DNA of 64,000 bases from Paracoccaceae bacterium (GTDB lineage Bacteria; Pseudomonadota; Alphaproteobacteria; Rhodobacterales; Rhodobacteraceae), in contig JAAFAB010000011.1 in the NCBI GenBank assembly GCA_018222585.1, forward strand, positions 1-64,000, read 5' to 3'. The notes beneath the pieces were generated by a model. It saw only the letters and a list, made by a program, of their open reading frames with translations. It searched no databases and was not told where the DNA came from. The position numbers were made by a program, and so were the translations under genes. Below, piece after piece: positions 1 through 64,000 of this stretch; position 1 is the first letter of the stretch, and each line of letters starts with the position of its first letter.

Positions 1-307
1 ATTGGTTCGTCGCCATCCCCTCCATCAGCCACCGCCGCGCCCCGGTCGAGTAGTCAGCAAGACGGGGGACGTTGGCCCCAAGGAAGTCCAGAGAGGCGTC
101 GGCCTCCGTCTCGTATGCGCCGCCAGCGCGGGCAAAGGTGCCGAGCTGCGAGAAGCCCACGGGCGCACCGTTGAGGGCGAACTGGCCCTTGGTCCAGTCG
201 CCGTACCAGAGGCTGTTGCGGGCCTCGGGGTTGGAGAACAGCCAATCGTCGCCACCGATGGGCCCGTGGCCGGTCCAGATGGGGTGATCGCCGGTGATGT
301 ACCTCAC
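1..307 (-). CDS. Tail fibre / head-spike-like virion protein (partial, C-terminus off window)
   Basis: The visible 102 codons start with GTG at 307, overlapping the stop of the preceding gene (GTGA). The segment ending NVPRLADYSTGARRWLMEG matches the recurrent 'GVPR.D....G...GLL+EG..TN' signature of phage receptor-binding or head-spike fibre proteins, which is normally followed by a LamG/concanavalin-like domain. That domain would lie outside the window. It sits downstream of the lysis cassette, so it may be the variable distal fibre. The family assignment is an inference from this one signature. Confidence 0.6.
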   Translation of the reverse strand, partial: MRYITGDHPIWTGHGPIGGDDWLFSNPEARNSLWYGDWTKGQFALNGAPVGFSQLGTFARAGGAYETEADASLDFLGANVPRLADYSTGARRWLMEGMATNQ

Positions 308-555
308 CCGATTTCCTCCCGCACGAACTCGGCCGTCTCACCCTCGCCGGCGAGCTTGTACTTGACCGTGGTCCCGCCGAGGATCTTGATCGCATCCTCG
401 CGCCGCGCGCCGAAGGCCCGGAGGATCAGGCCATCCTTGGAGACGGGGGTGTCCTCGACGCTCACCCGTATGGCGCCGACCTGCACCTGCAGGGTCTCGT
501 TGTTGGTGGTGGTGAAGCTCTGCCAGTCATCGCTGGCATCGGTGACACGGGCCAT
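304..555 (-). CDS. Small phage protein of unknown function
   Basis: 83 residues, soluble, with a mixed beta-rich pattern (alternating hydrophobics in LQVQVGAIRVSVED and TTVKYKLAGEGE). It overlaps the next fibre gene by 4 bases, so the two are probably translationally coupled. Position between the spanins and a fibre-like gene suggests a small virion or fibre-assembly protein. No family is recognised. Confidence 0.65.
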   Translation of the reverse strand: MARVTDASDDWQSFTTTNNETLQVQVGAIRVSVEDTPVSKDGLILRAFGARREDAIKILGGTTVKYKLAGEGETAEFVREEIG

Positions 556-619
556 CTCAATCTCCTGTCGGGGTCATGAGACGGTTCTACGAGCGCCACA
601 GGGGCCGCCGAATGCAAGG

Positions 620-925
620 TCAGGGGGTATCGGCCCATCCGGCGCGCAGATCATCGTACCAGGCGGCACAGTGGCCGGTCTGCACCTGGTGCCGGACAAG
701 GGCCGCGTCGGTCTTCAGCAGCGCCACATCGAGCCTGTCGCCCGCCCCTACCCCGCTGCGATGCAGGCGCCGGCAGTCCGAGGGGAGGGCCGGCAGCGCG
801 CGGCTTTCCTCGATCGCCGCCCGGTCCCCGGCAGCATCACGGATCGCCCGGTCAGCGCCCGCGCAGCCGGTCAAGCAGGCCACCATCGACAAGGCCATCA
901 GCGGGAACGTCTGTCTCTTCGGCAT
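620..925 (-). CDS. Rz1-like outer-membrane spanin lipoprotein
   Basis: 101 residues beginning with a lipoprotein signal peptide ending in the lipobox LTGC (residues 18-21), followed by a short hydrophilic periplasmic domain. Its first 74 bases overlap the 3' end of the i-spanin gene in another frame, as in lambda Rz/Rz1. It would sit in the outer membrane inner leaflet and bind the Rz-like partner to fuse inner and outer membranes after the endolysin has cut the wall. It is assigned from signal, size, overlap and position; sequence identity with named Rz1 proteins was not tested. Confidence 0.7.
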   Translation of the reverse strand: MPKRQTFPLMALSMVACLTGCAGADRAIRDAAGDRAAIEESRALPALPSDCRRLHRSGVGAGDRLDVALLKTDAALVRHQVQTGHCAAWYDDLRAGWADTP

Positions 926-1211
926 ATCGCTCGATCTCCTCGTTCATGCGGATCGCCTCGCCCTCGGCCGCCTGCAGCTTCTCCTGCAGCCGGGCCCCGG
1001 CCTCCTCGGCCACCCGGGCGCGGCGCTCGATCTCCTCGATCCTCGCCCGGGCGGTCTCCAGCTCCAGATCCGCGACATACTCGGCCACGGCCTTCCGCAC
1101 CGCGCTGCCCTTGTCGACCTTGTGCCAGGTGAAGAGGGCGGCAAAGACCAGCACCACCGCGGTGATTGCCGAGGTGGTGCGGTTGCGGAAGAGGAGACGG
1201 AGGAAGAGCAT
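852..1211 (-). CDS. Rz-like inner-membrane spanin
   Basis: 119 residues: one N-terminal transmembrane segment (about residues 13-28), then a long charged coiled-coil (residues 40-100, rich in E/R/A heptads). This is the signal-anchor topology of i-spanins. The start ATG overlaps the endolysin stop (ATGA). It pairs with the lipoprotein encoded in the overlapping frame downstream to disrupt the outer membrane at the end of lysis. Confidence 0.75.
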   Translation of the reverse strand: MLFLRLLFRNRTTSAITAVVLVFAALFTWHKVDKGSAVRKAVAEYVADLELETARARIEEIERRARVAEEAGARLQEKLQAAEGEAIRMNEEIERYAEETDVPADGLVDGGLLDRLRGR

Positions 1212-1669
1212 CAGGCCAGCTCGAAATGCGGCCCGTCGATGAAGGCACGCCGCCCCGCCGACCGGCGCCGGGCCACGTAGGTCTCGACCGCTTCTTCCAT
1301 GGCGAGAGGCAGGGGGTCGATGCTGGACAGCTTCCGATCCCAGACGCCGCCCCAGCGCAGCTCGACCTGCAGTTCGCGCGCCGCCTCGGCCACCGCCGCC
1401 GCGATCTTGTAGATCGGGGGCCATTCCCAGCGCAGCTTGCCGTTGATGTAGGGCACCAGGTCCACCGCATCGCCGGTGATGTGCTTGGAGTTCATGGTGG
1501 TGGACGCGCCGCTGGCCACATAGCGCCGCTGCTCTTCCACCGTGCGCAGGCCGTCATGCACGGTGAAGTCCTGAGTGGTCAGCTCGATCGAGCGCTTCAC
1601 CACGGACACCAGTTCGGGCTTCACGCCCTCCAGCTCCGCCAGAGAGCCTTTGCCAAGATGATAGGTCAT
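1211..1669 (-). CDS. Endolysin, M15 (VanY/T5-like) peptidase
   Basis: 152 residues. It carries the zinc-peptidase signature SKHITGDAVD (the SxHxxGxAxD motif: metal-binding His and Asp) around residues 61-70 and the C-terminal DGPHFEL motif with the third metal-ligand His. These are the marks of the D-Ala-D-Ala carboxypeptidase / L-alanyl-D-glutamate endopeptidase M15 family used as phage endolysins. There is no signal peptide, so export would need a holin; two small membrane proteins lie immediately upstream. A strong Shine-Dalgarno AGGAGGA seven bases before the ATG lies inside a perfect hairpin. Confidence 0.9.
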   Translation of the reverse strand: MTYHLGKGSLAELEGVKPELVSVVKRSIELTTQDFTVHDGLRTVEEQRRYVASGASTTMNSKHITGDAVDLVPYINGKLRWEWPPIYKIAAAVAEAARELQVELRWGGVWDRKLSSIDPLPLAMEEAVETYVARRRSAGRRAFIDGPHFELA

Positions 1670-1676
1670 TGGGTCT

Positions 1677-1697
1677 TCCTCCTGAGTTGCAGGAGGA
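1677..1697 (-). promoter_or_regulatory. Hairpin sequestering the endolysin ribosome binding site
   Basis: Two perfect 8-base arms (TCCTCCTG / CAGGAGGA) with a 5-base loop. On the minus-strand mRNA the 3' arm contains the AGGAGGA Shine-Dalgarno of the endolysin, so the folded form should block initiation. The pairing is read directly; the regulatory effect is inferred. Confidence 0.55.
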
Positions 1698-1735
1698 TCA
1701 TCGGCCCCGGGCGCCCGAGGTCCGATGCAAGGAGC

Positions 1736-1972
1736 CTATTCGCTGTCGGGACTGTTGGGCGGAATGCGCGCCATGGACTTGATCATCTGCACCAGGAGAC
1801 GGCGAACCGCCTCGGCTTCGAGACCAAGTGCCAGAAGACCGGGCACGAAATATGCCCACGCGGGCGGATCCTTCGCCATGACGCCGAAGCCGTAGTCGGC
1901 GGCGAATAGAGCGAGGACAGCAAGGAGAGCGATGATCTGAACGAGGCGGAGTTTGCGCTGCGCTTCAGCCAT
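1736..1972 (-). CDS. Small membrane protein, holin candidate
   Basis: 78 residues with two predicted membrane segments (about residues 9-26 and 40-56) separated by a short basic/polar turn, and a soluble C-terminal tail. It lies directly upstream of the endolysin and overlaps the preceding small membrane gene by 8 bases. Size, topology and position fit a holin or pinholin, but holins share little sequence and no named family is recognised. Confidence 0.65.
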   Translation of the reverse strand: MAEAQRKLRLVQIIALLAVLALFAADYGFGVMAKDPPAWAYFVPGLLALGLEAEAVRRLLVQMIKSMARIPPNSPDSE

Positions 1973-2147
1973 GGCCGGCCGCCCGCAGAGCTTCGCGGAT
2001 GATGAACCATGCCAGCAGAAACACCGCGGCGCCACCGAAGGAGGTCGGGGCCATGATCGTCGCCAGGAGGAATGGAACACCAGCATTCCAGAGGTCGCTG
2101 GGCCAGTGCCCTCGGCCCAAGGGGTCCCGTTGATTGTCGATGGTCAT
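1965..2147 (-). CDS. Small membrane protein, holin/antiholin candidate
   Basis: 60 residues with a good ribosome binding site (GAAGGA, 6 bases upstream). Hydrophobic stretches at about residues 23-34 and 38-51 could form one or two membrane helices. It is the first gene of the lysis cassette and overlaps the next membrane protein, the arrangement seen for paired holins. Either of the two could be the lethal holin and the other a regulator; the sequence does not decide. Confidence 0.55.
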   Translation of the reverse strand: MTIDNQRDPLGRGHWPSDLWNAGVPFLLATIMAPTSFGGAAVFLLAWFIIREALRAAGHG

Positions 2148-2196
2148 CGTTCTTCCTTCAGAATTTCGATCCAGATTTCGTGGGTCCCGCCTTCCA

Positions 2197-3510
2197 TCAC
2201 GCCACCCCAGCAGTTCGCGTGACGATGACCGCGCCGTAGTAGGTGAAGTCATCAGCTCCGCTGCCAGAATTCGAGTTCAGCCGGATATGAGTGACCGAGG
2301 ACGGCATCGACGCGACGGTTCCGCTTCGCGTTCGATACTCCCCTGGACTGCCGAAGTCGTTCATGGAGGCGTATCCGGTGTAGACCCCGTCGCTGATGTT
2401 GATCGAAATCTTGGAGGACAGCTTCACTGGAAGCTCCTCCAGACCAACCAAGGCGCTGAACGCGCTTTCCTGGGGGAAGATCTCTCCAAGGGACACGTAC
2501 GTCACGCCATCGTTGCTGAATGCCATGTTCATGCGGGGCACGGAATAGTTGGGGCCTGCCCACATGAGGCCGAGATCAAGCTCGATCAGCAGCCCCCCGG
2601 TGGCCTCCGGGATATTCGCTACGATGGAGCCGTTGTAGGCCATGCTGCCAACGGTGATGCTTGGGGCGAACAGCATGTCCGAAATGGCGGTGGGAATCGT
2701 CAGGGCCGAGATCGCGGTGTTGATCGCGGCTTGCGCGTTCCCCCGCGTGCCAACGTGCGAGGGGTTGTTGGCGAGATTATCGTCGTCGGTGAAGGGCTGC
2801 TGCGCCGCAGATCCCAAGTCCAGATAGCTACGGATCAAGCCCTTGGTAGAGAGCTTCAGCACCGCGATGCCTGACGCGCCGCCCCCAAGGGTCGCCAGGG
2901 CCGCGTCGGTATCGGCAACCCCCGCCAGGTTGCCCGCCTTGGTGAGGAAGAGCGAGGGGTCGAAGGTCGCGGCATCCTCGGCGCTGGCCTCTGCGGCTTC
3001 AGCGTAAGCCAGTGCCGCTTCGGCGTTCGCCTGCGCCGCCGCGATGTCCGCGAGGCTCGGACCGGCGACGAACTCGGTCCCGCTCCAGTAGATCGCCTTC
3101 TCGACCTCAAGGTCCCCGATGGGCGCCTCGTTGAAGCCCCGCAGCGCCCGGTCCAGTCCGTTCCGATGCTCGGACAGGACGGTCCAGATCCTTCCCAGCT
3201 CCAGGTTCAGCTTGGCGGTCAGCTTCGGCTCCACCGCGCCGTAGTCGTTGCCGCGCTGCGGGACCATCTTGCCGAAGATGACAATCACGTCGGCCGCCTC
3301 CAGCGCCTCGTCGAAGAGGACGGTGGCGTTGTCGTCGTAGCCGTCGCTGAAGTTGGCCGTGACCGTGTAGCCGGAGGAGACGATATCGCCATTCACGTAG
3401 ACCTCGACCGCCGCCGCCTCGAACAGGCGGAAGCCGACCTCGAAGGGCCCGGCCGAGGCGCTGGCCAGCGTGATGGTGTTGACGCGGGGGGTCGAAGGGA
3501 CAGTAACCAT
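2197..3510 (-). CDS. Tail fibre protein
   Basis: 437 residues from the ATG at 3510. The N-terminal about 130 residues (FEVGFRLFEAAAVEVYVNGD and following) resemble the virion-attachment domain of T7-type tail fibres. An alanine-rich coiled-coil (about residues 165-200) and a beta-rich C-terminus then form the likely receptor-binding tip. It follows the ejection protein genes and precedes lysis, the usual place of the fibre in podoviruses. An in-frame start 31 codons upstream exists, but its extension is proline/arginine-rich and overlaps the preceding gene, so the shorter form was chosen. Confidence 0.75.
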   Translation of the reverse strand: MVTVPSTPRVNTITLASASAGPFEVGFRLFEAAAVEVYVNGDIVSSGYTVTANFSDGYDDNATVLFDEALEAADVIVIFGKMVPQRGNDYGAVEPKLTAKLNLELGRIWTVLSEHRNGLDRALRGFNEAPIGDLEVEKAIYWSGTEFVAGPSLADIAAAQANAEAALAYAEAAEASAEDAATFDPSLFLTKAGNLAGVADTDAALATLGGGASGIAVLKLSTKGLIRSYLDLGSAAQQPFTDDDNLANNPSHVGTRGNAQAAINTAISALTIPTAISDMLFAPSITVGSMAYNGSIVANIPEATGGLLIELDLGLMWAGPNYSVPRMNMAFSNDGVTYVSLGEIFPQESAFSALVGLEELPVKLSSKISINISDGVYTGYASMNDFGSPGEYRTRSGTVASMPSSVTHIRLNSNSGSGADDFTYYGAVIVTRTAGVA

Positions 3511-3550
3511 GCCGGCACCATGGCTGAGGCCAGGGTGACGGCGAATGCAC

Positions 3551-5998
3551 CTAGAAGGGCATGACCTCTGCGGTCGGCCACCACTCGCCATTTCCCTGCT
3601 CACGGAGGCGCCTCTTGCCCTCCTGCTGCATGGATTGCGCGGCGCCAGGATCCAGGACCATCTGCAGCTGATCCCACACCAGGCGGTCCATGGCGGCCCG
3701 GGACTGCCAGAGCGTGCTGCCCGGCGTGTACCGCTTCAGGAACTTGGTCACGTCGCGACCGACATGGGTTTCGTCGCCACGAATGGCCTCGGCCATGTTG
3801 CCGAAGGTCAGCGCCCCGATGTCGTTCCCGAGCCCAACCACCGGGCCGGCGAAGTATCCCATCAGGCCGCCGCCAAGGCGCGTCGTCGACGAGGATGTCA
3901 GATCCCCGATGATCCCCAGCCCGCCGCCCTGCAGACCTGCGGCCATCCAGAAGCCCACATCATCCATGGGGCGAGGCTCGTTGCCCTTGGCCAGTTCCTT
4001 CAGCTGAACGCCGACCGCCCCCATGATGGTGAAGCCCGCCAGGCCAGCGGCGATGTACTGCGCCCGGGCCATCCCCGTCGGCAGGGCCATGATCTGCCGC
4101 GCCTGGTTGATCGAGAAGGTCATCGCATAGCTCTTGTAGCTGACGAAGGACCGAACCAGCTCACCCGAGATCGAGCCCGGCGCCGCCTCCCCCATCAGGC
4201 GCGCGCGCATCTCGAAGCTGTTGGACGGCACCGCGATCTCGGTCATCTCCTGCGCCAGTCCGTCGATCGTCAGCGCGATCCGCTCTGCCTCGGCCACGTC
4301 CATGCCGGCGTCGACGGCCGCCTGCCGCCAGTAGAGGGGCGAAGCGAACCTAGCGCCGTTCTTCGCCCGGAAGTGCATGTCAGGATTGGAGAAGGCGTTC
4401 CAATCTCGATCCGAAATCCCTCGCTTTTTCAATGCGCTGGCGAGAGATGGGTGAAGGTCATCCAGGGACTTTGCATCTGCCAGCATCCCCGAGAACTCCA
4501 TGTTGAAGGCCACCCGCCCCATGTCGGTCCAGAACGACAGGCCCTGGGCGCGCATCACGAACGACGACAGCCGCTCAGTCCATCCCGCCACCGGGGCCTC
4601 GCCGAGATAGCGGAGCATGGTGTTGCCGGCGTCGGCCAGCGTGTCTGCGACATAGCCCATGCGCGCCGCCTCTTCGCGGGTCGCTTCGCTCGCCAGCAGC
4701 TGCACATGGCGCGAGACGACGTTGGCCGGGTTGGCCCCGATGGTCTTCGCCGCCATGGACATCGCCACGCTGTCCGAACCGGAGACCAGCATGGCAGAGC
4801 CGAGGTGCGCCGCAGAGAGAACCTGCCGGGTGCCCCCGAAGAACCGCGCCACCGTCTCGTTGTGGGGGGCATTGGCCGCGCCCGAGATGTGCGCCAGCAT
4901 CGCCCGCGCGGTCTTGGCATTGGCCTTCAGCTTGTTCTCAGCCTTCAGGTCGCCGGCCACGCGCTTGGCGGCATGGTTCACCAGGTTGTCGAGGCCGAGG
5001 CCATGGGACGGCCCGAGAACTCGCATCATGGCGATATCCCGGGCCATCTTGTGCAGGTGCCCCACGATCGCGGCATAGGGCTCCGACTGGCCGAAACGCT
5101 CATTGTAGGCCAGCCAGTCGTCCGCGCTCTTGAAGTGCATCACCCGGCTTTCCGAGTATCGGCGGTGCAGCGCCTGGCCCTGCTGCATCCCCCAGGTCAC
5201 ATCCCGCTTGGTCCAGCCGTCGCTCTCGATGTTGTCGTAGATCTCCCGCAGGAAGCCGCGCTGCACCTCCAGCGGCGGCGGGGTGCCGTCAGACGAGAAG
5301 GGCTTGCCGGTCCAGTAGTTCTCGATCCTATCCCAGGCGAGGCGCGGCGCGGTGTCGGCGAACCAGCTGTCGAAGCCCTCGGACATGATCCGCACGCGGT
5401 CATGGCGGTGCGGAAGACCGAAGTCGTCCAGCTTTCCGATATTCCCGCCGGCCGCGTTAAACAGCTCGCGGGATCGCGTGAACACCTGGCCCACGGCCTT
5501 CGCCATAGCCGCGGCGGCCCCATCGCCCGTGGCCTCGCCGTGCAGCTCGCGAACGATGTTCTTCAGCTTGGCGACATTGCGCACGTTACCCAAGAGGTCA
5601 CGGGCGTGCTGGCCAAGGAAGGCACTCATCTGGCCGTTGAATTGGCGCATCAGGGCCTCCTGCAAGCCCACCACGCTATCCGTTTGGTTCGACGATGCAC
5701 GGGACGCCTCCAGCGCCCGCAGCGGGAGCTCTTCCGGCGCATCAGAGCGAGACACGAGCAGAGAATTGCGGCGCTCCACCGTGATCTGGGCCATGAGCGT
5801 GTGGCGCTCGCTCTGCAGCTTCCGGCGCAGGAGGCGCTTCACGTCGTCACCCGCCAGCTGCTCGGCCTGGTGCCGGGACCACCCCTGCTGCTCGAAGCGA
5901 TCTGCGAACTCCTTCCACATTTCGGATGCAAGGCGCGCACGATCCTTGTGCTTTGGGTCCGCCCGGCCTTTGTCGTTGATGCAGCTCTCGAAGGTCAT
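3551..5998 (-). CDS. Internal virion (ejection) protein, large
   Basis: 815 residues. The protein is mostly alpha-helical with a charged N-terminal third, a central helical region and glycine-rich hydrophobic segments in the C-terminal quarter (about residues 645-690) that could insert in membranes. It ends a run of giant helical proteins placed between the nozzle and fibre genes, the position of the ejectosome proteins in T7-like and BPP-1-like podoviruses. The role is inferred from position, size and composition. Confidence 0.65.
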   Translation of the reverse strand: MTFESCINDKGRADPKHKDRARLASEMWKEFADRFEQQGWSRHQAEQLAGDDVKRLLRRKLQSERHTLMAQITVERRNSLLVSRSDAPEELPLRALEASRASSNQTDSVVGLQEALMRQFNGQMSAFLGQHARDLLGNVRNVAKLKNIVRELHGEATGDGAAAAMAKAVGQVFTRSRELFNAAGGNIGKLDDFGLPHRHDRVRIMSEGFDSWFADTAPRLAWDRIENYWTGKPFSSDGTPPPLEVQRGFLREIYDNIESDGWTKRDVTWGMQQGQALHRRYSESRVMHFKSADDWLAYNERFGQSEPYAAIVGHLHKMARDIAMMRVLGPSHGLGLDNLVNHAAKRVAGDLKAENKLKANAKTARAMLAHISGAANAPHNETVARFFGGTRQVLSAAHLGSAMLVSGSDSVAMSMAAKTIGANPANVVSRHVQLLASEATREEAARMGYVADTLADAGNTMLRYLGEAPVAGWTERLSSFVMRAQGLSFWTDMGRVAFNMEFSGMLADAKSLDDLHPSLASALKKRGISDRDWNAFSNPDMHFRAKNGARFASPLYWRQAAVDAGMDVAEAERIALTIDGLAQEMTEIAVPSNSFEMRARLMGEAAPGSISGELVRSFVSYKSYAMTFSINQARQIMALPTGMARAQYIAAGLAGFTIMGAVGVQLKELAKGNEPRPMDDVGFWMAAGLQGGGLGIIGDLTSSSTTRLGGGLMGYFAGPVVGLGNDIGALTFGNMAEAIRGDETHVGRDVTKFLKRYTPGSTLWQSRAAMDRLVWDQLQMVLDPGAAQSMQQEGKRRLREQGNGEWWPTAEVMPF

Positions 5999-6000
5999 GA

Positions 6001-8184
6001 TCAGCTCCTGTTGGGGGCGCAGAACTCGGCCAGCTGGACGAAGGCTTCTTCGTCATCCAGCTCGTCCAGCCAGCGGGATGCCGGCATAGTGCGCGGCTGG
6101 CCATCGGCGCCGGCGAATGTCACCTCGAAGTCCCCGTCGACCTCGATCGAGTCCCGCAGCTCACCCGCCGCAGCCCGGTTCACGGAATCCACATCTGGGG
6201 TCGCGGCGCCGTCGGTGAACATGTCGAGCTGAGAGCGGGCGCCCATGTCGAACAGACCGACATCAGCAGGAGCATCACCCCCACGGAGGGGTTCTGCCAG
6301 TTGCGCCTCCAGGCGCTCTCTCGCTGTGATGGGGTCGACGCCAGGCGTTACGAGCTGCTGGCCTGCTGCCGTCTGCTCGATGCCCGGGCCACCAGACGGT
6401 CCTTCACCCGCTGCGCGGCCGAGGTCTGCTCCTCCGTCGCCGACGGGTTGTCCAGCACCTGCTGCGCCGTCACGTAGTTGCGCTGCATCTCCCGCGTCAT
6501 CCAGCGGCGCGGATCGTCCTTCTGGGGGTCGGCCATCGAAGCCCTCCTGGGTTGCGAATTGCAGCTCTGCCCTGTCCATAGCATCGAGGGCGTCGTCGAC
6601 GCTACCGCCACGTTCGGCCAGAGCCTGAACCAGGTCGCCGCGCTCCTGGTCCCCGATCACGTCTTCAAGCCCGTTTCGGGCCAGGTGATCGTCCACGGCG
6701 CGGCGCAGATTTTCCATGCCGCGCTGAAGCTCGGTCACGTCGTCGGTATCTGGCAGGGGGGCGAAAACCTCCTGCTGGGCATCGCGCTGCCGGAGATAGG
6801 CGTCCAGATTCGACTCTGCCGCCACGAGGTCCAGATCGTTCCGCAGCCGCGGCACCCCGTTCAGCTCGTCGCTCAGCACGTCGAGAAAGCCCTGCTCGTC
6901 GAGATATGTGCCGTCATCAGCAATGCCAGCAGCGTCGACCAATCCCGGGAAGCGCTCCTCCAGCTCAGCAGCAACCAGATTGTCGAGGCGGCGGCGGCCG
7001 TTGCGAGAAAAGAGGCCAGGCATCGTTCGAGCGGTGATGCCCCGGGCGCGCAGCTCCGCCGCGGCCTCGCCTTCGGGATGGATCTGCAACGTCGGTCCGC
7101 CATCATCCGGCCGAGAGGTTCGCAGGTAGGTGGCAAGCGGCCTCTGGCGCCCTCCGGTGGCGCTGCGAAGGGCATCGACCTCACCTCGAAGCCCAGCCTC
7201 GATCTCGTCGCCCTGATCTTGGAACCCAGGGTCGCCCTCCTGCTCCCACGGGCGCGGCCCCTCCTCCGCGAAGATCCGGTCCTCCGACCTCAGCACCAGG
7301 ACATCACCGCTCGCGCGCGCGGCCGCTACACCAGCAGAGGCCTCGGCGCCGCCAAGCAGGGCGTCCTCGGCAGCATCGACGGCCGATTTCTCAGCAGCGC
7401 GCCACGGCCCCATGCGGCCCTTGGCAAATTCCATGGCACGTTTAAGTTCTGCGCTGACCTGTCGGCGGCCGGCTGCAGTTGCAACCTTGCCGCCCCCTGC
7501 AATCCCGCCAGCGAACAGCGCGCCGAGACCGATCTGGGCTGCAGCATTCGGGTCCTCGATGTCCAGGTATTCAGCCATCGCGTACTGGCGTGGCAGAACA
7601 AGAGCTTCGCCAGCAGCTCCGAGCAGCGCTTCTCGACCGAGCGTCCTCACAAGGGAGGTCGCAGGTCCGCCGATCCCCATCATCACGAGACTGGTCGGAT
7701 CCGAGATTGCAGCGCCGCCGCGCCCGAAGAACTCAGCGATCCCCCTGCCATTGCGCATGAATGCCATGGTCTCCGCCGCGTCCTCGTATTCATCCCGATA
7801 GCGCTCCTGCACCAGCGCCTCGATCGCCTCTCGAGAGCTGGGCAGCGAAGCATCACCGGACGCGCCGGCCAGGTCCAGAAGCGCATTGCGCTGCAGGGTC
7901 ACCTGCTTGCGGGGATTGGTGCGGCCGCGCTTGGTCGGATCACCATTCGGATCGGACCCCTGGATTGCGTCGTCTACAGCCTGGTCGCCTAGCACACGCC
8001 GCAGGTCACTCTCCAAGCTGCCATACTGCTCGTCCTCCATGCGCCTCTGGAGATCCCAGGCGTTGGTTTCCATCTGCTCTGCGGTGAAGGCGGCGCCGAT
8101 ACCCTCGAAAAAGCCAGAAGGCCCGCGCACCGGGGGGCGGGCCTTGACCTTGGGAAGCTCCATGTCTTCCGGGGAAATGAACAT
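6001..8184 (-). CDS. Internal virion (ejection) protein
   Basis: 727 residues. The N-terminal half contains alanine/glycine-rich, partly hydrophobic helices (about residues 155-235). The C-terminal half is acidic and low-complexity (glycine, alanine, aspartate runs at about 555-640). The start overlaps the stop of the upstream ejection protein (ATGA), so the two are made together. By place and size it is the second large internal virion protein. No catalytic motif was seen. Confidence 0.6.
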   Translation of the reverse strand: MFISPEDMELPKVKARPPVRGPSGFFEGIGAAFTAEQMETNAWDLQRRMEDEQYGSLESDLRRVLGDQAVDDAIQGSDPNGDPTKRGRTNPRKQVTLQRNALLDLAGASGDASLPSSREAIEALVQERYRDEYEDAAETMAFMRNGRGIAEFFGRGGAAISDPTSLVMMGIGGPATSLVRTLGREALLGAAGEALVLPRQYAMAEYLDIEDPNAAAQIGLGALFAGGIAGGGKVATAAGRRQVSAELKRAMEFAKGRMGPWRAAEKSAVDAAEDALLGGAEASAGVAAARASGDVLVLRSEDRIFAEEGPRPWEQEGDPGFQDQGDEIEAGLRGEVDALRSATGGRQRPLATYLRTSRPDDGGPTLQIHPEGEAAAELRARGITARTMPGLFSRNGRRRLDNLVAAELEERFPGLVDAAGIADDGTYLDEQGFLDVLSDELNGVPRLRNDLDLVAAESNLDAYLRQRDAQQEVFAPLPDTDDVTELQRGMENLRRAVDDHLARNGLEDVIGDQERGDLVQALAERGGSVDDALDAMDRAELQFATQEGFDGRPPEGRSAPLDDAGDAAQLRDGAAGAGQPVGDGGADLGRAAGEGPSGGPGIEQTAAGQQLVTPGVDPITARERLEAQLAEPLRGGDAPADVGLFDMGARSQLDMFTDGAATPDVDSVNRAAAGELRDSIEVDGDFEVTFAGADGQPRTMPASRWLDELDDEEAFVQLAEFCAPNRS

Positions 8185-10760
8185 CAGCGCACTCCTTCTG
8201 CCAGGCGCCGCATGTCGAAGATGAACACGTCGCCAGCCTCGTTCTCGACATCGGTGCCGCCGAACAGCTCGATCCGGTACATGCCGGTCATGATCGCGCC
8301 GCCGGGCCCGGTGATGGGCACGAACCGAGCATCCCGCATGATTTCGGCGTCGAGGGGCTGCCCGGCATAGGAGGGCACCCCGTTCCCGCCCCAGATCTCC
8401 GGGTCGCCTCTCTGGATGTTGTCCGCTTCCCGCCGGGAGTACCGGTCGATCGCATTGCGGATCCCGATCTCAACGCGATCCGGCGAAACCCCGGGCGGCA
8501 GCAGGGTCTCGATGCCGTTCACCTCCTGCACGCCACCTGTCGCCCCTCTGCGCGTCTCCTCGTAGCCCAGCGCCTCCTGCATGGCCTGAGCCATCAGGTC
8601 GTTCGCGTCGTCGCTGGTAGGGTCGACCCCGCGCGCGCTCGCAGCATAGATCGCCTTGGCGGTCTTCAGCAGGCCGCCCTGCACACCGACGCCGGCGGCG
8701 CCGAGGGCATCAGCGATCTCCGGGCTGAAGGTCTCGACGGCCGCGGCTTTGGGCGGGAGCTGCACCAGACCCTCGTCGATCATTCCCTGCCCGATCAGCG
8801 CCTTCTGAGCCACCGCCTCGCTGGTGCCAGCCGCCATGAGGCCGCCGACATGGCGGGTCACGTCATCGGCCTTCACCTCCTTCAGCGCCGCGCCGGCCGA
8901 AGCGCCGAAGGCTGACACGAACGACTTGGCGAGCAGAGCCTTCACCGCCGGATCACCGCCAGCGGCGAACAGCGGGGAAAGGGTCTCGATCTCGGCCTTC
9001 GAGAAGAATGCGGGCACGGTGGTGTAGCCCTCGGCAGCACGCTCCAGGGCATAGTCCTTCCGCGCCGCGAGCGCGGCCATGAAGTTGCCGGGATCTGTCA
9101 TGTCCGTGGGCAACTGCGGAGGCTTCTGGCCCTCGGGCATGAAGTCCTCGAAATACTGCACCGGATCGGTTTCCAGGGCCGTGACGGCCTTCTTGTCCAT
9201 GCTTTCCATGGCGTCGAGAAGATCGGTCTCCCAGGCCGATCCCAGCGTGCGCCCCTTCTCCTCGGCGATCGCGGCCGTCCGCTCCTCCGGCGGCATCGAC
9301 ATGAACTGCGGGGCGATCTCGCGCAGGGTGATCTTGGCGGCCGCCTCGCGGGCCTTCTCCGGCTGCAGGGCGCGCACCGCCGGGTCATCGAGCAGGGCCT
9401 CGTCTGCGGCGCGCTGACCGTTCTCCGCAGCGGCGATCACGCCATCAAGCTTCTTGCCCAGCTCCGTCGTGTAGGTCTTCAACCGGCTGGTCTCAAGCTT
9501 CCGGGCATCATCGTAGGCCCCGAGGATCACGTTCTCGGATTGCGCCCGGGTCCAGGCCACCCCAGGCATCGCCTCCCGCGCCTCCAGAAGATCATCCAGA
9601 CGCGATCGAGCTGCGGCGGCAGCCTCCTCGTTCCCGGCGGCCAGAGCCTCCGCCAGTGAGTTGCCCCAACGCTTGACCAGCGCCGCGCTGCTGTTGTCGG
9701 CCCGCTTCCGAGTGTCGGCCTGCTTCTCCTCGACCATGCCCAGGTAGCTCTGCTGCATGTCGCGCTCCAGGTTCGCGCGCAGATCGGGCTTCATCGCGTC
9801 AGGCGCCCCTTCCACCGCCTGCTCGACATAGCCCTGAGCCGCCTGAAGGAAGCCAGCCGGGTCCAGAGGGTATTGCGTCGACAGCGCGCTGAAATCGCGC
9901 TCCGCTGCCATCACCATGTCCGACAGGTAGGCCGTGGCCGCGGCGGCGTTGTGCGCCTGCAGGAGGGGGCCGGAGAGCGGCGAGTACAGGCGGGGCTCCA
10001 CGGCGCCGCTGCTGGTCTTCACGAGGACAGGTTGCGGCGGCTCCGAAGATGCAGCTTGCCCGCCCCCGCCCTCGAACTCCAAGATCGCCGCCTGCAGTTC
10101 TTCATCGGAGACCCCCTTCAGGCCCTCCCAGGTGCCGCGCAGCCGGTCCATCTTGCCGGCCATGGACAGCGGTCCAGCGAGAGATTGGCGTGCAAGGTGG
10201 TTGATCATCAGCTCCTGCGTGGCAGCGTCGAAACGGGTGCTTCCCGGCAGGCCCAGCTCCTTCGCCACACCGCGCATGGTGGTGCCGACAATCTGGCCGC
10301 GCCCCATCGGGGTAGCGACACGTCCAACCTCCCCCTTCACCCACTGGCCGTATTCCCCGTTCGGGTCGGAGAACTGCGCCACCTCGTCCAGGGTCATCTT
10401 CGAAATGTCGACGCCTTCGAACCGCCCGCCCGGGCGCTGAGAGTGGCCGTAGAGGGTATCATAGCCGCCGGCGCCCTCGGTCCGGTCGATCAGCCCCATG
10501 AGGCGCGTGCTGGTGCCTCCGCTGCCTGAGACGGCTGGGTAGGCGAAGCTGGCCGCCTGGTTTCCCATCTGCCGCCGCGCCATCTCCCGGCCGACCTCGG
10601 CGCCTTCAGCCTTCAGCTTCTGCTCTGCCGCCGGGGCCATAAAGTCGTAGGCGGCGTTGGCAATATCCGCCAGGGCAGCGAAGCTGGCGCCGCCGACCTC
10701 GCCGACCTGCCGGTAGTTGCTCATGGGATTGCTGCGGACGATCCGACGAATTTCAGCCAT
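8184..10760 (-). CDS. Internal virion protein with muramidase-like domain
   Basis: 858 residues from the ATG at 10760. Residues about 86-190 resemble a lysozyme / lytic-transglycosylase (GH104-like) domain: LIDRTEGAGGYDTLYG with candidate catalytic Glu95, then TPMGRGQIVGTTM and FDAATQELMINHLA. The rest is long alpha-helical sequence. Podovirus virions carry such an enzyme to open the peptidoglycan during DNA ejection (T7 gp16 is the classic example). The assignment of the fold rests on motif resemblance. Confidence 0.7.
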   Translation of the reverse strand: MAEIRRIVRSNPMSNYRQVGEVGGASFAALADIANAAYDFMAPAAEQKLKAEGAEVGREMARRQMGNQAASFAYPAVSGSGGTSTRLMGLIDRTEGAGGYDTLYGHSQRPGGRFEGVDISKMTLDEVAQFSDPNGEYGQWVKGEVGRVATPMGRGQIVGTTMRGVAKELGLPGSTRFDAATQELMINHLARQSLAGPLSMAGKMDRLRGTWEGLKGVSDEELQAAILEFEGGGGQAASSEPPQPVLVKTSSGAVEPRLYSPLSGPLLQAHNAAAATAYLSDMVMAAERDFSALSTQYPLDPAGFLQAAQGYVEQAVEGAPDAMKPDLRANLERDMQQSYLGMVEEKQADTRKRADNSSAALVKRWGNSLAEALAAGNEEAAAAARSRLDDLLEAREAMPGVAWTRAQSENVILGAYDDARKLETSRLKTYTTELGKKLDGVIAAAENGQRAADEALLDDPAVRALQPEKAREAAAKITLREIAPQFMSMPPEERTAAIAEEKGRTLGSAWETDLLDAMESMDKKAVTALETDPVQYFEDFMPEGQKPPQLPTDMTDPGNFMAALAARKDYALERAAEGYTTVPAFFSKAEIETLSPLFAAGGDPAVKALLAKSFVSAFGASAGAALKEVKADDVTRHVGGLMAAGTSEAVAQKALIGQGMIDEGLVQLPPKAAAVETFSPEIADALGAAGVGVQGGLLKTAKAIYAASARGVDPTSDDANDLMAQAMQEALGYEETRRGATGGVQEVNGIETLLPPGVSPDRVEIGIRNAIDRYSRREADNIQRGDPEIWGGNGVPSYAGQPLDAEIMRDARFVPITGPGGAIMTGMYRIELFGGTDVENEAGDVFIFDMRRLAEGVR

Positions 10761-10761
10761 A

Positions 10762-11187
10762 TCAGCCTCCGACGCTCTGGTAGAGGTCAAACATCGACGG
10801 CGCGGCCTTCGCCAGCTGCGCGGCGAACCCGAGGCGGCCAAGCTTCATCGCGTTGGCGCCCTTGCGGCGATGGTCGTAGACCGACTGCATCTCGTTGCCG
10901 AACTCGATACGGCGCTCCCGGTTGCGGGTATCGCGCAGCTCCTGCATCACCTCGAAGCTGCCGACTCCCGGCACTTCTCCGTTGGCGCCGAGAGCGGCCC
11001 GGATGGAACCAAGCTCAGAGCCCAGGTTCTGCCGTGATGTCGTGTCGGTCTGCATCGCGCGGGTCCGACCGATGTAGGCGTTGATCTCGGAGTTCTGCTT
11101 TTCGGCCTTGGCCTCTCCCAGAACGCTGAAGGCGCTCGCGGCGCCCCCGACAGCTTTGGCCCCAAGGGCAAACGTCACTGGATCCAT
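10762..11187 (-). CDS. Small internal virion protein (gp14-like)
   Basis: 141 residues. It has an alanine/glycine-rich hydrophobic start (residues 6-25), followed by a helical, Gln/Arg-rich region. Podovirus internal virion protein B (T7 gp14 class) has this size and shape and sits, as here, directly after the nozzle gene and before the large ejection proteins. Its stop is two bases from the next start. The role is by analogy. Confidence 0.6.
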   Translation of the reverse strand: MDPVTFALGAKAVGGAASAFSVLGEAKAEKQNSEINAYIGRTRAMQTDTTSRQNLGSELGSIRAALGANGEVPGVGSFEVMQELRDTRNRERRIEFGNEMQSVYDHRRKGANAMKLGRLGFAAQLAKAAPSMFDLYQSVGG

Positions 11188-13367
11188 TACACCTTCACCT
11201 CTTGCCCGATTGCCAGCACCGTGAACGGGCCGGGGATGTTCTTGATGACGGCCATGTCGGGGTGATCCCTGCGGCCCGCGACCATGACCCGGAAAATCTG
11301 GTCGGTCTGCGGCGGCGGCACGGAGAGATCATCCCCGAAGCTGTAGCCGCCCATCTGGCGCGTGTAGCCGTTCGCCCGCATCTGGCAGGTCAGCGTGCCC
11401 TGAAGCGACACCATGAACCGGGTCGCGCGGGTCGGCCGGATGCCGGCATATGGGCTTTCGACCACCTCGACCGGCCACGGTGCCACCTCGGCCTCGAAGT
11501 TCAGCCCGATCTGCCGCTGTCCCTCAATTTCGGGCTCCTCCACGAGCTGCCCGGTGGCATCCACCTCGAACTCTCCGACATGGACGATCCCGCTCATGAT
11601 GCTGACCGTGGAGCTGGGGAGGTGCGTCGGCGCCGCCTGCGAGATGATGATCTCCTGCCCGCCGATGGTGACCACCTCGCCGCCGATCAGCAGCACCTGA
11701 GCCTCCGAGCTTTCCGTCGTGTCGATCGCCGAATCCAGAAAGGCGTCGTTGTCGAAGCGCTCCAGCATCCGCACGGTGCTGCCGGCGACATCGCGGTCCA
11801 CCACGCACCAGTAGCTGCCGAACATCGGGATCACGTCCTGGAAGGTGCCCAGCGTGTCCCAGGGGGCGAAGCTGACCGTCTCCTCGCCGAACCCGGTCGA
11901 GAAGCTGACCGCCGCGAGGGTCCCGTCGCCATTCACCACGAACAGGTATTTTTCCACGTTCGGCGAGTTGACGGCCGGGCCGCAGAGCGCGGTCGGGCTG
12001 ACGACCAGGTGGTTGTGGAACAGCGTCAGGTTCCGCACCGACCACTTCAGGTAGACGTTTCCCGAGAGAATGGCCGCGGCGATACTCTGGCCGTTGCTCT
12101 CGACGAAAACCACAGCATCGTCGACCAGCACCGGGGGAATATCGTTGGCGCCGCGCTTGTCGAACTTGATCGCGTTGAAGGTCGATGGGGTCAGCACGCC
12201 GCTGTCGCGGGTGTTGATCAGGTAGCAGCCCCGGTCGCTCAGCAGGATCAGGTCGCCCGCGTTGATCACATGCAGGATCCGGGGCGCATCATCGCCGACC
12301 TGGCGAACGATCGCGTCGTCATCGTTGGCGCCCACATCGAAGTTCTGGATCGACGAGGAGGCGGACACGGCCACCACGCTCGGGGCATCGGGGAAGTCGA
12401 CGAAGATCAGCCGCCCGGAGACTGCTGCGGCCGATCGGGGCCAGCCGTGGACCGAAGACATCAACGCCTCGTCCCAGATGGTCGAGGCGAGGGGCGAAAT
12501 CTCCGTCTTCGCCGAGATCTCGGAGGAGGAATCGTCAGATGCCAGCTTCTCTCCCGTGTCCGGCCCCTCGAAGAACGCGGTGGTGAACACGTCGACCTGG
12601 TTGGCGCCGGTATTCACGGCGACGACGAGGCCCTGGAAGTTGGTGTCCTGACCGACGACGGCCTCGCCAACGCGGAACTGCGAGGCATCTGCCACGGTGA
12701 TCCGGTAGCTGGGGGGCAGCTTGCTCACGACGGTGCCGGTGACGCTCTGGGAGGTCACGAAGCTGTCGATCTCGATCTCGCGCTGACCGTAGCGGATCCG
12801 GGTGCCGACATGGGCCGCGGTGAATACCGGCGCGTCGGCCGAGACGGTGATCGAGCCGGTCCGCGCCGAGGGGGTGATCGACGTGCCCTTGTTGAAGACC
12901 CAATAGGGCTGCGCCACCTCGCCCCCCGGCGCGCTCTCGAAGGACCAGTCGTCGATCGACCAGTCGCCGGCGCCGTAGGTCAGCTTGTAGATCCCGCTGG
13001 CCGGGTCGCCGATCAGGGTCTCCTCCCGCAGGGGAACCACCCAGAGCGCCGAGGCATCGCTCCAGGGCACCGACGCGATGGTCTTCACGGTGCCGCCGCT
13101 CTCGTTGAGGATCAGCACCTGGGTATCCAGAAACGCCACCCCGAACTTCAGCCCATCGGCCGGCTGAACCTCGACGATCTTGTCGGCGGCCAGGCCCCGC
13201 ATGAAGAACATCCCGGGCCGCGCCGCCAGCACGTTGGTGGCCAGCCGGCGCATGTTGCGCGCCGAGCGCACAGACCGATCCCGGATCTCGGACCCCTCGG
13301 CTTCGAGCAGATCTTCCCGGGTCTCCATGAAGGAGAAATCGCGCTGCCAGATCGCCCGCTTAGCCAC
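11187..13367 (-). CDS. Tail nozzle / tubular protein B-like
   Basis: About 726 residues, beta-rich, with repeated aromatic and Asp/Gly turns. The N-terminus AKRAIWQRDFSFMETREDLL is like phage stabilisation/nozzle proteins (T7 gp12 class). I chose the GTG at 13367 because an AGG ribosome binding site lies 7-9 bases upstream and the overlap with the adaptor gene is 8 bases. A GTG at 13400 would add 11 residues. The protein would form the conical end of the short tail. Confidence 0.75.
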   Translation of the reverse strand: MAKRAIWQRDFSFMETREDLLEAEGSEIRDRSVRSARNMRRLATNVLAARPGMFFMRGLAADKIVEVQPADGLKFGVAFLDTQVLILNESGGTVKTIASVPWSDASALWVVPLREETLIGDPASGIYKLTYGAGDWSIDDWSFESAPGGEVAQPYWVFNKGTSITPSARTGSITVSADAPVFTAAHVGTRIRYGQREIEIDSFVTSQSVTGTVVSKLPPSYRITVADASQFRVGEAVVGQDTNFQGLVVAVNTGANQVDVFTTAFFEGPDTGEKLASDDSSSEISAKTEISPLASTIWDEALMSSVHGWPRSAAAVSGRLIFVDFPDAPSVVAVSASSSIQNFDVGANDDDAIVRQVGDDAPRILHVINAGDLILLSDRGCYLINTRDSGVLTPSTFNAIKFDKRGANDIPPVLVDDAVVFVESNGQSIAAAILSGNVYLKWSVRNLTLFHNHLVVSPTALCGPAVNSPNVEKYLFVVNGDGTLAAVSFSTGFGEETVSFAPWDTLGTFQDVIPMFGSYWCVVDRDVAGSTVRMLERFDNDAFLDSAIDTTESSEAQVLLIGGEVVTIGGQEIIISQAAPTHLPSSTVSIMSGIVHVGEFEVDATGQLVEEPEIEGQRQIGLNFEAEVAPWPVEVVESPYAGIRPTRATRFMVSLQGTLTCQMRANGYTRQMGGYSFGDDLSVPPPQTDQIFRVMVAGRRDHPDMAVIKNIPGPFTVLAIGQEVKV

Positions 13368-13950
13368 GGCCGAACCTCGCGCGCGCGAAGGAGCTTTCAC
13401 GATAGGGCCCGCTCTCGCGCTGCCGCTGCTTGGAGGACTTGGTGCGGGCCCGCTGGAAATAGGCCTCGGCCTGCGCCTCCGCCTGCTGGGGGTTCTCGTC
13501 GTCGAGGCGCAGGATCACCGCCTCCAGCTTGTGCTGCACGCCGCGGGCAAAGTTCGCGCCCCACACCGCCGGATCGGAGGAGACCAGCACCTCGGCATAG
13601 CAGCCGTCGGCGGCATCGAGGTAGACGTGGCCCTGGTCGCTGGACCAGTCGGGCGATAGGCGATTTCCACCGGCGCCGAGGGTCCAGACATGCCGGACAT
13701 GCAGCGTCGAAAGCGGCAGCTGGTAGCCATCCGGGAAGCCGAATTGACCATCCACCCTGGTCAGAAGATGCTCCTCGACCCGGGTGAAATTGTAGTTCCC
13801 GTCCTCCAGCTCGGCCTCCACGATCAGGGGCCAGTTTTCCGTGAGCGCAAGGGCTTCCGGGCTGCCGTCGTTGACCGATGTCAGCTTGTCGATGCCCTGG
13901 GCGGTGAGGGCGGCATTCATGATGCCGAGCATGGAAAATGTGTGTGCCAT
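13360..13950 (-). CDS. Head-tail adaptor / tubular protein A-like
   Basis: 196 residues. The N-terminus (MNAALTAQGIDKLTS, then TENWPLIVEAELEDGNYNFT) matches the T7 gp11-type adaptor/gatekeeper pattern that joins portal to nozzle. The C-terminus is a basic Arg/Lys-rich tail. It is followed directly by the nozzle gene, as in most podoviruses. A terminator-like hairpin lies just upstream of it. Confidence 0.75.
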   Translation of the reverse strand: MAHTFSMLGIMNAALTAQGIDKLTSVNDGSPEALALTENWPLIVEAELEDGNYNFTRVEEHLLTRVDGQFGFPDGYQLPLSTLHVRHVWTLGAGGNRLSPDWSSDQGHVYLDAADGCYAEVLVSSDPAVWGANFARGVQHKLEAVILRLDDENPQQAEAQAEAYFQRARTKSSKQRQRESGPYRESSFARARFGRG

Positions 13951-13997
13951 GACCGGAATATTTCGGCGGCGGCGGCTATCTCACATGCAACCACGGA

Positions 13998-14026
13998 AAA
14001 GGGGCACCCGGAGGCGCCCCTTTGGA
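13998..14026 (-). terminator. Terminator-like hairpin inside the late operon
   Basis: Stem arms AAAGGGGCACC / GGCGCCCCTTT (one mismatch) with a short loop, lying between the capsid gene block and the adaptor gene. On the minus strand the 3' arm runs into CCTTTTCC. It could partially terminate transcription and so set capsid proteins above tail proteins. Only the structure is seen. Confidence 0.5.
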
Positions 14027-14054
14027 CCTGACCTGGATCTCAGGGAGGAGGCGG

Positions 14055-14459
14055 TCAGGCCGTCTTCTTGGTAGCCCCCTTGTCGGCATCTGCTGCCTTC
14101 TCAGCATCGGCCAGCTTGGCCTCCGCTTCGCTGGCACGCTTCTCAGCATCGGCCAGCTTGGCTTCGAGATCATCGGCCTTGACTTCCAGGCCTTCGATCT
14201 GGGCGCGCAGGACGGTGATCTGCTCGTCCTTCTCATCAACGGCCTTGGGCGCAACACCTGCGTCGGCATCGGCCTTCTTTTTGGCCCGCAGCATCTTCGC
14301 CTTCTCGGTCTGGGTCGCCGGCTTCATCCAGTTTTCGGAGAACTCGGTGATGGTGACCGCGAAGCGTGCGCCCGGTTCTACCAAGCCGCCACGGGCGCCC
14401 CGGGCGGTTGCGACAACCTCGAAGGTGGCTTCGTCGGCGGTGTCCTTCTCGCTGGTCAT
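14055..14459 (-). CDS. Small coiled-coil phage head protein
   Basis: 134 residues. The first 50 carry a beta-like region, and residues 60-134 form a strongly charged, alanine-rich coiled-coil with a tandem repeat (KLADAEKRASEAEAKLADAEK). The start ATG at 14459 overlaps the stop of the cement protein gene (ATGA). It is probably a structural or assembly accessory of the head. No named family is recognised. Confidence 0.65.
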   Translation of the reverse strand: MTSEKDTADEATFEVVATARGARGGLVEPGARFAVTITEFSENWMKPATQTEKAKMLRAKKKADADAGVAPKAVDEKDEQITVLRAQIEGLEVKADDLEAKLADAEKRASEAEAKLADAEKAADADKGATKKTA

Positions 14460-14890
14460 CGGCCATCCACCTCCGTGGCGACGGCAGCAGTGATCTTGCC
14501 AGCGGTCGCGTTGGAGCCGCCGACGGTGTAGCGAAGCCCGAAGAACTCCTTCATCTCGGCGTCGGGAATGAAGCGCGTGAAGGCGGGACGATAGCCGGCA
14601 ACCAGATCGGCTACCGGGATGGCACCAGACGAAGCCAGAACCACGGCACCAGAGGACAGCGCGGCATTTGCAGCGGTCTCGAGAGTGATCGTCAAGCTGG
14701 TCAGGGTCAGGAAGGTCTCCGTCACCTGGATCAGCAGCGGGATGGGCGTGCCAGCCCCGAGGTTGCGAGCAATCGCACTCGCCTCGTAGGGGGCAATGTC
14801 GACACCCTCCCACTGGATCACGTTCCCGGAGATCGCCGTGGCGGTGATCGCCTGCGAATCCGAGAGGATGAGGTTTTTATTCAGGATCAT
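14456..14890 (-). CDS. Bbp16-like capsid cement protein
   Basis: 144 residues. The opening MILNKNLILSDSQAITATA is the typical start of the Bbp16 family of Bordetella phage BPP-1, which forms the capsid-stabilising decoration. The remainder is a beta-rich jelly-roll-like sequence. It directly follows the major capsid gene, as in that family. It acts in the virion, bound to the outer face of the capsid. Confidence 0.8.
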   Translation of the reverse strand: MILNKNLILSDSQAITATAISGNVIQWEGVDIAPYEASAIARNLGAGTPIPLLIQVTETFLTLTSLTITLETAANAALSSGAVVLASSGAIPVADLVAGYRPAFTRFIPDAEMKEFFGLRYTVGGSNATAGKITAAVATEVDGR

Positions 14891-14902
14891 CTGGTTTCCT
14901 CC

Positions 14903-15931
14903 TTAGACGATGCGCGCTTCGGTGTTGAGAATCGCATCGGTCTCGCGAAGCGGGATGTTGCGATAGCTCAGGACCTCCTTGCCCTGGACTTCCATGGGGC
15001 GGAGACGGGTGAAGTTGTCCGAGGCGCCGGAGTTGGTGCCCAGGGCATCGAGGGCTTCCAGCACGTCACGGTTGCAGTAGATCGCCAGGCGGCCCGGCGA
15101 CTTCTGGTCCATGACCTTGTTCACGCGGCGGGACTTCAGCTTGTAGTAGCCTTGGCGCAGGAACTTGTAGAGGTCGACGCTGCCGGCCTTCATGTTCGAC
15201 ACGTCGATGTTGGGGATGCGAACCACCCGCTGCCAGTCGCCCAGAGAGAAGCCCACATGGGTACGGAACATCTCCTCCTCGATGTAGTAGGGGTTGCCGT
15301 CTGCATCGAGGACGCGCTGGCGGCCCATGTTCTCGCGCTGCATACCTGCCGGGGTGCCCTTGGGATAGATCGCGGAGAGGCCGTCATAGCCCCACTCGAC
15401 CATCCAGATCGAGGTGTTGTCGGAGCCGGTGCCTCCGGCGTCGACTATCTGCGCGCCGGCGCCGGAGGTGCCGATCGTGCTGAAACGCGCGCCCAGGCCC
15501 TTCGGATACTTCGGGTTGGAGGCCGGGTCGTGGTAGAACATGGCGGTGACCAGTTCCTGCGCCATGGACTCCATGAAGGAGCGGCCTTCGGCGGAACGGA
15601 TCGCAACCTTGTTGTCAGCGTAGAGGGCCAGCTGGCGCTCATCGACGCCGGACAGCCCTTCGACAAACCCCGTGGTGTCATCGACCATCTGTTTGGCGGA
15701 CTTGGACTGCGGGATGCCCTGATAGAGCGCGCCCCAGGCGACCGATGGCAGACCCGTGCGGATCGAGCGGGTGTGCTTGGTTCCGGAATTGCATTCCATC
15801 CAGGACCAGTCGTCCATGATGTCCTGCGAGGTATCGTTCATCGTCTCGATGACCTCGATATAGCGCCCCATCCCATCGACGTTCTTGTACTGGTCGATCA
15901 TGGATTGGGTCGATTGGGTGAGCGTCGGCAT
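14903..15931 (-). CDS. Major capsid protein (Bbp17-like)
   Basis: 342 residues. Size, position between scaffold and cement genes, and sequence features typical of this podovirus capsid family (an N-terminal DQYKNVDGMGRYIEVIETMN, a central GLGARFSTIG and NTSIWMVEWGYDGLSAIYPK) identify the HK97-fold shell protein. No N-terminal delta domain is obvious, consistent with the separate scaffold gene upstream. Confidence 0.88.
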   Translation of the reverse strand: MPTLTQSTQSMIDQYKNVDGMGRYIEVIETMNDTSQDIMDDWSWMECNSGTKHTRSIRTGLPSVAWGALYQGIPQSKSAKQMVDDTTGFVEGLSGVDERQLALYADNKVAIRSAEGRSFMESMAQELVTAMFYHDPASNPKYPKGLGARFSTIGTSGAGAQIVDAGGTGSDNTSIWMVEWGYDGLSAIYPKGTPAGMQRENMGRQRVLDADGNPYYIEEEMFRTHVGFSLGDWQRVVRIPNIDVSNMKAGSVDLYKFLRQGYYKLKSRRVNKVMDQKSPGRLAIYCNRDVLEALDALGTNSGASDNFTRLRPMEVQGKEVLSYRNIPLRETDAILNTEARIV

Positions 15932-15943
15932 ATAGGTGCTCCC

Positions 15944-16735
15944 TTATTTGCTCGGGGTGGCGTAGTAGTCTTCGAGGTCTTCCTCGACGGACTTCGGGTG
16001 GAGGACCGTTGCGCCGGAGCGCGGACCTCGAGGGCTGACAAGGGCTTCGAGCGCCTTGAGCGGCGCGGCCCCGTAGGTCAGTTTCTTCAGCGCGGCGGCC
16101 TGGTCGGCCGGGAGCTTGGCATCGAGCGCCCGCTGCACGGTGGCCACGCGGGCCTCGCGGGCGGCATCGTTGGCGCCGAGGGTCTGCCACTCGGCATCCT
16201 GCTGCTGGATCAGGCCATGCAGCTTGGTCGCCTCGTACTTCTTCAGCAGCCCCATGACCTGACCGCCGGCCGACTTCGGCAGGTTGTTCTCTTTCAGGAA
16301 CGTGCCGAGCTGGCTGAACAGCGGAGCCATGGCTTCGTCGTTGGGGTCGATCGCCTGGATCTCGACCCCATCGGGCAACTCGACGCCCAGGTCGAAGTCC
16401 TCGGGCACCGTGAAATCGTAGACGCCGTCCTCGGGCACCTCGGCCAGCTGCTCCTGGCGCCGGGCCTGCTCGGCCAACAGCTCCTGATAGTGCTCGCCGA
16501 AGCGGTCCACGTCGGGCTGGCCGTCGGTGCGGTAGTCGTCGCCGATGAAGGAGAGGTCGGGGGCTGCCGGGGGATCGGCCGGGGGCGTGGCGGGCGGATC
16601 ACCCGCGGGCGGGTCCGCCGGCGGGGTCGCGGGGGGATCTGCGGGCGGATTATCCCCGCCCGGTGCCCCTTCGCCCTCCGGCGCGCGCAGCAGCTCGAAG
16701 TTGAGAAATTTGTGCCAGAAGCTGGTCCGTTTCAT
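15944..16735 (-). CDS. Scaffolding / head assembly protein
   Basis: 263 residues from the ATG at 16735, with AGGAGG 10 bases upstream (a TTG at 16744 lies too close to it). It begins with a proline/alanine/aspartate-rich disordered stretch containing PPADPPAT-type repeats (about 25-60), then acidic helices and a helical C-terminus. Acidic, helical, disordered proteins directly upstream of the capsid gene are usually scaffolds. Its 5' end overlaps the Bbp19-like gene by 86 bases. Confidence 0.7.
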   Translation of the reverse strand: MKRTSFWHKFLNFELLRAPEGEGAPGGDNPPADPPATPPADPPAGDPPATPPADPPAAPDLSFIGDDYRTDGQPDVDRFGEHYQELLAEQARRQEQLAEVPEDGVYDFTVPEDFDLGVELPDGVEIQAIDPNDEAMAPLFSQLGTFLKENNLPKSAGGQVMGLLKKYEATKLHGLIQQQDAEWQTLGANDAAREARVATVQRALDAKLPADQAAALKKLTYGAAPLKALEALVSPRGPRSGATVLHPKSVEEDLEDYYATPSK

Positions 16736-17009
16736 TGCTCGCAATCCTCCTGAGATCGAGAGCGATGAAACGCTGAGCGTTCAAAGCATCCAATGCACGG
16801 GGATCAGCTTCGGGCGAAAGGTAAAAATCTTCCGTCGATTTCTGAAGCAATTCCAGAAGGATACGGCCATCGTCGGTGTTGAGGGCGCGCTGAACAGAAC
16901 GGATCGCGGTGCGGACCCGGGCCTGCACGGCGTCGTCCTCAGCCTTCAGCAGCTCACGGAGGTAATCGAGGACGGGGCCGCTATCGGCGATGCGGTTCGG
17001 CAGGCTCAT
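16650..17009 (-). CDS. Bbp19-like phage protein
   Basis: 119 residues. The core DDGRILLELLQKSTEDFYL ... NAQRFIALDLRRI fits the Bbp19 family pattern (GR..L..LL, then a short helix with ..R..AL.L), found between portal and scaffold in BPP-1-like phages. Its function is not established. The last 29 codons overlap the scaffold gene in another frame, giving an Arg/Gly-rich tail. Confidence 0.65.
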   Translation of the reverse strand: MSLPNRIADSGPVLDYLRELLKAEDDAVQARVRTAIRSVQRALNTDDGRILLELLQKSTEDFYLSPEADPRALDALNAQRFIALDLRRIASNETDQLLAQISQLRAAARAGGRRGTGRG

Positions 17010-17019
17010 GAGCTGGTCC

Positions 17020-18528
17020 TTACTGCGGCGAGGAGGTGTTTTTCGGGTTCTCGACCACGCGCTCTTCTTCGCGCAGCACGGTCAGATCGTCGCCCGAGGA
17101 TTTGACGATATTGCGGAACGTGCCCACGGGGTCGATGAAGTTGTCGACGCGATCCTGGAAGACATCGAAGGCCAGGCCGAGATTGGACCTGGCGATCATC
17201 ACCTGGTCCTGGTTCTGCGCCTTCTGCATCGGCGAGATCGGCTGCAGGGTGATCACCTGCTCGTTGAAGGTGATCGCCTCCTCCAGCTGGCCGGTCTGCA
17301 CCCCGAGGTATTCGAAGCGCTGCACCATGGGGCAGATCATCTCGGTCCAGAGCGGCGCCGAGGGCTTGCCGAGACGCTTCTGCACCTGCCGGCGCTGGTC
17401 GATCCATTGCGAGGCGGTCGGGGGCGTGTCGCCGCGCTGCCGGGGCCCGTCCTGATAGAAGGCCCGGTTCAGCCGCTCGATGAAGCCTTCCTCGGTGTAG
17501 AAGCCGTAGTCGAGGTTGGTGCCCTTCTGCAGCTCGTAGATCATGTCCCGGGTGAAGCCCCGGCTTGCCGGGATCGCGCTGCCGGCGATGACCCCTTCGG
17601 AGAGGTCGATGAAGCCGTCGTCGGGGTAGATCAGCGTGTTCTTGAGAGCGTCGTCGAGGCCGGTCAGCACCACCTCGTCGATCTTGTCGAGCGTCCGCAT
17701 GTCGGGCAGCGCCTTCCAGCCCGATCCGCGGCCCCAGGGCTTGCCGATCTGCGGGTTGAAGCGGCCCACCAGCAGGGGGCAGGCGCCCGCCAGATCGCCG
17801 ATGACCTCGGCCTCCATCACGCCGATCTCGTCGACGGTGATCTCGGCCTTCCACATCGGCCGCGCCGGATCGGTCCAGTCCACCCAGAAGCCCCAGCAGA
17901 CCTTCGCCGTGGCGCCCGGCTTGTTGATCTTGTTGCGGATGCGCGGGTCCGAGAGGTCGACATCCCAGCCCTTGAACAGCGCGGCCAGCGTGTCGGCGTT
18001 CACCCATTGCTCGCGGAAGCGATCGAGCAGACCGAGATGGCCCGGGACGATCAGCAGCTCATGCGGCGGCACCACCTCGACGTGGATCGGCTGCATCAGG
18101 TGGGCCTGCTGCACCCAGAGCGCCGGCGTGCCGTGGGTCGCGGTCTCGAAACCCCATTGGGGGGCGATGTCGTAGTAGTTCGACGAGGCGATCAGGTCGC
18201 GGATGTCCTGCTCGCGGGTCTCCACCAGATCGGTGACATCGGCCACCTGATCCTCGGGCACCGGGGCGGTGACGAGGAAGTTCGTCCAGGACGCTTCAGC
18301 CGGGGTGTAGTAATCCACCAGGTCGCCGGCGAGGTCGATGGCCAGTTCCTCGGGCAGCGAGTGGAAGGTCTCGGCCTCGGTCAGGGTCGTGGAGCCACGC
18401 CGCGAGAAATCTCCCTCCCGCCCGGGCGCGCAGAACCTGAAGATCTCCTCGATGTAGGGGCGCGCGGAGTCACGCCACCGCTTCGCGGCCGCATAGCGGG
18501 TGCTGAAATCCTTGGACGGCTTCTTCAT
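17020..18528 (-). CDS. Portal protein (head-tail connector)
   Basis: 502 residues. The pattern is that of podovirus portal proteins: an N-terminal RYAAAKRWRDSARPYIEEI helix, the central SWTNFLV, a QKGTNLDYGFYTEEGFIERL segment, and a C-terminal ITFNEQVITLQPISPMQKAQ helix. It would form the dodecameric DNA channel at one capsid vertex. Its ATG overlaps the stop of the 53-residue gene upstream (ATGA), and it follows terminase as expected. Confidence 0.85.
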   Translation of the reverse strand: MKKPSKDFSTRYAAAKRWRDSARPYIEEIFRFCAPGREGDFSRRGSTTLTEAETFHSLPEELAIDLAGDLVDYYTPAEASWTNFLVTAPVPEDQVADVTDLVETREQDIRDLIASSNYYDIAPQWGFETATHGTPALWVQQAHLMQPIHVEVVPPHELLIVPGHLGLLDRFREQWVNADTLAALFKGWDVDLSDPRIRNKINKPGATAKVCWGFWVDWTDPARPMWKAEITVDEIGVMEAEVIGDLAGACPLLVGRFNPQIGKPWGRGSGWKALPDMRTLDKIDEVVLTGLDDALKNTLIYPDDGFIDLSEGVIAGSAIPASRGFTRDMIYELQKGTNLDYGFYTEEGFIERLNRAFYQDGPRQRGDTPPTASQWIDQRRQVQKRLGKPSAPLWTEMICPMVQRFEYLGVQTGQLEEAITFNEQVITLQPISPMQKAQNQDQVMIARSNLGLAFDVFQDRVDNFIDPVGTFRNIVKSSGDDLTVLREEERVVENPKNTSSPQ

Positions 18529-18686
18529 TTCGACCGGCTGAACATGCTGGGGAGGCCGTAGACGGACGAGATGTCGGTCTGAAGATCCTTGGCCGTGTCC
18601 TTCGCCGCGCGCAGGCTTTCGGCATCTGCGATACGGCGCTGCCGCAGCCGCTCAGCCTTCGCGTCGGGGTCTTCCCTGGGTTTCAT
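18525..18686 (-). CDS. 53-residue phage protein upstream of portal
   Basis: A short gene with 4-base overlap with the portal start and 35-base overlap with the gene before it. The product is basic and helical at the N-terminus (RLRQRRIADAESLRAAKD) and ends SVYGLPSMFSRSK. The tight coupling on both sides supports that it is translated. The function is unknown; it could be a head-tail or portal-assembly accessory. Confidence 0.6.
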   Translation of the reverse strand: MKPREDPDAKAERLRQRRIADAESLRAAKDTAKDLQTDISSVYGLPSMFSRSK

Positions 18687-19071
18687 GAATGATCTCCGCT
18701 CCGTTTTTCAGCAACATGCGGCGGAGGGACCAAGGAGCGAATGCACGCCGCCCGACCAGGTGGGCGCACTGGCTGGCGCAGTTCATGCCGAGGTGCAGGG
18801 GCACGAGCAGCTCTCGATCGTCTGGGGTGAAGCGAAGGATCTCACGGCAGGTGGAGAAGCGCGCGACCAGCAAGTCCTCGACCTCGTCGTGCAGGTGCGT
18901 GACCAGCACCCGCGATCCGGCGCCGCGGGGGTCGAAGAACAGCCAGGTGTCATCGCAGGTGTATCCCCAGGCATCGACGTGTCCGAAGATCGAGCGCCAT
19001 GAGGCCCCGGCGCGCAGATCCTTGACCCCGGCGGGGGCGTAGAAGCCGAAGTACCATTGCAGGATTTTCAT
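18652..19071 (-). CDS. Phage protein with candidate permuted NlpC/P60-like fold
   Basis: 139 residues between terminase and portal. An early WRSIFGHVDAWGY segment carries a histidine; a later LHLGMNCASQCAHLVGRRAF segment carries cysteines and is followed by a PWSLRRML helix. A His that precedes a (N)CxS...G signature is the order expected in circularly permuted papain-like (YaeF/YiiX-type) hydrolases. This is a weak, motif-level suggestion; the protein may simply be a structural accessory. It overlaps the terminase stop by 4 bases. Confidence 0.55.
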   Translation of the reverse strand: MKILQWYFGFYAPAGVKDLRAGASWRSIFGHVDAWGYTCDDTWLFFDPRGAGSRVLVTHLHDEVEDLLVARFSTCREILRFTPDDRELLVPLHLGMNCASQCAHLVGRRAFAPWSLRRMLLKNGAEIIHETQGRPRREG

Positions 19072-21536
19072 GCCCGCCTCCGCAGGCTGATACGCTCACG
19101 ATTGGCCACCGTTGGCCGCGGGCGGGGCCGCTCCTTGTTCGCCACCAGCGCGTGCCCCTCGCCCCCGCCGAGCAGACCGTTCTCCATCGCCTCGACGACG
19201 TGCGAGTAGACGTTCTTCACCGGCCGCGGCTGGTACATGCCCGGGCGCCCCTTGATCTTGGCGTAGTGGTAGCCGCCGGCCAGGCCACGCTTCAGGATGG
19301 GGCACCGCGTCGGGTTGACCTTCAGCCCCACCCGCTTCGCCAGGATGCCCTCGACCGTCGAGCGCCGCAGCTCCGGGTTGTTGTCCGTGGTCGCCGGCAG
19401 CACCCGCATCCCGTGGGCCTGGAAGACATCGAAGGCGGTCACCTCCGTCGCCTGGGTGCCGTCGCCGCCCCGGGGGTCGCCCCAGAACTCGACCGTGGCG
19501 CCCGGGAACCACCGCGCCAGATGGTTCTTTACCCGGGGTGCGAAGAGCTGGGCGCTCTCGTTGTCGCCGATCAGCTCGGAATGCGCGGTCCAGAGGCCGT
19601 TGACCTGCTGCAGGAAGACCGCCGCCGGGTCGCGGCCGAAGTCCAGCCCGCAGATGATCTGCAGCTCGAGGATCGGATCGAGGTCGATCGGATGGACGTG
19701 ATACGCCTCCGAGAAGGTTGGGTAGACCGGCTTTCCGGCCTGGTGCAGCCCGACCTTGTTCAGCACCCGCCGGTCGATCCAGTCCTTTTTCTTGCCCTTG
19801 ATCTTTTCCGTGTAGGGCTCCTTCAGCCACTTCTGGTTCTCCGCCTTCGGGTTTTCACGGTAAGCGGGCCTGCCGTCGACGATTTCTTCGATCAGGCCAG
19901 GCGGCTGAATATAGAACGCCCAGTCATCCGGCTTTTCGAAGCTCTCCTTTTCATCGTCCGACATCTCCGCCGGCAGAGGAATGTCCCCCCGCATGTAGGG
20001 GATCCAGTGACCCTCGATCGGCGCGTTCATGTCCATGAAGCCGCCCCACCACGTCGCCCCATTCCCCATCGACATCGACGGGTATCGGCCACACCGGGAA
20101 AGAAGCTCGTCGATCACCTCCTTCTCCACGAACTGCCCTTCGTTGAAGAAGAAACCCGTGATCTCGTAAGAGGCGCAGATCTCTTCGGCCACGTCGGCAT
20201 CAGGAACCGCCAGGAAGATCACCTCGCAGTCGACGAATGTTCCATCCCCTGACGGATGCGGCCGCGGACCACCATCCTTCACGTCGATCAGACGGTGAAC
20301 CATCGGTTCAGATCGGATGAACGGCCCCCACTTATCCTCCGGGAACCACAGCAGCCACGTCGTCTTGATGATCGTCTCGCGCAGTTCCTTGTAGGTCCGC
20401 CGGCAGACTGCCCATCGCGTTCGACGCACCCCGTCGTCGTCAGGCTCCTGCTCACAGGCCAAGCGCCAGATCTTGTGGCAACCGGCCGTCGATGTGCCAG
20501 AGTTTCCGGTCACGAAGATCCGCCCATTGTGGCGCGCCACAAAGAACCCGGTCGACGTGGTGAAGCAGTATTTCCGGCCCCCAGGCGCCTTGATCCGCTC
20601 GATCGACATCCAGTCCCGCCGGATGCCCACATTCGTCTTCCGGCTTCCCTTGTGCGAGATATGCACGGTCCAGATCGGGGCCCAATCGTCGTTCCTGGCG
20701 TCCTCCTTTCGCGTGAGGGTCGCCCGCCGGCCGGTGGCATGGGCCGCATACTGCATGAACTCGGCGGTGCGCTGGCAGGTACTGTCGAAGCGAATGTCAT
20801 CGCCTTCCCACAGCCCGTCCCAGTGGCTCATCTCGTCGATCACCACCTCGGCCCGCGCTGACCCGCAGCCGATCAGATCGAGCGTCTTCTCCATCCAGTC
20901 CTGGCGCTCGAAAGTGAACGTCAGCTCCGTCTCGCGCGTGGCGTGCGGAAACTCCTTGAACGGGATCCGCGCCTTCCAGAGAAGCTGCCGCAAGCGATCT
21001 TTCTTCCGATCCTTCCGAACCGTGATGACCACCTGGTTCCCGCGCTTCGGCAGGCAGCCGTCCGCTGCAATCGCCACCCGAAGCCGAAGCTCCCATTCAT
21101 CGAATGGCGCCCCCCGCACCTTGAACCCGGTCGGCAGGGTGTACCGCCCAGGCGCCGCAGCAACGTCTGCCGCCTCCCGAACCCGGAAGTTCCCGTCCCG
21201 ATCGTAGAGCGCCACCCGATGCTCGTCGGACAGCACCATCGACATCGAGTGCTTGTTGTGGAACCACCACATCTCCTCGCACGGCTTGTCGATGTACCCC
21301 AAGGGATGCTCGAACCAGGCCTCCCCGTCCTTCCAGACGAAAACCCGATCTCCCTCCTCGAAAGCGTCCATTCGCTTCCAGCCATAGGGCGTCAGAAATT
21401 CAGTTTCGGCGGATAGGCAGCCAATCGGCCCCTGTATCGCGCCGAACTTCGGCTGATCCCAGAAGAACGCGGTAATCACCTCTCCGTCCGGAATGTAGAC
21501 CCTGCGCCCATCGGGCGTGACCGGCATCTTTGCCAT
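19068..21536 (-). CDS. terL: Terminase large subunit with in-frame intein
   Basis: 822 residues. The N-extein (1-39) ends ..FGAIQGPIG and the C-extein resumes at Ser346 with SGTSTAGCHK. Together they restore the Walker A loop GPIGSGTST. The C-extein then shows a Walker B-like region (ASYEITGFFFNEGQ) and a nuclease domain (LQIICGLDFGRDPAAVFLQQ with catalytic-type Asp; EFWGDPRGGDG). The spliced ATPase/nuclease of 516 residues has the usual TerL length. It packages DNA through the portal encoded downstream. Activity depends on removal of the intein. Confidence 0.9.
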   Translation of the reverse strand: MAKMPVTPDGRRVYIPDGEVITAFFWDQPKFGAIQGPIGCLSAETEFLTPYGWKRMDAFEEGDRVFVWKDGEAWFEHPLGYIDKPCEEMWWFHNKHSMSMVLSDEHRVALYDRDGNFRVREAADVAAAPGRYTLPTGFKVRGAPFDEWELRLRVAIAADGCLPKRGNQVVITVRKDRKKDRLRQLLWKARIPFKEFPHATRETELTFTFERQDWMEKTLDLIGCGSARAEVVIDEMSHWDGLWEGDDIRFDSTCQRTAEFMQYAAHATGRRATLTRKEDARNDDWAPIWTVHISHKGSRKTNVGIRRDWMSIERIKAPGGRKYCFTTSTGFFVARHNGRIFVTGNSGTSTAGCHKIWRLACEQEPDDDGVRRTRWAVCRRTYKELRETIIKTTWLLWFPEDKWGPFIRSEPMVHRLIDVKDGGPRPHPSGDGTFVDCEVIFLAVPDADVAEEICASYEITGFFFNEGQFVEKEVIDELLSRCGRYPSMSMGNGATWWGGFMDMNAPIEGHWIPYMRGDIPLPAEMSDDEKESFEKPDDWAFYIQPPGLIEEIVDGRPAYRENPKAENQKWLKEPYTEKIKGKKKDWIDRRVLNKVGLHQAGKPVYPTFSEAYHVHPIDLDPILELQIICGLDFGRDPAAVFLQQVNGLWTAHSELIGDNESAQLFAPRVKNHLARWFPGATVEFWGDPRGGDGTQATEVTAFDVFQAHGMRVLPATTDNNPELRRSTVEGILAKRVGLKVNPTRCPILKRGLAGGYHYAKIKGRPGMYQPRPVKNVYSHVVEAMENGLLGGGEGHALVANKERPRPRPTVANRERISLRRRA
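20502..21419 (-). other. Intein with LAGLIDADG-type endonuclease domain in TerL
   Basis: Residues 40-345 of the terminase (306 residues). Block A begins at Cys40 (CLSAETEFLTPYGW, then EEGDRV). A block-B-like LSDEHRV lies near 103-109. The C-terminal splicing region is TGFFVARHNGRIFVTGN followed by Ser+1. The last residue is Asn345; the penultimate position is Gly rather than the more usual His, as in several phage inteins ending TGN. The centre has two LAGLIDADG-like helices (RVAIAADG, and VVIDEMSHWDG followed by a DSTCQRTAEF segment), the layout of a DOD-type homing endonuclease. Confidence 0.88.
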
Positions 21537-21772
21537 CAGTCATCACCCCAGCTGGTCATGATCTCCGACTTCTGCATCTCGATCATCCCGACCAGATGAA
21601 CCGTGCTGTCGCAGGTGTGCCCATGAGACAGAACTCCATCCCGACCCATGGTAAAAATTGAGACAGCGGCCTGCGGGTTTTTCCTGGCATGTTCCAGCGC
21701 CTCCTCCAGCCGGGCGATCACCGCCTCCGCGCACTGGTCGCGCTCCGTCGCAATCGTCTTCAGGTTCGACAT
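21536..21772 (-). CDS. Small phage protein upstream of TerL
   Basis: 78 residues from the ATG at 21772, with GGGAG eight bases upstream. The product begins with an acidic helix (RDQCAEAVIARLEEALEHAR) and continues with a beta segment and a SHGHTCDSTVHLVGMIE stretch containing His/Cys. Its stop overlaps the terminase start. No known family is assigned; a small packaging or regulatory protein is possible. Confidence 0.6.
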   Translation of the reverse strand: MSNLKTIATERDQCAEAVIARLEEALEHARKNPQAAVSIFTMGRDGVLSHGHTCDSTVHLVGMIEMQKSEIMTSWGDD

Positions 21773-22189
21773 CCGCAATTCTCCCAAGATCCAAGGTCAG
21801 ACCCCGAGAAATTCGCCCCCAGGCGCCGCATCTCACATGCAACAGCCTGATCAGAGCCGGAAATGTTCGATATGTGAAATCAATCCAGCCTCCTGCCGGT
21901 ATCCAGCCCGGGGCACAGGTTGCTTTTGTGACAATCCAAGCCAGAAACCATCAGCAGCACCCCAATCAGCACCATCCGCAGCAGTTTTATTTATTTTTTT
22001 CAGAACTTTAACGGCCCGCGAGAGAGGAGGACGACTAGCACAATCGCGCGCGCGGTTTTTGCCCCCACCCCCCCCTGATCGAAGGCCCCTCCCCCCTCCT
22101 CGACAGGGAGCAGAGGCAGGGCCGAGGGGGTGGCACCGTGCCTTGTTGTGACGGGCCAGCATCACAACAGATGGCGCAAGCCCTTGTAT
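21773..22189. other. Gap between terminase subunits: inverted repeat, no convincing gene
   Basis: This 417-base stretch separates the small and large terminase genes. It holds a perfect 8-base inverted repeat TGTTGTGA / TCACAACA (22144-22151 and 22162-22169, 10-base spacer), a C-rich run and a T-rich tract (about 21984-22000). A minus-strand reading frame of 31 codons (21880-21975, beginning MVLIGVLLMVSGLDC) has a lipoprotein-like start but a poor ribosome site. The region is a candidate for packaging-site or promoter sequences, but nothing decisive is visible. Confidence 0.4.
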
Positions 22190-22669
22190 TTACTGAGCTT
22201 CCTCGTCTTGACCCTCTGACTTGGTATCAGGGGGAGGCGTGATCTCAACCACCAGAGAGCCTGGACGGGGGTAGGTGTAGTCCCCCCCGGCATTGGCGTT
22301 GATCTGCACCGCAACAGCTGGGCCGGGGGGCTCGCGCCTGAGAAACTCCACCATTCTTGCTCTTACCGGCAGGCTCTCCTTTTGGTCGAGGAGTTCGCCC
22401 GCGACGTGGAGGGCGTGGGCCTTCAGGACGGGCTCCAGCTCTTCGGCTTCCTTGATGTATTGGGCCTTAAGCTGCTCCCACAGTGCTTGGACGTGTGGCT
22501 GCTTGCGGGCCTTGTGGATGGCGGCCTCTGTGATGCCTGCGCGCTGCGCGCACTCGGCCCATGGGAGCCTATGACGTAACCGCGTGTTTAGTGCTTTGCG
22601 TACCTTGGTGGATACGCGGCGCTTGTAGACGGGTGATAGGGTCTTATCGGGGGCTTGGGGCTGGGTCAT
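22190..22669 (-). CDS. Probable terminase small subunit
   Basis: 159 residues from the ATG at 22669. A helix-turn-helix (LPWAECAQRAGITEAAIHKA, about residues 36-56) is followed by a helical oligomerisation region (ALWEQLKAQYIKEAEELEPV) and an acidic proline-containing tail. This is the organisation of small terminase subunits that recognise the packaging site. It lies upstream of TerL, though separated by an unusual gap. No good Shine-Dalgarno is seen before the ATG. Confidence 0.65.
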   Translation of the reverse strand: MTQPQAPDKTLSPVYKRRVSTKVRKALNTRLRHRLPWAECAQRAGITEAAIHKARKQPHVQALWEQLKAQYIKEAEELEPVLKAHALHVAGELLDQKESLPVRARMVEFLRREPPGPAVAVQINANAGGDYTYPRPGSLVVEITPPPDTKSEGQDEEAQ

Positions 22670-22805
22670 GGGGTGGAGGGTATGAGGGAGAGGGGGAAGG
22701 ACGGAATGCACCGGGGCGGGCTGGTGGTGGGGCGTGGGTGCGCAAGGGCTCACCGGCTCACATGGTGGCCGGGCAAGCGTGACGCATTTTGAGACACGGG
22801 AGGGG

Positions 22806-22949
22806 CTACAGGGTGTTGGCTAGCCACATGCCAAGGCTGATCAGGAGCAGCACGCCGAGACCAATCAGGGGCTGGGTGCTGCGGTCGCGGATGGCAATCC
22901 CAACGAAGACGCCGACGATAGCCAGGCAAGCAAGGACCGTCAGCACCAC
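22806..22949 (-). CDS. Small two-helix membrane protein
   Basis: 46-47 codons starting with GTG (22949 or 22946) 9 bases after the lipoprotein stop. Two hydrophobic segments (LTVLACLAIVGVFVGIAI and LIGLGVLLLISLGMWLA) are joined by a short charged RDRST turn, a classic hairpin membrane protein. It could be a late-operon holin-like or superinfection-exclusion protein. It is too short for most gene finders; tight spacing and hydrophobicity support it. Confidence 0.5.
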   Translation of the reverse strand: MVLTVLACLAIVGVFVGIAIRDRSTQPLIGLGVLLLISLGMWLANTL

Positions 22950-22957
22950 CTCAGGCC

Positions 22958-23281
22958 CTACCGCCGGAACTGATCTTCACGACGCGAGCAGATAGCACCC
23001 TCTGACTTGGCTTCGACAATGACGTCACCGCTCACGTATACGGTCCTCGTGCAGGTGAGAACGTGTTGCCCGGTCTCGTTCCCAATCGTGCCCACCGACC
23101 GCCACTCGTCGATCCAGCTATAGCGCTTCGCACCTGCGGTGTTTGCCTCTGCGTCCGGATAGCCAACCTTGGCAATCAGATCGCCAACGCGCGAACCCTC
23201 CCACTCGGAGAAGCTGGCGCGCCCCATATCCATTGAGCAAGCCGCCAATAGCGGCAGGGCCGCCCATACCAGAACCTTCAT
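22958..23281 (-). CDS. Phage-encoded lipoprotein
   Basis: 107 residues. The N-terminal signal KVLVWAALPLLAAC ends in a lipobox (LLAAC, Cys15). The mature part resembles small-lipoprotein folds (a GSRVGDLIAKVGYPDAE segment followed by YSWIDEW), like the SmpA/OmlA-type 'G.....+...G.P' domain of outer membrane lipoproteins. The start overlaps the stop of the RHH gene (ATGA). It may be a lysogenic-conversion or exclusion factor; the function is not shown. Confidence 0.6.
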   Translation of the reverse strand: MKVLVWAALPLLAACSMDMGRASFSEWEGSRVGDLIAKVGYPDAEANTAGAKRYSWIDEWRSVGTIGNETGQHVLTCTRTVYVSGDVIVEAKSEGAICSRREDQFRR

Positions 23282-23613
23282 TCTCTCGTCTCCCCTTGCT
23301 TCCTCGGTAGGTACTGCCTGACCTCGTCCCTGAGCGCGGCAAACTCCGCCATCCTCTGCCGCATATCCTCTTCGCTGGCTCCGGGCTCGCTGTAGCTGTC
23401 CAGGGCAGCCTGCATCCGCTCCAGCAGCTCCGCAACCCTCTCGGGGTCGTACTCGATCACGGGGGCTGGGTACTTCTCCTCAAGCGTAGCCACGATCTCC
23501 GCGTTCATAGAGCGGTTATTGGCCTCGGCAGCAGCTTTAACCCGGCCTCGCATCCCATCAGGGAGGCGCAGCATGAACTTGTCGATGAGGGTACGATTTT
23601 GGTCTTCTGACAT
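23278..23613 (-). CDS. Arc-like ribbon-helix-helix regulator
   Basis: 111 residues from the ATG at 23613 (AAGG eight bases upstream). Residues about 5-48 (TLIDKFMLRLPDGMRGRV, then NNRSMNAEIVATLEE) are an Arc/MetJ ribbon-helix-helix: a DNA-contacting beta strand followed by two helices. The remainder is a helical acidic tail. It is divergent from the antirepressor gene at 23755. The spacer between them contains three copies of an 11-base palindrome that are its likely operators. Confidence 0.8.
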   Translation of the reverse strand: MSEDQNRTLIDKFMLRLPDGMRGRVKAAAEANNRSMNAEIVATLEEKYPAPVIEYDPERVAELLERMQAALDSYSEPGASEEDMRQRMAEFAALRDEVRQYLPRKQGETRE

Positions 23614-23619
23614 GGTGAT

Positions 23620-23688
23620 AGCCTTAGGACGCAATTTGATGTTGACGCAATGATGTCCTTAGGCCATAGATGGTAGTGTCCTTAGGAC
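23620..23688. promoter_or_regulatory. Operator array between divergent regulators
   Basis: Three related sites at 23620-23630 (AGCCTTAGGAC), 23655-23665 (GTCCTTAGGCC) and 23678-23688 (GTCCTTAGGAC, a perfect odd palindrome). A second repeated word GACGCAA occurs three times among them. They lie between the RHH gene and the antirepressor gene, so autoregulation by the RHH protein is the simplest reading. The repeats are read directly; the binding partner is inferred. Confidence 0.55.
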
Positions 23689-23711
23689 GCAAACGGGGTA
23701 TCACCCCTACA

Positions 23712-23740
23712 CGCCGACCGGAACCGGCGCGTTCCACAGC
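23712..23740 (+). promoter_or_regulatory. ACCGGAAC stem-loop element, copy 1
   Basis: Stem CGCCG/CGGCG (5 bp, 23712-23729) around the invariant loop ACCGGAAC, then CCACAGC at 23734, AGGAG and the TTG start at 23755. It is one of seven such elements; see findings for the covariation argument. Confidence 0.6.
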
Positions 23741-23754
23741 AAAGGAGAAGAGAA

Positions 23755-24327
23755 TTGACCAACATCGTAACAGTGGACTTCAGGGGCGATACGCTCTTCG
23801 GGTTTCAGGAGGGTGAAAACACCTTCGTTGCCCTTCGTCCCATCGTTGAAGCAATGGGCATGGACTGGTCTGGGCAGCTGCAACGGGTGAAACGTGACCC
23901 GATCCTGTCGGAGGGTGTGGGTATCATGCCCACACCTTTCGGGCGTGGCGGCGACCAAGAGGCGGTTTGCATCAAGCTCGACCTGCTCAATGGCTGGCTC
24001 TTCACCATCGACACGAACCGGATCAAGGACGACTCGGTGCGCCAGAAGGTGCTGACCTACCAGCGCGAGTGCTACCGCGTCCTTCACGACCACTTTGCCG
24101 GAAAACATCGAGCAAGAGTGGAGGCGGAAGTTCCGGAAGAGATCGACGCCAGCGAAGGGGTCAAGCTCCGTCACGTGACTGAAGCTCGTCAGACCTTCGG
24201 AACGCAGGCTGCTGCGCAGATGTGGTTCCGCCTCGGGCTGCCCGTCGTTCCTGCCATGCTGCAGGATCCCCGCCAGCTCAACCTGCTGGACTACCAGGCC
24301 ATCGACACGAAAGGCGGTGAGGCATGA
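23755..24327 (+). CDS. Phage antirepressor-type protein (P22 AR N-like)
   Basis: 190 residues, TTG start with AGGAG seven bases upstream. Residues 12-110 (TFVALRPIVEAMGMDWSGQL, then LDLLNGWLFTIDTNRI and YQRECYRVLHDHF) match the N-terminal domain shared by P22 Ant-like antirepressors. The C-terminal 70 residues are unlike the usual Ant C-terminal domain. It probably interferes with a repressor or alters host gene control. It is the first plus-strand early gene, preceded by the operator array and by the ACCGGAAC element. Confidence 0.75.
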   Translation: MTNIVTVDFRGDTLFGFQEGENTFVALRPIVEAMGMDWSGQLQRVKRDPILSEGVGIMPTPFGRGGDQEAVCIKLDLLNGWLFTIDTNRIKDDSVRQKVLTYQRECYRVLHDHFAGKHRARVEAEVPEEIDASEGVKLRHVTEARQTFGTQAAAQMWFRLGLPVVPAMLQDPRQLNLLDYQAIDTKGGEA

Positions 24328-24503
24328 ACACCAACGACACCAACTCGGACGGCCGCCTCCACCTCCGCCTGCCTGATGGCTGGCGCGAGGCTCTCAAGGT
24401 CGAAGCAGCCCGCAACTACCGGAGCATGAACGGGGAAATCATCTTCCTTCTTCGTCCGGTGATGGATGAGATCCTGAAGCGGCAGGAAGGCGGTGAGGCA
24501 TGA
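24324..24503 (+). CDS. Arc-like RHH protein A (59 residues)
   Basis: Start ATG overlaps the antirepressor stop; the stop overlaps the next start. The sequence LHLRLPDGWREALKVEAARN, then YRSMNGEIIFLL is a ribbon-helix-helix dimer unit of Arc size. It is the first of two tandem, mutually similar RHH genes, probably a duplication that now allows heterodimers or two operator specificities. Confidence 0.8.
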   Translation: MNTNDTNSDGRLHLRLPDGWREALKVEAARNYRSMNGEIIFLLRPVMDEILKRQEGGEA

Positions 24504-24682
24504 GCCAGAACCGCACTCTGAAAGATCAATTCATGCTGCGCTTCCCTGATGGGATGCGAGAAGCCCTTAAGATCGAAGCTGCCCGCAACCATCGGAGCTT
24601 GAACAGCGAGATCCTTCACCGTCTCGAGTCGACGATGCAGGCCATTCTGGAAGAGGAGGAGAAGCGCCAGGAGGACACCTGA
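24500..24682 (+). CDS. Arc-like RHH protein B (60 residues)
   Basis: Tandem paralogue of the gene before it (shared RLPDG/RFPDG, REALK.EAARN and RS.N.EI). The DNA-contact strand FMLRFPDG is nearly the same as in the minus-strand RHH regulator at 23278 (FMLRLPDG), suggesting a related operator. The tail is acidic (EEEEKRQED). Translationally coupled to its partner. Confidence 0.8.
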   Translation: MSQNRTLKDQFMLRFPDGMREALKIEAARNHRSLNSEILHRLESTMQAILEEEEKRQEDT

Positions 24683-24753
24683 AACGAGCGAGGCCGCCGG
24701 GATAGCCCTCCCAAACGGCCTCTAAATGATCCACTCACATAAGGAGATCGCTC

Positions 24754-25119
24754 ATGAATGTAGCGACACGACGCGGCTTTATCAAGGCTCTGCCTGCTGC
24801 CGCGCTGACCATCCCCGCAATCACCCATGCCGCAGAGGGCGTTAGCCCCGTGCAGGTCATGTTTCACCGCTGGCAGAGCGCCACGCAGGAGCTTGAGGCC
24901 ACGCCCGACGATATGAGCGATGCCGAGAGCCTGCCCCTCGTGCAGCGTGTCTGCGCCCTGGCTGACGGCATCGTTGATGTGCCCTCGCAGTCGATGGCCG
25001 ATTTCGTCCTGAAGCTGGCCGCCCATACCGACTACGGCCAGCACGACCTGAGCAGCTGCCCCAGCTCCGAGGCTCTGGCCGACGAACTGCGCGCCCTGGT
25101 GGGGGAGATCACGGCATGA
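24754..25119 (+). CDS. Exported phage protein with Tat-type signal peptide
   Basis: 121 residues. The N-terminus TRRGFIKALPAAALTIPAITHA has the twin-arginine RRxFIK motif, a moderately hydrophobic core and a THA|AE-like cleavage site. The mature part is an acidic, helical domain of about 90 residues with no recognised family. A folded phage protein sent to the periplasm could act in exclusion or lysogenic conversion. Its stop overlaps the next gene (ATGA). The short AAGGAG upstream gives a good start. Confidence 0.65.
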   Translation: MNVATRRGFIKALPAAALTIPAITHAAEGVSPVQVMFHRWQSATQELEATPDDMSDAESLPLVQRVCALADGIVDVPSQSMADFVLKLAAHTDYGQHDLSSCPSSEALADELRALVGEITA

Positions 25120-25931
25120 GCGTCCAACTTAACCTGCCAGATGGTCAGCCCGTCACTATGTCCTCGCTTGAAATCGCAGACCTCTGCGGCAAGCGACACG
25201 ATCACGTGCTTAGGGACATTCGAAAGATGTTGATGGGCCTCTACGGTGACGAAGCGGTCAACGCTGGCCTCCCTGACCGAGACAAATATGAAGCCTTCTT
25301 TGACAAGATGGGCTGGGGCATCGATACCCCAGATTTGGGGAATGGTCGCGTGGAGGGCATCAAGGTGCGCCGCGACACCCGGGGTTTCGTCGCTGAAATC
25401 AGCTTGGACTACAACCACACCGTGACACTTATTGCGGGCTACAAGGTCAAGCTGCGCAAAGCGATCATCGATAAGTGGCAGCAGCTGGAGGAGAAAGAGG
25501 CGGCCCGCCCTGCCCAGCAGATCGACCTGAACGATCCCGCCCAGCTTCGCGGGCTGCTGCTGAACTACAGCGAGCGGGCGGAACAGCTTGAAAAGCGCGT
25601 GGAGGAGCTTTCCCACGCCGAGGAGGAGCTGGACCGCATTGCGCAGGCCGATGGCAGCTTGAACATCACCGAGGCCGCCAAGGCCCTGCAGGTGCGCCCC
25701 AAGGATCTGTTCGCGTGGCTGAGCCAGAACGGGTGGATCTACAAGCGCACCGGCAGCAGCACCTGGCTTGGCTACCAGAGCAAGACCGTAGCCGGTTTCC
25801 TTGAACACAAGGTGACCACCGTGCTCCGCGCCGATGGCAGCGAGAGGGTTTCTGAACAGGTGCGCGTTACCCCGCGCGGCCTGACCCGCCTCGCCCGCGT
25901 CGTGCCCTCTGCCGTTCGGGAGCTGATCTAA
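25116..25931 (+). CDS. Rha-family antirepressor with KilA-C/ANT domain
   Basis: 271 residues. Residues 14-125 (SSLEIADLCGKRHDHVLRDI, then GFVAEISLDYNHTVTLIAGY) are the pRha regulatory domain. A coiled-coil follows at 145-175. Residues about 180-270 (LNITEAAKALQVRPKDLFAW, then GWIYKR and RVTPRGLTRLA) are the antirepressor C-terminal DNA-binding-like domain. Such proteins relieve repression or interfere with host and phage development. The gene ends an ATGA-coupled pair with the Tat-signal protein. Confidence 0.85.
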   Translation: MSVQLNLPDGQPVTMSSLEIADLCGKRHDHVLRDIRKMLMGLYGDEAVNAGLPDRDKYEAFFDKMGWGIDTPDLGNGRVEGIKVRRDTRGFVAEISLDYNHTVTLIAGYKVKLRKAIIDKWQQLEEKEAARPAQQIDLNDPAQLRGLLLNYSERAEQLEKRVEELSHAEEELDRIAQADGSLNITEAAKALQVRPKDLFAWLSQNGWIYKRTGSSTWLGYQSKTVAGFLEHKVTTVLRADGSERVSEQVRVTPRGLTRLARVVPSAVRELI

Positions 25932-25960
25932 TGACCGCCTCTCACCTCACCACCACTGCG

Positions 25961-25995
25961 CCCGGGACCGGAACCCCGGGGCAACTCCACAGCGA
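25961..25995 (+). promoter_or_regulatory. ACCGGAAC stem-loop element, copy 2
   Basis: Stem CCCGGG/CCCGGG (6 bp, 25961-25980) with loop ACCGGAAC, then CCACAGCGA at 25987-25995, AAGGA and the ATG at 26008. Confidence 0.6.
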
Positions 25996-26007
25996 AGGAA
26001 TGAACCC

Positions 26008-26400
26008 ATGAAAATCCTGACCCATACCCCGACCGATGAAACCTGCGATCTCGACAACGCCACCGCGCTTTTCCGCTCCGCCGATATCAAGGTGCATGGC
26101 GACAAGGCGAAACCATGGGCATGGCAATTCGACGGCGGCGAGATTCACGACGCGGACGACGTAGAAGAGTCCACCGTCTGGCGCGTGCGCGGCGTCGACC
26201 ACGAAAGCCCAGAAGACGCGGAGGAGGCCTTGAACCGCGAGTTTTGGGCCATGTGCGAAGAGATCGGCGCGGACCATGTCGCCAAACTGAAGGCGGACCG
26301 GCCCATGCGGTCGGAAGAGTTCAACGCATGGACTGATGGGCTCTGCAAAGATGGCGAGATTTGCGACGACGCATATTCAGATTGCGGCGTTGATGACTGA
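26008..26400 (+). CDS. Acidic phage protein of unknown function
   Basis: 130 residues, very acidic, especially at the ends (CKDGEICDDAYSDCGVDD). Four cysteines occur, three near the C-terminus. The ATG follows AAGGA and the ACCGGAAC element. A DNA-mimic or inhibitor role is possible for such an acidic early protein, but nothing specific is recognised. Confidence 0.65.
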   Translation: MKILTHTPTDETCDLDNATALFRSADIKVHGDKAKPWAWQFDGGEIHDADDVEESTVWRVRGVDHESPEDAEEALNREFWAMCEEIGADHVAKLKADRPMRSEEFNAWTDGLCKDGEICDDAYSDCGVDD

Positions 26401-26411
26401 CCCACCGGTGA

Positions 26412-26490
26412 CCGCCCCCATGCGGGGCGGCATCCCGTGGGCCGTGCCTACGACGCCCGACCGGAACCGGGCGAGAGTGAACCACAGCGA
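26412..26490 (+). promoter_or_regulatory. GC hairpin plus ACCGGAAC stem-loop element, copy 3
   Basis: A 7-bp hairpin CCGCCCC/GGGGCGG (26412-26430) precedes the element. Its stem CGCCCG/CGGGCG (26454-26473) holds loop ACCGGAAC, followed by CCACAGCGA at 26482-26490, GAGAGGA and the start at 26506. Confidence 0.62.
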
Positions 26491-26505
26491 CGAGAGGACA
26501 AACGA

Positions 26506-26748
26506 ATGATGGTCAGCCTGCATGACACCAGGAGCGTGCGCGAGATCGCGGCTCAGGCCCGCACCTCACCCCATGATGATCTCAACCTTGATAGCGCCAA
26601 TGACGCTTGGATTATCCGGCGCACCTCTTGCGTGGCCGTGCGTCGGCAAGGCTTTTCGCACATCATTGGCAACGTCGCCCACCTGCACGGTGCCGCCCGC
26701 TATGCCGCCGCTTGCCGGATGGTGAACCAGTACCGGGGCCGGGTGTGA
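26506..26748 (+). CDS. Small early phage protein
   Basis: 80 residues from the ATG at 26506, after AGAGGA. It opens with an acidic helix and continues WIIRRTSCVAVRRQGFSHII and a HLHGAARYAAACRMVNQ helix. Its stop overlaps the start of the methyltransferase-like gene (TGATG). Coupling suggests a joint role, but no family is recognised. Confidence 0.6.
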   Translation: MMVSLHDTRSVREIAAQARTSPHDDLNLDSANDAWIIRRTSCVAVRRQGFSHIIGNVAHLHGAARYAAACRMVNQYRGRV

Positions 26749-27434
26749 TGCAGCTTGATTTCTCCTTCATCGCTGACCGCCCCTTGCGGGTGCTGGTGGC
26801 CTGCGAATGCTCCGGCATCGTGCGCCGCGCCTTCGACCGGCTGGGGCACGATGCATGGTCTTGCGACCTGAAGCCCGCCGAGGACGGCAGTAACCGCCAC
26901 ATCACCGGCGACGTGCGCGACCTGCTGGGCGATGGCTGGGACCTGCTGGCCGTCATGCACCCGCCCTGCACCCGGCTGTGCAACAGCGGCGTGCGATGGC
27001 TCACCACGCCGCCCCCGGGGCGGACCCTGGCCGAGATGTGGCAGGAGCTGGACGAGGGCGCCGCGCTCTTCTCCGACTGCTGGAATGCCCCGATTGACCG
27101 GATCGCCGTGGAAAACCCGGTGATGCACCGGCACGCGAAAGAGCGGATCCGCAACTTTCAGGAGCAGGCCCAGACGGTACAGCCGTGGCAGTTTGGCACC
27201 GACCCGAACGGCCCCGACAACGAGAAGAAGCGCACCTGCTTCTGGCTGAAGGGGCTGCCGCTGCTGAAGGCTACGGGCACCTTGGACGGCAGCACCGCGC
27301 GGGACAGCGTGCACAAGGCCAGCCCCGGGGCCAATCGGGCGACCGAGCGCAGCCGGTTCTTTCCGGGCATCGCGGACGCCATGGCGGCACAGTGGGGCGG
27401 CTACGCCCTCGAGGATGCACAGGCCGCCGCCTGA
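26748..27434 (+). CDS. Cytosine-C5 methyltransferase-like protein
   Basis: 228 residues. RVLVACECSGIVRRAF (about residues 13-28) resembles the SAM-binding motif I region; MHPPCT (about 70-75) supplies the PPC-like motif IV with the catalytic-type cysteine; ENPVMHRH (about 123-130) resembles motif VI (ENP/ENV). The protein is shorter than bacterial Dcm enzymes and lacks an evident target-recognition domain, like several phage proteins annotated only as MTase-like. Likely role: modification of phage DNA against restriction. Enzyme activity is not certain. Confidence 0.7.
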   Translation: MQLDFSFIADRPLRVLVACECSGIVRRAFDRLGHDAWSCDLKPAEDGSNRHITGDVRDLLGDGWDLLAVMHPPCTRLCNSGVRWLTTPPPGRTLAEMWQELDEGAALFSDCWNAPIDRIAVENPVMHRHAKERIRNFQEQAQTVQPWQFGTDPNGPDNEKKRTCFWLKGLPLLKATGTLDGSTARDSVHKASPGANRATERSRFFPGIADAMAAQWGGYALEDAQAAA

Positions 27435-27445
27435 CGCATCGCCTG

Positions 27446-27516
27446 CGGCCCTGCGGGGCCGTAGCACCATGCGCCAGCATGACGGGCCACCGGAACGGCT
27501 CGGACACCCACAGCGA
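27446..27516 (+). promoter_or_regulatory. GC hairpin plus ACCGGAAC stem-loop element, copy 4
   Basis: Hairpin CGGCCC-TGCG-GGGCCG (27446-27461), then element stem CGGGCC/GGCTCG (27483-27502, six pairs including one G-U) around ACCGGAAC, CCACAGCGA at 27508-27516, an AGGAAAGGAAGG ribosome site and ATG at 27532. Confidence 0.62.
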
Positions 27517-27531
27517 GAGGAAAGGAAGGCA

Positions 27532-27978
27532 ATGGATTTCAGCGTTTGTTGGCAAATCGACATCGCGGCGGACACGCCCGAAGAGGCGGCGCGCTTGGCA
27601 CGGGCACACCAGACCAGAGCGGGCACCCGCGCCACCGTTTTCGAGGTCATCGGCGACGACGGGTCGCATTGGATCGACCTGACCGAACTCAGCGAGAAGG
27701 ATGAACCCATGGGAAACTTTGCAGAGCATCAGACGGAACAGGATGCCATCACCGCCAGGTATGAAGCGGAGGCCACCGAGGCAGGGACGCGGGGCGGCGC
27801 GCTCTCGGCGCAGGAACTTGCGACGATCCTTGCCGCGCTTCGCTTCTACCAGCAGTGCGGCATGGGCAACCCCGAGAACCGCAGCGACCCCATCCATGAC
27901 ATCGCCACCAACGGCGGCACCGTCCTCGACTTGGACGGCGACGAGATCGACCAGCTTTGCGAGAAGCTGAACGCCTGA
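27532..27978 (+). CDS. Early phage protein of unknown function
   Basis: 148 residues. The N-terminal part (CWQIDIAADTPEEAARLARA, then FEVIGDDGSHWIDLTEL) resembles small ferredoxin-like folds seen in many phage proteins. The C-terminal half is helical and acidic (LSAQELATILAALRFYQQ). The two halves may be separate domains. Start chosen at 27532 because of the purine-rich ribosome site. Confidence 0.65.
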   Translation: MDFSVCWQIDIAADTPEEAARLARAHQTRAGTRATVFEVIGDDGSHWIDLTELSEKDEPMGNFAEHQTEQDAITARYEAEATEAGTRGGALSAQELATILAALRFYQQCGMGNPENRSDPIHDIATNGGTVLDLDGDEIDQLCEKLNA

Positions 27979-27991
27979 CGCACCGGCAGAG

Positions 27992-28045
27992 CGGCCCCGA
28001 GCTGGGCCGTTCCCCCGTGCGACCGGAACCGCACGACCACAGCGA
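27992..28045 (+). promoter_or_regulatory. GC hairpin plus ACCGGAAC stem-loop element, copy 5
   Basis: Hairpin CGGCCC/GGGCCG (27992-28009), then stem CGTGCG/CGCACG (28016-28035) around ACCGGAAC, CCACAGCGA at 28037-28045, AAAGGA and ATG at 28062. Confidence 0.62.
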
Positions 28046-28061
28046 GAAAGGAACTCTCCCT

Positions 28062-28310
28062 ATGATCAAGCTCTATCTCTTCGCCCGGGGCCGCTGGTCC
28101 CCTGTCCACTACGTCGCCGCTATCACCGCGACCCCTGCCCTGTCCGTGCTGCTGTGCCAGGAACCGCGCGACCCGGCGCCCGGCGTGACGATGGACGCCC
28201 TGCGCTCGATCCTGCCCGAAGCCTGCGCCTCGCTGCCCGGCGTGACCGGGTATCGCGTCGAGCAGGGCGATTTCGCCCACGAGGAGGAGCTTGCAGGCGC
28301 GGCGGCGTGA
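28062..28310 (+). CDS. Small early phage protein
   Basis: 82 residues beginning MIKLYLFARGRWSPVHYVAA, with a proline-rich middle and an acidic end. The ATG follows AAAGGA with 12 bases spacing. No family is recognised. It belongs to the same series of early genes each headed by the ACCGGAAC element. Confidence 0.55.
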   Translation: MIKLYLFARGRWSPVHYVAAITATPALSVLLCQEPRDPAPGVTMDALRSILPEACASLPGVTGYRVEQGDFAHEEELAGAAA

Positions 28311-28325
28311 TGTAGGGATGAAGGT

Positions 28326-28385
28326 GCGCCCCTGCCCTACCCCTTGCGGGGCCGGAACGGGCAGAGGGCGCGTGTCCCACAGCGA
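28326..28385 (+). promoter_or_regulatory. ACCGGAAC-type element, copy 6, with nested hairpin
   Basis: Outer stem GCGCCC+CTGCCC pairs with GGGCAG+GGGCGC across a single bulged A (28326-28337 with 28359-28371). The loop reads TA, then a nested hairpin CCCC-TTGC-GGGG (28340-28351), then CCGGAAC. CCACAGCGA follows at 28377-28385. The next start (28475) is further away than in other copies. Confidence 0.6.
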
Positions 28386-28474
28386 ACAGAAAGCAACCGT
28401 CCAACGGATCCAGAGCAGCAGCCCAGAACAGTAAGGAGGCGTCTCTGGTGAGACACCGAGATAGGTAAGACCCC

Positions 28475-28780
28475 ATGGAAACTTTGGCAATGCAGTCGAC
28501 GCAGGAAATCCGCGATATGACCCCGGAGGCCCGGCTGGCCTTTCTAGATCAGCTGGCCAGCCAGGTTTTCGAGGGTGACAGCTTGGTGACCCGGCTGGCA
28601 GATGCCCTGGACGTGAGCCGCCAGAGCTGGAGCCACTGGCACAGGAACCCCGACAAGCTGCCCCTGTGGCCGATCCTGCTGCTGCAGGAATGGGCCCTGC
28701 GGAAGCGCCTCAGCGCGGATCTCGGCCGCCTGCCCGGCGCCGGCGCTCGTTCTCAAACCGACGCCCCCGGCGACCAGTAA
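28475..28780 (+). CDS. Phage HTH-like protein
   Basis: 101 residues. The centre (LVTRLADALDVSRQSWSHWH, about residues 37-56) reads as a helix-turn-helix similar to Cro/YdaS-type domains, followed by a PLWPILLLQEWALRKRL helix. It ends in a basic/proline tail that overlaps, convergently, the 3' end of the next minus-strand gene by 71 bases. Possibly a regulator of the convergent replication operon. Confidence 0.6.
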   Translation: METLAMQSTQEIRDMTPEARLAFLDQLASQVFEGDSLVTRLADALDVSRQSWSHWHRNPDKLPLWPILLLQEWALRKRLSADLGRLPGAGARSQTDAPGDQ

Positions 28781-29207
28781 GGGCGCGCGTGTCGCAGATC
28801 ATGCTCTGGGTCTTCCTCGGCAGGTCAGCCGGGCGCAGCACCAGGTCGAAACCGAGGGCGTTGGCCCAATAGATGAACGTGTCGAGGTTCGGCACCCGGC
28901 CATCCCTGTCGCGCTCGATCTTGGCCAGGTGATCCTTGGTCAGCCCGGCGGCCTCTTCCACCTCAACGATGCTCAGCGCCAGGTCCTCGCGGCGATCCCG
29001 CAGGATCTGGCGCGCGTCATCGAAACTTCCGACAGAATAGTTGCTCTGCACCCGGTCGTTGATCCGCGGCGGCACGTCGCCCTTGGCGCGGACCCGGGCA
29101 CGCATTCCGCAGCCGTCGACCGGGCACCGCACGATGCACGAGTCCTCGTGAACGGCCTCGATCACCCAGCCTGCCTCTTGGGCCTTTTGCAGGAACTTCT
29201 GGTCCAT
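28710..29207 (-). CDS. XRE-family regulator with N-terminal Cys motif
   Basis: 165 residues. Residues 25-34 contain CIVRCPVDGCG, three cysteines as in a small zinc ribbon. Residues about 70-125 (LALSIVEVEEAAGLTKDHLAKIE, split as usual for XRE HTH, then VPNLDTFIYWANALGFDLVL) are the DNA-binding domain, and the tail is very basic. It is the last gene of the minus-strand replication operon and converges with the gene at 28475. The role is regulatory by fold only. Confidence 0.7.
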   Translation of the reverse strand: MDQKFLQKAQEAGWVIEAVHEDSCIVRCPVDGCGMRARVRAKGDVPPRINDRVQSNYSVGSFDDARQILRDRREDLALSIVEVEEAAGLTKDHLAKIERDRDGRVPNLDTFIYWANALGFDLVLRPADLPRKTQSMICDTRALTGRRGRRFENERRRRAGGRDPR

Positions 29208-29219
29208 CTGGTTCCTTTC

Positions 29220-29549
29220 TCAGCTCTGGTCTCGGCGCCTGTTTTCCAGCGCTCGTCGCCAGCCTTTCGGCGGGGGCCAAGAAACTCCCCATTCAGCCAG
29301 CTGCGCCCTTGTCCAGCCGCCGCCCGGGGTCTTGGCCTGCTCGATCTCTTCAGGGGAAGGGATATCAACCGCATTCTTCCCAGATGCCGGCGTGTGACGG
29401 ATGTCCAGAACCTTCACCACGCCGTCAGGAAGCACCTCGACCTCGCACTCGGTGATCATCTCGTCATGACCGTAGTCGACCCCGACGAAGACTGGATTGC
29501 CGTCCGGCACCAGTTGCGCCACCGCACCATCCCTCTTGTCGCCCATCAC
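29220..29549 (-). CDS. Phage protein with C-terminal WGVxWPPPKGW motif
   Basis: 109 residues. A beta-rich first half (VFVGVDYGHDEMITECEVEV) is followed by IPSPEEIEQAK and GGGWTRAQLAEWGVSWPPPK, a short helix-turn plus Trp/Pro motif that recurs at the C-terminus of small phage proteins. The start overlaps the upstream stop. Function unknown. Confidence 0.6.
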   Translation of the reverse strand: MMGDKRDGAVAQLVPDGNPVFVGVDYGHDEMITECEVEVLPDGVVKVLDIRHTPASGKNAVDIPSPEEIEQAKTPGGGWTRAQLAEWGVSWPPPKGWRRALENRRRDQS

Positions 29550-29830
29550 CGCGCCCTCACCGTCTCATGCTCGACCAGGCCCTTCAGCTGCGCCTCCCGA
29601 TACCCCATCCGAAGGGACTTCACCGGCCAACGCTTGCCGGCCGGATGCTTGGCCGTCGCGGTCAGGTTCACCAGCTCGAACCGGGCGCTCGTGTCCTTCG
29701 GCATCAGCAGCGAGATCTCGGCCACGCTGACCCCGAAGATCTCGGCGATGTCCTCGGCGTCGTGATCCAGGGCCAGCTCGGCCACGCGGCGGCGGTTCGG
29801 CTTCGATTTTCCAAATGCCATACGGTTCAC
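29546..29830 (-). CDS. Small HTH-like phage protein
   Basis: 94 residues from a GTG at 29830 that overlaps the helicase stop (GTGA) and has AGGAG eight bases upstream; an ATG at 29821 is the alternative. DIAEIFGVSVAEISLLM (about residues 27-43) resembles a short HTH. The rest is basic. It probably works with the replication genes upstream. Confidence 0.6.
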   Translation of the reverse strand: MNRMAFGKSKPNRRRVAELALDHDAEDIAEIFGVSVAEISLLMPKDTSARFELVNLTATAKHPAGKRWPVKSLRMGYREAQLKGLVEHETVRAR

Positions 29831-31233
29831 AGCGGCATCTCCTCTTGAGCTTGCAGGTCCCAGAAACGCGCGGTCGGCATGTGGCAGCCCACCTCGGCGG
29901 TTGCGAGCTGGCCGTGCCGGTTCTTCCGCACGATCAGCTCCACGCGGTTACGACAGGCAGCCATATCGGCCTCGAAATCAGCCTGAGCCTCCATCGTCAC
30001 CTGCCCGCTCCTGTCCAGCTGAGGCCCTTTGCGCTCCAGCCAGTATTGTTCCCGGTGGCAGAAGATCACCTGGTCGGCGTCGTTCTCGAACTGACCGGTC
30101 TCCTTGATGTCGCTGAGCCCAGGACGCTTATCGTCGCGGTGGCCGAGGTCGCGGGAGAGCTGGACAAGGCCGATCACCGGCACGCCCAGCATTGCGGCCA
30201 TGTGCTTGGTCTGGATGGACACCTCGGTCATCTGCTCGAACCGCTTCGCCCCGGGCGCGCGACACAGCTGCACGTAGTCGATCACCACCAGCGACAAGGG
30301 CACATGGTCCCCGAACTCCCGATCGACACGCTTGCAGGCTGCATGAATGGCCGGCACGTCGCGGACATGCTTGGGAATGATCCGCAGATTGCCCTTCGCA
30401 GTCTCCTGGGCGCCTTCGCACCAGGTGCGAAAATCCTTCTCCGACATGGACCCAGCATCGCGCAGCGCCGCATAGGGCACGCGGGCAAAGGAGGATGCCA
30501 AGCGGGTTGCCAGCTGCTGGTGCGTCATCTCCAGAGAGACGAAGGCCACACCCTCGCCACCCCTGAAAGCCGAGTTCTTCGCGATCTCCAGCGCCAGAGA
30601 GGTCTTCCCGGCACTCGTAGCACCCCCGATCAGGCAGAAGTCTCCCGGCGCCAGACCTTTCAGCACCTGATCCAACGCGCGGATCCCCGTCTTGAAGAAG
30701 CTGCGCGTGCCCTCGTAGATCTCCTTGGCCTCGGTCACAGCTTCGATCACCGCCCTCCCTAGCGACACCGAGCTTTCCTGACCCGCATCTTCCGGGAGGC
30801 TCTGCAGGGCGTGCAGGAGGCGCAAGGCTACCTCTTGAGGCTCACCACCCCCAGACAGACCCGACATGGCCCCTTGCGCGGCGTCTCTGAGCGTCCTGCG
30901 GGCTGCGTCCTGCACGACCACCCGCGCATAGTCCCGCAGCGCGTAGCTCGCGACCGAGGCACCGGCCATCTTCGCCAGGTAACGCGCGCCGCCCAGCTCC
31001 TTCAGCCCTTCATCGCCTTCCATCGCCATCTTCAGCGTCACCGGTGAGGCGATGTGCCCCTTGGCCACCCGCCCCCGGATCACCTCGTAGATCCGGCGGT
31101 GCACCGGGTCATGGAAATGCTCGGGCAGGAGGAAATCCCCCACCATCGCCAGCTTGCCGTTGTCCGTCAGAAGCGCGCCGAGCAGCTGCTGCTCCGCCTC
31201 CGGCGTGTAGAATTCCTTCTGGTCGAGGTTCAT
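29827..31233 (-). CDS. dnaB: Replicative DNA helicase, DnaB family
   Basis: 468 residues. The N-terminal domain (EAEQQLLGALL, then VHRRIYEVI) is followed by the RecA-like helicase core: Walker A GATSAGKTSLALEIAK (about 200-215), FVSLEMTHQQLATRL, Walker B LSLVVIDYVQL, the H4-type VIGLVQLSRDLG, and DIKETGQFENDADQVIF with the arginine-finger region. It unwinds DNA at the phage fork. The winged-helix protein encoded upstream is the probable loader/initiator. Confidence 0.95.
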   Translation of the reverse strand: MNLDQKEFYTPEAEQQLLGALLTDNGKLAMVGDFLLPEHFHDPVHRRIYEVIRGRVAKGHIASPVTLKMAMEGDEGLKELGGARYLAKMAGASVASYALRDYARVVVQDAARRTLRDAAQGAMSGLSGGGEPQEVALRLLHALQSLPEDAGQESSVSLGRAVIEAVTEAKEIYEGTRSFFKTGIRALDQVLKGLAPGDFCLIGGATSAGKTSLALEIAKNSAFRGGEGVAFVSLEMTHQQLATRLASSFARVPYAALRDAGSMSEKDFRTWCEGAQETAKGNLRIIPKHVRDVPAIHAACKRVDREFGDHVPLSLVVIDYVQLCRAPGAKRFEQMTEVSIQTKHMAAMLGVPVIGLVQLSRDLGHRDDKRPGLSDIKETGQFENDADQVIFCHREQYWLERKGPQLDRSGQVTMEAQADFEADMAACRNRVELIVRKNRHGQLATAEVGCHMPTARFWDLQAQEEMPL

Positions 31234-31388
31234 TTGGCTTTCGTCCCTTTCGCTGTGGATTTGGCGATCAAGGCGCGAACCAGCCGCGTCTCGATCTGGA
31301 TCTTCTCCCCCAGCTCACCGCCGACCTGTTCCGAGAGGCCTTCGATGACGCGCAGATACGTGTCGATCTTGGGGAGGAGGTTGCTCAA
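31230..31388 (-). CDS. 52-residue helical protein between initiator and helicase
   Basis: TTG start overlapping the initiator stop (TTGA); its own stop overlaps the helicase start. The product SNLLPKIDTYLRVIEGLSEQ, then IQIETRLVRALIAKS is a charged helix ending in a Lys-rich tail. Coupling on both sides between two replication genes suggests it is real and may assist helicase loading. TTG with a weak ribosome site lowers confidence. Confidence 0.55.
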   Translation of the reverse strand: MSNLLPKIDTYLRVIEGLSEQVGGELGEKIQIETRLVRALIAKSTAKGTKAK

Positions 31389-32191
31389 GAGATCACCGTC
31401 TGCCAGCTGGGCGGCCGGAACTTGGCGGCCCGGTCCTGCGGGGTGATCTCTTCCGGGAGCCGCACGCCGCGCAGCTCCTCGTCCGCCCATCGCTGGGCGT
31501 TCAGCCACGTCGCCGGGTGCGCGATGAACTGCGCCTCCGTGCCCTTCTGCCGGCAGAGGGCCGCATAGCGCCTGGCCCCGTCGATGATCTCCTGCGGCAG
31601 CGCGCTCTTCACGGCCTTGGCCCATGCCTTCTCGGCGTTCCCTCGGGCGATCTTCCGTGGGTAGGCTTCGTAGAAGTCGGGGAACCTGTCCTCGGGCTTC
31701 GGCGCCGCTTCGGCGGGCTGGTCATTGTCCGAGAAAAGATCGATCTCGCGCGCTTGCGCGCTTACTGGTTCTTTTACGGGTTCTCTTACAGGTTTATCTC
31801 CAGTGGGCTGGAGATGGTTGGGGCCCTGATTTGGAGATGGTTGGGGCCCTGATTTGGAGATGGTGCCAACTCCATTTTCTGGAGTTTGTTCGTTGCTGAT
31901 TTCGCGATCGCACCCCAAGATGTAGTAGGTCGGACCCTTCGTACCGTCCTGGTTTCTGGTCCGCCTGCGGGCGATCAAGTTGGCCTTCTCAAGATCGTTG
32001 AGCGCGTTGTTGAGCCCGCCATTCGAAAGGCCGGTCACCCGCATCAGGGACGCCTGGCTGGGGAAGCAGGCCGTATCCGCATCCCGCTTCGAATTGTGCG
32101 CATCGCACAGGTGGAACAGAACGCGGAACGCACCCGCCTTGATCTTGTCGGCGGGAATGTCCGCCAGCCAGCTAGAAGCCTTATGACTCAT
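31385..32191 (-). CDS. Phage replication initiator/loader (winged-helix plus DnaT-like)
   Basis: 268 residues. Residues about 12-95 (FRVLFHLCDAHNS, SQASLMRVTGLSNGGLNNAL, NDLEKANLIARRR) form a winged helix as in phage replication protein O-type proteins. A low-complexity Gln/Pro/Asn linker (about 105-140) follows. Residues about 165-225 (DFYEAYPRKIARGNAEKAWA, then AHPATWLNAQRW) are the small C-terminal domain common in phage primosomal proteins. It should bind the phage origin and bring in the DnaB helicase encoded downstream. Confidence 0.8.
   Translation of the reverse strand: MSHKASSWLADIPADKIKAGAFRVLFHLCDAHNSKRDADTACFPSQASLMRVTGLSNGGLNNALNDLEKANLIARRRTRNQDGTKGPTYYILGCDREISNEQTPENGVGTISKSGPQPSPNQGPNHLQPTGDKPVREPVKEPVSAQAREIDLFSDNDQPAEAAPKPEDRFPDFYEAYPRKIARGNAEKAWAKAVKSALPQEIIDGARRYAALCRQKGTEAQFIAHPATWLNAQRWADEELRGVRLPEEITPQDRAAKFRPPSWQTVIS
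31810..31864 (-). repeat. Tandem 23-base repeat in the initiator linker
   Basis: Two full and one partial copies of GGAGATGGTTGGGGCCCTGATTT (described here on the plus strand, unit split by length: GGAGATGGTTGG and GGCCCTGATTT). The period is not a multiple of three, so each copy is read in a different frame and codes a different peptide of the disordered linker. Confidence 0.6.
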
Positions 32192-32357
32192 CGCTCGCCT
32201 CCTTCTTGAAAATCTGCTCGATCACGCCCTCGGCGCGCATCTGGGAGACCACCTGGCGGATCTCCTCCACCGGCCACTCCAGCGCGACCGCGATATCCTC
32301 GACGCCCTCGCCCCGGGCGATCAGGTCGCGCACCAGCTGCGGGTCCACATCGGTCAT
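32181..32357 (-). CDS. Small winged-helix/HTH protein
   Basis: 58 residues from the ATG at 32357, overlapping the stop of the gene before it (ATGA). VRDLIARGEGVEDIAVALEW, then VEEIRQVVSQMRAEG reads as two HTH helices with a wing-like end. It lies between the PAPS-reductase-like gene and the initiator; probably a DNA-binding accessory or regulator. Confidence 0.6.
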   Translation of the reverse strand: MTDVDPQLVRDLIARGEGVEDIAVALEWPVEEIRQVVSQMRAEGVIEQIFKKEASDES

Positions 32358-33190
32358 CCCGTGCACTCCCCATCATCTTTCTGGCAAAGAACGCCCTCTG
32401 TTGAGAGGGCCCAATCCCCCTGCCTTTCCATGAACTCGCGTAGCTCTTTCCGCGAGTATCGCTTGGAGAACCTGGCCGCCGTCCCGCTGGTAAGGCTGGA
32501 AGCAAGGGCCTCCATCTCTTCCCACCAAGCAGCGCGCGCGCGATGGTCCCGAGTGAAGGCTGCGACATTCGCCTCGCTCTTAAGAAAGCAGCCGTCGCAG
32601 TTCCCCAGCCAGCAGTTTCCACCAACGTTCGGCAGATCGAGATCGAAGGGCTGGCGGCGCCAGAAGGCCGCGACATCACGCTTGGAAACGCCAGCCGCAA
32701 CCAGCGGCCGCCAGACCGTCCAGCGATCCTTGGGCGGGTTCGTGCTTCGGTGTGCCTCGTCCGCCCGGATACCTACGCAATTGGTCCAGTAGTCCCAGCC
32801 GAGGTTGCGCAGATATCTCTTCGCGGTCCGCACTTTCAGCTCCGTCGTGCAGAAACGGCTTTGCTGGTTTGGCAGGAACTTGCGCTTGCGGATCAGCGCC
32901 TCGAACGGCTCACCGTTCATGCTGGCGCCTTGACGCCCAACGATCTCGAAAAACGGCGCCTCGACGCGGTATTCGAGCCATGTGACCATGACACCCCATC
33001 GCTGCGCGACCTCGGCCACGAAGTCGAGTGTCTGGGGCATTTCGCGCCCCGTGTTCTGGAATGTTACCTCGACGCGATCCGGGAGATCTCCATTCGCCTC
33101 CAAGATCTGGTGCAGCATGTAGGCGCTGGTACGTCCCCCGCTGAAGGCGATCTGGACGTTGCCATCTGGCAGCAAATAGTGATCAGCCAT
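32354..33190 (-). CDS. PAPS reductase/DndC-family ATP-pyrophosphatase-like protein
   Basis: 278 residues from the ATG at 33190. The PP-loop SGGRTSAYML near residue 17 and the conserved EVTFQNTGREMPQTLDFV, CTTELKVRTAKRYL and GIRADEAHR segments are those of the phosphoadenosine-phosphosulfate-reductase family. A cysteine pair-rich NCWLGNCDGCFLK follows (about 207-219). Phage members are common, but their reaction is unsettled: candidates are sulfur transfer to nucleic acid or nucleotide, or host assimilation. Placement beside a RuvC-like resolvase in the replication operon favours nucleic-acid work. Confidence 0.8.
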   Translation of the reverse strand: MADHYLLPDGNVQIAFSGGRTSAYMLHQILEANGDLPDRVEVTFQNTGREMPQTLDFVAEVAQRWGVMVTWLEYRVEAPFFEIVGRQGASMNGEPFEALIRKRKFLPNQQSRFCTTELKVRTAKRYLRNLGWDYWTNCVGIRADEAHRSTNPPKDRWTVWRPLVAAGVSKRDVAAFWRRQPFDLDLPNVGGNCWLGNCDGCFLKSEANVAAFTRDHRARAAWWEEMEALASSLTSGTAARFSKRYSRKELREFMERQGDWALSTEGVLCQKDDGECTG

Positions 33191-33713
33191 TGAACAGCCC
33201 CCCGAGCGGCACGCTCTGGGCCACGCGCAGGGTCGCGCAGCCGTAATCCCAGATCGCCATGGCGTCGGCTTCGTCATCGCTTCGAGGCTGCCAGCCGATC
33301 TGGTTGCACCGGGCGATCACGCGCTGCTTGATCTCCAACCGGGAATCCTTGGCGCTGAGGCTGGGGAAGTCCCTGGCCGTCAGGTGCTTGCCCAAGAAGT
33401 GCTTGCGGACGGACTGGATCCGCGCCTCCTGCACCAGCACCCCCTCGTCGGCCACGGTGCCGGTCACGCACGCGGCCAGCCCGATCAGGAACGCATTGGC
33501 ATGGGCCCCGCCGATAGCTGCCTCGAAAAAAACGTGATCCGGCTCATACTTGCGCACCAGGTGGCGCGTCATCTGAATGGCCTTGGCGAACCGGGCGGCT
33601 TGCGTGGCACCCCTTTTGCCAAGAACAATCGAGGTGGCCCGCGGAGTTTTCCCCGCGAGCCCAAATGCCACACCAGTGTTTGTGGCGATATCGAACGCCA
33701 TGACCCGGGTCAC
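33183..33713 (-). CDS. RuvC-like Holliday junction resolvase
   Basis: 176 residues. The RNase-H-fold acidic residues are visible: Asp8 in MAFDIATNTG, Glu64 in VFFEAAIGG, and Asp146/147/150 in SDDEADAMAIWDYG. Phage RuvC-type resolvases of this size cut branched DNA before packaging or during recombination. The start overlaps the stop of the acidic protein gene upstream. Confidence 0.82.
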   Translation of the reverse strand: MTRVMAFDIATNTGVAFGLAGKTPRATSIVLGKRGATQAARFAKAIQMTRHLVRKYEPDHVFFEAAIGGAHANAFLIGLAACVTGTVADEGVLVQEARIQSVRKHFLGKHLTARDFPSLSAKDSRLEIKQRVIARCNQIGWQPRSDDEADAMAIWDYGCATLRVAQSVPLGGLFNG

Positions 33714-34201
33714 TCGGCCGCCCGCGTCATCGGCGTGACGTTCGAGGGTTCATCCTCGTCGAGGTCAGCCAGGTTCGCCTCGAAGTCGGCGGCATCCTCG
33801 GCCAGCTCCTCGTCGCCCATCGGCACCACGTCGTCGCCCTCGTCGGGTGCGGCATTCGCGGTCTCGTCCTCGCTCTCGTAGTCAGCGGGATCGCCCAGAT
33901 CCATTTCCCCGCTGCCCTGGCCCTGGACATGGGCCTCGACCATCGGCAGGCCCTTCTTCAGGGAACGGATGATGTCCATCGCCTTGGTCTGGCCGTTCTT
34001 CTTCGGCAGCTTCTTCACGATGCTCTTCAGCCAGCCGAACGCCTGGCCGTTCATGCCGGTCTCGTCCAGGAACTCGGTCAGCTTGGCCGCGCTCTCGCCG
34101 GCATCGCTCTGCCGCTCGTACTCCTCGTTCGACCGGGCCTGGATTTGGCCCAGAAGTTGGTCATGCCCGAATTCGGGCTCGCTGTTCGTCGGGTCTTCCA
34201 T
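33710..34201 (-). CDS. Acidic phage protein in replication operon
   Basis: 163 residues. The N-terminal half is mixed-charge and helical with a Lys-rich patch (WLKSIVKKLPKKNGQTKAMD). The C-terminal half is strongly acidic (DLDEDEP, DEGDDVVPMGDEELAEDAAD). The layout resembles single-strand-binding or DNA-mimic accessory proteins with acidic tails, but no family is recognised. Good AAAGGAGCTGACA leader before the ATG. Confidence 0.6.
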   Translation of the reverse strand: MEDPTNSEPEFGHDQLLGQIQARSNEEYERQSDAGESAAKLTEFLDETGMNGQAFGWLKSIVKKLPKKNGQTKAMDIIRSLKKGLPMVEAHVQGQGSGEMDLGDPADYESEDETANAAPDEGDDVVPMGDEELAEDAADFEANLADLDEDEPSNVTPMTRAAE

Positions 34202-34203
34202 TG

Positions 34204-34428
34204 TCAGCTCCTTTCGCTGGGGGGGTGTGCCGGATCTCGCTCCAGCACTGGGCGCCTGGTGACGGCATTGCGGGTTTCCACGTCCTCACCGAGCCTCGGC
34301 CCGATGCCGTCGTCGCAGCCTCACGGGGCAGCTGAGAAAGTACCGAGGTCGGTATTGCTTTTTTCCGGGAACCTGATTTCGTCGCCCCAGGAGGATCCGG
34401 GGGGGCGGTATTCAAGCGGCGATCGCAT
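34204..34428 (-). pseudogene. Small reading frame interrupted by one in-frame TGA
   Basis: ATG at 34428 gives 35 codons (LEYRPPGSSWGDEIRFPEKS, then ..TFSAAP) to a TGA at 34323-34321. The same frame then continues 38 codons (GCDDGIGPRLGEDVETRNAV, then ..RPVLERDPAHPPSERS) to a stop at 34204 just before the next gene. Both halves look protein-like and fill the gap between two genes exactly. It may be one gene with a nonsense mutation, or a 35-residue gene followed by chance sequence. Confidence 0.4.
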
Positions 34429-34436
34429 CGCTCAGA

Positions 34437-34685
34437 TCACTTTTTTTGATCCGTAACGTTGCAATCCGCATTGGGGATAACCACGTCACTGTCACCGGCG
34501 CGAAGTCGTGCAAGGTGTTCATAGGTAAGGGCTTTTCCAAGCTCGCTTGCCGCTTTCACGAGTTTCACGTCCTGCCCTGCGGGGATGCTGCCGCGCGCTT
34601 TCCAGGCGCGCACGGTCACGTCTTTCTCCCCGAGGTCACGGGCCATTTGAGCTACCGACGGCCAAAGTTCGAACACAATTTGCAT
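34437..34685 (-). CDS. Cro-like HTH protein
   Basis: 82 residues. WPSVAQMARDLGEKDVTVRA, then WKARGSIPAG is the YdaS/Cro-type helix-turn-helix in which the recognition helix is followed by W.+RG.IP. It is divergent from the S24 repressor across a 93-base spacer containing an operator-like site. That arrangement is the classical Cro/CI switch and makes this the lytic-side repressor. Confidence 0.8.
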   Translation of the reverse strand: MQIVFELWPSVAQMARDLGEKDVTVRAWKARGSIPAGQDVKLVKAASELGKALTYEHLARLRAGDSDVVIPNADCNVTDQKK

Positions 34686-34709
34686 GGCTCTTCCTCATCA
34701 TGGATTTGG

Positions 34710-34723
34710 TGCAAAATGTATTG
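34710..34723. promoter_or_regulatory. Operator-like site between cro-like and S24 repressor genes
   Basis: TGCAAAATGTATTG. The same word, with few changes, occurs reversed at 36210-36226 and 36245-36261 (TGCAAAAGGTATCG and TGCAATAGGTATCG), at the promoter divergent from the triple-HTH gene. A minus-strand TTGACT lies nearby (about 34734-34739) and could be the -35 of the cro promoter. Confidence 0.5.
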
Positions 34724-34778
34724 CGAAGAGATTCCAGTCAATACCAAAGGCAACAATGCTTTCTGTACTGTCAGCGGC

Positions 34779-35366
34779 ATGGCAGAATCAGAAAAGCACA
34801 CCCGTCTACGTGAAGCTCGGCTGAAAGCGGGCTTTCGGTCGGCCTCAGAAGCCGCCAGAAGGTTTGGATGGACGGACAGCGCCTACCGGCATCACGAGAA
34901 CGGCACGCGAGGTTTCAGCGCCAAGACAGCCGAGAGGTATGCCCGGGCCTACCGCGTCCCAGTCGACTGGATTGTATTCGGCAACGGATCGTCCAAGAAG
35001 AGACCCGTTCCACTTGTAGGCATAGTGGGTGCTGGAGCGGAGGTTTTCCCGATAGACGACGGCGGTTCTCTCGACGAGATCGATCCGATGCCAGGGTTGG
35101 GTCCCGAGGCCGTAGCAGTCCGCGTGGTCGGCGACAGCATGTACCCGAGGTATTTTGACGGGGACATACTTGTTTATGACCAACACGTTAGCATGAGGGA
35201 TGCTCACGGACAGGAGTGCGTCGTGGCTCTTGCGGACGGTCGTAGACTGATCAAAGTGGTTCGCCTTAGAAACGGCGTCGTGTCTCTTGAGTCGTACAAC
35301 CACCAGCCCATCGAAGATGCTGATATCGAGTGGGCTGCCCCCGTCCTCTGGGTGCGACGGAGTTAA
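34779..35366 (+). CDS. CI-type repressor, S24/LexA-like peptidase
   Basis: 195 residues. Residues 8-66 form an XRE-type HTH (SASEAARRFGWTDSAYRHHE). Residues 75-195 are the S24 domain, with GIVGAGAE as the likely autocleavage region, Ser120 in GDSMYPRYFDG and Lys159 in RRLIKVV as the catalytic dyad. The protein should hold lysogeny and be inactivated by RecA-stimulated self-cleavage, making the prophage SOS-inducible. It ends with TAA directly against the stop of the triple-HTH gene. No close ribosome site is seen before the ATG, so leaderless or alternative initiation is possible. Confidence 0.88.
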   Translation: MAESEKHTRLREARLKAGFRSASEAARRFGWTDSAYRHHENGTRGFSAKTAERYARAYRVPVDWIVFGNGSSKKRPVPLVGIVGAGAEVFPIDDGGSLDEIDPMPGLGPEAVAVRVVGDSMYPRYFDGDILVYDQHVSMRDAHGQECVVALADGRRLIKVVRLRNGVVSLESYNHQPIEDADIEWAAPVLWVRRS

Positions 35367-36104
35367 CTACTCCTCGCCACCCAGAAGGTGATGGATCGAG
35401 ATCCCGTGCACCCGCCAGCACCGATAGAGCTGGTCGACCGTCAGCATCCTCTTGCCCTGCTCGACCTGCGAATAGTTGGATTTCGCAATGCCGATCGAGT
35501 TGGCGAAGTCCACCATGCTCATGCCAGCCGCAATGCGCGCCCTCGCGAGCCGTCGAGCCATATCTTTCCGCTCAACTTGAGCGCCGGCGCCATCTCGCCA
35601 ACTGCGCCACGCCTCTCTCAACCCTTCGGCAAGTCCCCCATCCTCTCCGAAATACAGAAAGTCGAGAGAAAGCCCAAAGGCATCTCTGATCGCGATAGCG
35701 CCATCGAGGGACAAGCGAAATTCTCCACTTTCCCAGTTATTTAGCGCTGCTCTTTTCAGGCCAATTCGCGCCGCATACTGCTCTTGCGTGAGCCCTTCAA
35801 GCGATCGGTGCCATTTGATACGATCCGCGGCGCAGGAGGAAAATCCGCCCGCAGGGGGAAGCTTGCGCCCCATGCCCTCTGCCCTCGACGGCTTGAGCAG
35901 GTCGGCCGCAGAAATCTCCAGGGCCCCTGCAATCTTCGCGATGGTATTGAGCCTCGGGCTTTCAGTTCGCTGCTTGAGAATGTCATAGACGGCGGTCTCA
36001 TTCAGACCTGCCTTCCTGCTGAGTTGGGCCATGCCAAGCCCCCGGCGCCTCATTTGCTCCTTCAGGTTGGTGGAAAAAGTCCCAGAGATATCAGTTTGTT
36101 CCAT
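35367..36104 (-). CDS. Triple helix-turn-helix regulator
   Basis: 245 residues from the ATG at 36104 (GGAGG eight bases upstream; a more distal ATG overlaps that site). It contains three successive XRE-type HTH domains: about 12-71 (LKEQMRRRGLGMAQLSRKAG), 94-153 (TQEQYAARIGLKRAALNNWE) and 185-242 (MSMVDFANSIGIAKSNYSQV). There is no peptidase domain. The gene is convergent with and abuts the S24 repressor without a single intervening base. It is probably a second immunity regulator acting on its own divergent promoter. Confidence 0.85.
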   Translation of the reverse strand: MEQTDISGTFSTNLKEQMRRRGLGMAQLSRKAGLNETAVYDILKQRTESPRLNTIAKIAGALEISAADLLKPSRAEGMGRKLPPAGGFSSCAADRIKWHRSLEGLTQEQYAARIGLKRAALNNWESGEFRLSLDGAIAIRDAFGLSLDFLYFGEDGGLAEGLREAWRSWRDGAGAQVERKDMARRLARARIAAGMSMVDFANSIGIAKSNYSQVEQGKRMLTVDQLYRCWRVHGISIHHLLGGEE

Positions 36105-36209
36105 GCCGTCTTCCTCCATGGGTTATCGCATTACATCCGGCCGAAGACCTCGGGACCCATCCTGGCACCCTACAGGCGCAGAACGCGGTTCCGAAATTTT
36201 CTCTGCATC

Positions 36210-36261
36210 CGATACCTTTTGCATTGACACGTCGCAACAACATTCGATACCTATTGCATCG
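36210..36261 (+). promoter_or_regulatory. Operator pair overlapping a sigma70-type promoter
   Basis: Two near-identical 17-base dyads, CGATACCTTTTGCATTG (36210-36226) and CGATACCTATTGCATCG (36245-36261). A TTGACA -35 (36224-36229) lies at the end of the first and a weak -10 TACCTA (36248-36253, 18-base spacing) inside the second. A bound repressor would cover both promoter boxes of the plus-strand gene at 36284. A related site lies in the cro/CI spacer. Confidence 0.6.
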
Positions 36262-36283
36262 AGGCAGCCCAAATGAGGCACAT

Positions 36284-36595
36284 ATGCAGACGAAACCCAC
36301 ACATTCCGCGCCTTTTGCCGACGAGCTTTTCAGCGTCGATCCGTGGACCTGCATGGTCGAGGAGGTCGGCACCAAGGAGAAGCCCAAGCGGGTCTTCTAC
36401 GCGATCCACCAGGAGCGCGAGGAGACGCACGAGCTGGACCTCAGCACCTACCGCGACCCGTCCCCCGAAACCTTCCGCCAGCTGATCGCCCTCGGCTTCC
36501 CCAAGCGCGTCACTGGCTCCCCGCTGACCGCCGACCAGATCGAACTGATGTGGTGGCGCCGGTTCGGCATCAAGCCCGAGGAGAAAGCCGCATGA
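36284..36595 (+). CDS. Phage protein under repressor control
   Basis: 103 residues from the ATG at 36284. The sequence has a WTCMVEEVGTKEKPKRVFYA beta-rich start, a HELDLSTYRDPSPETFRQLI helix and a TADQIELMWWRRFGI end. It is the first gene downstream of the operator pair, hence probably expressed on induction. The stop overlaps the next start. No known family. Confidence 0.65.
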   Translation: MQTKPTHSAPFADELFSVDPWTCMVEEVGTKEKPKRVFYAIHQEREETHELDLSTYRDPSPETFRQLIALGFPKRVTGSPLTADQIELMWWRRFGIKPEEKAA

Positions 36596-36870
36596 GGGAT
36601 CACGTCACCGCCTACAAGCCCCCGCTGGAGCGAGCACGCCATGTCCTCGGCAACCCGGGCGCGCACCCGTCGCACAAGATCCGCAACGCGGCGCTGTACC
36701 TGGCGAACAACTCGGCCGACGACGTCGAGACCCTGATGGCCCGGGCCCTCGTGACGGTTGCGGATCGCAGCCCCGGGCCGCGCATCGGTTTCTCGAAGCG
36801 GGCCTGCGCGACGATCACCCTGCTTGCTCTGGCGCTTGGGACCTGCGCCGGGGTGCTGCTGATCCCCTGA
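36592..36870 (+). CDS. Small phage protein with C-terminal membrane anchor
   Basis: 92 residues. A soluble helical part (LERARHVLGNPG, then VETLMARALVTVADR) is followed by a single C-terminal hydrophobic helix (ATITLLALALGTCAGVLLIP). Coupled to the preceding gene (ATGA). A tail-anchored inhibitor or exclusion protein is conceivable; no family is recognised. Confidence 0.6.
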   Translation: MRDHVTAYKPPLERARHVLGNPGAHPSHKIRNAALYLANNSADDVETLMARALVTVADRSPGPRIGFSKRACATITLLALALGTCAGVLLIP

Positions 36871-36998
36871 TTTCGAATAGCGCGCGTTGTCCCCTGCTCC
36901 CCCGCAGTCGCGCGCTGTCACCCCGGCCGGCGTCCCCACTCCTTCCCAGCCGGCCGGGGCAAGAGGTTCCCCGCACCTGACACACACAGCCTCGTAGC

Positions 36999-37025
36999 GG
37001 GGGCACCGCCGAGGGCGCCTTTTTC
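36999..37025 (+). terminator. Possible rho-independent terminator
   Basis: An imperfect GC-rich hairpin (GGGGGCACC...GGGCGCC) ends in TTTTT after the membrane-anchored gene. The stem has a mismatch, so strength is uncertain. Confidence 0.4.
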
Positions 37026-37069
37026 CAACCCGATGTCATGGCGTCCTCGGCACCACCACTCACGCGATC

Positions 37070-37137
37070 GGCCGACCGGAACCGGCCTCACCAGGGCGCC
37101 CGCTCCCACAGCAGAACCGCGGGCGCCCACCCACAGC
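37070..37137 (+). promoter_or_regulatory. ACCGGAAC stem-loop element, copy 7, plus second hairpin
   Basis: Stem GGCCG/CGGCC (37070-37087) around ACCGGAAC. Downstream, a perfect 10-bp hairpin GGGCGCCCGC/GCGGGCGCCC (37094-37103, 37119-37128) holds CCACAGC in its 15-base loop, and a second CCACAGC follows at 37131-37137 before GGAGG and the ATG at 37154. Confidence 0.6.
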
Positions 37138-37153
37138 TCAGATGGAGGATTTC

Positions 37154-37597
37154 ATGCCCCCCGTTTTTCCGAAGGCCTTCGACAGCGCCGTCAGCCGATC
37201 CGGCTTTTCAATCTCAGTCGCGGTGGCGAAGGCTGGCCAGTACGTCCGCATCGGCATTTCCGAGCAGGCGCAGGCCGAGCATTTCGGTCGCACGCTGGAC
37301 CCTGCGAAGGACGCGATCAAGCTCACGATGTCCGACGATCAGCGCGACAACCACGTCATGAAGGTCGAGGTCGCCAAGCTGGATGATCCCGCCGCGATCA
37401 CCATCTTCGGCGGCGCGCGCAGCAGCCTGCACATCAAGCTGTCCCCCTGGACCCAGATCGCCACGGGAAAGCGCCCCACCACTGAGCTTCCGGTAATCGC
37501 GCAGGCGCGCGGCGCCGAAGTTCTCCTGAAACTGCCCGAATGGGCGCGCCCGGAGATCCGCAAGATCGGCCAGGGCAAGTCGATCATGGAGGTGTAA
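37154..37597 (+). CDS. Early phage protein of unknown function
   Basis: 147 residues from the ATG at 37154, chosen because GGAGG lies five bases upstream; the ATG at 37142 overlaps that site. The sequence is beta-rich (SGFSISVAVAKAGQYVRIGI) with a C-terminal LPVIAQARGAEVLLKLPEWA segment. It heads the recombination block. No family is recognised. Confidence 0.65.
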   Translation: MPPVFPKAFDSAVSRSGFSISVAVAKAGQYVRIGISEQAQAEHFGRTLDPAKDAIKLTMSDDQRDNHVMKVEVAKLDDPAAITIFGGARSSLHIKLSPWTQIATGKRPTTELPVIAQARGAEVLLKLPEWARPEIRKIGQGKSIMEV

Positions 37598-37601
37598 GCC
37601 G

Positions 37602-37772
37602 ATGGCGTTCCTCCTGCACATCATCGCGGCGCTGCTCTGGGTCCTTTTCGGGGTCATGGCTACCGGATTCGGCGCGACCATCGAGAAGGAACCAGATCGC
37701 GTTCACGGTCTGATGCTGATCGTCATCCTTCTCGTCGGATCCATCGCTTTCACCCTTCAGGTCATGGCCTGA
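37602..37772 (+). CDS. Small two-helix membrane protein
   Basis: 56 residues starting 4 bases after the previous stop, with GGAGG in the 3' end of that gene. Two hydrophobic helices (FLLHIIAALLWVLFGVMATG and LMLIVILLVGSIAFTLQVMA) are separated by a charged EKEPDR turn. Short phage proteins of this form are often exclusion or lysis accessories; the function is not determinable. Downstream (37773-37982) no gene is seen. Confidence 0.6.
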   Translation: MAFLLHIIAALLWVLFGVMATGFGATIEKEPDRVHGLMLIVILLVGSIAFTLQVMA

Positions 37773-37982
37773 AGCCGTCGAGCACCCCTTTCCCCAGCGC
37801 CACCAGAAGCGCCCTCGAAGGCGCGGCGCCAACCATGGAGGCCGCCATGTAGCGACAGCGATGCCCTGGCCGGAGGCGAAAGACCCGGCGCGCCAGACAC
37901 AGGCGTCACCTTTGGTCAGCCGGCGGTCGAGGCTTAGGGCCGCCGGCATTCCCAAGATGAAGCCCACCAGGAGAACCCCCCA

Positions 37983-38360
37983 ATGAGCAAGATCAAAGCG
38001 TGGAAAGACGCAAAAATTCAGACGTTTGAGGCTGAAGAATACATCGGCCTGATCGGCAAGACGACAAAGCACAGCACAGTCGCAGCGCGCGAAGGCGAGC
38101 AAGCAACAGCGGGTCGACTGACCTCGCTTTCTGTTGGAACTCAGATCCACTTCCAACCCACAGACGGCGCTATCAACTACCACGGCAGCAAGGCGTTCGA
38201 CGTGGCGTTGTCCAAGGTCGTCGAGAGGCACTGGGACGAACTGTGCAAAGAGGCGCTTGAGCTTCTTCGCAAGCAGGAACGAGAGGCCGCCATCGAGGCC
38301 AAGGCCGAGGTCGAAGCTCAGCTTTCCGCCATCGAACAGGCCATGGCCGAGAAAAGCTGA
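37983..38360 (+). CDS. Phage protein of unknown function upstream of the recombination module
   Basis: 125 residues. The first 70 are mixed (HSTVAAREGEQATAGRLTSL, FQPTDGAINYHG), followed by a charged C-terminal coiled-coil (EALELLRKQEREAAIEAKAE). AGGAGAA lies just upstream. It precedes the coiled-coil recombination accessory gene and may be part of that module. Confidence 0.65.
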   Translation: MSKIKAWKDAKIQTFEAEEYIGLIGKTTKHSTVAAREGEQATAGRLTSLSVGTQIHFQPTDGAINYHGSKAFDVALSKVVERHWDELCKEALELLRKQEREAAIEAKAEVEAQLSAIEQAMAEKS

Positions 38361-38385
38361 CCCCATCACCACCAGGAGAACCCCT

Positions 38386-39432
38386 ATGTCCGACACCACA
38401 GAACTGTCCCTGCTGCCCGACGCCAAGGATCTGCCGGCCGTCTTCACCGAGGCCGGCAAGCTGGACGAGCTGATCACCAGCATCGAGGAGCGCGTGAAGT
38501 CCGAGGTCATCGACGTGACCACGCCCAAGGGCCGGAAGGCGGCCACCAGCCTGGCCGCCAAGGTCTCGAGCTCGAAGGTTCTGATCGAGAAGACCGCCAA
38601 GGATCTGACCGAGGACTGGCGCCAGAAGACCGCGAACGTGAACGCGCTGAAGAAAAGCGCCGTCGAGCGGCTGGAGAAGCTGCGGGACGACACCAAGGCG
38701 CCGGTCAAGGAATGGGAGGAGAAGGAGGAGGCACGGGTGCGGGCGATCCTGCAGCTGATGCTGACCTTCGACACCGACCAGCTGAACGCGGCCGCCTCTT
38801 CGGAGGAACTGCAGGCCCTGATCGACAAGATCACCGCCGTCGAGGTCACCGAGGAGACCTTCCAGGAGAAGACCGAGGAGGCCGAGGCGCTGAAGGCAGA
38901 GGCCCTGAAGGTCTACGGCGCCCACCTGCAGACGGCCCAGCAGCGCGAGGAGAACGAGCGCGAGCTGGCCGCCCTGCGCGCCGAGAAGGAAGAGCGCGAG
39001 CGTCAGGACCGGGAACGGGCCGAGAAGGAGGCCGCAGCCAAGGCCGAGGAAGAGCGGAAGGCCCGCGAGGCCGAGGAGAAAGCCCGGCGCGAGCAGGAGG
39101 CCAAGGAGGCGCAGGAGCGCGCCGCCAAGGAGGCCGAGGCCCGGGCGGAGCAGCAGCGCCAGGAAGCCGAAGCCCGCCACGCCCGCGAGCTGGAAGAGGC
39201 CAAGCGCCGCGAGGACGAGGCCGCCCAGCGGGAGCGCGACCGGATCGCCCAGGAACAGCGCGAGAAGGAAGAGGCCGAGGCCGCCGCGCTGGCCGACGCG
39301 GAGAACCGGCAGCGGGTCAAGGCCACCATCGTCACCGCCCTCGGCAAGGTCGAGCCCCGCAGCGTGGCCGGCATGGTCGAGGCGATGATGGCCGGCGAGA
39401 TCCCCCATGTGAAGGTCTACCTCGATGGCTGA
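38386..39432 (+). CDS. Long coiled-coil protein of the recombination module
   Basis: 348 residues with AGGAGAACCCCT before the ATG. The first 180 residues are helical with a Gam/DUF1351-like look (IEERVKSEVIDVTTPKGRKA, then RQKTANVNALKKSAVERLEK). Residues about 180-310 are an uninterrupted E/A/R/Q coiled-coil. The final 35 residues (KATIVTALGKVEPRSVAGMV) form a small separate domain. Such proteins accompany RecT/exonuclease pairs in many temperate phages and may bind DNA ends or scaffold the annealing complex. Function inferred from context. Confidence 0.7.
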   Translation: MSDTTELSLLPDAKDLPAVFTEAGKLDELITSIEERVKSEVIDVTTPKGRKAATSLAAKVSSSKVLIEKTAKDLTEDWRQKTANVNALKKSAVERLEKLRDDTKAPVKEWEEKEEARVRAILQLMLTFDTDQLNAAASSEELQALIDKITAVEVTEETFQEKTEEAEALKAEALKVYGAHLQTAQQREENERELAALRAEKEERERQDRERAEKEAAAKAEEERKAREAEEKARREQEAKEAQERAAKEAEARAEQQRQEAEARHARELEEAKRREDEAAQRERDRIAQEQREKEEAEAAALADAENRQRVKATIVTALGKVEPRSVAGMVEAMMAGEIPHVKVYLDG

Positions 39433-40186
39433 GAACAGTGGCATCGAGTGGACCACCCACACCTTCAACCCGTGGACCGGCTGCACCGCAGTCAGCCCGG
39501 CCTGCGATCACTGCTATGCCGAGGGCTGGGCGAAGCGCAGCGGGCATGTCCAATGGGGTCCGCACGGCGAGCGCCGCCGCACGAAGACGTGGGGCAATCC
39601 GGTGCGCTGGAACAAGGCGGCAGAGGGCGCTGCCGAGCGGCCGCGTGTATTCTGTGCCAGCCTGGCCGATGTCTTCGACAACCACCGCAGTATTGAAGAC
39701 GCCTGGCGCCGCGATCTGTGGCATCTGATCGACCAGACGCCAAACCTCGACTGGCTGCTGCTGACGAAGCGACCGCAGAACATCGTGAAGTTTGCGCCCG
39801 AGCGTTGGTTCATCGGCGGCATCCCTCGCAACGTCTGGCTCGGCACCACCGTCGAGAACCAAGAGGAAGCTGACCGGCGCATCCCGCACCTGATCCAATG
39901 CCCGGCGCGGGTGCGGTTCCTCTCGTGCGAGCCCCTGCAGGGCCCGGTGAGCATACATCGCTACGCCCGCAAGCTGGAATGGGTCATCACAGGCGGCGAG
40001 AGCGGCCCGAACTTCCGTCACGCAGACCCTGACTGGTTCCGGTCCCTGCGCGATCAATGCGCCGCCGCCGGGGTGCCGTTCCTGTTCAAGCAATGGGAGG
40101 GGAAGACCCAGAAGCAGATCAAGGCCATGGGCCGCGAGCTGGATGGCATCGTGCATGACGGATACCCGGAGGTGCATCATGGCTGA
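39425..40186 (+). CDS. Gp37/Gp68 (DUF5131) family protein, radical-SAM-like
   Basis: 253 residues. TFNPWTGCTAVSPACDHCYA (residues 13-32) gives the CxxxxxxCxxC cluster-like motif, followed by WLLLTKRPQNI, NVWLGTTVENQEEAD, FLSCEPLQGP and WVITGGESGPNFR, the standard blocks of the phage Gp37/Gp68 family. The fold is thought to be radical-SAM-like with an Fe-S cluster; the substrate is unknown. It overlaps both neighbours by 8 bases, so it is tightly co-translated. Confidence 0.85.
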   Translation: MAENSGIEWTTHTFNPWTGCTAVSPACDHCYAEGWAKRSGHVQWGPHGERRRTKTWGNPVRWNKAAEGAAERPRVFCASLADVFDNHRSIEDAWRRDLWHLIDQTPNLDWLLLTKRPQNIVKFAPERWFIGGIPRNVWLGTTVENQEEADRRIPHLIQCPARVRFLSCEPLQGPVSIHRYARKLEWVITGGESGPNFRHADPDWFRSLRDQCAAAGVPFLFKQWEGKTQKQIKAMGRELDGIVHDGYPEVHHG

Positions 40187-40769
40187 TCATCCGATCCTCT
40201 TCTCCCCGACCATGGTCTGCGCGCTGCTGGAAGGCCGGAAGACCCAGACCCGCCGAGTGCTGAAAGGCCTCCTGCCCGACGACATGCCGTATGTCCAGGA
40301 GGGCGAGATCCAGCAAAGCTCTCCGTCGATGCAGTTTGAGGATCGCCGCTGGCCGGGCACCATGTCCGTAGGCGACCACCTCTGGGTGCGAGAGACCTTC
40401 ACGCTGACCCAGCATGACCATCCGGTCTATCGCGCGGACGCCACGGATCAGAGCGGCAAGCGATGGACCAGCATTGCGCCGGGAGATCCCGATGGCGAGG
40501 TCATCTGGAAGCCGTCGATTTTCATGCCCCGCTGGGCCAGCCGCCTGACGCTGACCGTCACCGATGTGCGGGTGCAGCGGTTGCAGGAGATTAGCGAGGG
40601 CGATGCCAAGGCGGAGGGCATTGACGACCGCGACGTAGTCTGCGGTTTTTCGGAATTGTGGGACAGCCTCAACGCCAAGCGCGGATATGGCTGGGACGCG
40701 AACCCTTGGGTGGCCGCCTACTCATTTCATGTCGAGAAAATTAACATCGACCGGATGGGGGCAGCATGA
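40179..40769 (+). CDS. ASCH-domain-like phage protein
   Basis: 196 residues from the ATG at 40179. The order PILFSPTMVCALLEGRKTQT, then VGDHLWVRETF, FMPRWASRLTLTVTDVRVQR, LQEISEGDAKAEGI and WDSLNAKRGYGWDANPWVAA is that of phage ASCH/PUA-like proteins, which bind nucleic acid or modified nucleosides. It usually sits, as here, between a Gp37/Gp68 gene and recombination genes. Exact role not known. Confidence 0.75.
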   Translation: MADHPILFSPTMVCALLEGRKTQTRRVLKGLLPDDMPYVQEGEIQQSSPSMQFEDRRWPGTMSVGDHLWVRETFTLTQHDHPVYRADATDQSGKRWTSIAPGDPDGEVIWKPSIFMPRWASRLTLTVTDVRVQRLQEISEGDAKAEGIDDRDVVCGFSELWDSLNAKRGYGWDANPWVAAYSFHVEKINIDRMGAA

Positions 40770-41734
40770 CCATCGAGATCATCGACCTTCCCAAGGGCGA
40801 GCTGATCACCGAGCCGGGCTTCTATCGCCTGAGCCTCGATCGGCACCACAACCAACCCTGCGATGGCGTCAGTGTCACCAGCGGCGTCCTCCGCAAGATG
40901 GACGGGCACGCTCCCTCGAAGACCTGGGCGACCAGCGCGCTCAACGAGAACCGCTGGCCCGACAAGGACAGCGATGCGCTGCGTCTCGGCCGGGCCATGG
41001 CCGCGCTGGTGGAGGGCGGCGCAGAGGAGCTGGAGAAGCACTTCCAGGTGCTGCCCGAGAACCGCCCGTCGCGCCCGACCAAACCGCAGCTGCGCGCCAT
41101 GGCCGAGGGCCGGGAGAGCGCGTCAGCCCGCAAGTCGATCACCTTCTGGAGCGCGGTGGAGAAGGACGGCCGCGACGTGCTGACCGACACCGACTACGAG
41201 CTTCTGGTGAACATGGGCGGCGTGCTGGCCAACGACCCGGCAGCGGCCTACGCCCTCGGCGGCGAGCCTGAGATCACGATGGCATGGCAGGACGAGCGCA
41301 CCGGCATCTGGTGCCTCTCGCGGCCGGACAACCTGCGTACCGACGGGCTGCTCTCCGACTACAAGAAGGTCAACACGCAGGGCCGCGCCTTCACGGGCTC
41401 CTTCGTCGACACCCTGATCGAGAAGCACGGCTACTTCATGCAGATGGCCTTCGCCGCCGAGGGCTGGGAGCAGCTGACCGGGCACCCGCCGACCGAGGTC
41501 GGGCTGGTCTTCCAGGAGGACGAGCCGCCCCACGACGTGATCATCCGCGAGATCCAGGAAGAGGCCTTGGCCATGGGTCGCTTCAGGAACCACCGCGCCC
41601 TCTACCGCTTCCACGAGTGCCTGGAGGCCGGTCACTGGCCGGGCGCCGGCGAGGTGCTGGGCGCCTACCACATGAGTGAGGGCCTGCGGGAGCAGATCCT
41701 TGAAGAGATGAACCTGGCAGGAGAAGCGCCATGA
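40766..41734 (+). CDS. PD-(D/E)XK exonuclease of the RecE/DUF3799 type
   Basis: 322 residues. The nuclease core is visible as EITMAWQDERTGIWCLSRPD, then LRTDGLLSDYKKVNT (about residues 170-212), with the E...D...(D)YKK pattern and a following FVDTLIEKHGYFMQMAFAAE helix that carries the Q/Y motif of this family. It degrades one strand of linear duplex DNA to produce overhangs for RecT, which is encoded in the next, overlapping gene (ATGA). Confidence 0.85.
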   Translation: MTIEIIDLPKGELITEPGFYRLSLDRHHNQPCDGVSVTSGVLRKMDGHAPSKTWATSALNENRWPDKDSDALRLGRAMAALVEGGAEELEKHFQVLPENRPSRPTKPQLRAMAEGRESASARKSITFWSAVEKDGRDVLTDTDYELLVNMGGVLANDPAAAYALGGEPEITMAWQDERTGIWCLSRPDNLRTDGLLSDYKKVNTQGRAFTGSFVDTLIEKHGYFMQMAFAAEGWEQLTGHPPTEVGLVFQEDEPPHDVIIREIQEEALAMGRFRNHRALYRFHECLEAGHWPGAGEVLGAYHMSEGLREQILEEMNLAGEAP

Positions 41735-42660
41735 GCAACACCAAGCAGAACAGCAGCACCTCGATCGAGGACCGCATTCGCGAAAAGACAGATCTGACCA
41801 TCGCGCACGGCACCGAGGTATCCGCTAGCGTCGGCGGCCTCGCCTTCAAGGACATGGGCCAGGTCATGGAGTTCTCCAAGCTCATGTCCGTGGCCGGTCA
41901 GGCGGTGCCGAAACACCTGCGTGGGCAGCCGGGCGCCTGTATGGCCGTCAGCCTGCAGGCCTTGAACTGGCGGATGGATCCCTTTGCCGTGGCCAACAAG
42001 AGCTATTCGGTCAACGACCGGGTGGCCTATGAGGCCCAGCTGATCCACGCCGTCATCGAACAGCGGGCCCCGATCAAGGGGCGGCTGAAGGGTGGCTTCG
42101 AGGGCGAGGGCGCGAAGCGGGTCTGCGTGCTGCGCGCGGTCAGCGCGGAGGATGGTGAGGAGATCGTCTATCGCTCTCCCGAGATCGGCAGCATCACCAC
42201 CAAGAACTCGCCGCTCTGGAAATCCGACCCTGACCAGCAGCTCTGGTACTACTCCGCCCGGGCCATGTGCCGGCGCCATTTCCCTGACGTCCTCCTTGGC
42301 GTGTACGAGCGCGAGGAGATCGAGCAGGCGCCGCGGATGCGCGACGTGACCCCCGACGAGCCGAAAGCCGGGGGCCTCGCCGCCCGGGCCGCCGCCGCCC
42401 GCGAGGCCGCCCGCCAGCAGGAGGAGCCGGAAGCCGAGGATCAGCAGCAGGTCGAGGACGCCGACACCATCGAGGGCAGCGCCGAGGATGGGGCCGGGCC
42501 CGACGAGAACAGCTTCGAGTTCGCCGAGGGGCGCACCGCAGCAGAGCAAGGCGCCGCGCTGGAGGACTGCCCCTACGAGGACGGCGACGAGCGCTTCAAC
42601 TGGACCGGCGGCTGGTACTCGGCCGAGGAGAAGGCCCGCAGCGAGGAGGACGAGGCATGA
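41731..42660 (+). CDS. recT: RecT-family annealing protein with C-terminal Rmf/CrpP-like domain
   Basis: 309 residues. Residues about 25-215 are RecT-like (VMEFSKLMSVAGQAVPKHLR, then GQPGACMAVSLQALNWRMDP, SYSVNDRVAYEAQLIHAVIE, WYYSARAMCRRHFPDVLLGV). An alanine/glutamate-rich linker follows. The last 40 residues (FAEGRTAAEQGAALEDCPYE, then RFNWTGGWYSAEEK) match the ribosome modulation factor / CrpP pattern G..A...G.....CPY.......W.GGW..A. RecT anneals single strands made by the exonuclease. The fused tail is unusual. Confidence 0.87.
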   Translation: MSNTKQNSSTSIEDRIREKTDLTIAHGTEVSASVGGLAFKDMGQVMEFSKLMSVAGQAVPKHLRGQPGACMAVSLQALNWRMDPFAVANKSYSVNDRVAYEAQLIHAVIEQRAPIKGRLKGGFEGEGAKRVCVLRAVSAEDGEEIVYRSPEIGSITTKNSPLWKSDPDQQLWYYSARAMCRRHFPDVLLGVYEREEIEQAPRMRDVTPDEPKAGGLAARAAAAREAARQQEEPEAEDQQQVEDADTIEGSAEDGAGPDENSFEFAEGRTAAEQGAALEDCPYEDGDERFNWTGGWYSAEEKARSEEDEA

Positions 42661-42983
42661 TGGAAGGTTTTCAAGAAGGCGTCGAGTTCAGCGACGGCCC
42701 CACGGGCATGATGGTCGAAAGGATCCACACGGCAGCTGTCGGCGCCTGTGTCTCGACCACCATGCAGCACCCGGTCAGCGCCGCGGTGAACCTGATCAAG
42801 GCGGGCCTGTGCTTCCTTGACACCGTGGACTCGGAGGCAACTGCCGATCTGGTTGCATCCCTGCAGGACCCTCTCCCCGAAATCGGAAGCGAGGAGTTCC
42901 AATGCTATGTCGCGAGGCAGTCGGAGATCCTGAAGAAGATCGTCTCGTCGTTCGAGCGCCAGACGACGGAGGGGTCCGCATGA
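42657..42983 (+). CDS. Small phage protein after RecT
   Basis: 108 residues; start overlaps the RecT stop (ATGA). The sequence has an alanine-rich helix (HTAAVGACVSTTMQHPVSAA, then VNLIKAGLCFL) and an acidic second half (LPEIGSEEFQCYVARQSEIL). No domain is recognised. It is co-translated with the recombination genes. Confidence 0.6.
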   Translation: MMEGFQEGVEFSDGPTGMMVERIHTAAVGACVSTTMQHPVSAAVNLIKAGLCFLDTVDSEATADLVASLQDPLPEIGSEEFQCYVARQSEILKKIVSSFERQTTEGSA

Positions 42984-43321
42984 GCCTCCCCATGACCAGC
43001 CTGCACCCCGACGAGGCCGGCAAGCAGTGGAAGTGCCCCCTCGACCGCACCTTCGGCTCTGCCAAGGCATCGAACTACTGCCAGGGCGCCGCCTGCGCGG
43101 TCTGGCGCTGGATGCCGATGGCGGCCAACGATCCCCGCTTCATGTCGGCCGTCCAGCGCGAGATTGCCGCCCTGCAGGCCGAGGAGCCCACGAAGAGCAA
43201 GGACGGCCTCCACAAGAAAGCCGTGGCCCGTGTCGCGGCAGATCCCGCCGCGTTCACCTTTCCCAACGAGACCGACCGGGGCTACTGCGGCCTCGGCGGC
43301 AAGCCGGAGGGAACCAAGTGA
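42980..43321 (+). CDS. Cys/Trp-rich phage protein
   Basis: 113 residues from the ATG at 42980, overlapping the previous stop. Four conserved-looking cysteines occur in WKCPLDRTFG, YCQGAACAVWRWMP and near the C-terminus GYCGLGGKPEG, the pattern of a small metal- or cluster-binding phage family of unknown function. Its stop overlaps the GTG of the next gene at the site where the HNH element sits. Confidence 0.65.
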   Translation: MSLPMTSLHPDEAGKQWKCPLDRTFGSAKASNYCQGAACAVWRWMPMAANDPRFMSAVQREIAALQAEEPTKSKDGLHKKAVARVAADPAAFTFPNETDRGYCGLGGKPEGTK

Positions 43322-43869
43322 CGGCCGCCAACCCCCTTCCTTCCCAGAAAGTTCTTTCTGAACTTCTGAGGTACGACCCCAAAACGGGTCGGATCTTCTG
43401 GAGGGAGAGGCCAAGGGAGTACTTCAAAACTCAAAGCCATTGCAACGCATGGAATGGGAAGTTCGCTGGTGCAGAAGCCTTTAGCGCGTCTGACAAGCAT
43501 GGCTACCGAAGAGGGGAAGTAGTTGGCCACAAGACGTCTGCGCACAGGGTCATCTGGAAGCTTCTGAACGGGTCAGATCCAAAATCCATAGACCATATCA
43601 ACGGAGACCCATCCGACAACCGGATCGAAAACCTCAGAAGCGTCACGCATCGAGAAAACTGCCGAAACAGGGCTCTCAGAAAGAAGACATCTTCAGGACA
43701 TCAAGGCGTTAGCTGGGCCAACAGAGAACAGAAATGGAGAGCCTACATTGCCTTGGATTCTGGCGTCGCAAGCCTCGGTTACTTCGACCGAAAAGATGAT
43801 GCGATTTCCGCAAGGAAGAGAGCAGAAATCAGATTTGGATACCACAAGAACCACGGGAGACACCAAGTG
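43313..43869 (+). mobile_element. HNH-AP2 homing-endonuclease insertion flanked by 8-base direct repeats
   Basis: ACCAAGTG occurs at 43313-43320 and again at 43862-43869. The GTG inside each repeat is in the same frame, exactly 549 bases apart. The DNA between is visibly poorer in G+C than its neighbours and encodes the HNH and AP2 domains. The second GTG is the plausible original start of the YbcO-like nuclease. Confidence 0.6.
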
Positions 43870-44256
43870 TTCAGACCTTCTCTTTTGCCCAAGGTTCGCT
43901 CCAGGCGGATCATGGCGGCGCCCAGCATCATCCAGCAGAAGACCGGGGTCATGATGCCCTGCACCCTGCGGATCTGCTCGATCCTCGGGGAGCGCTGCAG
44001 CGACCCGGACACCAACGTCATGGCGCACCTGCCCGGCCCCGGGAAGGGAACCGCCACCAAGGTGACGGACCTGGCCACCGTCTGCGCCTGCCACCGCTGC
44101 CACCAGCTGCTCGACCAGCCCAGCCCGCGCGAACAGGCGCAGCTGGAACTCTATCCGCACGCGGTGGCGGATCGCTTCTTCAAGTCGCTGATCGAGACCC
44201 AGGCGATGCTCTTCGCCCACGGGATCATCGAGGTGCCGGACGGGGAGCTGGTCTGA
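43318..44256 (+). CDS. Chimeric nuclease: HNH-AP2 homing endonuclease fused to YbcO-like (DUF1364) nuclease
   Basis: 312 residues, GTG start with GGAGG seven bases upstream. Residues about 75-115 form HNH (AHRVIWKLLNGSDPKSIDHI, then NGDPSDNRIENLRSVTHREN), and 123-170 the AP2 DNA-binding domain (GHQGVSWANREQKWRAYIAL, then LGYFDRKDDA). From about residue 205 the sequence CTLRICSILGERCSDPDTNV, then MAHLPGPGKGTATK and CACHRCHQLLD matches the lambda-prophage YbcO family. The join has no stop codon. The fusion could be one product, or the YbcO part may start at the internal GTG (codon 184). Confidence 0.8.
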   Translation: MTAANPLPSQKVLSELLRYDPKTGRIFWRERPREYFKTQSHCNAWNGKFAGAEAFSASDKHGYRRGEVVGHKTSAHRVIWKLLNGSDPKSIDHINGDPSDNRIENLRSVTHRENCRNRALRKKTSSGHQGVSWANREQKWRAYIALDSGVASLGYFDRKDDAISARKRAEIRFGYHKNHGRHQVFRPSLLPKVRSRRIMAAPSIIQQKTGVMMPCTLRICSILGERCSDPDTNVMAHLPGPGKGTATKVTDLATVCACHRCHQLLDQPSPREQAQLELYPHAVADRFFKSLIETQAMLFAHGIIEVPDGELV

Positions 44257-44942
44257 TGATTTTCGAACACACCTCGAAGGAGCGCGGCATGTGGCGGGGT
44301 TGGCTGAAGAACGGTCAGAGCCTCGAAATCACCTGGTGGCGAACCCCGGTTGGTATGCGGTTCGGTCAGCACGGCCGATCAAAGCACATCTGGATCGGCC
44401 TCGGCTTCATCCAAGCCTTCATCCCGCGCGGCATCGACCAGAACGGCGAGGACTTCCTTGGCGATGAACCTGATTGGGGTCTGGATCTTTCGAAAGAGTT
44501 CGGGATCGTCTGGCACTGGGGGCGCAAGCGCAAAAGCTGGGATTGGCCATTCCACACGGTTCTCCTTGCTTGGGAATACGAGTCGTTGACCGGCAGCTGG
44601 GTCAACATGGACGACCGGCCGACTGACCCTGAAAATTGGGACCGAAGACCCGGCGCCAAGAGGGAGAGCTACCCATTCCGCTACACGCTCCGCAGCGGGC
44701 GCGTGCAAGAGCGCAGCGCGACGATCATTCAAGAGAGATGGACGCGTGGGCGTCACATCCTCAGCCGTCTCGGATGGCCGCCCCGAGTGAAATACGCGAT
44801 CGACGTGGAGTTCGATGGCGAGGTCGGGGAGCGTGAGGGATCGTGGAAAGGGGGCACCATAGGTTGCGGCTACGACATGCTACCAGGTGAGACGCCCCTT
44901 CAGACGCTTCGCCGAATGGAGAGGGAGAGGACGTTCTCATGA
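44256..44942 (+). CDS. Phage protein of unknown function
   Basis: 228 residues, rich in Trp and Arg (WHWGRKRKSWDWPFHTVLLA). There are alternating beta-like segments (SLEITWWRTPVGMRFGQHGR), and a C-terminal YAIDVEFDGEVGEREGSWKG stretch. This kind of protein is frequent in Rhodobacterales phages, but no function is known. The start overlaps the stop of the chimeric nuclease (TGATG). Confidence 0.65.
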   Translation: MIFEHTSKERGMWRGWLKNGQSLEITWWRTPVGMRFGQHGRSKHIWIGLGFIQAFIPRGIDQNGEDFLGDEPDWGLDLSKEFGIVWHWGRKRKSWDWPFHTVLLAWEYESLTGSWVNMDDRPTDPENWDRRPGAKRESYPFRYTLRSGRVQERSATIIQERWTRGRHILSRLGWPPRVKYAIDVEFDGEVGEREGSWKGGTIGCGYDMLPGETPLQTLRRMERERTFS

Positions 44943-45127
44943 TCCGCACCATCCGCACCGGCACCGTCCTCTCTCAGGGCGCCGTGGTCTCGATCGAGCA
45001 GACCCTGCGCCGCCGGAAAGAAACCAGCTGGGAGCTGGAGCATGTCGAGATCGCCACCATCTCCGCCGGCGGGACCCTCCTGCGCGGCGAGCTGGTCGAG
45101 AGCAGCAGGGAGAAGAGCGATGACTGA
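44939..45127 (+). CDS. Small beta-rich phage protein
   Basis: 62 residues, start overlapping the previous stop (ATGA), own end overlapping the next gene by 8 bases. The sequence alternates hydrophobic residues (TVLSQGAVVSIEQTL, ELEHVEIATISAGGTLLRGE), suggesting a small barrel or sheet. Function unknown. Confidence 0.6.
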   Translation: MIRTIRTGTVLSQGAVVSIEQTLRRRKETSWELEHVEIATISAGGTLLRGELVESSREKSDD

Positions 45128-45800
45128 CGCGCCGGAAAGGATCATGGTCAGTGCTTGCGGCAAGGTAATCGTGACGAACCAGAAAGCATTTCCCGGCGAC
45201 GTCGAATACATCCGCGCCGACCTCGCCCTCCCCGCCCCGCAGCCTGTGGGGGTGAAGGTCAAGCCGCTGGAATGGCTATGGAACGGGCGCGACAGGAAGA
45301 ACGTCTATTCGCGATCAATTATCGGCGAATACCATGTCAGAAAGACAGCCAGTAAGGCCAACGATAGCTACATAGTGACTTATGTCGACCCCAGACGCGG
45401 ATCCCATACCATAGGATATGCCGATGGTGTGGCGGCAGGTATGTCGTTAGCCCAAGCCGACTGCGAGCGCCGCATCCTCTCAGCCCTCGACCCCGCGCCC
45501 GACCTGATCCCGCGCGACGAGGCGCTGGCGATGGCAGGGGCTGCGTGGCATGATGGGTTCTCTCAGGGCGACACCTACGCACGCGGAATGGTCGGCCAGC
45601 CCGGTCCTCCTGACGACGCCACCGCAGCCCTGAAGCGCGCCACCGACGCGGCAAAGGCAGAGGGCAAGCGGGAGGGTCTGGAAGAGGCGGCGCAGAAGGT
45701 CGAGGATCTGACAAACTACGTGGACGGCATGATCGCGGTGGCAGTCGCGGCTGCTCACATCCGCGCCCTGATCAAGAAGGAGGGCCCGGCTGATGCCTGA
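45120..45800 (+). CDS. Phage protein with repeated short domains, unknown function
   Basis: 226 residues from the ATG at 45120. It joins three segments found separately in many alphaproteobacterial phage proteins: an N-terminal ERIMVSACGKVIVTNQ ... YIRADLA unit, a central VKPLEWLWNGRD ... YHVRK unit followed by a GYADGVAAGMSLAQADCERR helix, and a C-terminal alanine-rich coiled region. The modular form suggests an early accessory protein assembled by recombination. No reaction is assigned. Confidence 0.65.
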   Translation: MTDAPERIMVSACGKVIVTNQKAFPGDVEYIRADLALPAPQPVGVKVKPLEWLWNGRDRKNVYSRSIIGEYHVRKTASKANDSYIVTYVDPRRGSHTIGYADGVAAGMSLAQADCERRILSALDPAPDLIPRDEALAMAGAAWHDGFSQGDTYARGMVGQPGPPDDATAALKRATDAAKAEGKREGLEEAAQKVEDLTNYVDGMIAVAVAAAHIRALIKKEGPADA

Positions 45801-46053
45801 CCACACCCTCACCAAGGAAGCTGCCTGTGGCAGCGCGACCTGGGCAGCCCGGCACCTCGGCATGTCCCTCCGCGCGTTCCGCGACAAGAGATCCGCCCTG
45901 GAGGCCGAGGGCTTCCCTGAGCCTGACCCACTCCTCGGCCGCTACCTGAAGGCCGATGTCAGAGCCTGGCTCGAAAAACGCCGCCGGGTCTCCGACTCGG
46001 ATAAGGTGACCGTTGGCGGCGAGAGGCCGAGCATCAATCTCGACGCCCTCTGA
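45793..46053 (+). CDS. Excisionase/AlpA-like HTH protein
   Basis: 86 residues overlapping the previous gene by 8 bases. TWAARHLGMSLRAFRDKRSA (about residues 16-35), then GFPEPDPLLGRYLKADVRAW is the winged-helix MerR/AlpA-type pattern (W.+..LG.S...F...R..L...GFP...). Adjacent to the integrase, it is the likely recombination directionality factor. Confidence 0.75.
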   Translation: MPDHTLTKEAACGSATWAARHLGMSLRAFRDKRSALEAEGFPEPDPLLGRYLKADVRAWLEKRRRVSDSDKVTVGGERPSINLDAL

Positions 46054-46066
46054 AACCCGTGATGCT

Positions 46067-46075
46067 CCACAGCGA
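46067..46075 (+). promoter_or_regulatory. Stand-alone CCACAGCGA motif before integrase
   Basis: The linear part of the early-gene RNA element occurs here 12 bases before the integrase ATG without the ACCGGAAC stem-loop upstream, suggesting that the two parts can act separately. Confidence 0.4.
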
Positions 46076-46086
46076 AAGTGAAACAC

Positions 46087-47334
46087 ATGGCCTACAAGGA
46101 AGCCCTGTGGGACGGTTCGGACCCGTCCTACGCCCCGGGCGCCGTGAGATCCCGAAACTGGTGGTACTGGAAGCCCACCGCCAAGTTCCGCAAGATGGGC
46201 TATCCCAAGACCTCCGTCCGCCTGACCGGCGAGGAGGGTGACGGGCAGGATCTCGTCCGCGCCCGCGAGGCCCGCGAGCTGACCCGCGAGATGCTGGCCT
46301 TCTTCGGCGCCGACATGAGCGCTCACGAGGTCGGCACCTGGGGCTGGCTGATCCACCGCTACAAGACCGACCGGCACAGCCCGATCCATGGCGTCAAGGC
46401 GAACACCCGGCAGGGCTACGTGATCTTCATGGACAAGCTGGACCGCGCCATCGGCAAGGTCTCGATCGCGGCCACCAACTACACCGTCCTCTGCGATCTG
46501 CGGGACGGCATGAGGGACAAGGGCCGGTCCGCCAGCTACATCAAGCGGATCTTCACGCACCTTCGGATCCTCGCCAACTACGGCGCGCTGATCGAGCATG
46601 AGCCCGCGGTGAAGGTGGCAAGCGTCCTATCCGGTATGCGGATCCAGTCCCCGCCGAAGAAGTCGTCGGCCCCGACCCGCGAGCAGATCCGCGCGATCGT
46701 GGACCAGGCGGACGAGCAGGGCCTGTTCGCCTTCGCCACCGGCCTGCTGCTGCAATGGGTCTTCTGCCTGCGCGCGGTCGACGTGCGTGGTCACTGGCTG
46801 GAGTGCGACCCGAAGGCAGGGGGCGTGGTGCGCGAGCTGGCCCGGAACCGCCGGCAGCTCCACCTGCCCCGGAAGTTCGAGCGGTGGCAGGACGGCCTGA
46901 CCTGGGACATGTTCGATGAAGGGCTGACCGGCTTCAGCAAGACGATCTCGAAGACCTCGAAGTCGATGCCGGAACCTCTCTGGTTCGACCTGACCCACGC
47001 GCCCGAGCTGCGCAGCCGGCTCTTCATGCTCTCGACGCGCGGCCGCATCGGCCCTGTCATCGTCGGTGAGCGCAAGGAGATGCCCTACACGCGCAACGGC
47101 TGGACGGAGGCGTTCATTCGGTGCCGCCGGGCGGCCGGCATTCCCGAGACGGTGAAGATGATGGATACCCGCTCTGGCGGCCTGACCGAAGCCGGCAAGC
47201 TGGGTCTCGACCCGTTCATCTTGCGTGACGCCGCGGGCCACAGCCAGGTCAGCACGACTGATCGGTACATCCGTGGGAGAAGCGATTCCATCGCGAAGGT
47301 GGTCGAACTTCGGAACGCAGGCAGAACCGCCTGA
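46087..47334 (+). CDS. int: Tyrosine recombinase (integrase)
   Basis: 415 residues from the ATG at 46087. The catalytic region reads FCLRAVDVRG (Arg229), a SKTSKS lysine region (about 286-292), MDTRSGGLTEAG (Arg362), AAGHSQVSTTDRYIRG (His385, nucleophile Tyr394). The residue three before Arg362, usually His in the HxxR box, is Met359 here. The N-terminal half carries the arm- and core-binding helices (YKTDRHSPIHGVKANTRQGY). It lies next to the tRNA-Arg gene it must have targeted, reading towards it. Confidence 0.92.
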   Translation: MAYKEALWDGSDPSYAPGAVRSRNWWYWKPTAKFRKMGYPKTSVRLTGEEGDGQDLVRAREARELTREMLAFFGADMSAHEVGTWGWLIHRYKTDRHSPIHGVKANTRQGYVIFMDKLDRAIGKVSIAATNYTVLCDLRDGMRDKGRSASYIKRIFTHLRILANYGALIEHEPAVKVASVLSGMRIQSPPKKSSAPTREQIRAIVDQADEQGLFAFATGLLLQWVFCLRAVDVRGHWLECDPKAGGVVRELARNRRQLHLPRKFERWQDGLTWDMFDEGLTGFSKTISKTSKSMPEPLWFDLTHAPELRSRLFMLSTRGRIGPVIVGERKEMPYTRNGWTEAFIRCRRAAGIPETVKMMDTRSGGLTEAGKLGLDPFILRDAAGHSQVSTTDRYIRGRSDSIAKVVELRNAGRTA

Positions 47335-47398
47335 CACAACCTCAACACAACACTCGGTTATGACCCAAGTGATCCAGCTGGTAAGTTATTGAGATTTA
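47335..47398. other. Prophage-host junction region (attachment site side)
   Basis: 64 bases between the integrase stop and the tRNA 3' end. One end of the prophage must fall here or inside the 3' part of the tRNA. The core cannot be delimited because the other copy is outside the window. No gene is seen. Confidence 0.6.
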
Positions 47399-47475
47399 TG
47401 GCGCACCGGGGAGGATTCGAACCCCCGACCCCTTGATTCGTAGTCAAGTACTCTATCCAGCTGAGCTACCGGTGC
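47399..47475 (-). tRNA. tRNA-Arg (anticodon ACG)
   Basis: 77 nt including an encoded CCA. The four-arm fold is complete: acceptor GCACCGG/CCGGTGC, D-arm GCTC/GAGT, anticodon stem CTTGA/TCAAG with loop CTACGAA (anticodon ACG), and T-arm with TTCGAAT. Its 3' end faces the prophage, and the gene is left intact by integration. It decodes CGN arginine codons after deamination of A34. Confidence 0.96.
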
Positions 47476-47700
47476 GTCGTGGGGGGCGATGTATCCCGGG
47501 GGTCGGAGCGATGCAAGCGCAAAATCGAAAATTTCGTGACGGTCTTTGCAACGCATCGCGCTCACCGGCTCGGGAGCTTTGGAAACAAGGCCCGGCCGAC
47601 TTTCAGACGCGGAAGCTCTCCCCGGGCCCGGCTGCGCGCGTCGACCGGGCGGCCTGCATGACGGGCATCCGTCGGTCGCCCCGGCCCGGCCAGGGACGCC

Positions 47701-49101
47701 CTATTGGGCGGCCAGCGGTTGCGCCTCGATTTCCTTCGGCAGGCGAATGGAAAAGACCGTGCCCGCCCCGCCCGTGCGCTCCAGGTCGAGACTGCCGCCA
47801 TGGCCGCGGACCAGTTCCGCGGCAATGACCAGCCCCAGCCCGCTGCCCCCCTTGCGGGCACCACCCGAAAAGGCGGTAAAGAGATTCTCCTGTGCCTTGG
47901 GCGGCAGGCCGGGCCCGGTGTCGGAGACCCGGATCAGCCAGTGACTGTCGCTTTCCTCGGCGGCCACGGCGATCTCGCCCTCGGCACCGGTCACCTCGAT
48001 CGCCTGGCGGGCATTGCGCACCAGGTTGCCCAGCACGCGGTAGAGCTGTTCGGGGTCGGCGCGCAGGCGCAGGGTCGCCGGGATGTCCTCGGCGAAGGAG
48101 ATGCTCTCGCTGCCGAGCGCCAGGCGTTCGCCGTCGATCACGTCGCCCACGACGTCGGCCAGCGCCACGAGGCTGAGGCGCGGCGCCGGTTCCTCGGCCC
48201 GCCCGAAAGCCAGGGTGGATTCGCAGAGGTTCACCGCCCGCGCGACCGAGTTCACCACCTTCGGCGCCAGCCGCTTCACCGTCGGATCCTGCGAGCCCTC
48301 CAGCCGGTCGGCGAAGAGCTGGGTCGAGGTCAGGATATTGCGCAGGTCGTGGCTGATCTTGGCCACGGCAGAGCCGAGCTGGGCCAACCGCTCCTTCTGG
48401 CGCAGGGCACTGGTCAGCTGGGTCTCGAGTTCCCGCAGGGCCTCCTCGGCCTCGCGCAGGTCCGAGACCGAGGCGCTCGGGGTGATGATGCGGCGGTTGT
48501 CCTCGGGGTCCTCGGCATAGGCGCGCATCAGCCCGATCACGCGCTTCATCGGGCGCAGGATCAGGAAGCGTACCGCCAGGAACAGCAGCAGCGCCGTCGA
48601 GACAGAGAAGAGCGCCGAGATCAGCACCATGTAGCGCAGGTATTCCACCATCGCGACGCGCAGTGGCGCCGCCGGCATGGTGACCTCGATCAGCAGCCCG
48701 GCCTCGCGCACCGGGTTGCCGATCACCCGGATCACCTGGTCCTCGCGGGTGAACAGGGCGCGCACCGCCTCGCGGACCAGGCGCGCCATGGAGGGATCGC
48801 GCATGTCGTAGGTCGCGACCACCTCCGAGGGCACCGGGGAGGACAGCACCAGCTGCCGCGCCTCGTCGCGCAGCAGGACCACGTTGTAGACGCCGGCGTT
48901 GCGCAGCAGCTCCTGCTCCAGGTCCTCGGTCAGCATGTCCCCCGCCAGCTGCGCCAGCGAGGCGATCTGCGCACGCTCGAGCCGCGAGGTCAGATAGTCC
49001 TCGCGGAAGCGCGCCACCGAGGGCACGAGAATGAGGAGTTCCGCCAGGATGACGAAGATCCCGGTCAGGATCAGCAGACGCCCGGAAAGGGAACGCAGCA
49101 T
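47701..49101 (-). CDS. Orphan membrane sensor histidine kinase
   Basis: 466 residues from the ATG at 49101. Two membrane segments (about 8-30 and 157-180) flank a periplasmic sensor. HAMP-like sequence (PMKRVIGLMRAYAEDPEDNR) leads to HisKA with SAVAKISHDLRNILTS (phospho-acceptor His about 256), then the ATPase motifs NLVRNARQAI (N), DTGPGLP (G1) and GGSGLGLVIA (G2). No response regulator gene is adjacent on either side. It autophosphorylates in response to an unknown envelope signal. Confidence 0.88.
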   Translation of the reverse strand: MLRSLSGRLLILTGIFVILAELLILVPSVARFREDYLTSRLERAQIASLAQLAGDMLTEDLEQELLRNAGVYNVVLLRDEARQLVLSSPVPSEVVATYDMRDPSMARLVREAVRALFTREDQVIRVIGNPVREAGLLIEVTMPAAPLRVAMVEYLRYMVLISALFSVSTALLLFLAVRFLILRPMKRVIGLMRAYAEDPEDNRRIITPSASVSDLREAEEALRELETQLTSALRQKERLAQLGSAVAKISHDLRNILTSTQLFADRLEGSQDPTVKRLAPKVVNSVARAVNLCESTLAFGRAEEPAPRLSLVALADVVGDVIDGERLALGSESISFAEDIPATLRLRADPEQLYRVLGNLVRNARQAIEVTGAEGEIAVAAEESDSHWLIRVSDTGPGLPPKAQENLFTAFSGGARKGGSGLGLVIAAELVRGHGGSLDLERTGGAGTVFSIRLPKEIEAQPLAAQ

Positions 49102-49298
49102 AGGGGCGGCCACCTCCGTGCCGTCCCGCGCGGGCAGGCGCGGGGGGTTGAGTTCACACAGATGTAAGTCTACGCGCCCGGATGACAATTGCACAGGGGT
49201 CGGCGAAGCCCCGTGGTGAGGCTGTGAAGGTGTCGCACCTGCGCCGGCCCCTGCGACAGATGTGTCGCAAGAAGTGGCGCGGGCGACCCAACTTGCGT

Positions 49299-49327
49299 TT
49301 GACAAGCCGCCGCCTCCTTCTTATAGA
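49299..49327 (+). promoter_or_regulatory. Consensus sigma70 promoter of rpmH-rnpA
   Basis: TTGACA (49299-49304), 17-base spacer, TATAGA (49322-49327). It is placed 139 bases before rpmH. The perfect -35 and near-perfect -10 suit a highly expressed ribosomal protein gene. The rest of the 49102-49465 gap shows no other gene. Confidence 0.8.
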
Positions 49328-49465
49328 CCGGGCTTCGAACATCCACGGGCCGGAGCCGATTCCCGGAACCCTCCCGTGCAGCCCTGCCAGTCCGGCTTCT
49401 CCGGTGGTGTGGCGAGTGAACAGAAACCCCGGTCGCCACCGCGGGATAGAAACGGAGACGGAGCG

Positions 49466-49600
49466 ATGAAACGCACCTACCAACCTTCGAACCTGGTCCG
49501 CAAGCGGCGCCACGGTTTCCGCGCACGCATGGCCACCAAGGCCGGCCGCAAGATCCTCAACGCCCGCCGCGCCCGCGGCCGGAAGTCGCTGAGCGCATAA
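49466..49600 (+). CDS. rpmH: 50S ribosomal protein L34
   Basis: 44 residues, [20 protein letters not shown], then [20 protein letters not shown]: the entire L34 sequence, highly basic. It is part of the large ribosomal subunit and stands first in the rpmH-rnpA-yidD cluster conserved across bacteria. Confidence 0.98.
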
Positions 49601-49679
49601 TCCGCGCCCGGAGCGGCCGCCACGGCGCGCCGCACCGGATCGGGGACAGCCCCCGGACAAGCGACAGAGGTCCGAGAAC

Positions 49680-50147
49680 ATGATACCGCCGAAGGTCCAG
49701 CCCGCATCCGCCGACATGGCGCAGGGGGCCCGGACCTCGGCGGTTTCTTCGTGTCCGCAGGAGGGCGATCTGCCGCTGGTCGTCCTGGCCAAACGCGCCG
49801 ATTTCCTCGCAGCCGCGCGGGCGCGCCGCCAGGCCGCCGGCTCCTTCATGCTGCAGGGCCGCCGCCGTGCCGAGGGCGAGGCCCCCGCCCCCGCCCAGAT
49901 CCGCATGGGCTTCACCTGTTCGAAGAAGGTCGGCAACGCCGTGGCCCGCAACCGCGCCAAGCGCCGCCTGCGCGAAGCGGCCCGCGCCGTGCTGCCGCAG
50001 CTTGGCCGCCCTGGCTGGGACTATGTGCTGATCGGCCGCGCCGAAGCCACCGCCGCGCGTCCCTTCGATCTGCTCAAGGCCGACCTGGAACAGGCGCTGA
50101 GCCGGATGCACCCGCCGCGCGCGCCCAGGCCTGCACCGAACCAATGA
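49680..50147 (+). CDS. rnpA: Ribonuclease P protein component
   Basis: 155 residues. The signature is RMGFTCSKKVGNAVARNRAK followed by RRLREAARAVLP (about residues 75-107), the RNA-binding RNR box. It supports the RNase P RNA in 5' maturation of tRNA. An AGAGG site lies nine bases before the ATG. An internal ATG 12 codons later is possible; the first 30 residues are not conserved-looking. The C-terminal tail is proline-rich. Confidence 0.95.
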   Translation: MIPPKVQPASADMAQGARTSAVSSCPQEGDLPLVVLAKRADFLAAARARRQAAGSFMLQGRRRAEGEAPAPAQIRMGFTCSKKVGNAVARNRAKRRLREAARAVLPQLGRPGWDYVLIGRAEATAARPFDLLKADLEQALSRMHPPRAPRPAPNQ

Positions 50148-50157
50148 GAGCCGGCCG

Positions 50158-50403
50158 ATGAGCCCCGCCGCCCGGATCCTCGCCCTGCCGATCCGTGCCT
50201 ACCGGCTGATCTTCTCTCCCTGGGTCGGGCACAACTGCCGCTACGACCCCACCTGCTCGGCCTACATCCTGGAAGCCCTGGACAAGCATGGCGCCTGGCG
50301 GGGCTTCTGGCTGTCCCTGCGCCGGGTCTCCCGCTGCCACCCCTGGGGCGGCATGGGCGTCGACGACGTGCCCGAGCCGCGCCATCCGCCCCACGACCGC
50401 TAG
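50158..50403 (+). CDS. yidD: Membrane protein insertion efficiency factor YidD
   Basis: 81 residues. IRAYRLIFSPWVGHNCRYDP, then TCSAYILEALDKHGAWRGFW, RRVSRCHPWGGMGVDDVP are the complete YidD motifs with their conserved cysteines. It is an inner-membrane-associated protein that helps YidC-dependent insertion; yidC itself is 3.5 kb downstream. Confidence 0.96.
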   Translation: MSPAARILALPIRAYRLIFSPWVGHNCRYDPTCSAYILEALDKHGAWRGFWLSLRRVSRCHPWGGMGVDDVPEPRHPPHDR

Positions 50404-50826
50404 CCGCCGCCTGTTGCCCTCAGGGCGCACCTCGGGCCGACCCTCGCCCGGCGCGGCAATATCGCTTGGCGCTCTTCCCCTGATCGGCTAGCGATGCGAC
50501 ATCGCGCCACAGCCAGGAAAGGGAGGGCCGCAGATGATCGCATTCGCATACGCCCGTACCCCTGAGGCGCGACGAGACCGACTGGCCCGCCACACCGGCT
50601 AGTACTCTCTTTCCGGGATGATGACCGCGCGATGTCCGGTTCCCGTCCCTGACCCCCTGGATCCCAACCGACAGCCCTGACCCTGCGCGCGCAGTAGCCC
50701 CGTCGCCCTGCGACCGGTCTTCGCGAATCCCGGCGCGGCCTCCGTCCGCCCTGGCTCCGGTCCCCGGGCTGTCCAGCTTCCGCAACAGTGAAAGGACCGG
50801 ACCGCGCCATGCGGCCGGAGATGACC
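50404..50826. other. Intergenic region, one possible 22-codon peptide
   Basis: No convincing gene in 423 bases. A 22-residue reading frame at 50534-50602 (plus strand, MIAFAYARTPEARRDRLARH..) has a strong AGGAAAGGGAGG site upstream and could be a leader peptide or a gene remnant. Nothing else is recognised. Confidence 0.35.
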
Positions 50827-51084
50827 ATGCAATCCATGCATCCGACACCGATCAACGTCCCCCGCCCGCCGCTGCGCCCGCAGGACCTTGGCACCATCAT
50901 GAACGCGGTCGTCGCGCTTTACGGCCCCCGCCGCGTGTTGATGGCGGCGCTTCGCGCCCTGATCAGCCCGCGCGCCCGCAAGCGGAGACAGCTCCATGCC
51001 GCCGAACTCAGCCCGCACCTGAGACAGGACGTCGGCCTGGGACCGGCCCAGACCGCCCCGCCCTACACGGAGTACCTGCGGTAA
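50827..51084 (+). CDS. Small DUF1127-like protein
   Basis: 85 residues from the ATG at 50827 (GGAG six bases upstream). ALRALISPRARKRRQLHAAE, then LSPHLRQDVGLGP resembles the DUF1127 pattern (R.R..L..L...LL.DIGL) of short Arg-rich alphaproteobacterial proteins, some of which act with small RNAs or in phosphate/carbon control. Similarity is moderate. Confidence 0.55.
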   Translation: MQSMHPTPINVPRPPLRPQDLGTIMNAVVALYGPRRVLMAALRALISPRARKRRQLHAAELSPHLRQDVGLGPAQTAPPYTEYLR

Positions 51085-51189
51085 CCCCGTCCGGCCGGCC
51101 CCCGGGTCGGCCGGACCCCGCCCGGCGGCGGTCCCGCCCTGCCCCGCAAGGCTCTTGCCGCCTCCCTGCGCCTCCTCTATGTGCGGGAC

Positions 51190-52053
51190 ATGCTCGATGA
51201 AAGTGACGATATCCACCCGCTATTCCACGGTGCTCCGCAATCGACGGAGTTCAAGAAGCTGCGCAAGCGGATCGTCCGCCAGACCCGCGAGGCGATCGAG
51301 CAATACGGCATGATCGAGCCCGGCACGCGCTGGCTGGTCTGCCTGTCGGGGGGCAAGGACAGCTACACGCTGCTCGCCGTCCTGCACGAGCTGAAGTGGC
51401 GCGGGCTGCTGCCGGTCGAGTTGCTGGCCTGCAACCTCGACCAGGGACAGCCCGGCTTCCCGGCGACCGTCCTGCCCGAGTTCTTGGAAAAGATGGGCGT
51501 GCCGCACCGGATCGAATACCAGGACACCTATTCCATCGTCATGGACAAGGTGCCCCAGGGCCGCACCTTCTGCGCCCTCTGCTCGCGGCTGCGGCGTGGC
51601 AACCTCTACCGGATCGCCCGCGAAGAGGGCTGTTCCGCCGTGGTGCTGGGCCACCACCGCGACGATATCCTCGAAACTTTCTTCATGAACCTCTTCCACG
51701 GCGGGCGGCTGGCCACCATGCCGCCGAAGCTGGTCAACGAAGAGGGCGACCTGTTCCTCTATCGCCCGCTGGCCCATGTGGCCGAGGTCGACTGCGAGAA
51801 GTTCGCCAGCGCGATGAACTATCCGATCATTCCCTGCGACCTCTGCGGCAGCCAGGACGGGCTGCAACGGCAGCAGGTGAAGCAGATCCTCGACGGCTGG
51901 GAACGCAACTCTCCCGGGCGCCGCCAGGTGATGTTCCGGGCGTTGATGAATGCCCGCCCCTCGCATCTGCTGGACCCCAAGCTGTTCGACTTCGCGGGCC
52001 TGGCCCTGGGCGAGAAATCCCGGGAAGAGGATTCGATTCCCTCCCTGCGTTAA
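51190..52053 (+). CDS. ttcA: tRNA 2-thiocytidine biosynthesis protein TtcA
   Basis: 287 residues from the ATG at 51190 (a GTG at 51181 is possible). The PP-loop [12 protein letters not shown] and the cluster cysteines [10 protein letters not shown] and CDLCGS are those of TtcA, along with [20 protein letters not shown]. The enzyme uses ATP and a 4Fe-4S cluster to thiolate C32 of certain tRNAs, including tRNA-Arg(ICG). It lies downstream of yidD and appears to be monocistronic. Confidence 0.95.
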
Positions 52054-52100
52054 GCGGCTATTGAACTTATGGCCCTAGCGTCAGCCCGGTTACGATTGGG

Positions 52101-53657
52101 ATGACCGCCATGCCGGGCTTCAAAGGGTACGATTACGGGAGGGTCCGGGGCCGGATGCGCCGGGCCCTCGCCGGGCCGCAGCTCGCCGCGATTCTGCCGG
52201 CGATCTGCCTGACAGGCTTCTGGGTCGCGGGCGAGGTCGCGTTGGTGATGGGCGCGCTCATGCTGCCGCTGCTCTACGTGCTGGCCGGCGCGGACGAGGC
52301 CCGGCAGGACCGGCCCGCCACCTCCCGCGACGCCGTGACCGGCCTGCCCTTGCGCGACACGCTGGAACGGGTGCTGGACCATGCCCTGCAGGGCCGGGAA
52401 CCGCTCCAGGGCAAGACCGCCTGTATCATTCTGCGCCTGGACGAATTCGGCGCCTTCCGCGATCGTTACGGGCCCGCCGCGGCGGATGATGCGCAACACC
52501 GAATCGCCGACCGGCTACGCGGCGCGCTGCGCGACGGCGACATGGTCTGCAAGATGGGGGAAGCCAGCTACGGCATCGCCATCGGCCCTGTCACCCTTCT
52601 GGACCTCGAGGCGGCGATCCAGCTTGCCGCACGCCTGCAGCGCGCGGTCGAGGATCCTCTCTCCCTGGATGCGACCACCGTCTACCTGTCCTGTTCCATC
52701 GGCTTCTGCCTCGGGTCGCGGGCGCCGCTGCCGACCGGCGCCTCGCTGATCGCCGCCGCCCAGGCCGCGCTGAGCGAGGCCGCACGCTTTGCGCCCTCCG
52801 CCATCCGCTCCTTCTCGACCGAGATGCAAAGGCACCGCCAGGGCGGCGCGATCTCGGGCGGGGAACTGGCCAGGGCGCTGGACAACAACCAGATTCTGCC
52901 CTTCTTCCAGCCGCAGGTCTCGACCGACACCGGGTTGGTCACCGGCTTCGAGGCGCTGGCGCGCTGGTGCCACCCCGAACGCGGCATGATCCCCCCCGCC
53001 GACTTCCTGCCCCTGGTCCAGCAGGCCGGGCTGATGGAACGGCTGGGGGACAAGATGCTGGTGCAATCCCTGATCGCCCTGCGCCGTTGGGACGAGGCCG
53101 GCATCAACGTGCCCCAGATCGGGGTGAACTTCGCCACCGACGAGCTGATGAATCCGCAACTGGTGGAGAAACTGCGCTGGCAACTCGACCGCTATGGCCT
53201 GGAACCGTCACGCCTGACCGTCGAAGTACTGGAAACCGTGGTCGCCAGTTCCCCGGACGACGTGATCTCGCGCAATATCAACGGGCTGGCCCGGATGGGA
53301 TGCCGGATCGACCTGGATGACTTCGGGACCGGTCACGCCTCCATCTCATCCATCCGCCGCTTCTCGGTCGAGCGGCTGAAGATCGACCGCAGCTTCGTGA
53401 TGAAGGTCGACCGCGACATCGAGCAGCAGCGCATGGTGGCGGCGATCCTCACCATGGCCGAGAGGCTGGGCCTGTCGACCCTTGCCGAAGGGGTCGAAAC
53501 CCCGGGCGAGCACGCGATGCTGGCGCAGCTCGGCTGCGATCACGTCCAGGGGTTCGAGATCGCCCGCCCCATGCCCTTCGAGCAGACACTGGAATGGATA
53601 CGCGCCTACCACGACGGGCTGATCGAAGCGCCGAAATTCGGCCGCCGCTCGGGCTGA
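52101..53657 (+). CDS. c-di-GMP phosphodiesterase with degenerate GGDEF and intact EAL domain
   Basis: 518 residues. Two short membrane helices (about 29-45 and 47-63) are followed by a GGDEF-type domain in which the active site is replaced by MGEASYG. The EAL domain keeps its catalytic set: FEALARW (EAL), NFATDEL, EVLETV, DLDDFGTGHASI, KIDRSFV and EGVET. The protein should hydrolyse c-di-GMP; the dead GGDEF may sense GTP. No partner gene adjacent. Confidence 0.92.
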   Translation: MTAMPGFKGYDYGRVRGRMRRALAGPQLAAILPAICLTGFWVAGEVALVMGALMLPLLYVLAGADEARQDRPATSRDAVTGLPLRDTLERVLDHALQGREPLQGKTACIILRLDEFGAFRDRYGPAAADDAQHRIADRLRGALRDGDMVCKMGEASYGIAIGPVTLLDLEAAIQLAARLQRAVEDPLSLDATTVYLSCSIGFCLGSRAPLPTGASLIAAAQAALSEAARFAPSAIRSFSTEMQRHRQGGAISGGELARALDNNQILPFFQPQVSTDTGLVTGFEALARWCHPERGMIPPADFLPLVQQAGLMERLGDKMLVQSLIALRRWDEAGINVPQIGVNFATDELMNPQLVEKLRWQLDRYGLEPSRLTVEVLETVVASSPDDVISRNINGLARMGCRIDLDDFGTGHASISSIRRFSVERLKIDRSFVMKVDRDIEQQRMVAAILTMAERLGLSTLAEGVETPGEHAMLAQLGCDHVQGFEIARPMPFEQTLEWIRAYHDGLIEAPKFGRRSG

Positions 53658-53865
53658 CCCGCACGCCGGGCGGCCCCTGATCGCGGGGCGGCAGGTCTTG
53701 ACGGCACGCCCCCTGCCGCCCCCTCCAGCCCTGTTCACGACCCGGCGATCCCCCTGCAAACGGGGCCCGCGCCCCCTATAGCCCCTTGACCTTTGGCCCT
53801 GCGACAGGTTGAACGCCCCAAGACCGAATTCCAAGTATTGCAAAGACCAAAGGTGGCGCAGCGCG

Positions 53866-55674
53866 ATGGACGATCAGAACAAGAACCTCATCCTGGCCAC
53901 GGTGCTCAGCTTCATCGTCGTCCTCGGCTGGTTCCTTCTCTTCCCGCCCCAGGAACAGGCTCCGACCCCGGATGATCCGATCGAGCAGAGCCAGTCCGGT
54001 GGCTCCGAGGGTACGATGTCCCCCGCCAGCGCGGCCGAGACCGCTGCGGCCCAGCCCCAGATCGATGCCGGCCCCGCCGCCGACGCCCCCCGCGTGCGGA
54101 TCGAGACGCCCAGCCTTGCCGGCACGATCTCACTGGCCGGCGGCCGCATCGACGACCTGAAGCTGACCGACTACAAGGTCGACCTCGACGAAGGCTCGCC
54201 CGATGTCACCCTGTTCCGCCCGCAGGGCGAGCCGGGCGGCTACTATGCCCTCTACGGCTGGGTCGGCGGCACCAACATCGAGAACGTCCCCGGCGCCGAG
54301 ACCCTTTGGTCGCTGGAAAGCGGTGACGTCCTGACCCCCGACAGCCCGGTGACCCTGTCCTGGGACAACGGCGCCGGGCAGATCTTCCGCCAGACCTACA
54401 CGGTCGACGACAAGTTCATGTTCACCATCACCCAGTCGGTCGAGAACACCGCCGACACCGCCGTCGCCCTGCGCCCCTATGGCCTGCTGCGCCGCCACGG
54501 TCTGCCCGCCGACCTGCAGAACTTCTTCGTCGTGCATGAGGGCCTCGTGCGCATGTCCGACGGCGAGCTCGAGGAACAGGGCTACGACGACATGGCGGAT
54601 TTCGATGTCGACCCGCGGGAAGGCGCCCCGGCGGAACGCATCGACGTGGCAGAAAGCGGCTGGGTCGGCTTCACCGAACACTACTGGATGGCGACGCTGA
54701 TCCCCGGCGACCGCGCCTTCCGTTCGACCGCGAAATATTACCCCGATCCCGATGTCTACCAGACCGAGGCCGTCCTCTCGGGCGTCGAGGCCGCACCGGG
54801 CGAAACCGTCGAGGTGGCGACCCAGCTCTTCGCCGGCGCCAAGGAAGGCGAGACCATCAAGGACTACCAGGATGCCGGCGTCACCCGCTTCTTCGACTCG
54901 ATCGACTGGGGCTGGTTCTTCTTCCTGACCAAGCCGATCTTCTGGCTGATCCACTGGCTGCACAGATTCATCGGTAACATGGGCTGGTCGATCATCGCGA
55001 TGACGATCTTCCTCAAGGCGATCCTCTTCCCGCTGGCCTACAAGTCCTACGCCTCGATGGCGAAGATGAAGGAACTGCAGCCCCGCATGGAAGAGCTGAA
55101 GGCCAAGGCCGGTGACGACCGCCAGAAGCTGCAGAAGGAGATGATGGAACTGTACAAGAAGGAAAAGGTGAACCCCGCTGCGGGCTGCCTGCCGATCCTG
55201 CTGCAGATCCCGATCTTCTTCTCGCTCTACAAGGTGATCTTCGTCACGCTGGAATTGCGCCACGAGGCATGGCTGGGCTGGATCAAGGACCTTTCGGCCC
55301 CCGATCCGACCTCGATCGTGAACCTGTTCGGCGCGCTGCCCTGGGATGCCTTCCCGCCGGAAAGCTTCCTGGCGATCCTCAACCTGGGCGTCCTGCCGAT
55401 CCTGCTGGGCATCTCGATGTGGCTGCAGCAAAAGCTGAATCCGGCGCCCGCAGATCCGGCGCAACAGATGATCTTCGCCTGGATGCCCTGGGTCTTCATG
55501 TTCATGCTCGGCAACTTCGCCTCGGGCCTGGTGCTCTACTGGATCACCAACAACACGATCACCTTCATCCAGCAGTACCTGATCATGCGCAGCCACGGCT
55601 ACACGCCCGATGTCTTCGGCAACATCCGCAAGTCCTTCTCGCGCAAGAAGGAAGCCGCGGGGGGCAAGAAGTAG
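53866..55674 (+). CDS. yidC: Membrane protein insertase YidC
   Basis: 602 residues from the ATG at 53866. N-terminal membrane helix (NLILATVLSFIVVLGWFLLF), a Pro/Ala-rich linker, the large periplasmic beta domain, then the conserved insertase core (FLTKPIFWLIHWLHRFIGNM, PLAYKSYASMAKMKELQPRM, PAAGCLPILLQIPIFFSLYK, MPWVFMFMLGNFASGLVLYW). The C-terminus is Lys-rich. It inserts membrane proteins alone or with SecYEG. MOSC and engB genes follow with minimal spacing, a likely operon. Confidence 0.97.
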   Translation: MDDQNKNLILATVLSFIVVLGWFLLFPPQEQAPTPDDPIEQSQSGGSEGTMSPASAAETAAAQPQIDAGPAADAPRVRIETPSLAGTISLAGGRIDDLKLTDYKVDLDEGSPDVTLFRPQGEPGGYYALYGWVGGTNIENVPGAETLWSLESGDVLTPDSPVTLSWDNGAGQIFRQTYTVDDKFMFTITQSVENTADTAVALRPYGLLRRHGLPADLQNFFVVHEGLVRMSDGELEEQGYDDMADFDVDPREGAPAERIDVAESGWVGFTEHYWMATLIPGDRAFRSTAKYYPDPDVYQTEAVLSGVEAAPGETVEVATQLFAGAKEGETIKDYQDAGVTRFFDSIDWGWFFFLTKPIFWLIHWLHRFIGNMGWSIIAMTIFLKAILFPLAYKSYASMAKMKELQPRMEELKAKAGDDRQKLQKEMMELYKKEKVNPAAGCLPILLQIPIFFSLYKVIFVTLELRHEAWLGWIKDLSAPDPTSIVNLFGALPWDAFPPESFLAILNLGVLPILLGISMWLQQKLNPAPADPAQQMIFAWMPWVFMFMLGNFASGLVLYWITNNTITFIQQYLIMRSHGYTPDVFGNIRKSFSRKKEAAGGKK

Positions 55675-55675
55675 C

Positions 55676-56413
55676 ATGAGCCGCGTCGCGCAGATCTGGC
55701 GCCACCCCATCAAGGGGATCGGGGCCGAACCCCTGGACAGCGTCGCCCTGGACGCCGGTCTTCCCCTGCCGGGAGACCGGGCCTGGGCGATGCTGACCGG
55801 GGATGCGCGCGACACGGGCGCCTGGCAGAGCTGTCGCAACTTCGCGCGCGGCTGCTACGGCCCGGAACTGATGGCGATCACTGCCCGCACCCTGTCTGAT
55901 GGCCGGATCGCTCTGTCGCACCCGAAGGCGGGTGAGATCGTGGTGGACCCCGCCACCGACGGCGCCCGGCTCGCCGACTGGCTGCGCCCCCTCTGGCCCG
56001 AGGCACGCCCGCCCCTGGGCCAGCTGATTGCCGCCCCTTCCGAGGGCCTGTCGGACGCGCCCTACGCCTGCCTGTCGATCCTGGGCCGCGCCTCTCTCGG
56101 TGCGCTCTCCGAGGCCTGCGGCGCCCCGCTCGACCCGCGCCGGTTCCGCGGCAATCTCTGGATCAAGGGGCTGGAGCCCTGGGAAGAACTGGACTGGCCC
56201 GGCCGTCGCCTGCGCATCGGCGCGGTCGAGCTGGAAGTGGTCGAACGGATCGACCGCTGCCGCGCGACACAGGTCAATCCCGAGACCGGCGAGGAAGACA
56301 TGCAGACTTTGCAGGTCCTGCGCCGCACCTGGGGTCACATCGACTTCGGCGTGAAGGCCAGGGTCCTCAAGGGCGGGGAAATCACGCTCGACGCACCGCT
56401 GGAGATAATCTGA
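55676..56413 (+). CDS. MOSC-domain protein
   Basis: 245 residues starting 1 base after the yidC stop. An N-terminal beta-barrel (VAQIWRHPIKGIGAEPLDSV, then LPGDRAWAML) precedes the MOSC core with RFRGNLWIKGLEPWEELDW and VVERIDRCRATQVNPETGE. The conserved Cys (in DRCRAT) is the usual sulfur/molybdenum-cofactor ligand. Members handle N-hydroxylated compounds or sulfur carriers; the substrate here is unknown. Its stop overlaps the engB start. Confidence 0.88.
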   Translation: MSRVAQIWRHPIKGIGAEPLDSVALDAGLPLPGDRAWAMLTGDARDTGAWQSCRNFARGCYGPELMAITARTLSDGRIALSHPKAGEIVVDPATDGARLADWLRPLWPEARPPLGQLIAAPSEGLSDAPYACLSILGRASLGALSEACGAPLDPRRFRGNLWIKGLEPWEELDWPGRRLRIGAVELEVVERIDRCRATQVNPETGEEDMQTLQVLRRTWGHIDFGVKARVLKGGEITLDAPLEII

Positions 56414-57066
56414 TGGCCATGCTGCCCTTCCCCCTCGCCGAAGACCCCGACGAGCTGGCCGCCGAGACCGGGCGCAAGCTCTTTGCCGGGCCGGTGGAGT
56501 TCCTGAAGGGCGTGGTGGCCATGGATGGCCTGCCCCCCGCCGACCGGATCGAGGTCTGTTTCGCGGGCCGGTCCAATGTCGGGAAATCCAGCCTGATCAA
56601 TGCCCTGACCGGGCGCAAGGGCATTGCCCGCGCCTCCAACACCCCAGGTCGGACGCAGGAAATCAACTACTTCACCCTCGGCGAGGAAAGATTCCTCGTC
56701 GACCTGCCCGGCTATGGCTATGCCAATGCGCCCCTCGCCGTGGTCGAGAAATGGCAGCGCCTGCTGAAGCAGTACCTGCAGGGCCGCCAGACCCTGCGCC
56801 GGGCCTTCGTGCTGATCGACGCCCGGCACGGGGTGAAGGCGGTGGACGAGGAAATCATGAAGCTGCTCGACAGCGCCGCCGTGACCTTCCAGTGCGTGCT
56901 GACCAAGACCGACAAGGTGAAGTTGAAGGACCGCGAGAGGGTTCTGGCACAGGTGCGTGGCGCGCTCGCCAAGCATCCCGCCGCCTTCCCCGAGCTGGTG
57001 CTCACCTCCTCCGAGAAGGGCGACGGCATCGCCACTCTGCGCGCGATCATCGCCGGGCTGACCTGA
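56413..57066 (+). CDS. engB: Ribosome-biogenesis GTPase YihA/YsxC (EngB)
   Basis: 217 residues. G1 GRSNVGKSSLINAL, G2 region NTPGRTQEINYF, G3 DLPGYGYA, G4 TKTDKVK and G5 TSSEKGDG are all present. The protein assists assembly of the 50S subunit and is usually essential. Start ATG overlaps the MOSC gene stop (TGATG), consistent with co-translation. Confidence 0.96.
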   Translation: MAMLPFPLAEDPDELAAETGRKLFAGPVEFLKGVVAMDGLPPADRIEVCFAGRSNVGKSSLINALTGRKGIARASNTPGRTQEINYFTLGEERFLVDLPGYGYANAPLAVVEKWQRLLKQYLQGRQTLRRAFVLIDARHGVKAVDEEIMKLLDSAAVTFQCVLTKTDKVKLKDRERVLAQVRGALAKHPAAFPELVLTSSEKGDGIATLRAIIAGLT

Positions 57067-57243
57067 AGACTCGTCACATGAATACGGCCCGCGCCGAGAG
57101 GCGCGCCCCGTCAATATCTTCCGATGATGGGTGGCAGGTTCTTTCCGCGCTGTCTTCGCGCCGCTCTGCGCGCGTTTCGCGGATAGGTATCAGGGGCCTC
57201 TCTGCCTCAAGCCTCTTGCGGCTTGCGACGCGCGCCAGCGATC

Positions 57244-57759
57244 TCAGAACCTGTAGTTCACCCGTCCCGTCAGCGTATTGACCTCGACATCCCGACCGGC
57301 CCCGTCGACGTCGCGGAAGCCGTGGTGCAGCAGTTCCGCACCGATGGTGACATTGTCGCGAATATGGGTTTCCAGCCCCACGCCGGCCAGGTAGCCGACC
57401 GTGCCACCGAAATCGCCCTGCGCCTGGGCAAGGCCGCCGACCGCATAGTACTGGACCCCGCTGTTGACCACGCCCACACGGCTCTTGATGCGGACCAGGC
57501 GGTCGAGGCGCCCGGCATCGGTGACGATGCGGCTGCGCGCGATCTCGGCCTCGGCGCCAAGGACCATGGCGCCACGGCGGCTGGTGATCCCCGCGTTGAG
57601 GCTTTGCAGCATATCCGTATCCGCCGAGGTGGCCACCCCCAGCGAGGCCCCCACATAGGACCCGGTCCAGCTGTCCGCCGCGGCGGCGGGCCGACCGGCC
57701 AGCGCCAGGCAGATCGCCAGGAGAACGGGAAAGAGGATATGAGCATGTTGGCGTTCCAT
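57244..57759 (-). CDS. Outer-membrane beta-barrel protein
   Basis: 171 residues. A signal peptide ending AGRPAAAA precedes a small porin-like barrel (WTGSYVGASLGVATS, YYAVGGLAQAQGDFGGTVGY) and a C-terminal strand NTLTGRVNYRF ending in Phe. It is a paralogue of the next protein (shared WTG.YVG, GAE.L.H.F.D..G and RVNYRF). The two genes are tandem, separated by a terminator. Confidence 0.8.
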   Translation of the reverse strand: MERQHAHILFPVLLAICLALAGRPAAAADSWTGSYVGASLGVATSADTDMLQSLNAGITSRRGAMVLGAEAEIARSRIVTDAGRLDRLVRIKSRVGVVNSGVQYYAVGGLAQAQGDFGGTVGYLAGVGLETHIRDNVTIGAELLHHGFRDVDGAGRDVEVNTLTGRVNYRF

Positions 57760-57837
57760 GACAACAGAACACCTGAGTCGCCCTAAAAGTTCATTTAGAC
57801 GACTCCGTCGCGGCGCAGTCGTGCGGTCCGGACTCAG

Positions 57838-57870
57838 CAAAAAGGCCCGGGCGCGATGCCCGGGCCTTCT
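57838..57870 (-). terminator. Rho-independent terminator of the second barrel gene
   Basis: On the minus strand, AAGGCCCGGGC - short loop - GCCCGGGCCTT followed by TTT. A perfect 11-bp GC-rich stem 20 bases after the stop codon. Confidence 0.85.
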
Positions 57871-57890
57871 CACAATAGCTTTCCGAGGTC

Positions 57891-58469
57891 TCAGAAGCGG
57901 TAGTTCACGCGCGCGGCCAGGGTGCCCGCGTCGATGTCGGTGCCGCTGCCGTTGAAGTCCTCGAACTCGTGGTACAGGTATTCCGCACCGACCGAGACCG
58001 TGTCGTTGACCATGTAGTCGGCGCCGACACCGTAGACGATGCCGTTGTCATCGCCAGCCGAGGTGTTGGCATAGGCCGCACCGATCACGCCGTAGATCAG
58101 CGCGGGACCGGCGTCATAGCCGGCCTTCAGCTTGAGGCGGGTCATGGAATCCAGATCGGCACCACCCAGGATGCCATCTTCGGCGCCGGTGTAGTCGACT
58201 TCACCACCCAGCACGAACGAGCCGAAATCGTAGTCGTAACCACCCTGGACACCATAGACGGTGCCGTCGCCGTCGGTGCCGCCGGCATCGACGTCACCAT
58301 AGCCCAGCTGGCCACCGACGTAGCCGCCGGTCCAGTCGGTGCCGGCAGTGTAGACCGGAGCCGGGGTGGCGACCACGGGGTCGGCCGGGGCTTCGGTGTA
58401 GGCGCCTGCCAGGGCGGGACCTGCGGCCGCACCGGCCACCACTGCTGCGATCATTGCATTGCGAAACAT
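57891..58469 (-). CDS. Outer-membrane beta-barrel protein
   Basis: 192 residues with AAGGAG before the ATG. The signal peptide (MIAAVVAGAAAGPALAG) is followed by a proline spacer and an eight-stranded-type barrel (WTGGYVGGQLGYGDVDAGGT, GVGADYMVNDTVSVGAEYLY) ending RVNYRF with the C-terminal Phe needed for BAM recognition. Low-molecular-weight barrels of this kind are abundant surface proteins in Rhodobacterales. The function is not specified. Confidence 0.85.
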   Translation of the reverse strand: MFRNAMIAAVVAGAAAGPALAGAYTEAPADPVVATPAPVYTAGTDWTGGYVGGQLGYGDVDAGGTDGDGTVYGVQGGYDYDFGSFVLGGEVDYTGAEDGILGGADLDSMTRLKLKAGYDAGPALIYGVIGAAYANTSAGDDNGIVYGVGADYMVNDTVSVGAEYLYHEFEDFNGSGTDIDAGTLAARVNYRF

Positions 58470-58753
58470 TCTTGTCTCCTTAGTTTCTTTGAGCCGGGTC
58501 CTGGCGCGCCATGACCCCGCCGCCTCGTCTAGAGCGCTGGACACGACAACGGGGGCTGCCGCATCCTCGGCGCACTAACTGGTGAGAATCGCGCAAAGTT
58601 CCATGGGTCTTGACTGTTTCCCCCGGGCATCGGCCAGCAGGCGCCTGCCGGGGCCGTACCGCTGGGCAATTCCCCGCCGGGGTCTGCAACGCCTTGCAGG
58701 AACCGCGTGAGACCCCCTTGAAACGCCGATCCGCCGCTCCATCCGCCGCGGGC

Positions 58754-58782
58754 TTGGCAGGCGGGCGTCCACGTCGTATCAA
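58754..58782 (+). promoter_or_regulatory. Probable sigma70 promoter of argB
   Basis: TTGGCA (58754-58759), 17-base spacer, TATCAA (58777-58782), 23 bases before the argB ATG. The remainder of the 58470-58805 intergenic region shows no gene; it also must contain the promoter of the minus-strand barrel gene. Confidence 0.5.
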
Positions 58783-58805
58783 ACGCTGAAACGAGGACGA
58801 CAGAC

Positions 58806-59672
58806 ATGAAGAAGCAGACCGCCATGAACCGAGACTGGATCGCCACCGCCCGGACGCTTTCGGAGGCCCTGCCCTATCTGCAGCGCTACGAGGGCGCCAT
58901 CGTGGTGGTCAAGTTCGGCGGCCATGCCATGACCGACGCCGAGGGTCTGCGCACCTTCGCCCGGGACATCGTCCTGATGCGGCAGGTCGGGGTGAATCCG
59001 GTCATCGTCCATGGCGGCGGTCCGATGATCAACGAGATGCTGGACAAGCTGCAGGTCAAATCCGAGTTCGTCCGCGGCAAGCGCGTCACCGACGCCGCCA
59101 CCATGGACGTGGTCGAGATGGTGCTCTCCGGGCAGGTGAACAAGCGCATCGTCGCCGCCATCAACGAGCAGGGCGGCAAGGGCGTGGGCCTGTCGGGCAA
59201 GGACGCCAACCTGATGATCTGCCGCCAGGACGACCCCGAGCTGGGCCTGGTCGGCACGCCGGACGAGATGGACACCACCATCCTGCATTCGATGTTCCGC
59301 AGCGACATCATCCCGGTCATCGCCCCGATTGGCATGGGTCGTGAGGGCCAGACCTTCAACGTCAACGGCGATACGGCCGCCGGCGCCATCGCGGGCGCCC
59401 TGCGCGCCGACCGGCTGCTGCTGCTGACCGATGTCGCCGGCGTCAAGGACGGCAGCGGAGAGGTCGTCACCGCCCTGACCGCCCAGCAAATCCGCGACAT
59501 GACCGGCGACGGCACCATCGCCGGCGGCATGATCCCCAAGACCCAGACCGCGCTGGACGCCATCGAGCGCGGCGTGCGCGCGGTGGTCATCCTGGATGGC
59601 CGCGCGCCCAATGCCGTGCTGCTGGAGCTGTTCACCGAACATGGTGCCGGCTCCATGATCCGTGCCGAGTGA
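58806..59672 (+). CDS. argB: Acetylglutamate kinase
   Basis: 288 residues. [11 protein letters not shown] (phosphate-binding Lys), [41 protein letters not shown] and [11 protein letters not shown] are the defining blocks. It phosphorylates N-acetylglutamate, the second step of arginine synthesis, and is usually feedback-inhibited by arginine. GAGG lies eight bases before the ATG. The Fe-S protein and SixA genes overlap it in series and are likely co-transcribed. Confidence 0.97.
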
Positions 59673-60342
59673 CACCGCCGCCCTGGGCGTGCTGGAGGCA
59701 GCGGCCCAGAGCCGCCTGCTGACGATCTCCTGCGGGCTGGGCGCGGCGCACTGCGCCGCGCGGAGCGACCTGCCCCCAGGCACCCGCAGCCTGCTGATGC
59801 TCTCGCCCTCCGAGCCCGCCTTCTGGCCCGGGTTCACCGCCAGCGCAGAATGGCAGGACGGTGCGCCCGACCCGATGGATCGCTGGTCGCGCCGGGTGAT
59901 CGGGGGCTGGGCCGAAGAGCTGGGCGCGGCCGCGCTGTTCCCCTTCGGCGGGCCGCCTTTTCAACCCTTCCTTTCCTGGGCGCAGCAAAGCGGCGCGGTG
60001 CATGGCTCTCCGGTGGGGATGCTGGTGCATCGCGGCATGGGGCTGTTCACCTCCTTCCGTGGCGCGCTGGCGCTGCCCTGGGAGGTGACCCCACCCGCCC
60101 CCGCGCCGCGCCCCTGCGACAGCTGTGCGGCCCCCTGCACCACGAGCTGCCCGGTCGATGCCCTTGGCGGCCCGGCTGGCTACGACGTGGCGGCCTGCAA
60201 GGCCCATCTGCGCCGGTCCGAAGGGCGCGACTGCCTCGAAGGGGGCTGCCTGGCCCGGCGGGCCTGCCCGGCAGCCACGCCCGGCGCCCGGCTGGCGGCG
60301 CATTCCGCCTATCACATGCGGCAATTCCTCGGGCCGCGATGA
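59662..60342 (+). CDS. Ferredoxin-like Fe-S protein
   Basis: 226 residues, GTG start inside the end of argB. Cysteines cluster in [19 protein letters not shown] (about residues 152-170), then [20 protein letters not shown] and ACP, resembling a 4Fe-4S ferredoxin-like site with extra cysteines. The N-terminal 140 residues have no clear fold. Proteins of this kind neighbour argB in other Rhodobacteraceae; their reaction is unknown. Confidence 0.75.
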
Positions 60343-60833
60343 CCCGGCGGCTGATCCTGATGCGCCACGCGAAAAGCTCCTGGGCCAACCCGGGGCAGCC
60401 CGACCATGCGCGGCCACTGAACGGGCGCGGCAGGGACAGTGCGGTCGCACTTGGCGACTGGCTGCGCGGCAGGGGCTACCTGCCCGAGCAGGCGCTGGTC
60501 AGCAGCGCGCGGCGCACGCGGGACACCTTTGCCGGCCTCGCCCTGCCGGTGACGCCGGTGCTGGACGACGGGCTCTATCACGCGGGCTCTCTGCGGATGC
60601 TTGCCACGTTGCGGGCGGCCAGGGGACAGACCGTGCTGATGATCGGCCACAATCCCGGCATCGCCGAGTTCGCTGAAGTGATCGTTCAGGCCCCACCCGG
60701 CCACGGGCGCTTCGCGGACTACCCGACCGGCGCAACGCTGGTCGCGGATTTCCCCATCTCGGCCTGGGATCAGATCCGGCCCGGCATGGCCAGCGCGGTC
60801 GATTTCATCATCCCGCGCGAGCTTCGCCGATGA
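60339..60833 (+). CDS. sixA: Phosphohistidine phosphatase SixA-like
   Basis: 164 residues. RLILMRHAKSSW supplies the RHG-type catalytic His of the histidine phosphatase superfamily; SSARRTRDTF, GHNPGIAEF (second His) and the short length without a cap domain match SixA. It could dephosphorylate HPt domains or other phosphohistidines. Start overlaps the previous stop (ATGA). Confidence 0.85.
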   Translation: MTRRLILMRHAKSSWANPGQPDHARPLNGRGRDSAVALGDWLRGRGYLPEQALVSSARRTRDTFAGLALPVTPVLDDGLYHAGSLRMLATLRAARGQTVLMIGHNPGIAEFAEVIVQAPPGHGRFADYPTGATLVADFPISAWDQIRPGMASAVDFIIPRELRR

Positions 60834-60913
60834 AGAAGCCCGGCCTGCGGGGGAGTTGGCCGGGTGAGCCGCAGGGACCCGTTCGGGGTGTCGGACATCC
60901 CGCGAATGGTGGA

Positions 60914-61203
60914 ATTGCTTCAGGGCTACCTGCCAGACACCGCCGATGCCGTCGCCGTTGGTGACGCCGGGATGCTCAGCGCCGATCCAGTAGTAGGGCG
61001 GCGCGCCTCGGCGGTCGTTGTCGAAGGTGTAGAGGGTCAGGCCCCTCGGGATCGACCAGGATGATCGGGACAGTGGCCTTGACCAGCGTCTGCGGCTGGT
61101 ACTGATGGTTCTGGTAGCTGTTCGACTGGCCGTAGCCCGCAGCCATGCCGGAAACGGCGGTCAGCGAGAGGGCGGTGGCAGCAACCAGAGTTGCAAACTT
61201 CAT
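60914..61203 (-). pseudogene. Frameshifted secreted protein with YxxD-type repeat
   Basis: A signal peptide (KFATLVAATALSLTAVSGMA) is followed by VKATVPIILVDPEG. At that point the frame shifts at a run of four C on the plus strand (61042-61045). In the alternative frame the sequence continues GLTLYTFDNDRRGAPPYYWI, the motif of the 'Y-x-F/Y-x-x-D' secreted repeat family, to about GGVWQVALKQ. One base fewer in the run would restore the gene. No stop soon follows in the second frame, so the 3' end may also be damaged. Confidence 0.65.
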
Positions 61204-61432
61204 TTGAGAATCCGTTCGTCAGCGCGGCCCGGGACCTGGTCCGGTCGATGGGAAGCGCGACGCATCACTGCCATTGCCTCCGGGAACAAGCGCAAGCACC
61301 GACACGTCGCACGACAGCTTCTGGACCCGCACCATTGTCATCACCGTTGTCACCGGCGGCGACAAAGCATCGAGTTTCCGCCCTGGGGCAAATTAATCTG
61401 CGCGGAGCTGACCTGACGGCGGCCTGAGGTGA

Positions 61433-61470
61433 TGAAAAAAGGGCCCGCGCGATGGCGGGCCCCTTCTGCA
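61433..61470 (-). terminator. Rho-independent terminator of the amino-acid ABC operon
   Basis: On the minus strand, GGGGCCCGC - loop - GCGGGCCC followed by TTTTTT, 31 bases after the ATPase stop codon. The 61204-61432 part of the gap shows no gene. Confidence 0.88.
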
Positions 61471-61500
61471 ATCCGGCGGGAGCGCGGTCCCGGTGGGGTC

Positions 61501-62292
61501 TCAGTGACCCAGGATCTGGCTGAGGAACAGCTTGGTGCGTTCCGAGCGCGGGTTGTTGAAGAACTCTTCCGGCTCGTTCTGTTCGACGATCTGGCCCTGG
61601 TCCATGAAGATCACCCGGTTGGCGACCTGGCGCGCGAAGCCCATCTCGTGCGTGACGCAGAGCATGGTCATGCCTTCCTCGGCGAGCTGGATCATGGTGT
61701 CCAGCACCTCCTTGATCATCTCGGGGTCGAGCGCCGAGGTGGGTTCATCGAAGAGCATGATGCGCGGACGCATGCAGAGCGAGCGGGCGATGGCCACACG
61801 CTGCTGCTGGCCGCCCGAAAGCTGGCCGGGGTACTTGTTGGCCTGATCGGGGATCTTCACCTTTTCCAGGAAGTGCATCGCGGTCTCGATGGCTTCCTTG
61901 CGCGGGGTCTTGCGGACCCAGATCGGCGCCAGGGTGCAGTTTTCCAGGATTGTCAGATGCGGGAACAGGTTGAAGTGCTGGAAGCACATCCCGACCTCGG
62001 AGCGGATCTTGTCGATGTTCTTCAGGTCCGAGGTCAGCTCGGTCCCGTCGACGATGATCTTGCCCGACTGGTGTTCCTCCAGGCGGTTGATGCAACGGAT
62101 CATGGTCGACTTGCCCGAACCCGAAGGGCCGGCGATGACGATCCGTTCGCCCTTGTGGACGGTCAGGTTGATGTCCCGCAGAACGTGGAACGAACCGTAC
62201 CACTTGTTCATGTTGGAGATCTCGACGGCAACCTCGTCCGAGACCTGCATCGCGGCGGTGCCCACCGGGGATTCGACGGCAGTGTTGGTCAT
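61501..62292 (-). CDS. bztD: Amino-acid ABC transporter ATPase (BztD/AapP-type)
   Basis: 263 residues. Walker [11 protein letters not shown]-loop [12 protein letters not shown], signature [15 protein letters not shown], Walker [16 protein letters not shown] and the switch His in VTHEMGFA are complete. It powers uptake of polar amino acids (glutamate, aspartate, glutamine, asparagine) with the two permeases encoded immediately upstream. Last gene of the minus-strand operon before the terminator. Confidence 0.94.
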
Positions 62293-62306
62293 TGTGACTT
62301 AACTCC

Positions 62307-63611
62307 TCAGTGATGCCCGGTCTGAAGCTTGCGCTCCAGGTACATCGAGTAGCGGGACATGGAGAAACAGAAGATGAAGAAGACGGCTCCGATGAAGATG
62401 AACAGCTCCCAGTAGATACCGTTCCAGTCGGTATCGGCGCGGATCGCGTTGGACAGGCCCAGCGGGTCGAACATCGAGATGATCGAGACCAGCGTGGTGT
62501 CCTTGAAGACGCCGATGAAGGTGGAGACGATGCCGGGGATCGAGATCTTCAGGGCCTGGGGCATGATGATCAGGCGCTGCGCCTTCCAGTAGTCGAGGCC
62601 GAGCGCATCGGCCGCCTCGTACTGGCCCTTGGGCAGGGCGGCGAGGCCGCCGCGGATCACTTCGGCCATGTAGGCCGAGGCAAACAGCGTCACCATGATC
62701 ATCACCCGCAGGATGATGTCGAAGTTGGTGCCCGGCGGCAGGAAGATGTTCAGCAGCGTCGAGGCCACGAAGAGCAGCGTGATCAGCGGCACGCCGCGGA
62801 TGAACTCGATGAAGCCGACACAGAGGAACTTCACCAGCGGCAGGTCGCTGCGGCGGCCAAGCGCCAGGACGATGCCGATGGGAAGCGAGCAGCCGATGGC
62901 GGTGACGCCGATGGTGATCGACAGCATGAAGCCGCCGAATTCCCGCGACTGCACCGGCTCGATCGCCAGCGGCAGGACCGAGGCGATGCCGTTCGCCACC
63001 GGTGCGGCCAGAACGACCCACCAGGCGACAGCAATCACCACGCCGAAGAACAAAGCGATCCCGGCGTTCAGCACCTTGGACACGGCCTGGAAGACCCCAT
63101 AGCCGATGCCGAAGCCAGCTGCGGCCATGATCGGCATCCAGATCGTACCGCCCCAGAGCAGCCAGACCATGACGAAGGGGAAGGCGACCGAGAAGTACAG
63201 CAGCTTCGACGGCACGTAATCGGCGAAGAGCACCGGCGCGATGGCGACGAAGAGCAGGACCAGGGTCAACACCGGCCGCCAGTAGAGGTCGGACGGGTAG
63301 AAGCCGAACAGCAGCTGCTGCCAGCGGTCCCGGATGACACCCCAGCAGGCGCCTTCATGGCCGTCGAGGATCTCGCGGCAGTTGCTCAGCGACGTGCCAT
63401 CCCAGGTGGGAGAGACGAACCAGGGCACCAGCCGGTAGAGAAGGAAGACGACGAAGAGAAAGGAGAGCACCGTGAGGACGGTGTTCAGCCAGCCCGAGAA
63501 CAGGTTCTGACGGGCCCAGCCGACAGGCCCCACCGTCGAGGACGGCGGTACCTGTTGCGGCAGCATCGTGTCGCGGACGAAGAGGACGGTATCTGCGTGC
63601 GTGTTGCTCAT
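62307..63611 (-). CDS. bztC: Amino-acid ABC permease (BztC/AapM-type)
   Basis: 434 residues. There are many membrane helices. The long N-terminal part with extra helices and a periplasmic loop (SNCREILDGHEGACWGVIRD) distinguishes AapM/BztC from small HisM-like permeases. The EAA loop (QYEAADALGLDYWKAQRLII) couples to the ATPase. It heterodimerises with the permease upstream. Confidence 0.93.
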   Translation of the reverse strand: MSNTHADTVLFVRDTMLPQQVPPSSTVGPVGWARQNLFSGWLNTVLTVLSFLFVVFLLYRLVPWFVSPTWDGTSLSNCREILDGHEGACWGVIRDRWQQLLFGFYPSDLYWRPVLTLVLLFVAIAPVLFADYVPSKLLYFSVAFPFVMVWLLWGGTIWMPIMAAAGFGIGYGVFQAVSKVLNAGIALFFGVVIAVAWWVVLAAPVANGIASVLPLAIEPVQSREFGGFMLSITIGVTAIGCSLPIGIVLALGRRSDLPLVKFLCVGFIEFIRGVPLITLLFVASTLLNIFLPPGTNFDIILRVMIMVTLFASAYMAEVIRGGLAALPKGQYEAADALGLDYWKAQRLIIMPQALKISIPGIVSTFIGVFKDTTLVSIISMFDPLGLSNAIRADTDWNGIYWELFIFIGAVFFIFCFSMSRYSMYLERKLQTGHH

Positions 63612-63612
63612 C

Positions 63613-64000
63613 TCACCGCTCCACCAGCTTGACGCTGTTGTTGTAGACGTTCATCACCGCCGAGATCGCGAGGCTGATCAGAAGGTAGATCAGCATCCCC
63701 AGCAGAACCGTTTCCAGCTCGCGGCCGGTCTGGTTCAGGGTGATCCCCATCAGGGTTCCGGTGATGTCCATGTAGCCGACGGCGATCGCCAGCGAGGAGT
63801 TCTTCGTCAGGTTCAGGTACTGCGAGATCAGCGGCGGGATGATCACCCGCAGCGCCTGCGGCAGGATCACCAGGCTCATGATCCGGTTGGACCGCAGCCC
63901 GAGGGCCGATGCCGCTTCGGTCTGGCCCTTGGAAATGGCCAGGATACCGGCGCGGACGATCTCGGCGATGAAGGCCGCCGTGTAAAGCGACAGGGCCAGC
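63613..64000 (-). CDS. bztB: Amino-acid ABC permease (BztB/AapQ-type), partial
   Basis: Only the C-terminal about 128 codons are inside the window. The EAA loop region (GQTEAASALGLRSNRIMSLV, then ILPQALRVIIPPLISQYLNL) and closing helices (LIYLLISLAISAVMNVYNNS) are visible. The stop is one base before the start region of the next permease. The 5' part and the periplasmic binding-protein gene expected before it are outside the window. Confidence 0.92.
   Translation of the reverse strand, partial: LALSLYTAAFIAEIVRAGILAISKGQTEAASALGLRSNRIMSLVILPQALRVIIPPLISQYLNLTKNSSLAIAVGYMDITGTLMGITLNQTGRELETVLLGMLIYLLISLAISAVMNVYNNSVKLVER

Follow-up and report, generated by a model that had tools for sequence, protein, structure and literature searches.

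Which function do repeated hairpin leaders serve in front of the genes of a single temperate phage? The window analysed here, a stretch of 64,000 nt from a Paracoccaceae bacterium, carries seven such leaders. An initial annotation described them as covarying stems around one constant loop, followed by a conserved box and a start codon, and suggested that a protein reads the loop, either for antitermination or for translational control. It called the genes behind the leaders 'early', a designation that derives from their position only.

Seven leaders in front of start codons

All seven sites are indeed present on the plus strand (Table 1), each with a paired stem around CCGGAAC and a start codon 25–103 nt downstream. 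An 8-nt loop with ACCGGAAC, previously ascribed to every copy, was found in six of them. Copy 6 is a nested variant, in which TA and an inner hairpin (CCCC-TTGC-GGGG) stand between CTGCCC and CCGGAAC, so that no 8-nt loop is formed; its outer stem, including one bulged A, is longer than the stem formerly noted at 28332 and spans 28326–28371. The box CCACAGCRA, likewise thought to be universal, is exact in six of the seven, while copy 7 reads CCACAGCAG.

Table 1 Leaders and associated features in the window (coordinates in nt)
Feature	Position	Strand	Structure or property	Box	Start or gene
Leader hairpin 1	23712-23729	+	CGCCG-ACCGGAAC-CGGCG	CCACAGCAA, 23734-23742	TTG 23755; product P22_AR_N antirepressor-like
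Leader hairpin 2	25961-25980	+	CCCGGG-ACCGGAAC-CCCGGG	25987-25995	ATG 26008
Leader hairpin 3	26454-26473	+	CGCCCG-ACCGGAAC-CGGGCG	26482-26490	ATG 26506
Leader hairpin 4	27483-27502	+	CGGGCC-ACCGGAAC-GGCTCG, one G-U	27508-27516	ATG 27532
Leader hairpin 5	28016-28035	+	CGTGCG-ACCGGAAC-CGCACG	28037-28045	ATG 28062
Leader 6, nested	28326-28371	+	outer stem GCGCCC-CTGCCC / GGGCAG-A-GGGCGC; interior: inner hairpin CCCC-TTGC-GGGG, strand CCGGAAC	28377-28385	ATG 28475
Small protein behind leader 6	28475-28780	+	weakly HTH/repressor-like		
Candidate loop reader	28710-29207	minus	C-x4-C motif, HTH, arginine-rich C-terminal tail		
Non-leader CCACAGCRA	31250	minus			precedes DnaB
Leader hairpin 7	37070-37087	+	GGCCG-ACCGGAAC-CGGCC		probable start ATG 37154
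10-bp hairpin after leader 7	37094-37128	+	loop contains CCACAGCAG at 37106-37114		
Non-leader CCACAGCRA	46067				precedes integrase

The exact sequence ACCGGAAC occurs eight times in the 64 kb (shuffled sequences: mean 1.82, maximum 5), six times as part of a leader. The first 48 kb contain 14 copies of CCGGAAC, 11 on the plus and 3 on the minus strand, all of which were examined for flanking stems. A stem of at least 5 bp was found at six sites, every one a leader, and the seven non-leader copies can form zero or one pair each; copy 6 scored 0 in this test because of its nested structure. CCACAGCRA was found eight times in the whole window, and both occurrences outside the leaders lie just upstream of starts and lack a hairpin. 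In the leaders read, the ribosome-site context differs by phage, being CCACAGCRA in the window, CCACARAGA-like in Pseudooceanicola endophyticus (G013) and loose at locus L197. It is doubtful that CCACAGCRA constitutes a second specific element; it may be a mere C/A-rich lead to the Shine-Dalgarno sequence (SD).

The distance from hairpin end to start is 25–32 nt for copies 1–5, 103 nt for copy 6 and 66 nt for copy 7, in which the further 10-bp hairpin sits in between. Over the copies measured in the window, G013, L197 and L296, 19 of 21 lie 17–32 nt from the start (window 25–32 nt in 5/7; G013 23–32, n = 6; L197 20–27, n = 3; L296 17–25, n = 5). Within the operon 23755–28780, leaders precede six of the seven non-overlapping starts and none of the four overlapping ones, and the start at 24754 has a different hairpin in place of a leader. 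The leader stem itself excludes the SD, and in copies 1 and 2 weak 3-bp pairing reaches it.

Pairing is kept while stems change

For 16 hairpins from three phages, 95.8% of 96 stem cells were paired and 35 of the 96 had changed on both sides. The pairing score of 0.960 compares with 0.204 ± 0.058 in shuffles (0 of 500 as high) and at most 0.212 on sliding. The earlier proposal of a functional RNA structure with compensatory change is thus upheld, and it is extended by changes between orthologous sites of different phages, namely G-C to A-U in slot 4 and C-G to U-A in slot 7. In slot 6, the outer stems compensate and the inner CCCC/GGGG becomes CCTC/GAGG. Slot 3 of G013 contains a single C-A mismatch. 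The stability of single-leader folds was not unusual (z +0.69 to −2.87 in 13 folds), and the loop strand was not fully open in two of the 13 minimum-energy folds, both from L197. Judged by covariation in sequence, pairing is strongly supported and the leader element is an RNA hairpin.

Loops differ between related phages

The hairpins are not confined to the prophage in the window, as relatives carry them as well; within the searched genomes, they belong to this phage lineage only. In Oceanicola sp. S124 the loop is identical to that of the window. G013 has CCGAAAC in all nine leaders found (the scan pattern YCGRAAC listed nine places, all of them leaders), L197 has four leaders with CGGAAAC (four pattern matches versus none in the reversed control), two of which come after promoter-like sequence, and L296 has five start-associated hairpins with the unrelated loop CACCAC. 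As copies were found with loop-like patterns, leaders with other loops could be missed in G013 and L197. An exception to one loop per phage is L301, whose two copies differ (CCGGAAC and CCGAAAC).

When 214 loci were scanned for families of start-associated hairpins, five of them yielded five-gene families (the window, three with G013 leaders, and L296), compared to at most three in three shifted controls; it overlooked S124 and L197, though both have copies. At L191–L193, the scan detected no start-associated family above three. Some paired leaders of L198, L291 and L298 contain CACCACA, hints only, with no family at the scan threshold.

Comparison with Rfam 15 revealed no family matching the leaders: the whole window gave a single match at the gathering threshold, a tRNA, and 23600–28500 gave none at E up to 1, leader 7 being covered by the whole-window search only. 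Covariance searches of 394 genomes of the family recovered the window's own genome and, in other genera, nothing convincing. RNA model R1 matched 21 of these at E up to 0.1, the own genome included, and each of the 20 other matches was inspected; model R2 matched five, the own and four weak ones that were inspected as well. The R1 matches at L151, L154, L155, L159 and L165 were discarded as one recurring, probably coding chromosomal stretch with CGACCGGATCCGCGC. A search of the genus matched 4 of 22 genomes, among them G009, whose single, weak match resembles the recurring stretch and was likewise discarded. A possible further member is found in G333 (L153), where a fitting hairpin with box and start lies upstream of a chromosomal dehydrogenase-like gene. 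The exact pattern hit at least 120 stretches in viral contigs; among the matches listed, none combined a stem of at least 5 bp with the box, and two had a 4-bp stem. In relatives, it matched 20 of 100 genomes including the own, and a set was present only in G003 and the own genome. Regarding the phage itself, the terminase-like protein was found in one of 394 family genomes (its own), the terminase protein names had no family support in Pfam, NCBIfam and PHROGs, two proteins found no match in phage records, and a related-locus search with the 37142 protein returned none.

Conserved leaders, unrelated genes

Between the window and S124, the 70 nt upstream of the genes in slots 2, 3 and 7 are 93, 90 and 96% identical, versus 65, 58 and 61% for the first 120 nt of the genes; the baseline for unrelated stretches is 59.8 ± 2.9. 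No blastp match was obtained between the respective genes, and by this sequence comparison they are unrelated.

The small protein behind leader 6 has blastp relatives in S124, G013, L197 and L198 (25%). The nested slot-6 structure lies upstream of it in S124, G013 and L197 and, by sequence, also in L292, L293, L295 and L301; in L296, the likely counterpart lacks a hairpin immediately upstream. The opposite strand encodes an HTH protein with arginine-rich tail (28710–29207; predicted structure with mean pLDDT 68.2, tail blocks 44–54). That it is the loop reader is a guess, which we offer as a lead only. A similar tail (RRGRRISQLRRR) occurs in L291, where no CCGRAAC leader was found, and this speaks against a link between tail and loop, the basis of which is a few phages related to one another.

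Known systems and alternative explanations

The nearest described kind are the Start-Associated Sequences (SAS) and extended SAS (ESAS) of Cluster K mycobacteriophages (PMC3203893), and motifs like them occur in Microbacterium clusters EC, EF and EG (PMC7302621); yet they differ from the leaders. They resemble the leaders in being numerous within a phage and in sitting immediately before start codons, and the ESAS consensus varies by subcluster. However, ESAS combine conserved inverted-repeat arms with a variable spacer, whereas the leaders do the opposite, with a constant loop on a covarying stem, and the ESAS authors reported little support for mRNA hairpins (PMC3203893). The SAS 13-mer 5'-GGGATAGGAGCCC was absent from the ribosome sites of the leaders read in the window, G013 and L197.

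Action at translation initiation regions, as proposed for the leaders, is a trait of phage proteins such as T4 RegA and gp32, for which we know of no family of hairpins with constant loop and variable stem. The GGA that window and L197 loops contain resembles CsrA/RsmA sites, but is missing from CCGAAAC and CACCAC; with GGA absent from 9/9 G013 loops, all CCGAAAC, we dismissed a CsrA/RsmA site. In nut/put antitermination, a nascent-RNA hairpin lets RNA polymerase pass terminators between modules, as with lambda nut boxB, a hairpin with a 5–6 nt loop, or HK022 put, an RNA that acts alone on polymerase. The leaders share with boxB a short constant-loop hairpin and loop classes across related phages, and the arginine-rich tail at 28710–29207 might be a counterpart of N; GC-rich hairpins upstream of several leaders and the promoter-like sequence before two L197 leaders would fit as well. 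Yet the loop is larger (8 nt in 6/7 copies, nested in the seventh), and the sites precede single cistrons mid-operon, near the starts of many cistrons and at a spacing set to the start. Within 190 nt around each of the seven leaders, the best match to boxA had 2, 3, 4, 3, 3, 4 and 3 mismatches, while 500 random windows gave 2 with 0, 9 with 1, 109 with 2, 326 with 3 and 54 with 4. Antitermination is thus unsupported, as no boxA rises above background, the loop measures 8 nt and the sites are those of single cistrons within an operon; we consider it improbable.

About equally improbable is an element for mRNA processing or stability, which would be cut by a nuclease or bound by a host factor that protects the transcript. 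Mostly intercistronic sites 5' of each unit and the long stem of slot 6 would suit it, but L197 leaders also lie shortly downstream of promoter-like sequence, stems of 5–6 bp are short for a typical RNase III substrate, and a conserved host nuclease would not predict different loops among phages of one host genus. An antisense RNA kissing the loop would likewise require that the loop be constant and change at all sites together; we give this still less credence, as all seven non-leader anti-loop copies of the window phage fall inside ORFs and neither G013 nor L197 showed one at a corresponding position. Right after three leaders, the window and S124 part in gene content, which might suggest a joint for gene-cassette recombination whose recognised form is folded single-stranded DNA. 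However, the stem of a slot is kept while genes change, as ordinary recombination within conserved flanks would also produce, strand and start spacing are maintained, and inspection by eye showed no integron-like core site, making such a joint very unlikely. Least credible are functionless repeats copied from one ancestral leader: the leaders are alike and could have spread with the operon, but their stems change with pairing intact, and within a phage the loop stays the same.

Proposed function

We think it probable, on sequence grounds, that the leaders form a family of start-proximal operators acting at the level of translation in one temperate-phage lineage. Each hairpin, a constant 7–8 nt loop on an arbitrary stem placed mostly 17–32 nt upstream of the start codon, would be a shared cis element on the mRNA. 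A trans-acting, probably phage-encoded factor may recognise the loop at all sites and thereby set translation (or fate) of the downstream cistrons, and a gene landing behind a leader would become a member of the regulated set. A loop-reading factor is proposed because the loop differs among phages, yet is common to the copies found within most. This pattern lends the suggested loop-reading protein indirect support. Between the two roles originally offered, the start-proximal position favours translational control. More tentatively, the leaders could constitute a phage-wide post-transcriptional regulon, in which an RNA-binding HTH/Arg-tail protein reads the loop, with loop and tail changing together between phages (CCGGAAC, CCGAAAC, CGGAAAC, CACCAC).

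Repeated start-associated sequences in phages were known earlier, their mechanism lacking. With the pairing supported and the loop differing between close relatives, coevolution of loop and reader becomes directly testable here, and a set of loop-reader pairs would give a new orthogonal RNA-tag toolkit. If such an exchangeable code were true, each phage of this lineage, which inhabits marine bacteria, would possess a private translational operator, which new genes join once they land behind a leader. The leaders would also account for the exchange of small accessory genes that nevertheless stay under common control.

Structure and covariation of the leaders

All seven leaders reported in the initial annotation, i.e. 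start-proximal hairpins of the window prophage, are present, with details corrected: copy 6 is nested and lacks the 8-nt loop, and the box (CCACAGCRA, between hairpin and start) of copy 7 is inexact. Searched de novo for hairpins with constant loop and variable stem, the window gave ACCGGAAC with six stems at the top rank, while 8-nt loops never exceeded three stems in 20 resampled sequences. The pattern CCGGAAC-N5-30-CCACAGC occurs eight times in forward and never in reverse orientation in the window's own genome, and seven of the eight matches are the leaders; as a pattern alone it is weak, since a reversed control gives 16 matches.

For covariation, we aligned 16 plain hairpins from the window (6), Pseudooceanicola endophyticus (G013; 8) and locus L197 (2), omitting nested slot-6 copies, an L197 hairpin whose loop measures 9 nt, and those of Oceanicola sp. 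S124, which repeat the copies of the window. The proposal that pairing is kept while stems differ was borne out: pairing amounts to 95.8%, and both sides changed in 35 of 96 cells, with such changes at all six pairs. The window hairpins alone are 94.4% paired (11/36 cells changed on both sides). Shuffle tests are inflated by the relatedness of the sequences; slid controls reached at most 50% pairing. The expected stem with open loop strand appeared in 11 of 13 single folds, both exceptions being L197 leaders.

Table: Features of the prophage and of compared loci
Feature	Position	Strand	Remarks
Structural genes		minus	major head, head-tail adaptor and tail matches
Terminase-like protein	19068-21536	minus	name by reading
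Terminase-like protein	22190-22753	minus	name by reading
CCTTAGG/CCTAAGG sites	23622, 23657, 23680		shortly upstream of leader 1, flanked by divergent genes
First plus-strand run	23.7-28.8 kb	plus	P22_AR_N antirepressor, Arc-like proteins, Rha/KilAC protein
Six-codon reading frame	28448-28468		own Shine-Dalgarno sequence (SD); ends just before 28475 start
HTH protein, Arg-rich tail	28710-29207	minus	candidate loop reader
Replication genes	28.7-34.7 kb	minus	include DnaB match and RuvC-like protein
Second plus-strand run	36.2 kb to integrase	plus	RecE- and RecT-like matches
Perfect 10-bp hairpin	37094-37128		loop holds CCACAGC; after leader 7
phrog_874 protein	40143-40769		function unassigned
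RecT-like annealing protein	41731-42660	plus	C-terminal stretch matches Rmf/CrpP family (NCBIfam above cut-off, Pfam RMF just below)
Lone chromosomal hairpin	L153 (genome G333), 1501-1538		loop, box and SD as in leaders
Stem with inner GGG/CCC helix	L191 (Paracoccus phage Pyei1), 34667-34767		upstream of Rha/KilAC gene

Genomic surroundings

Leaders 1-6 belong to the first plus-strand run, which also holds a DNA methyltransferase match and small proteins of no assigned function, and leader 7 to the second. The CCTTAGG/CCTAAGG trio, without further sites in the first 48 kb, possibly represents operators. The Pyei1 stem resembles the hairpin preceding window position 24754. Neither terminase-like protein matched a family in Pfam, NCBIfam or PHROGs. 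The longer gene carries an in-frame insert of ~307 residues starting with Cys (CLSAETEF...), which from its sequence looks like an intein; Pfam and NCBIfam gave no match for this insert gene, and the G013 and L198 homologues are insert-free.

Leaders in related phages

S124 (locus L149) and G013 belong to the same genus as the window's genome. S124 has slots 2-7 with the window's loop; the G013 phage, homologous to that of the window (blocks of ~67-90% nucleotide identity), has nine leaders, all with CCGAAAC and two in tandem at the operon start. L197, which has a terminase-like protein match of 70%, carries CGGAAAC in its four leaders, with the loop extended 5' by 0-2 bases, a type shared by L292, L293 and L295. 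L301 combines one CCGGAAC and one CCGAAAC leader, and L198 shows CACCACA, not CCGRAAC. At slot 6 the nested form is kept with strand CCGGAAC (window), CCGAAAC (G013, L301) or CGGAAAC (L197); outer stems differ, and the inner hairpins are CCCC-TTGC-GGGG, CCTC-TTGC-GAGG or CCCC-ATAA-GGGG. The L153 hairpin precedes an iron-alcohol-dehydrogenase-like gene (name by reading) and is either a chance occurrence or a captured leader.

A de novo scan of ten loci first detected L296. A stricter scan of 214 loci >4 kb, some representing the same phage, grouped hairpins ≤75 nt upstream of SD-bearing starts by loop hexamer and required distinct stems. Five-gene families were found in five loci: the window, L296 (loop CACCAC) and three loci bearing the leaders of G013. 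Four further strand-loci had three-gene families. In the shifted controls, three windows in all, the counts were 6, 5 and 8 strand-loci with at most three genes each. The scan is conservative, since it missed S124 and L197 despite leaders seen by direct inspection.

Genes behind the leaders and proposed mode of action

Between window and S124, the 70 nt preceding the genes of slots 2, 3 and 7 are 93, 90 and 96% identical, whereas the genes themselves reach 65, 58 and 61% over their first 120 nt (unrelated stretches: 59.8 ± 2.9) without blastp match. Leaders kept before unrelated genes are thus tied to the slot, not to the gene. At slots 4 and 5 both leader and gene are conserved; at slot 6, identity over the 70 nt upstream of the start falls to background level (63%), since the sequences diverge after the box. 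In S124 the position of the window's six-codon frame is also occupied by a frame of six codons, though another one, so translation may restart at 28475.

Hairpin-to-start spacing is 17-32 nt in 19 of 21 measured copies. Together with the start-proximal position, this points to translation initiation as the level of action. A reader in trans, i.e. a loop-binding factor, is suggested by the fact that phages differ in their loops. To look for candidates, window proteins were compared with those of S124, G013, L197 and L198. Most proteins common to window, S124, G013 and L197 had a relative in L198 too; the phrog_874 protein and part of the 27532 protein lacked one in the incomplete L198 record. 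The HTH protein ends in RGRRFENERRRR in window and S124, its counterparts in RGRRFQNERDRRR (G013), RQRRFRLERERR (L197) and RSKRFTAEGRRRNER (L301), and those of L296, L298 and L198 in other basic tails. The link between tail and loop is weakened by L291, which carries RRGRRISQLRRR and in which no CCGRAAC leader was found. Two PDB sequence matches below 0.01 were obtained for the HTH protein, and each lies in its HTH region.

The leaders match no Rfam family, and no description of them was found among the matches listed from open-access PMC literature, although an earlier one may exist. The nearest elements described in the papers listed are SAS/ESAS of Cluster K mycobacteriophages (PMC3203893) and start-associated motifs of Microbacterium phages (PMC7302621). 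We file the leaders as start-associated phage elements, with the covarying RNA hairpin and the phage-specific loop as new features.
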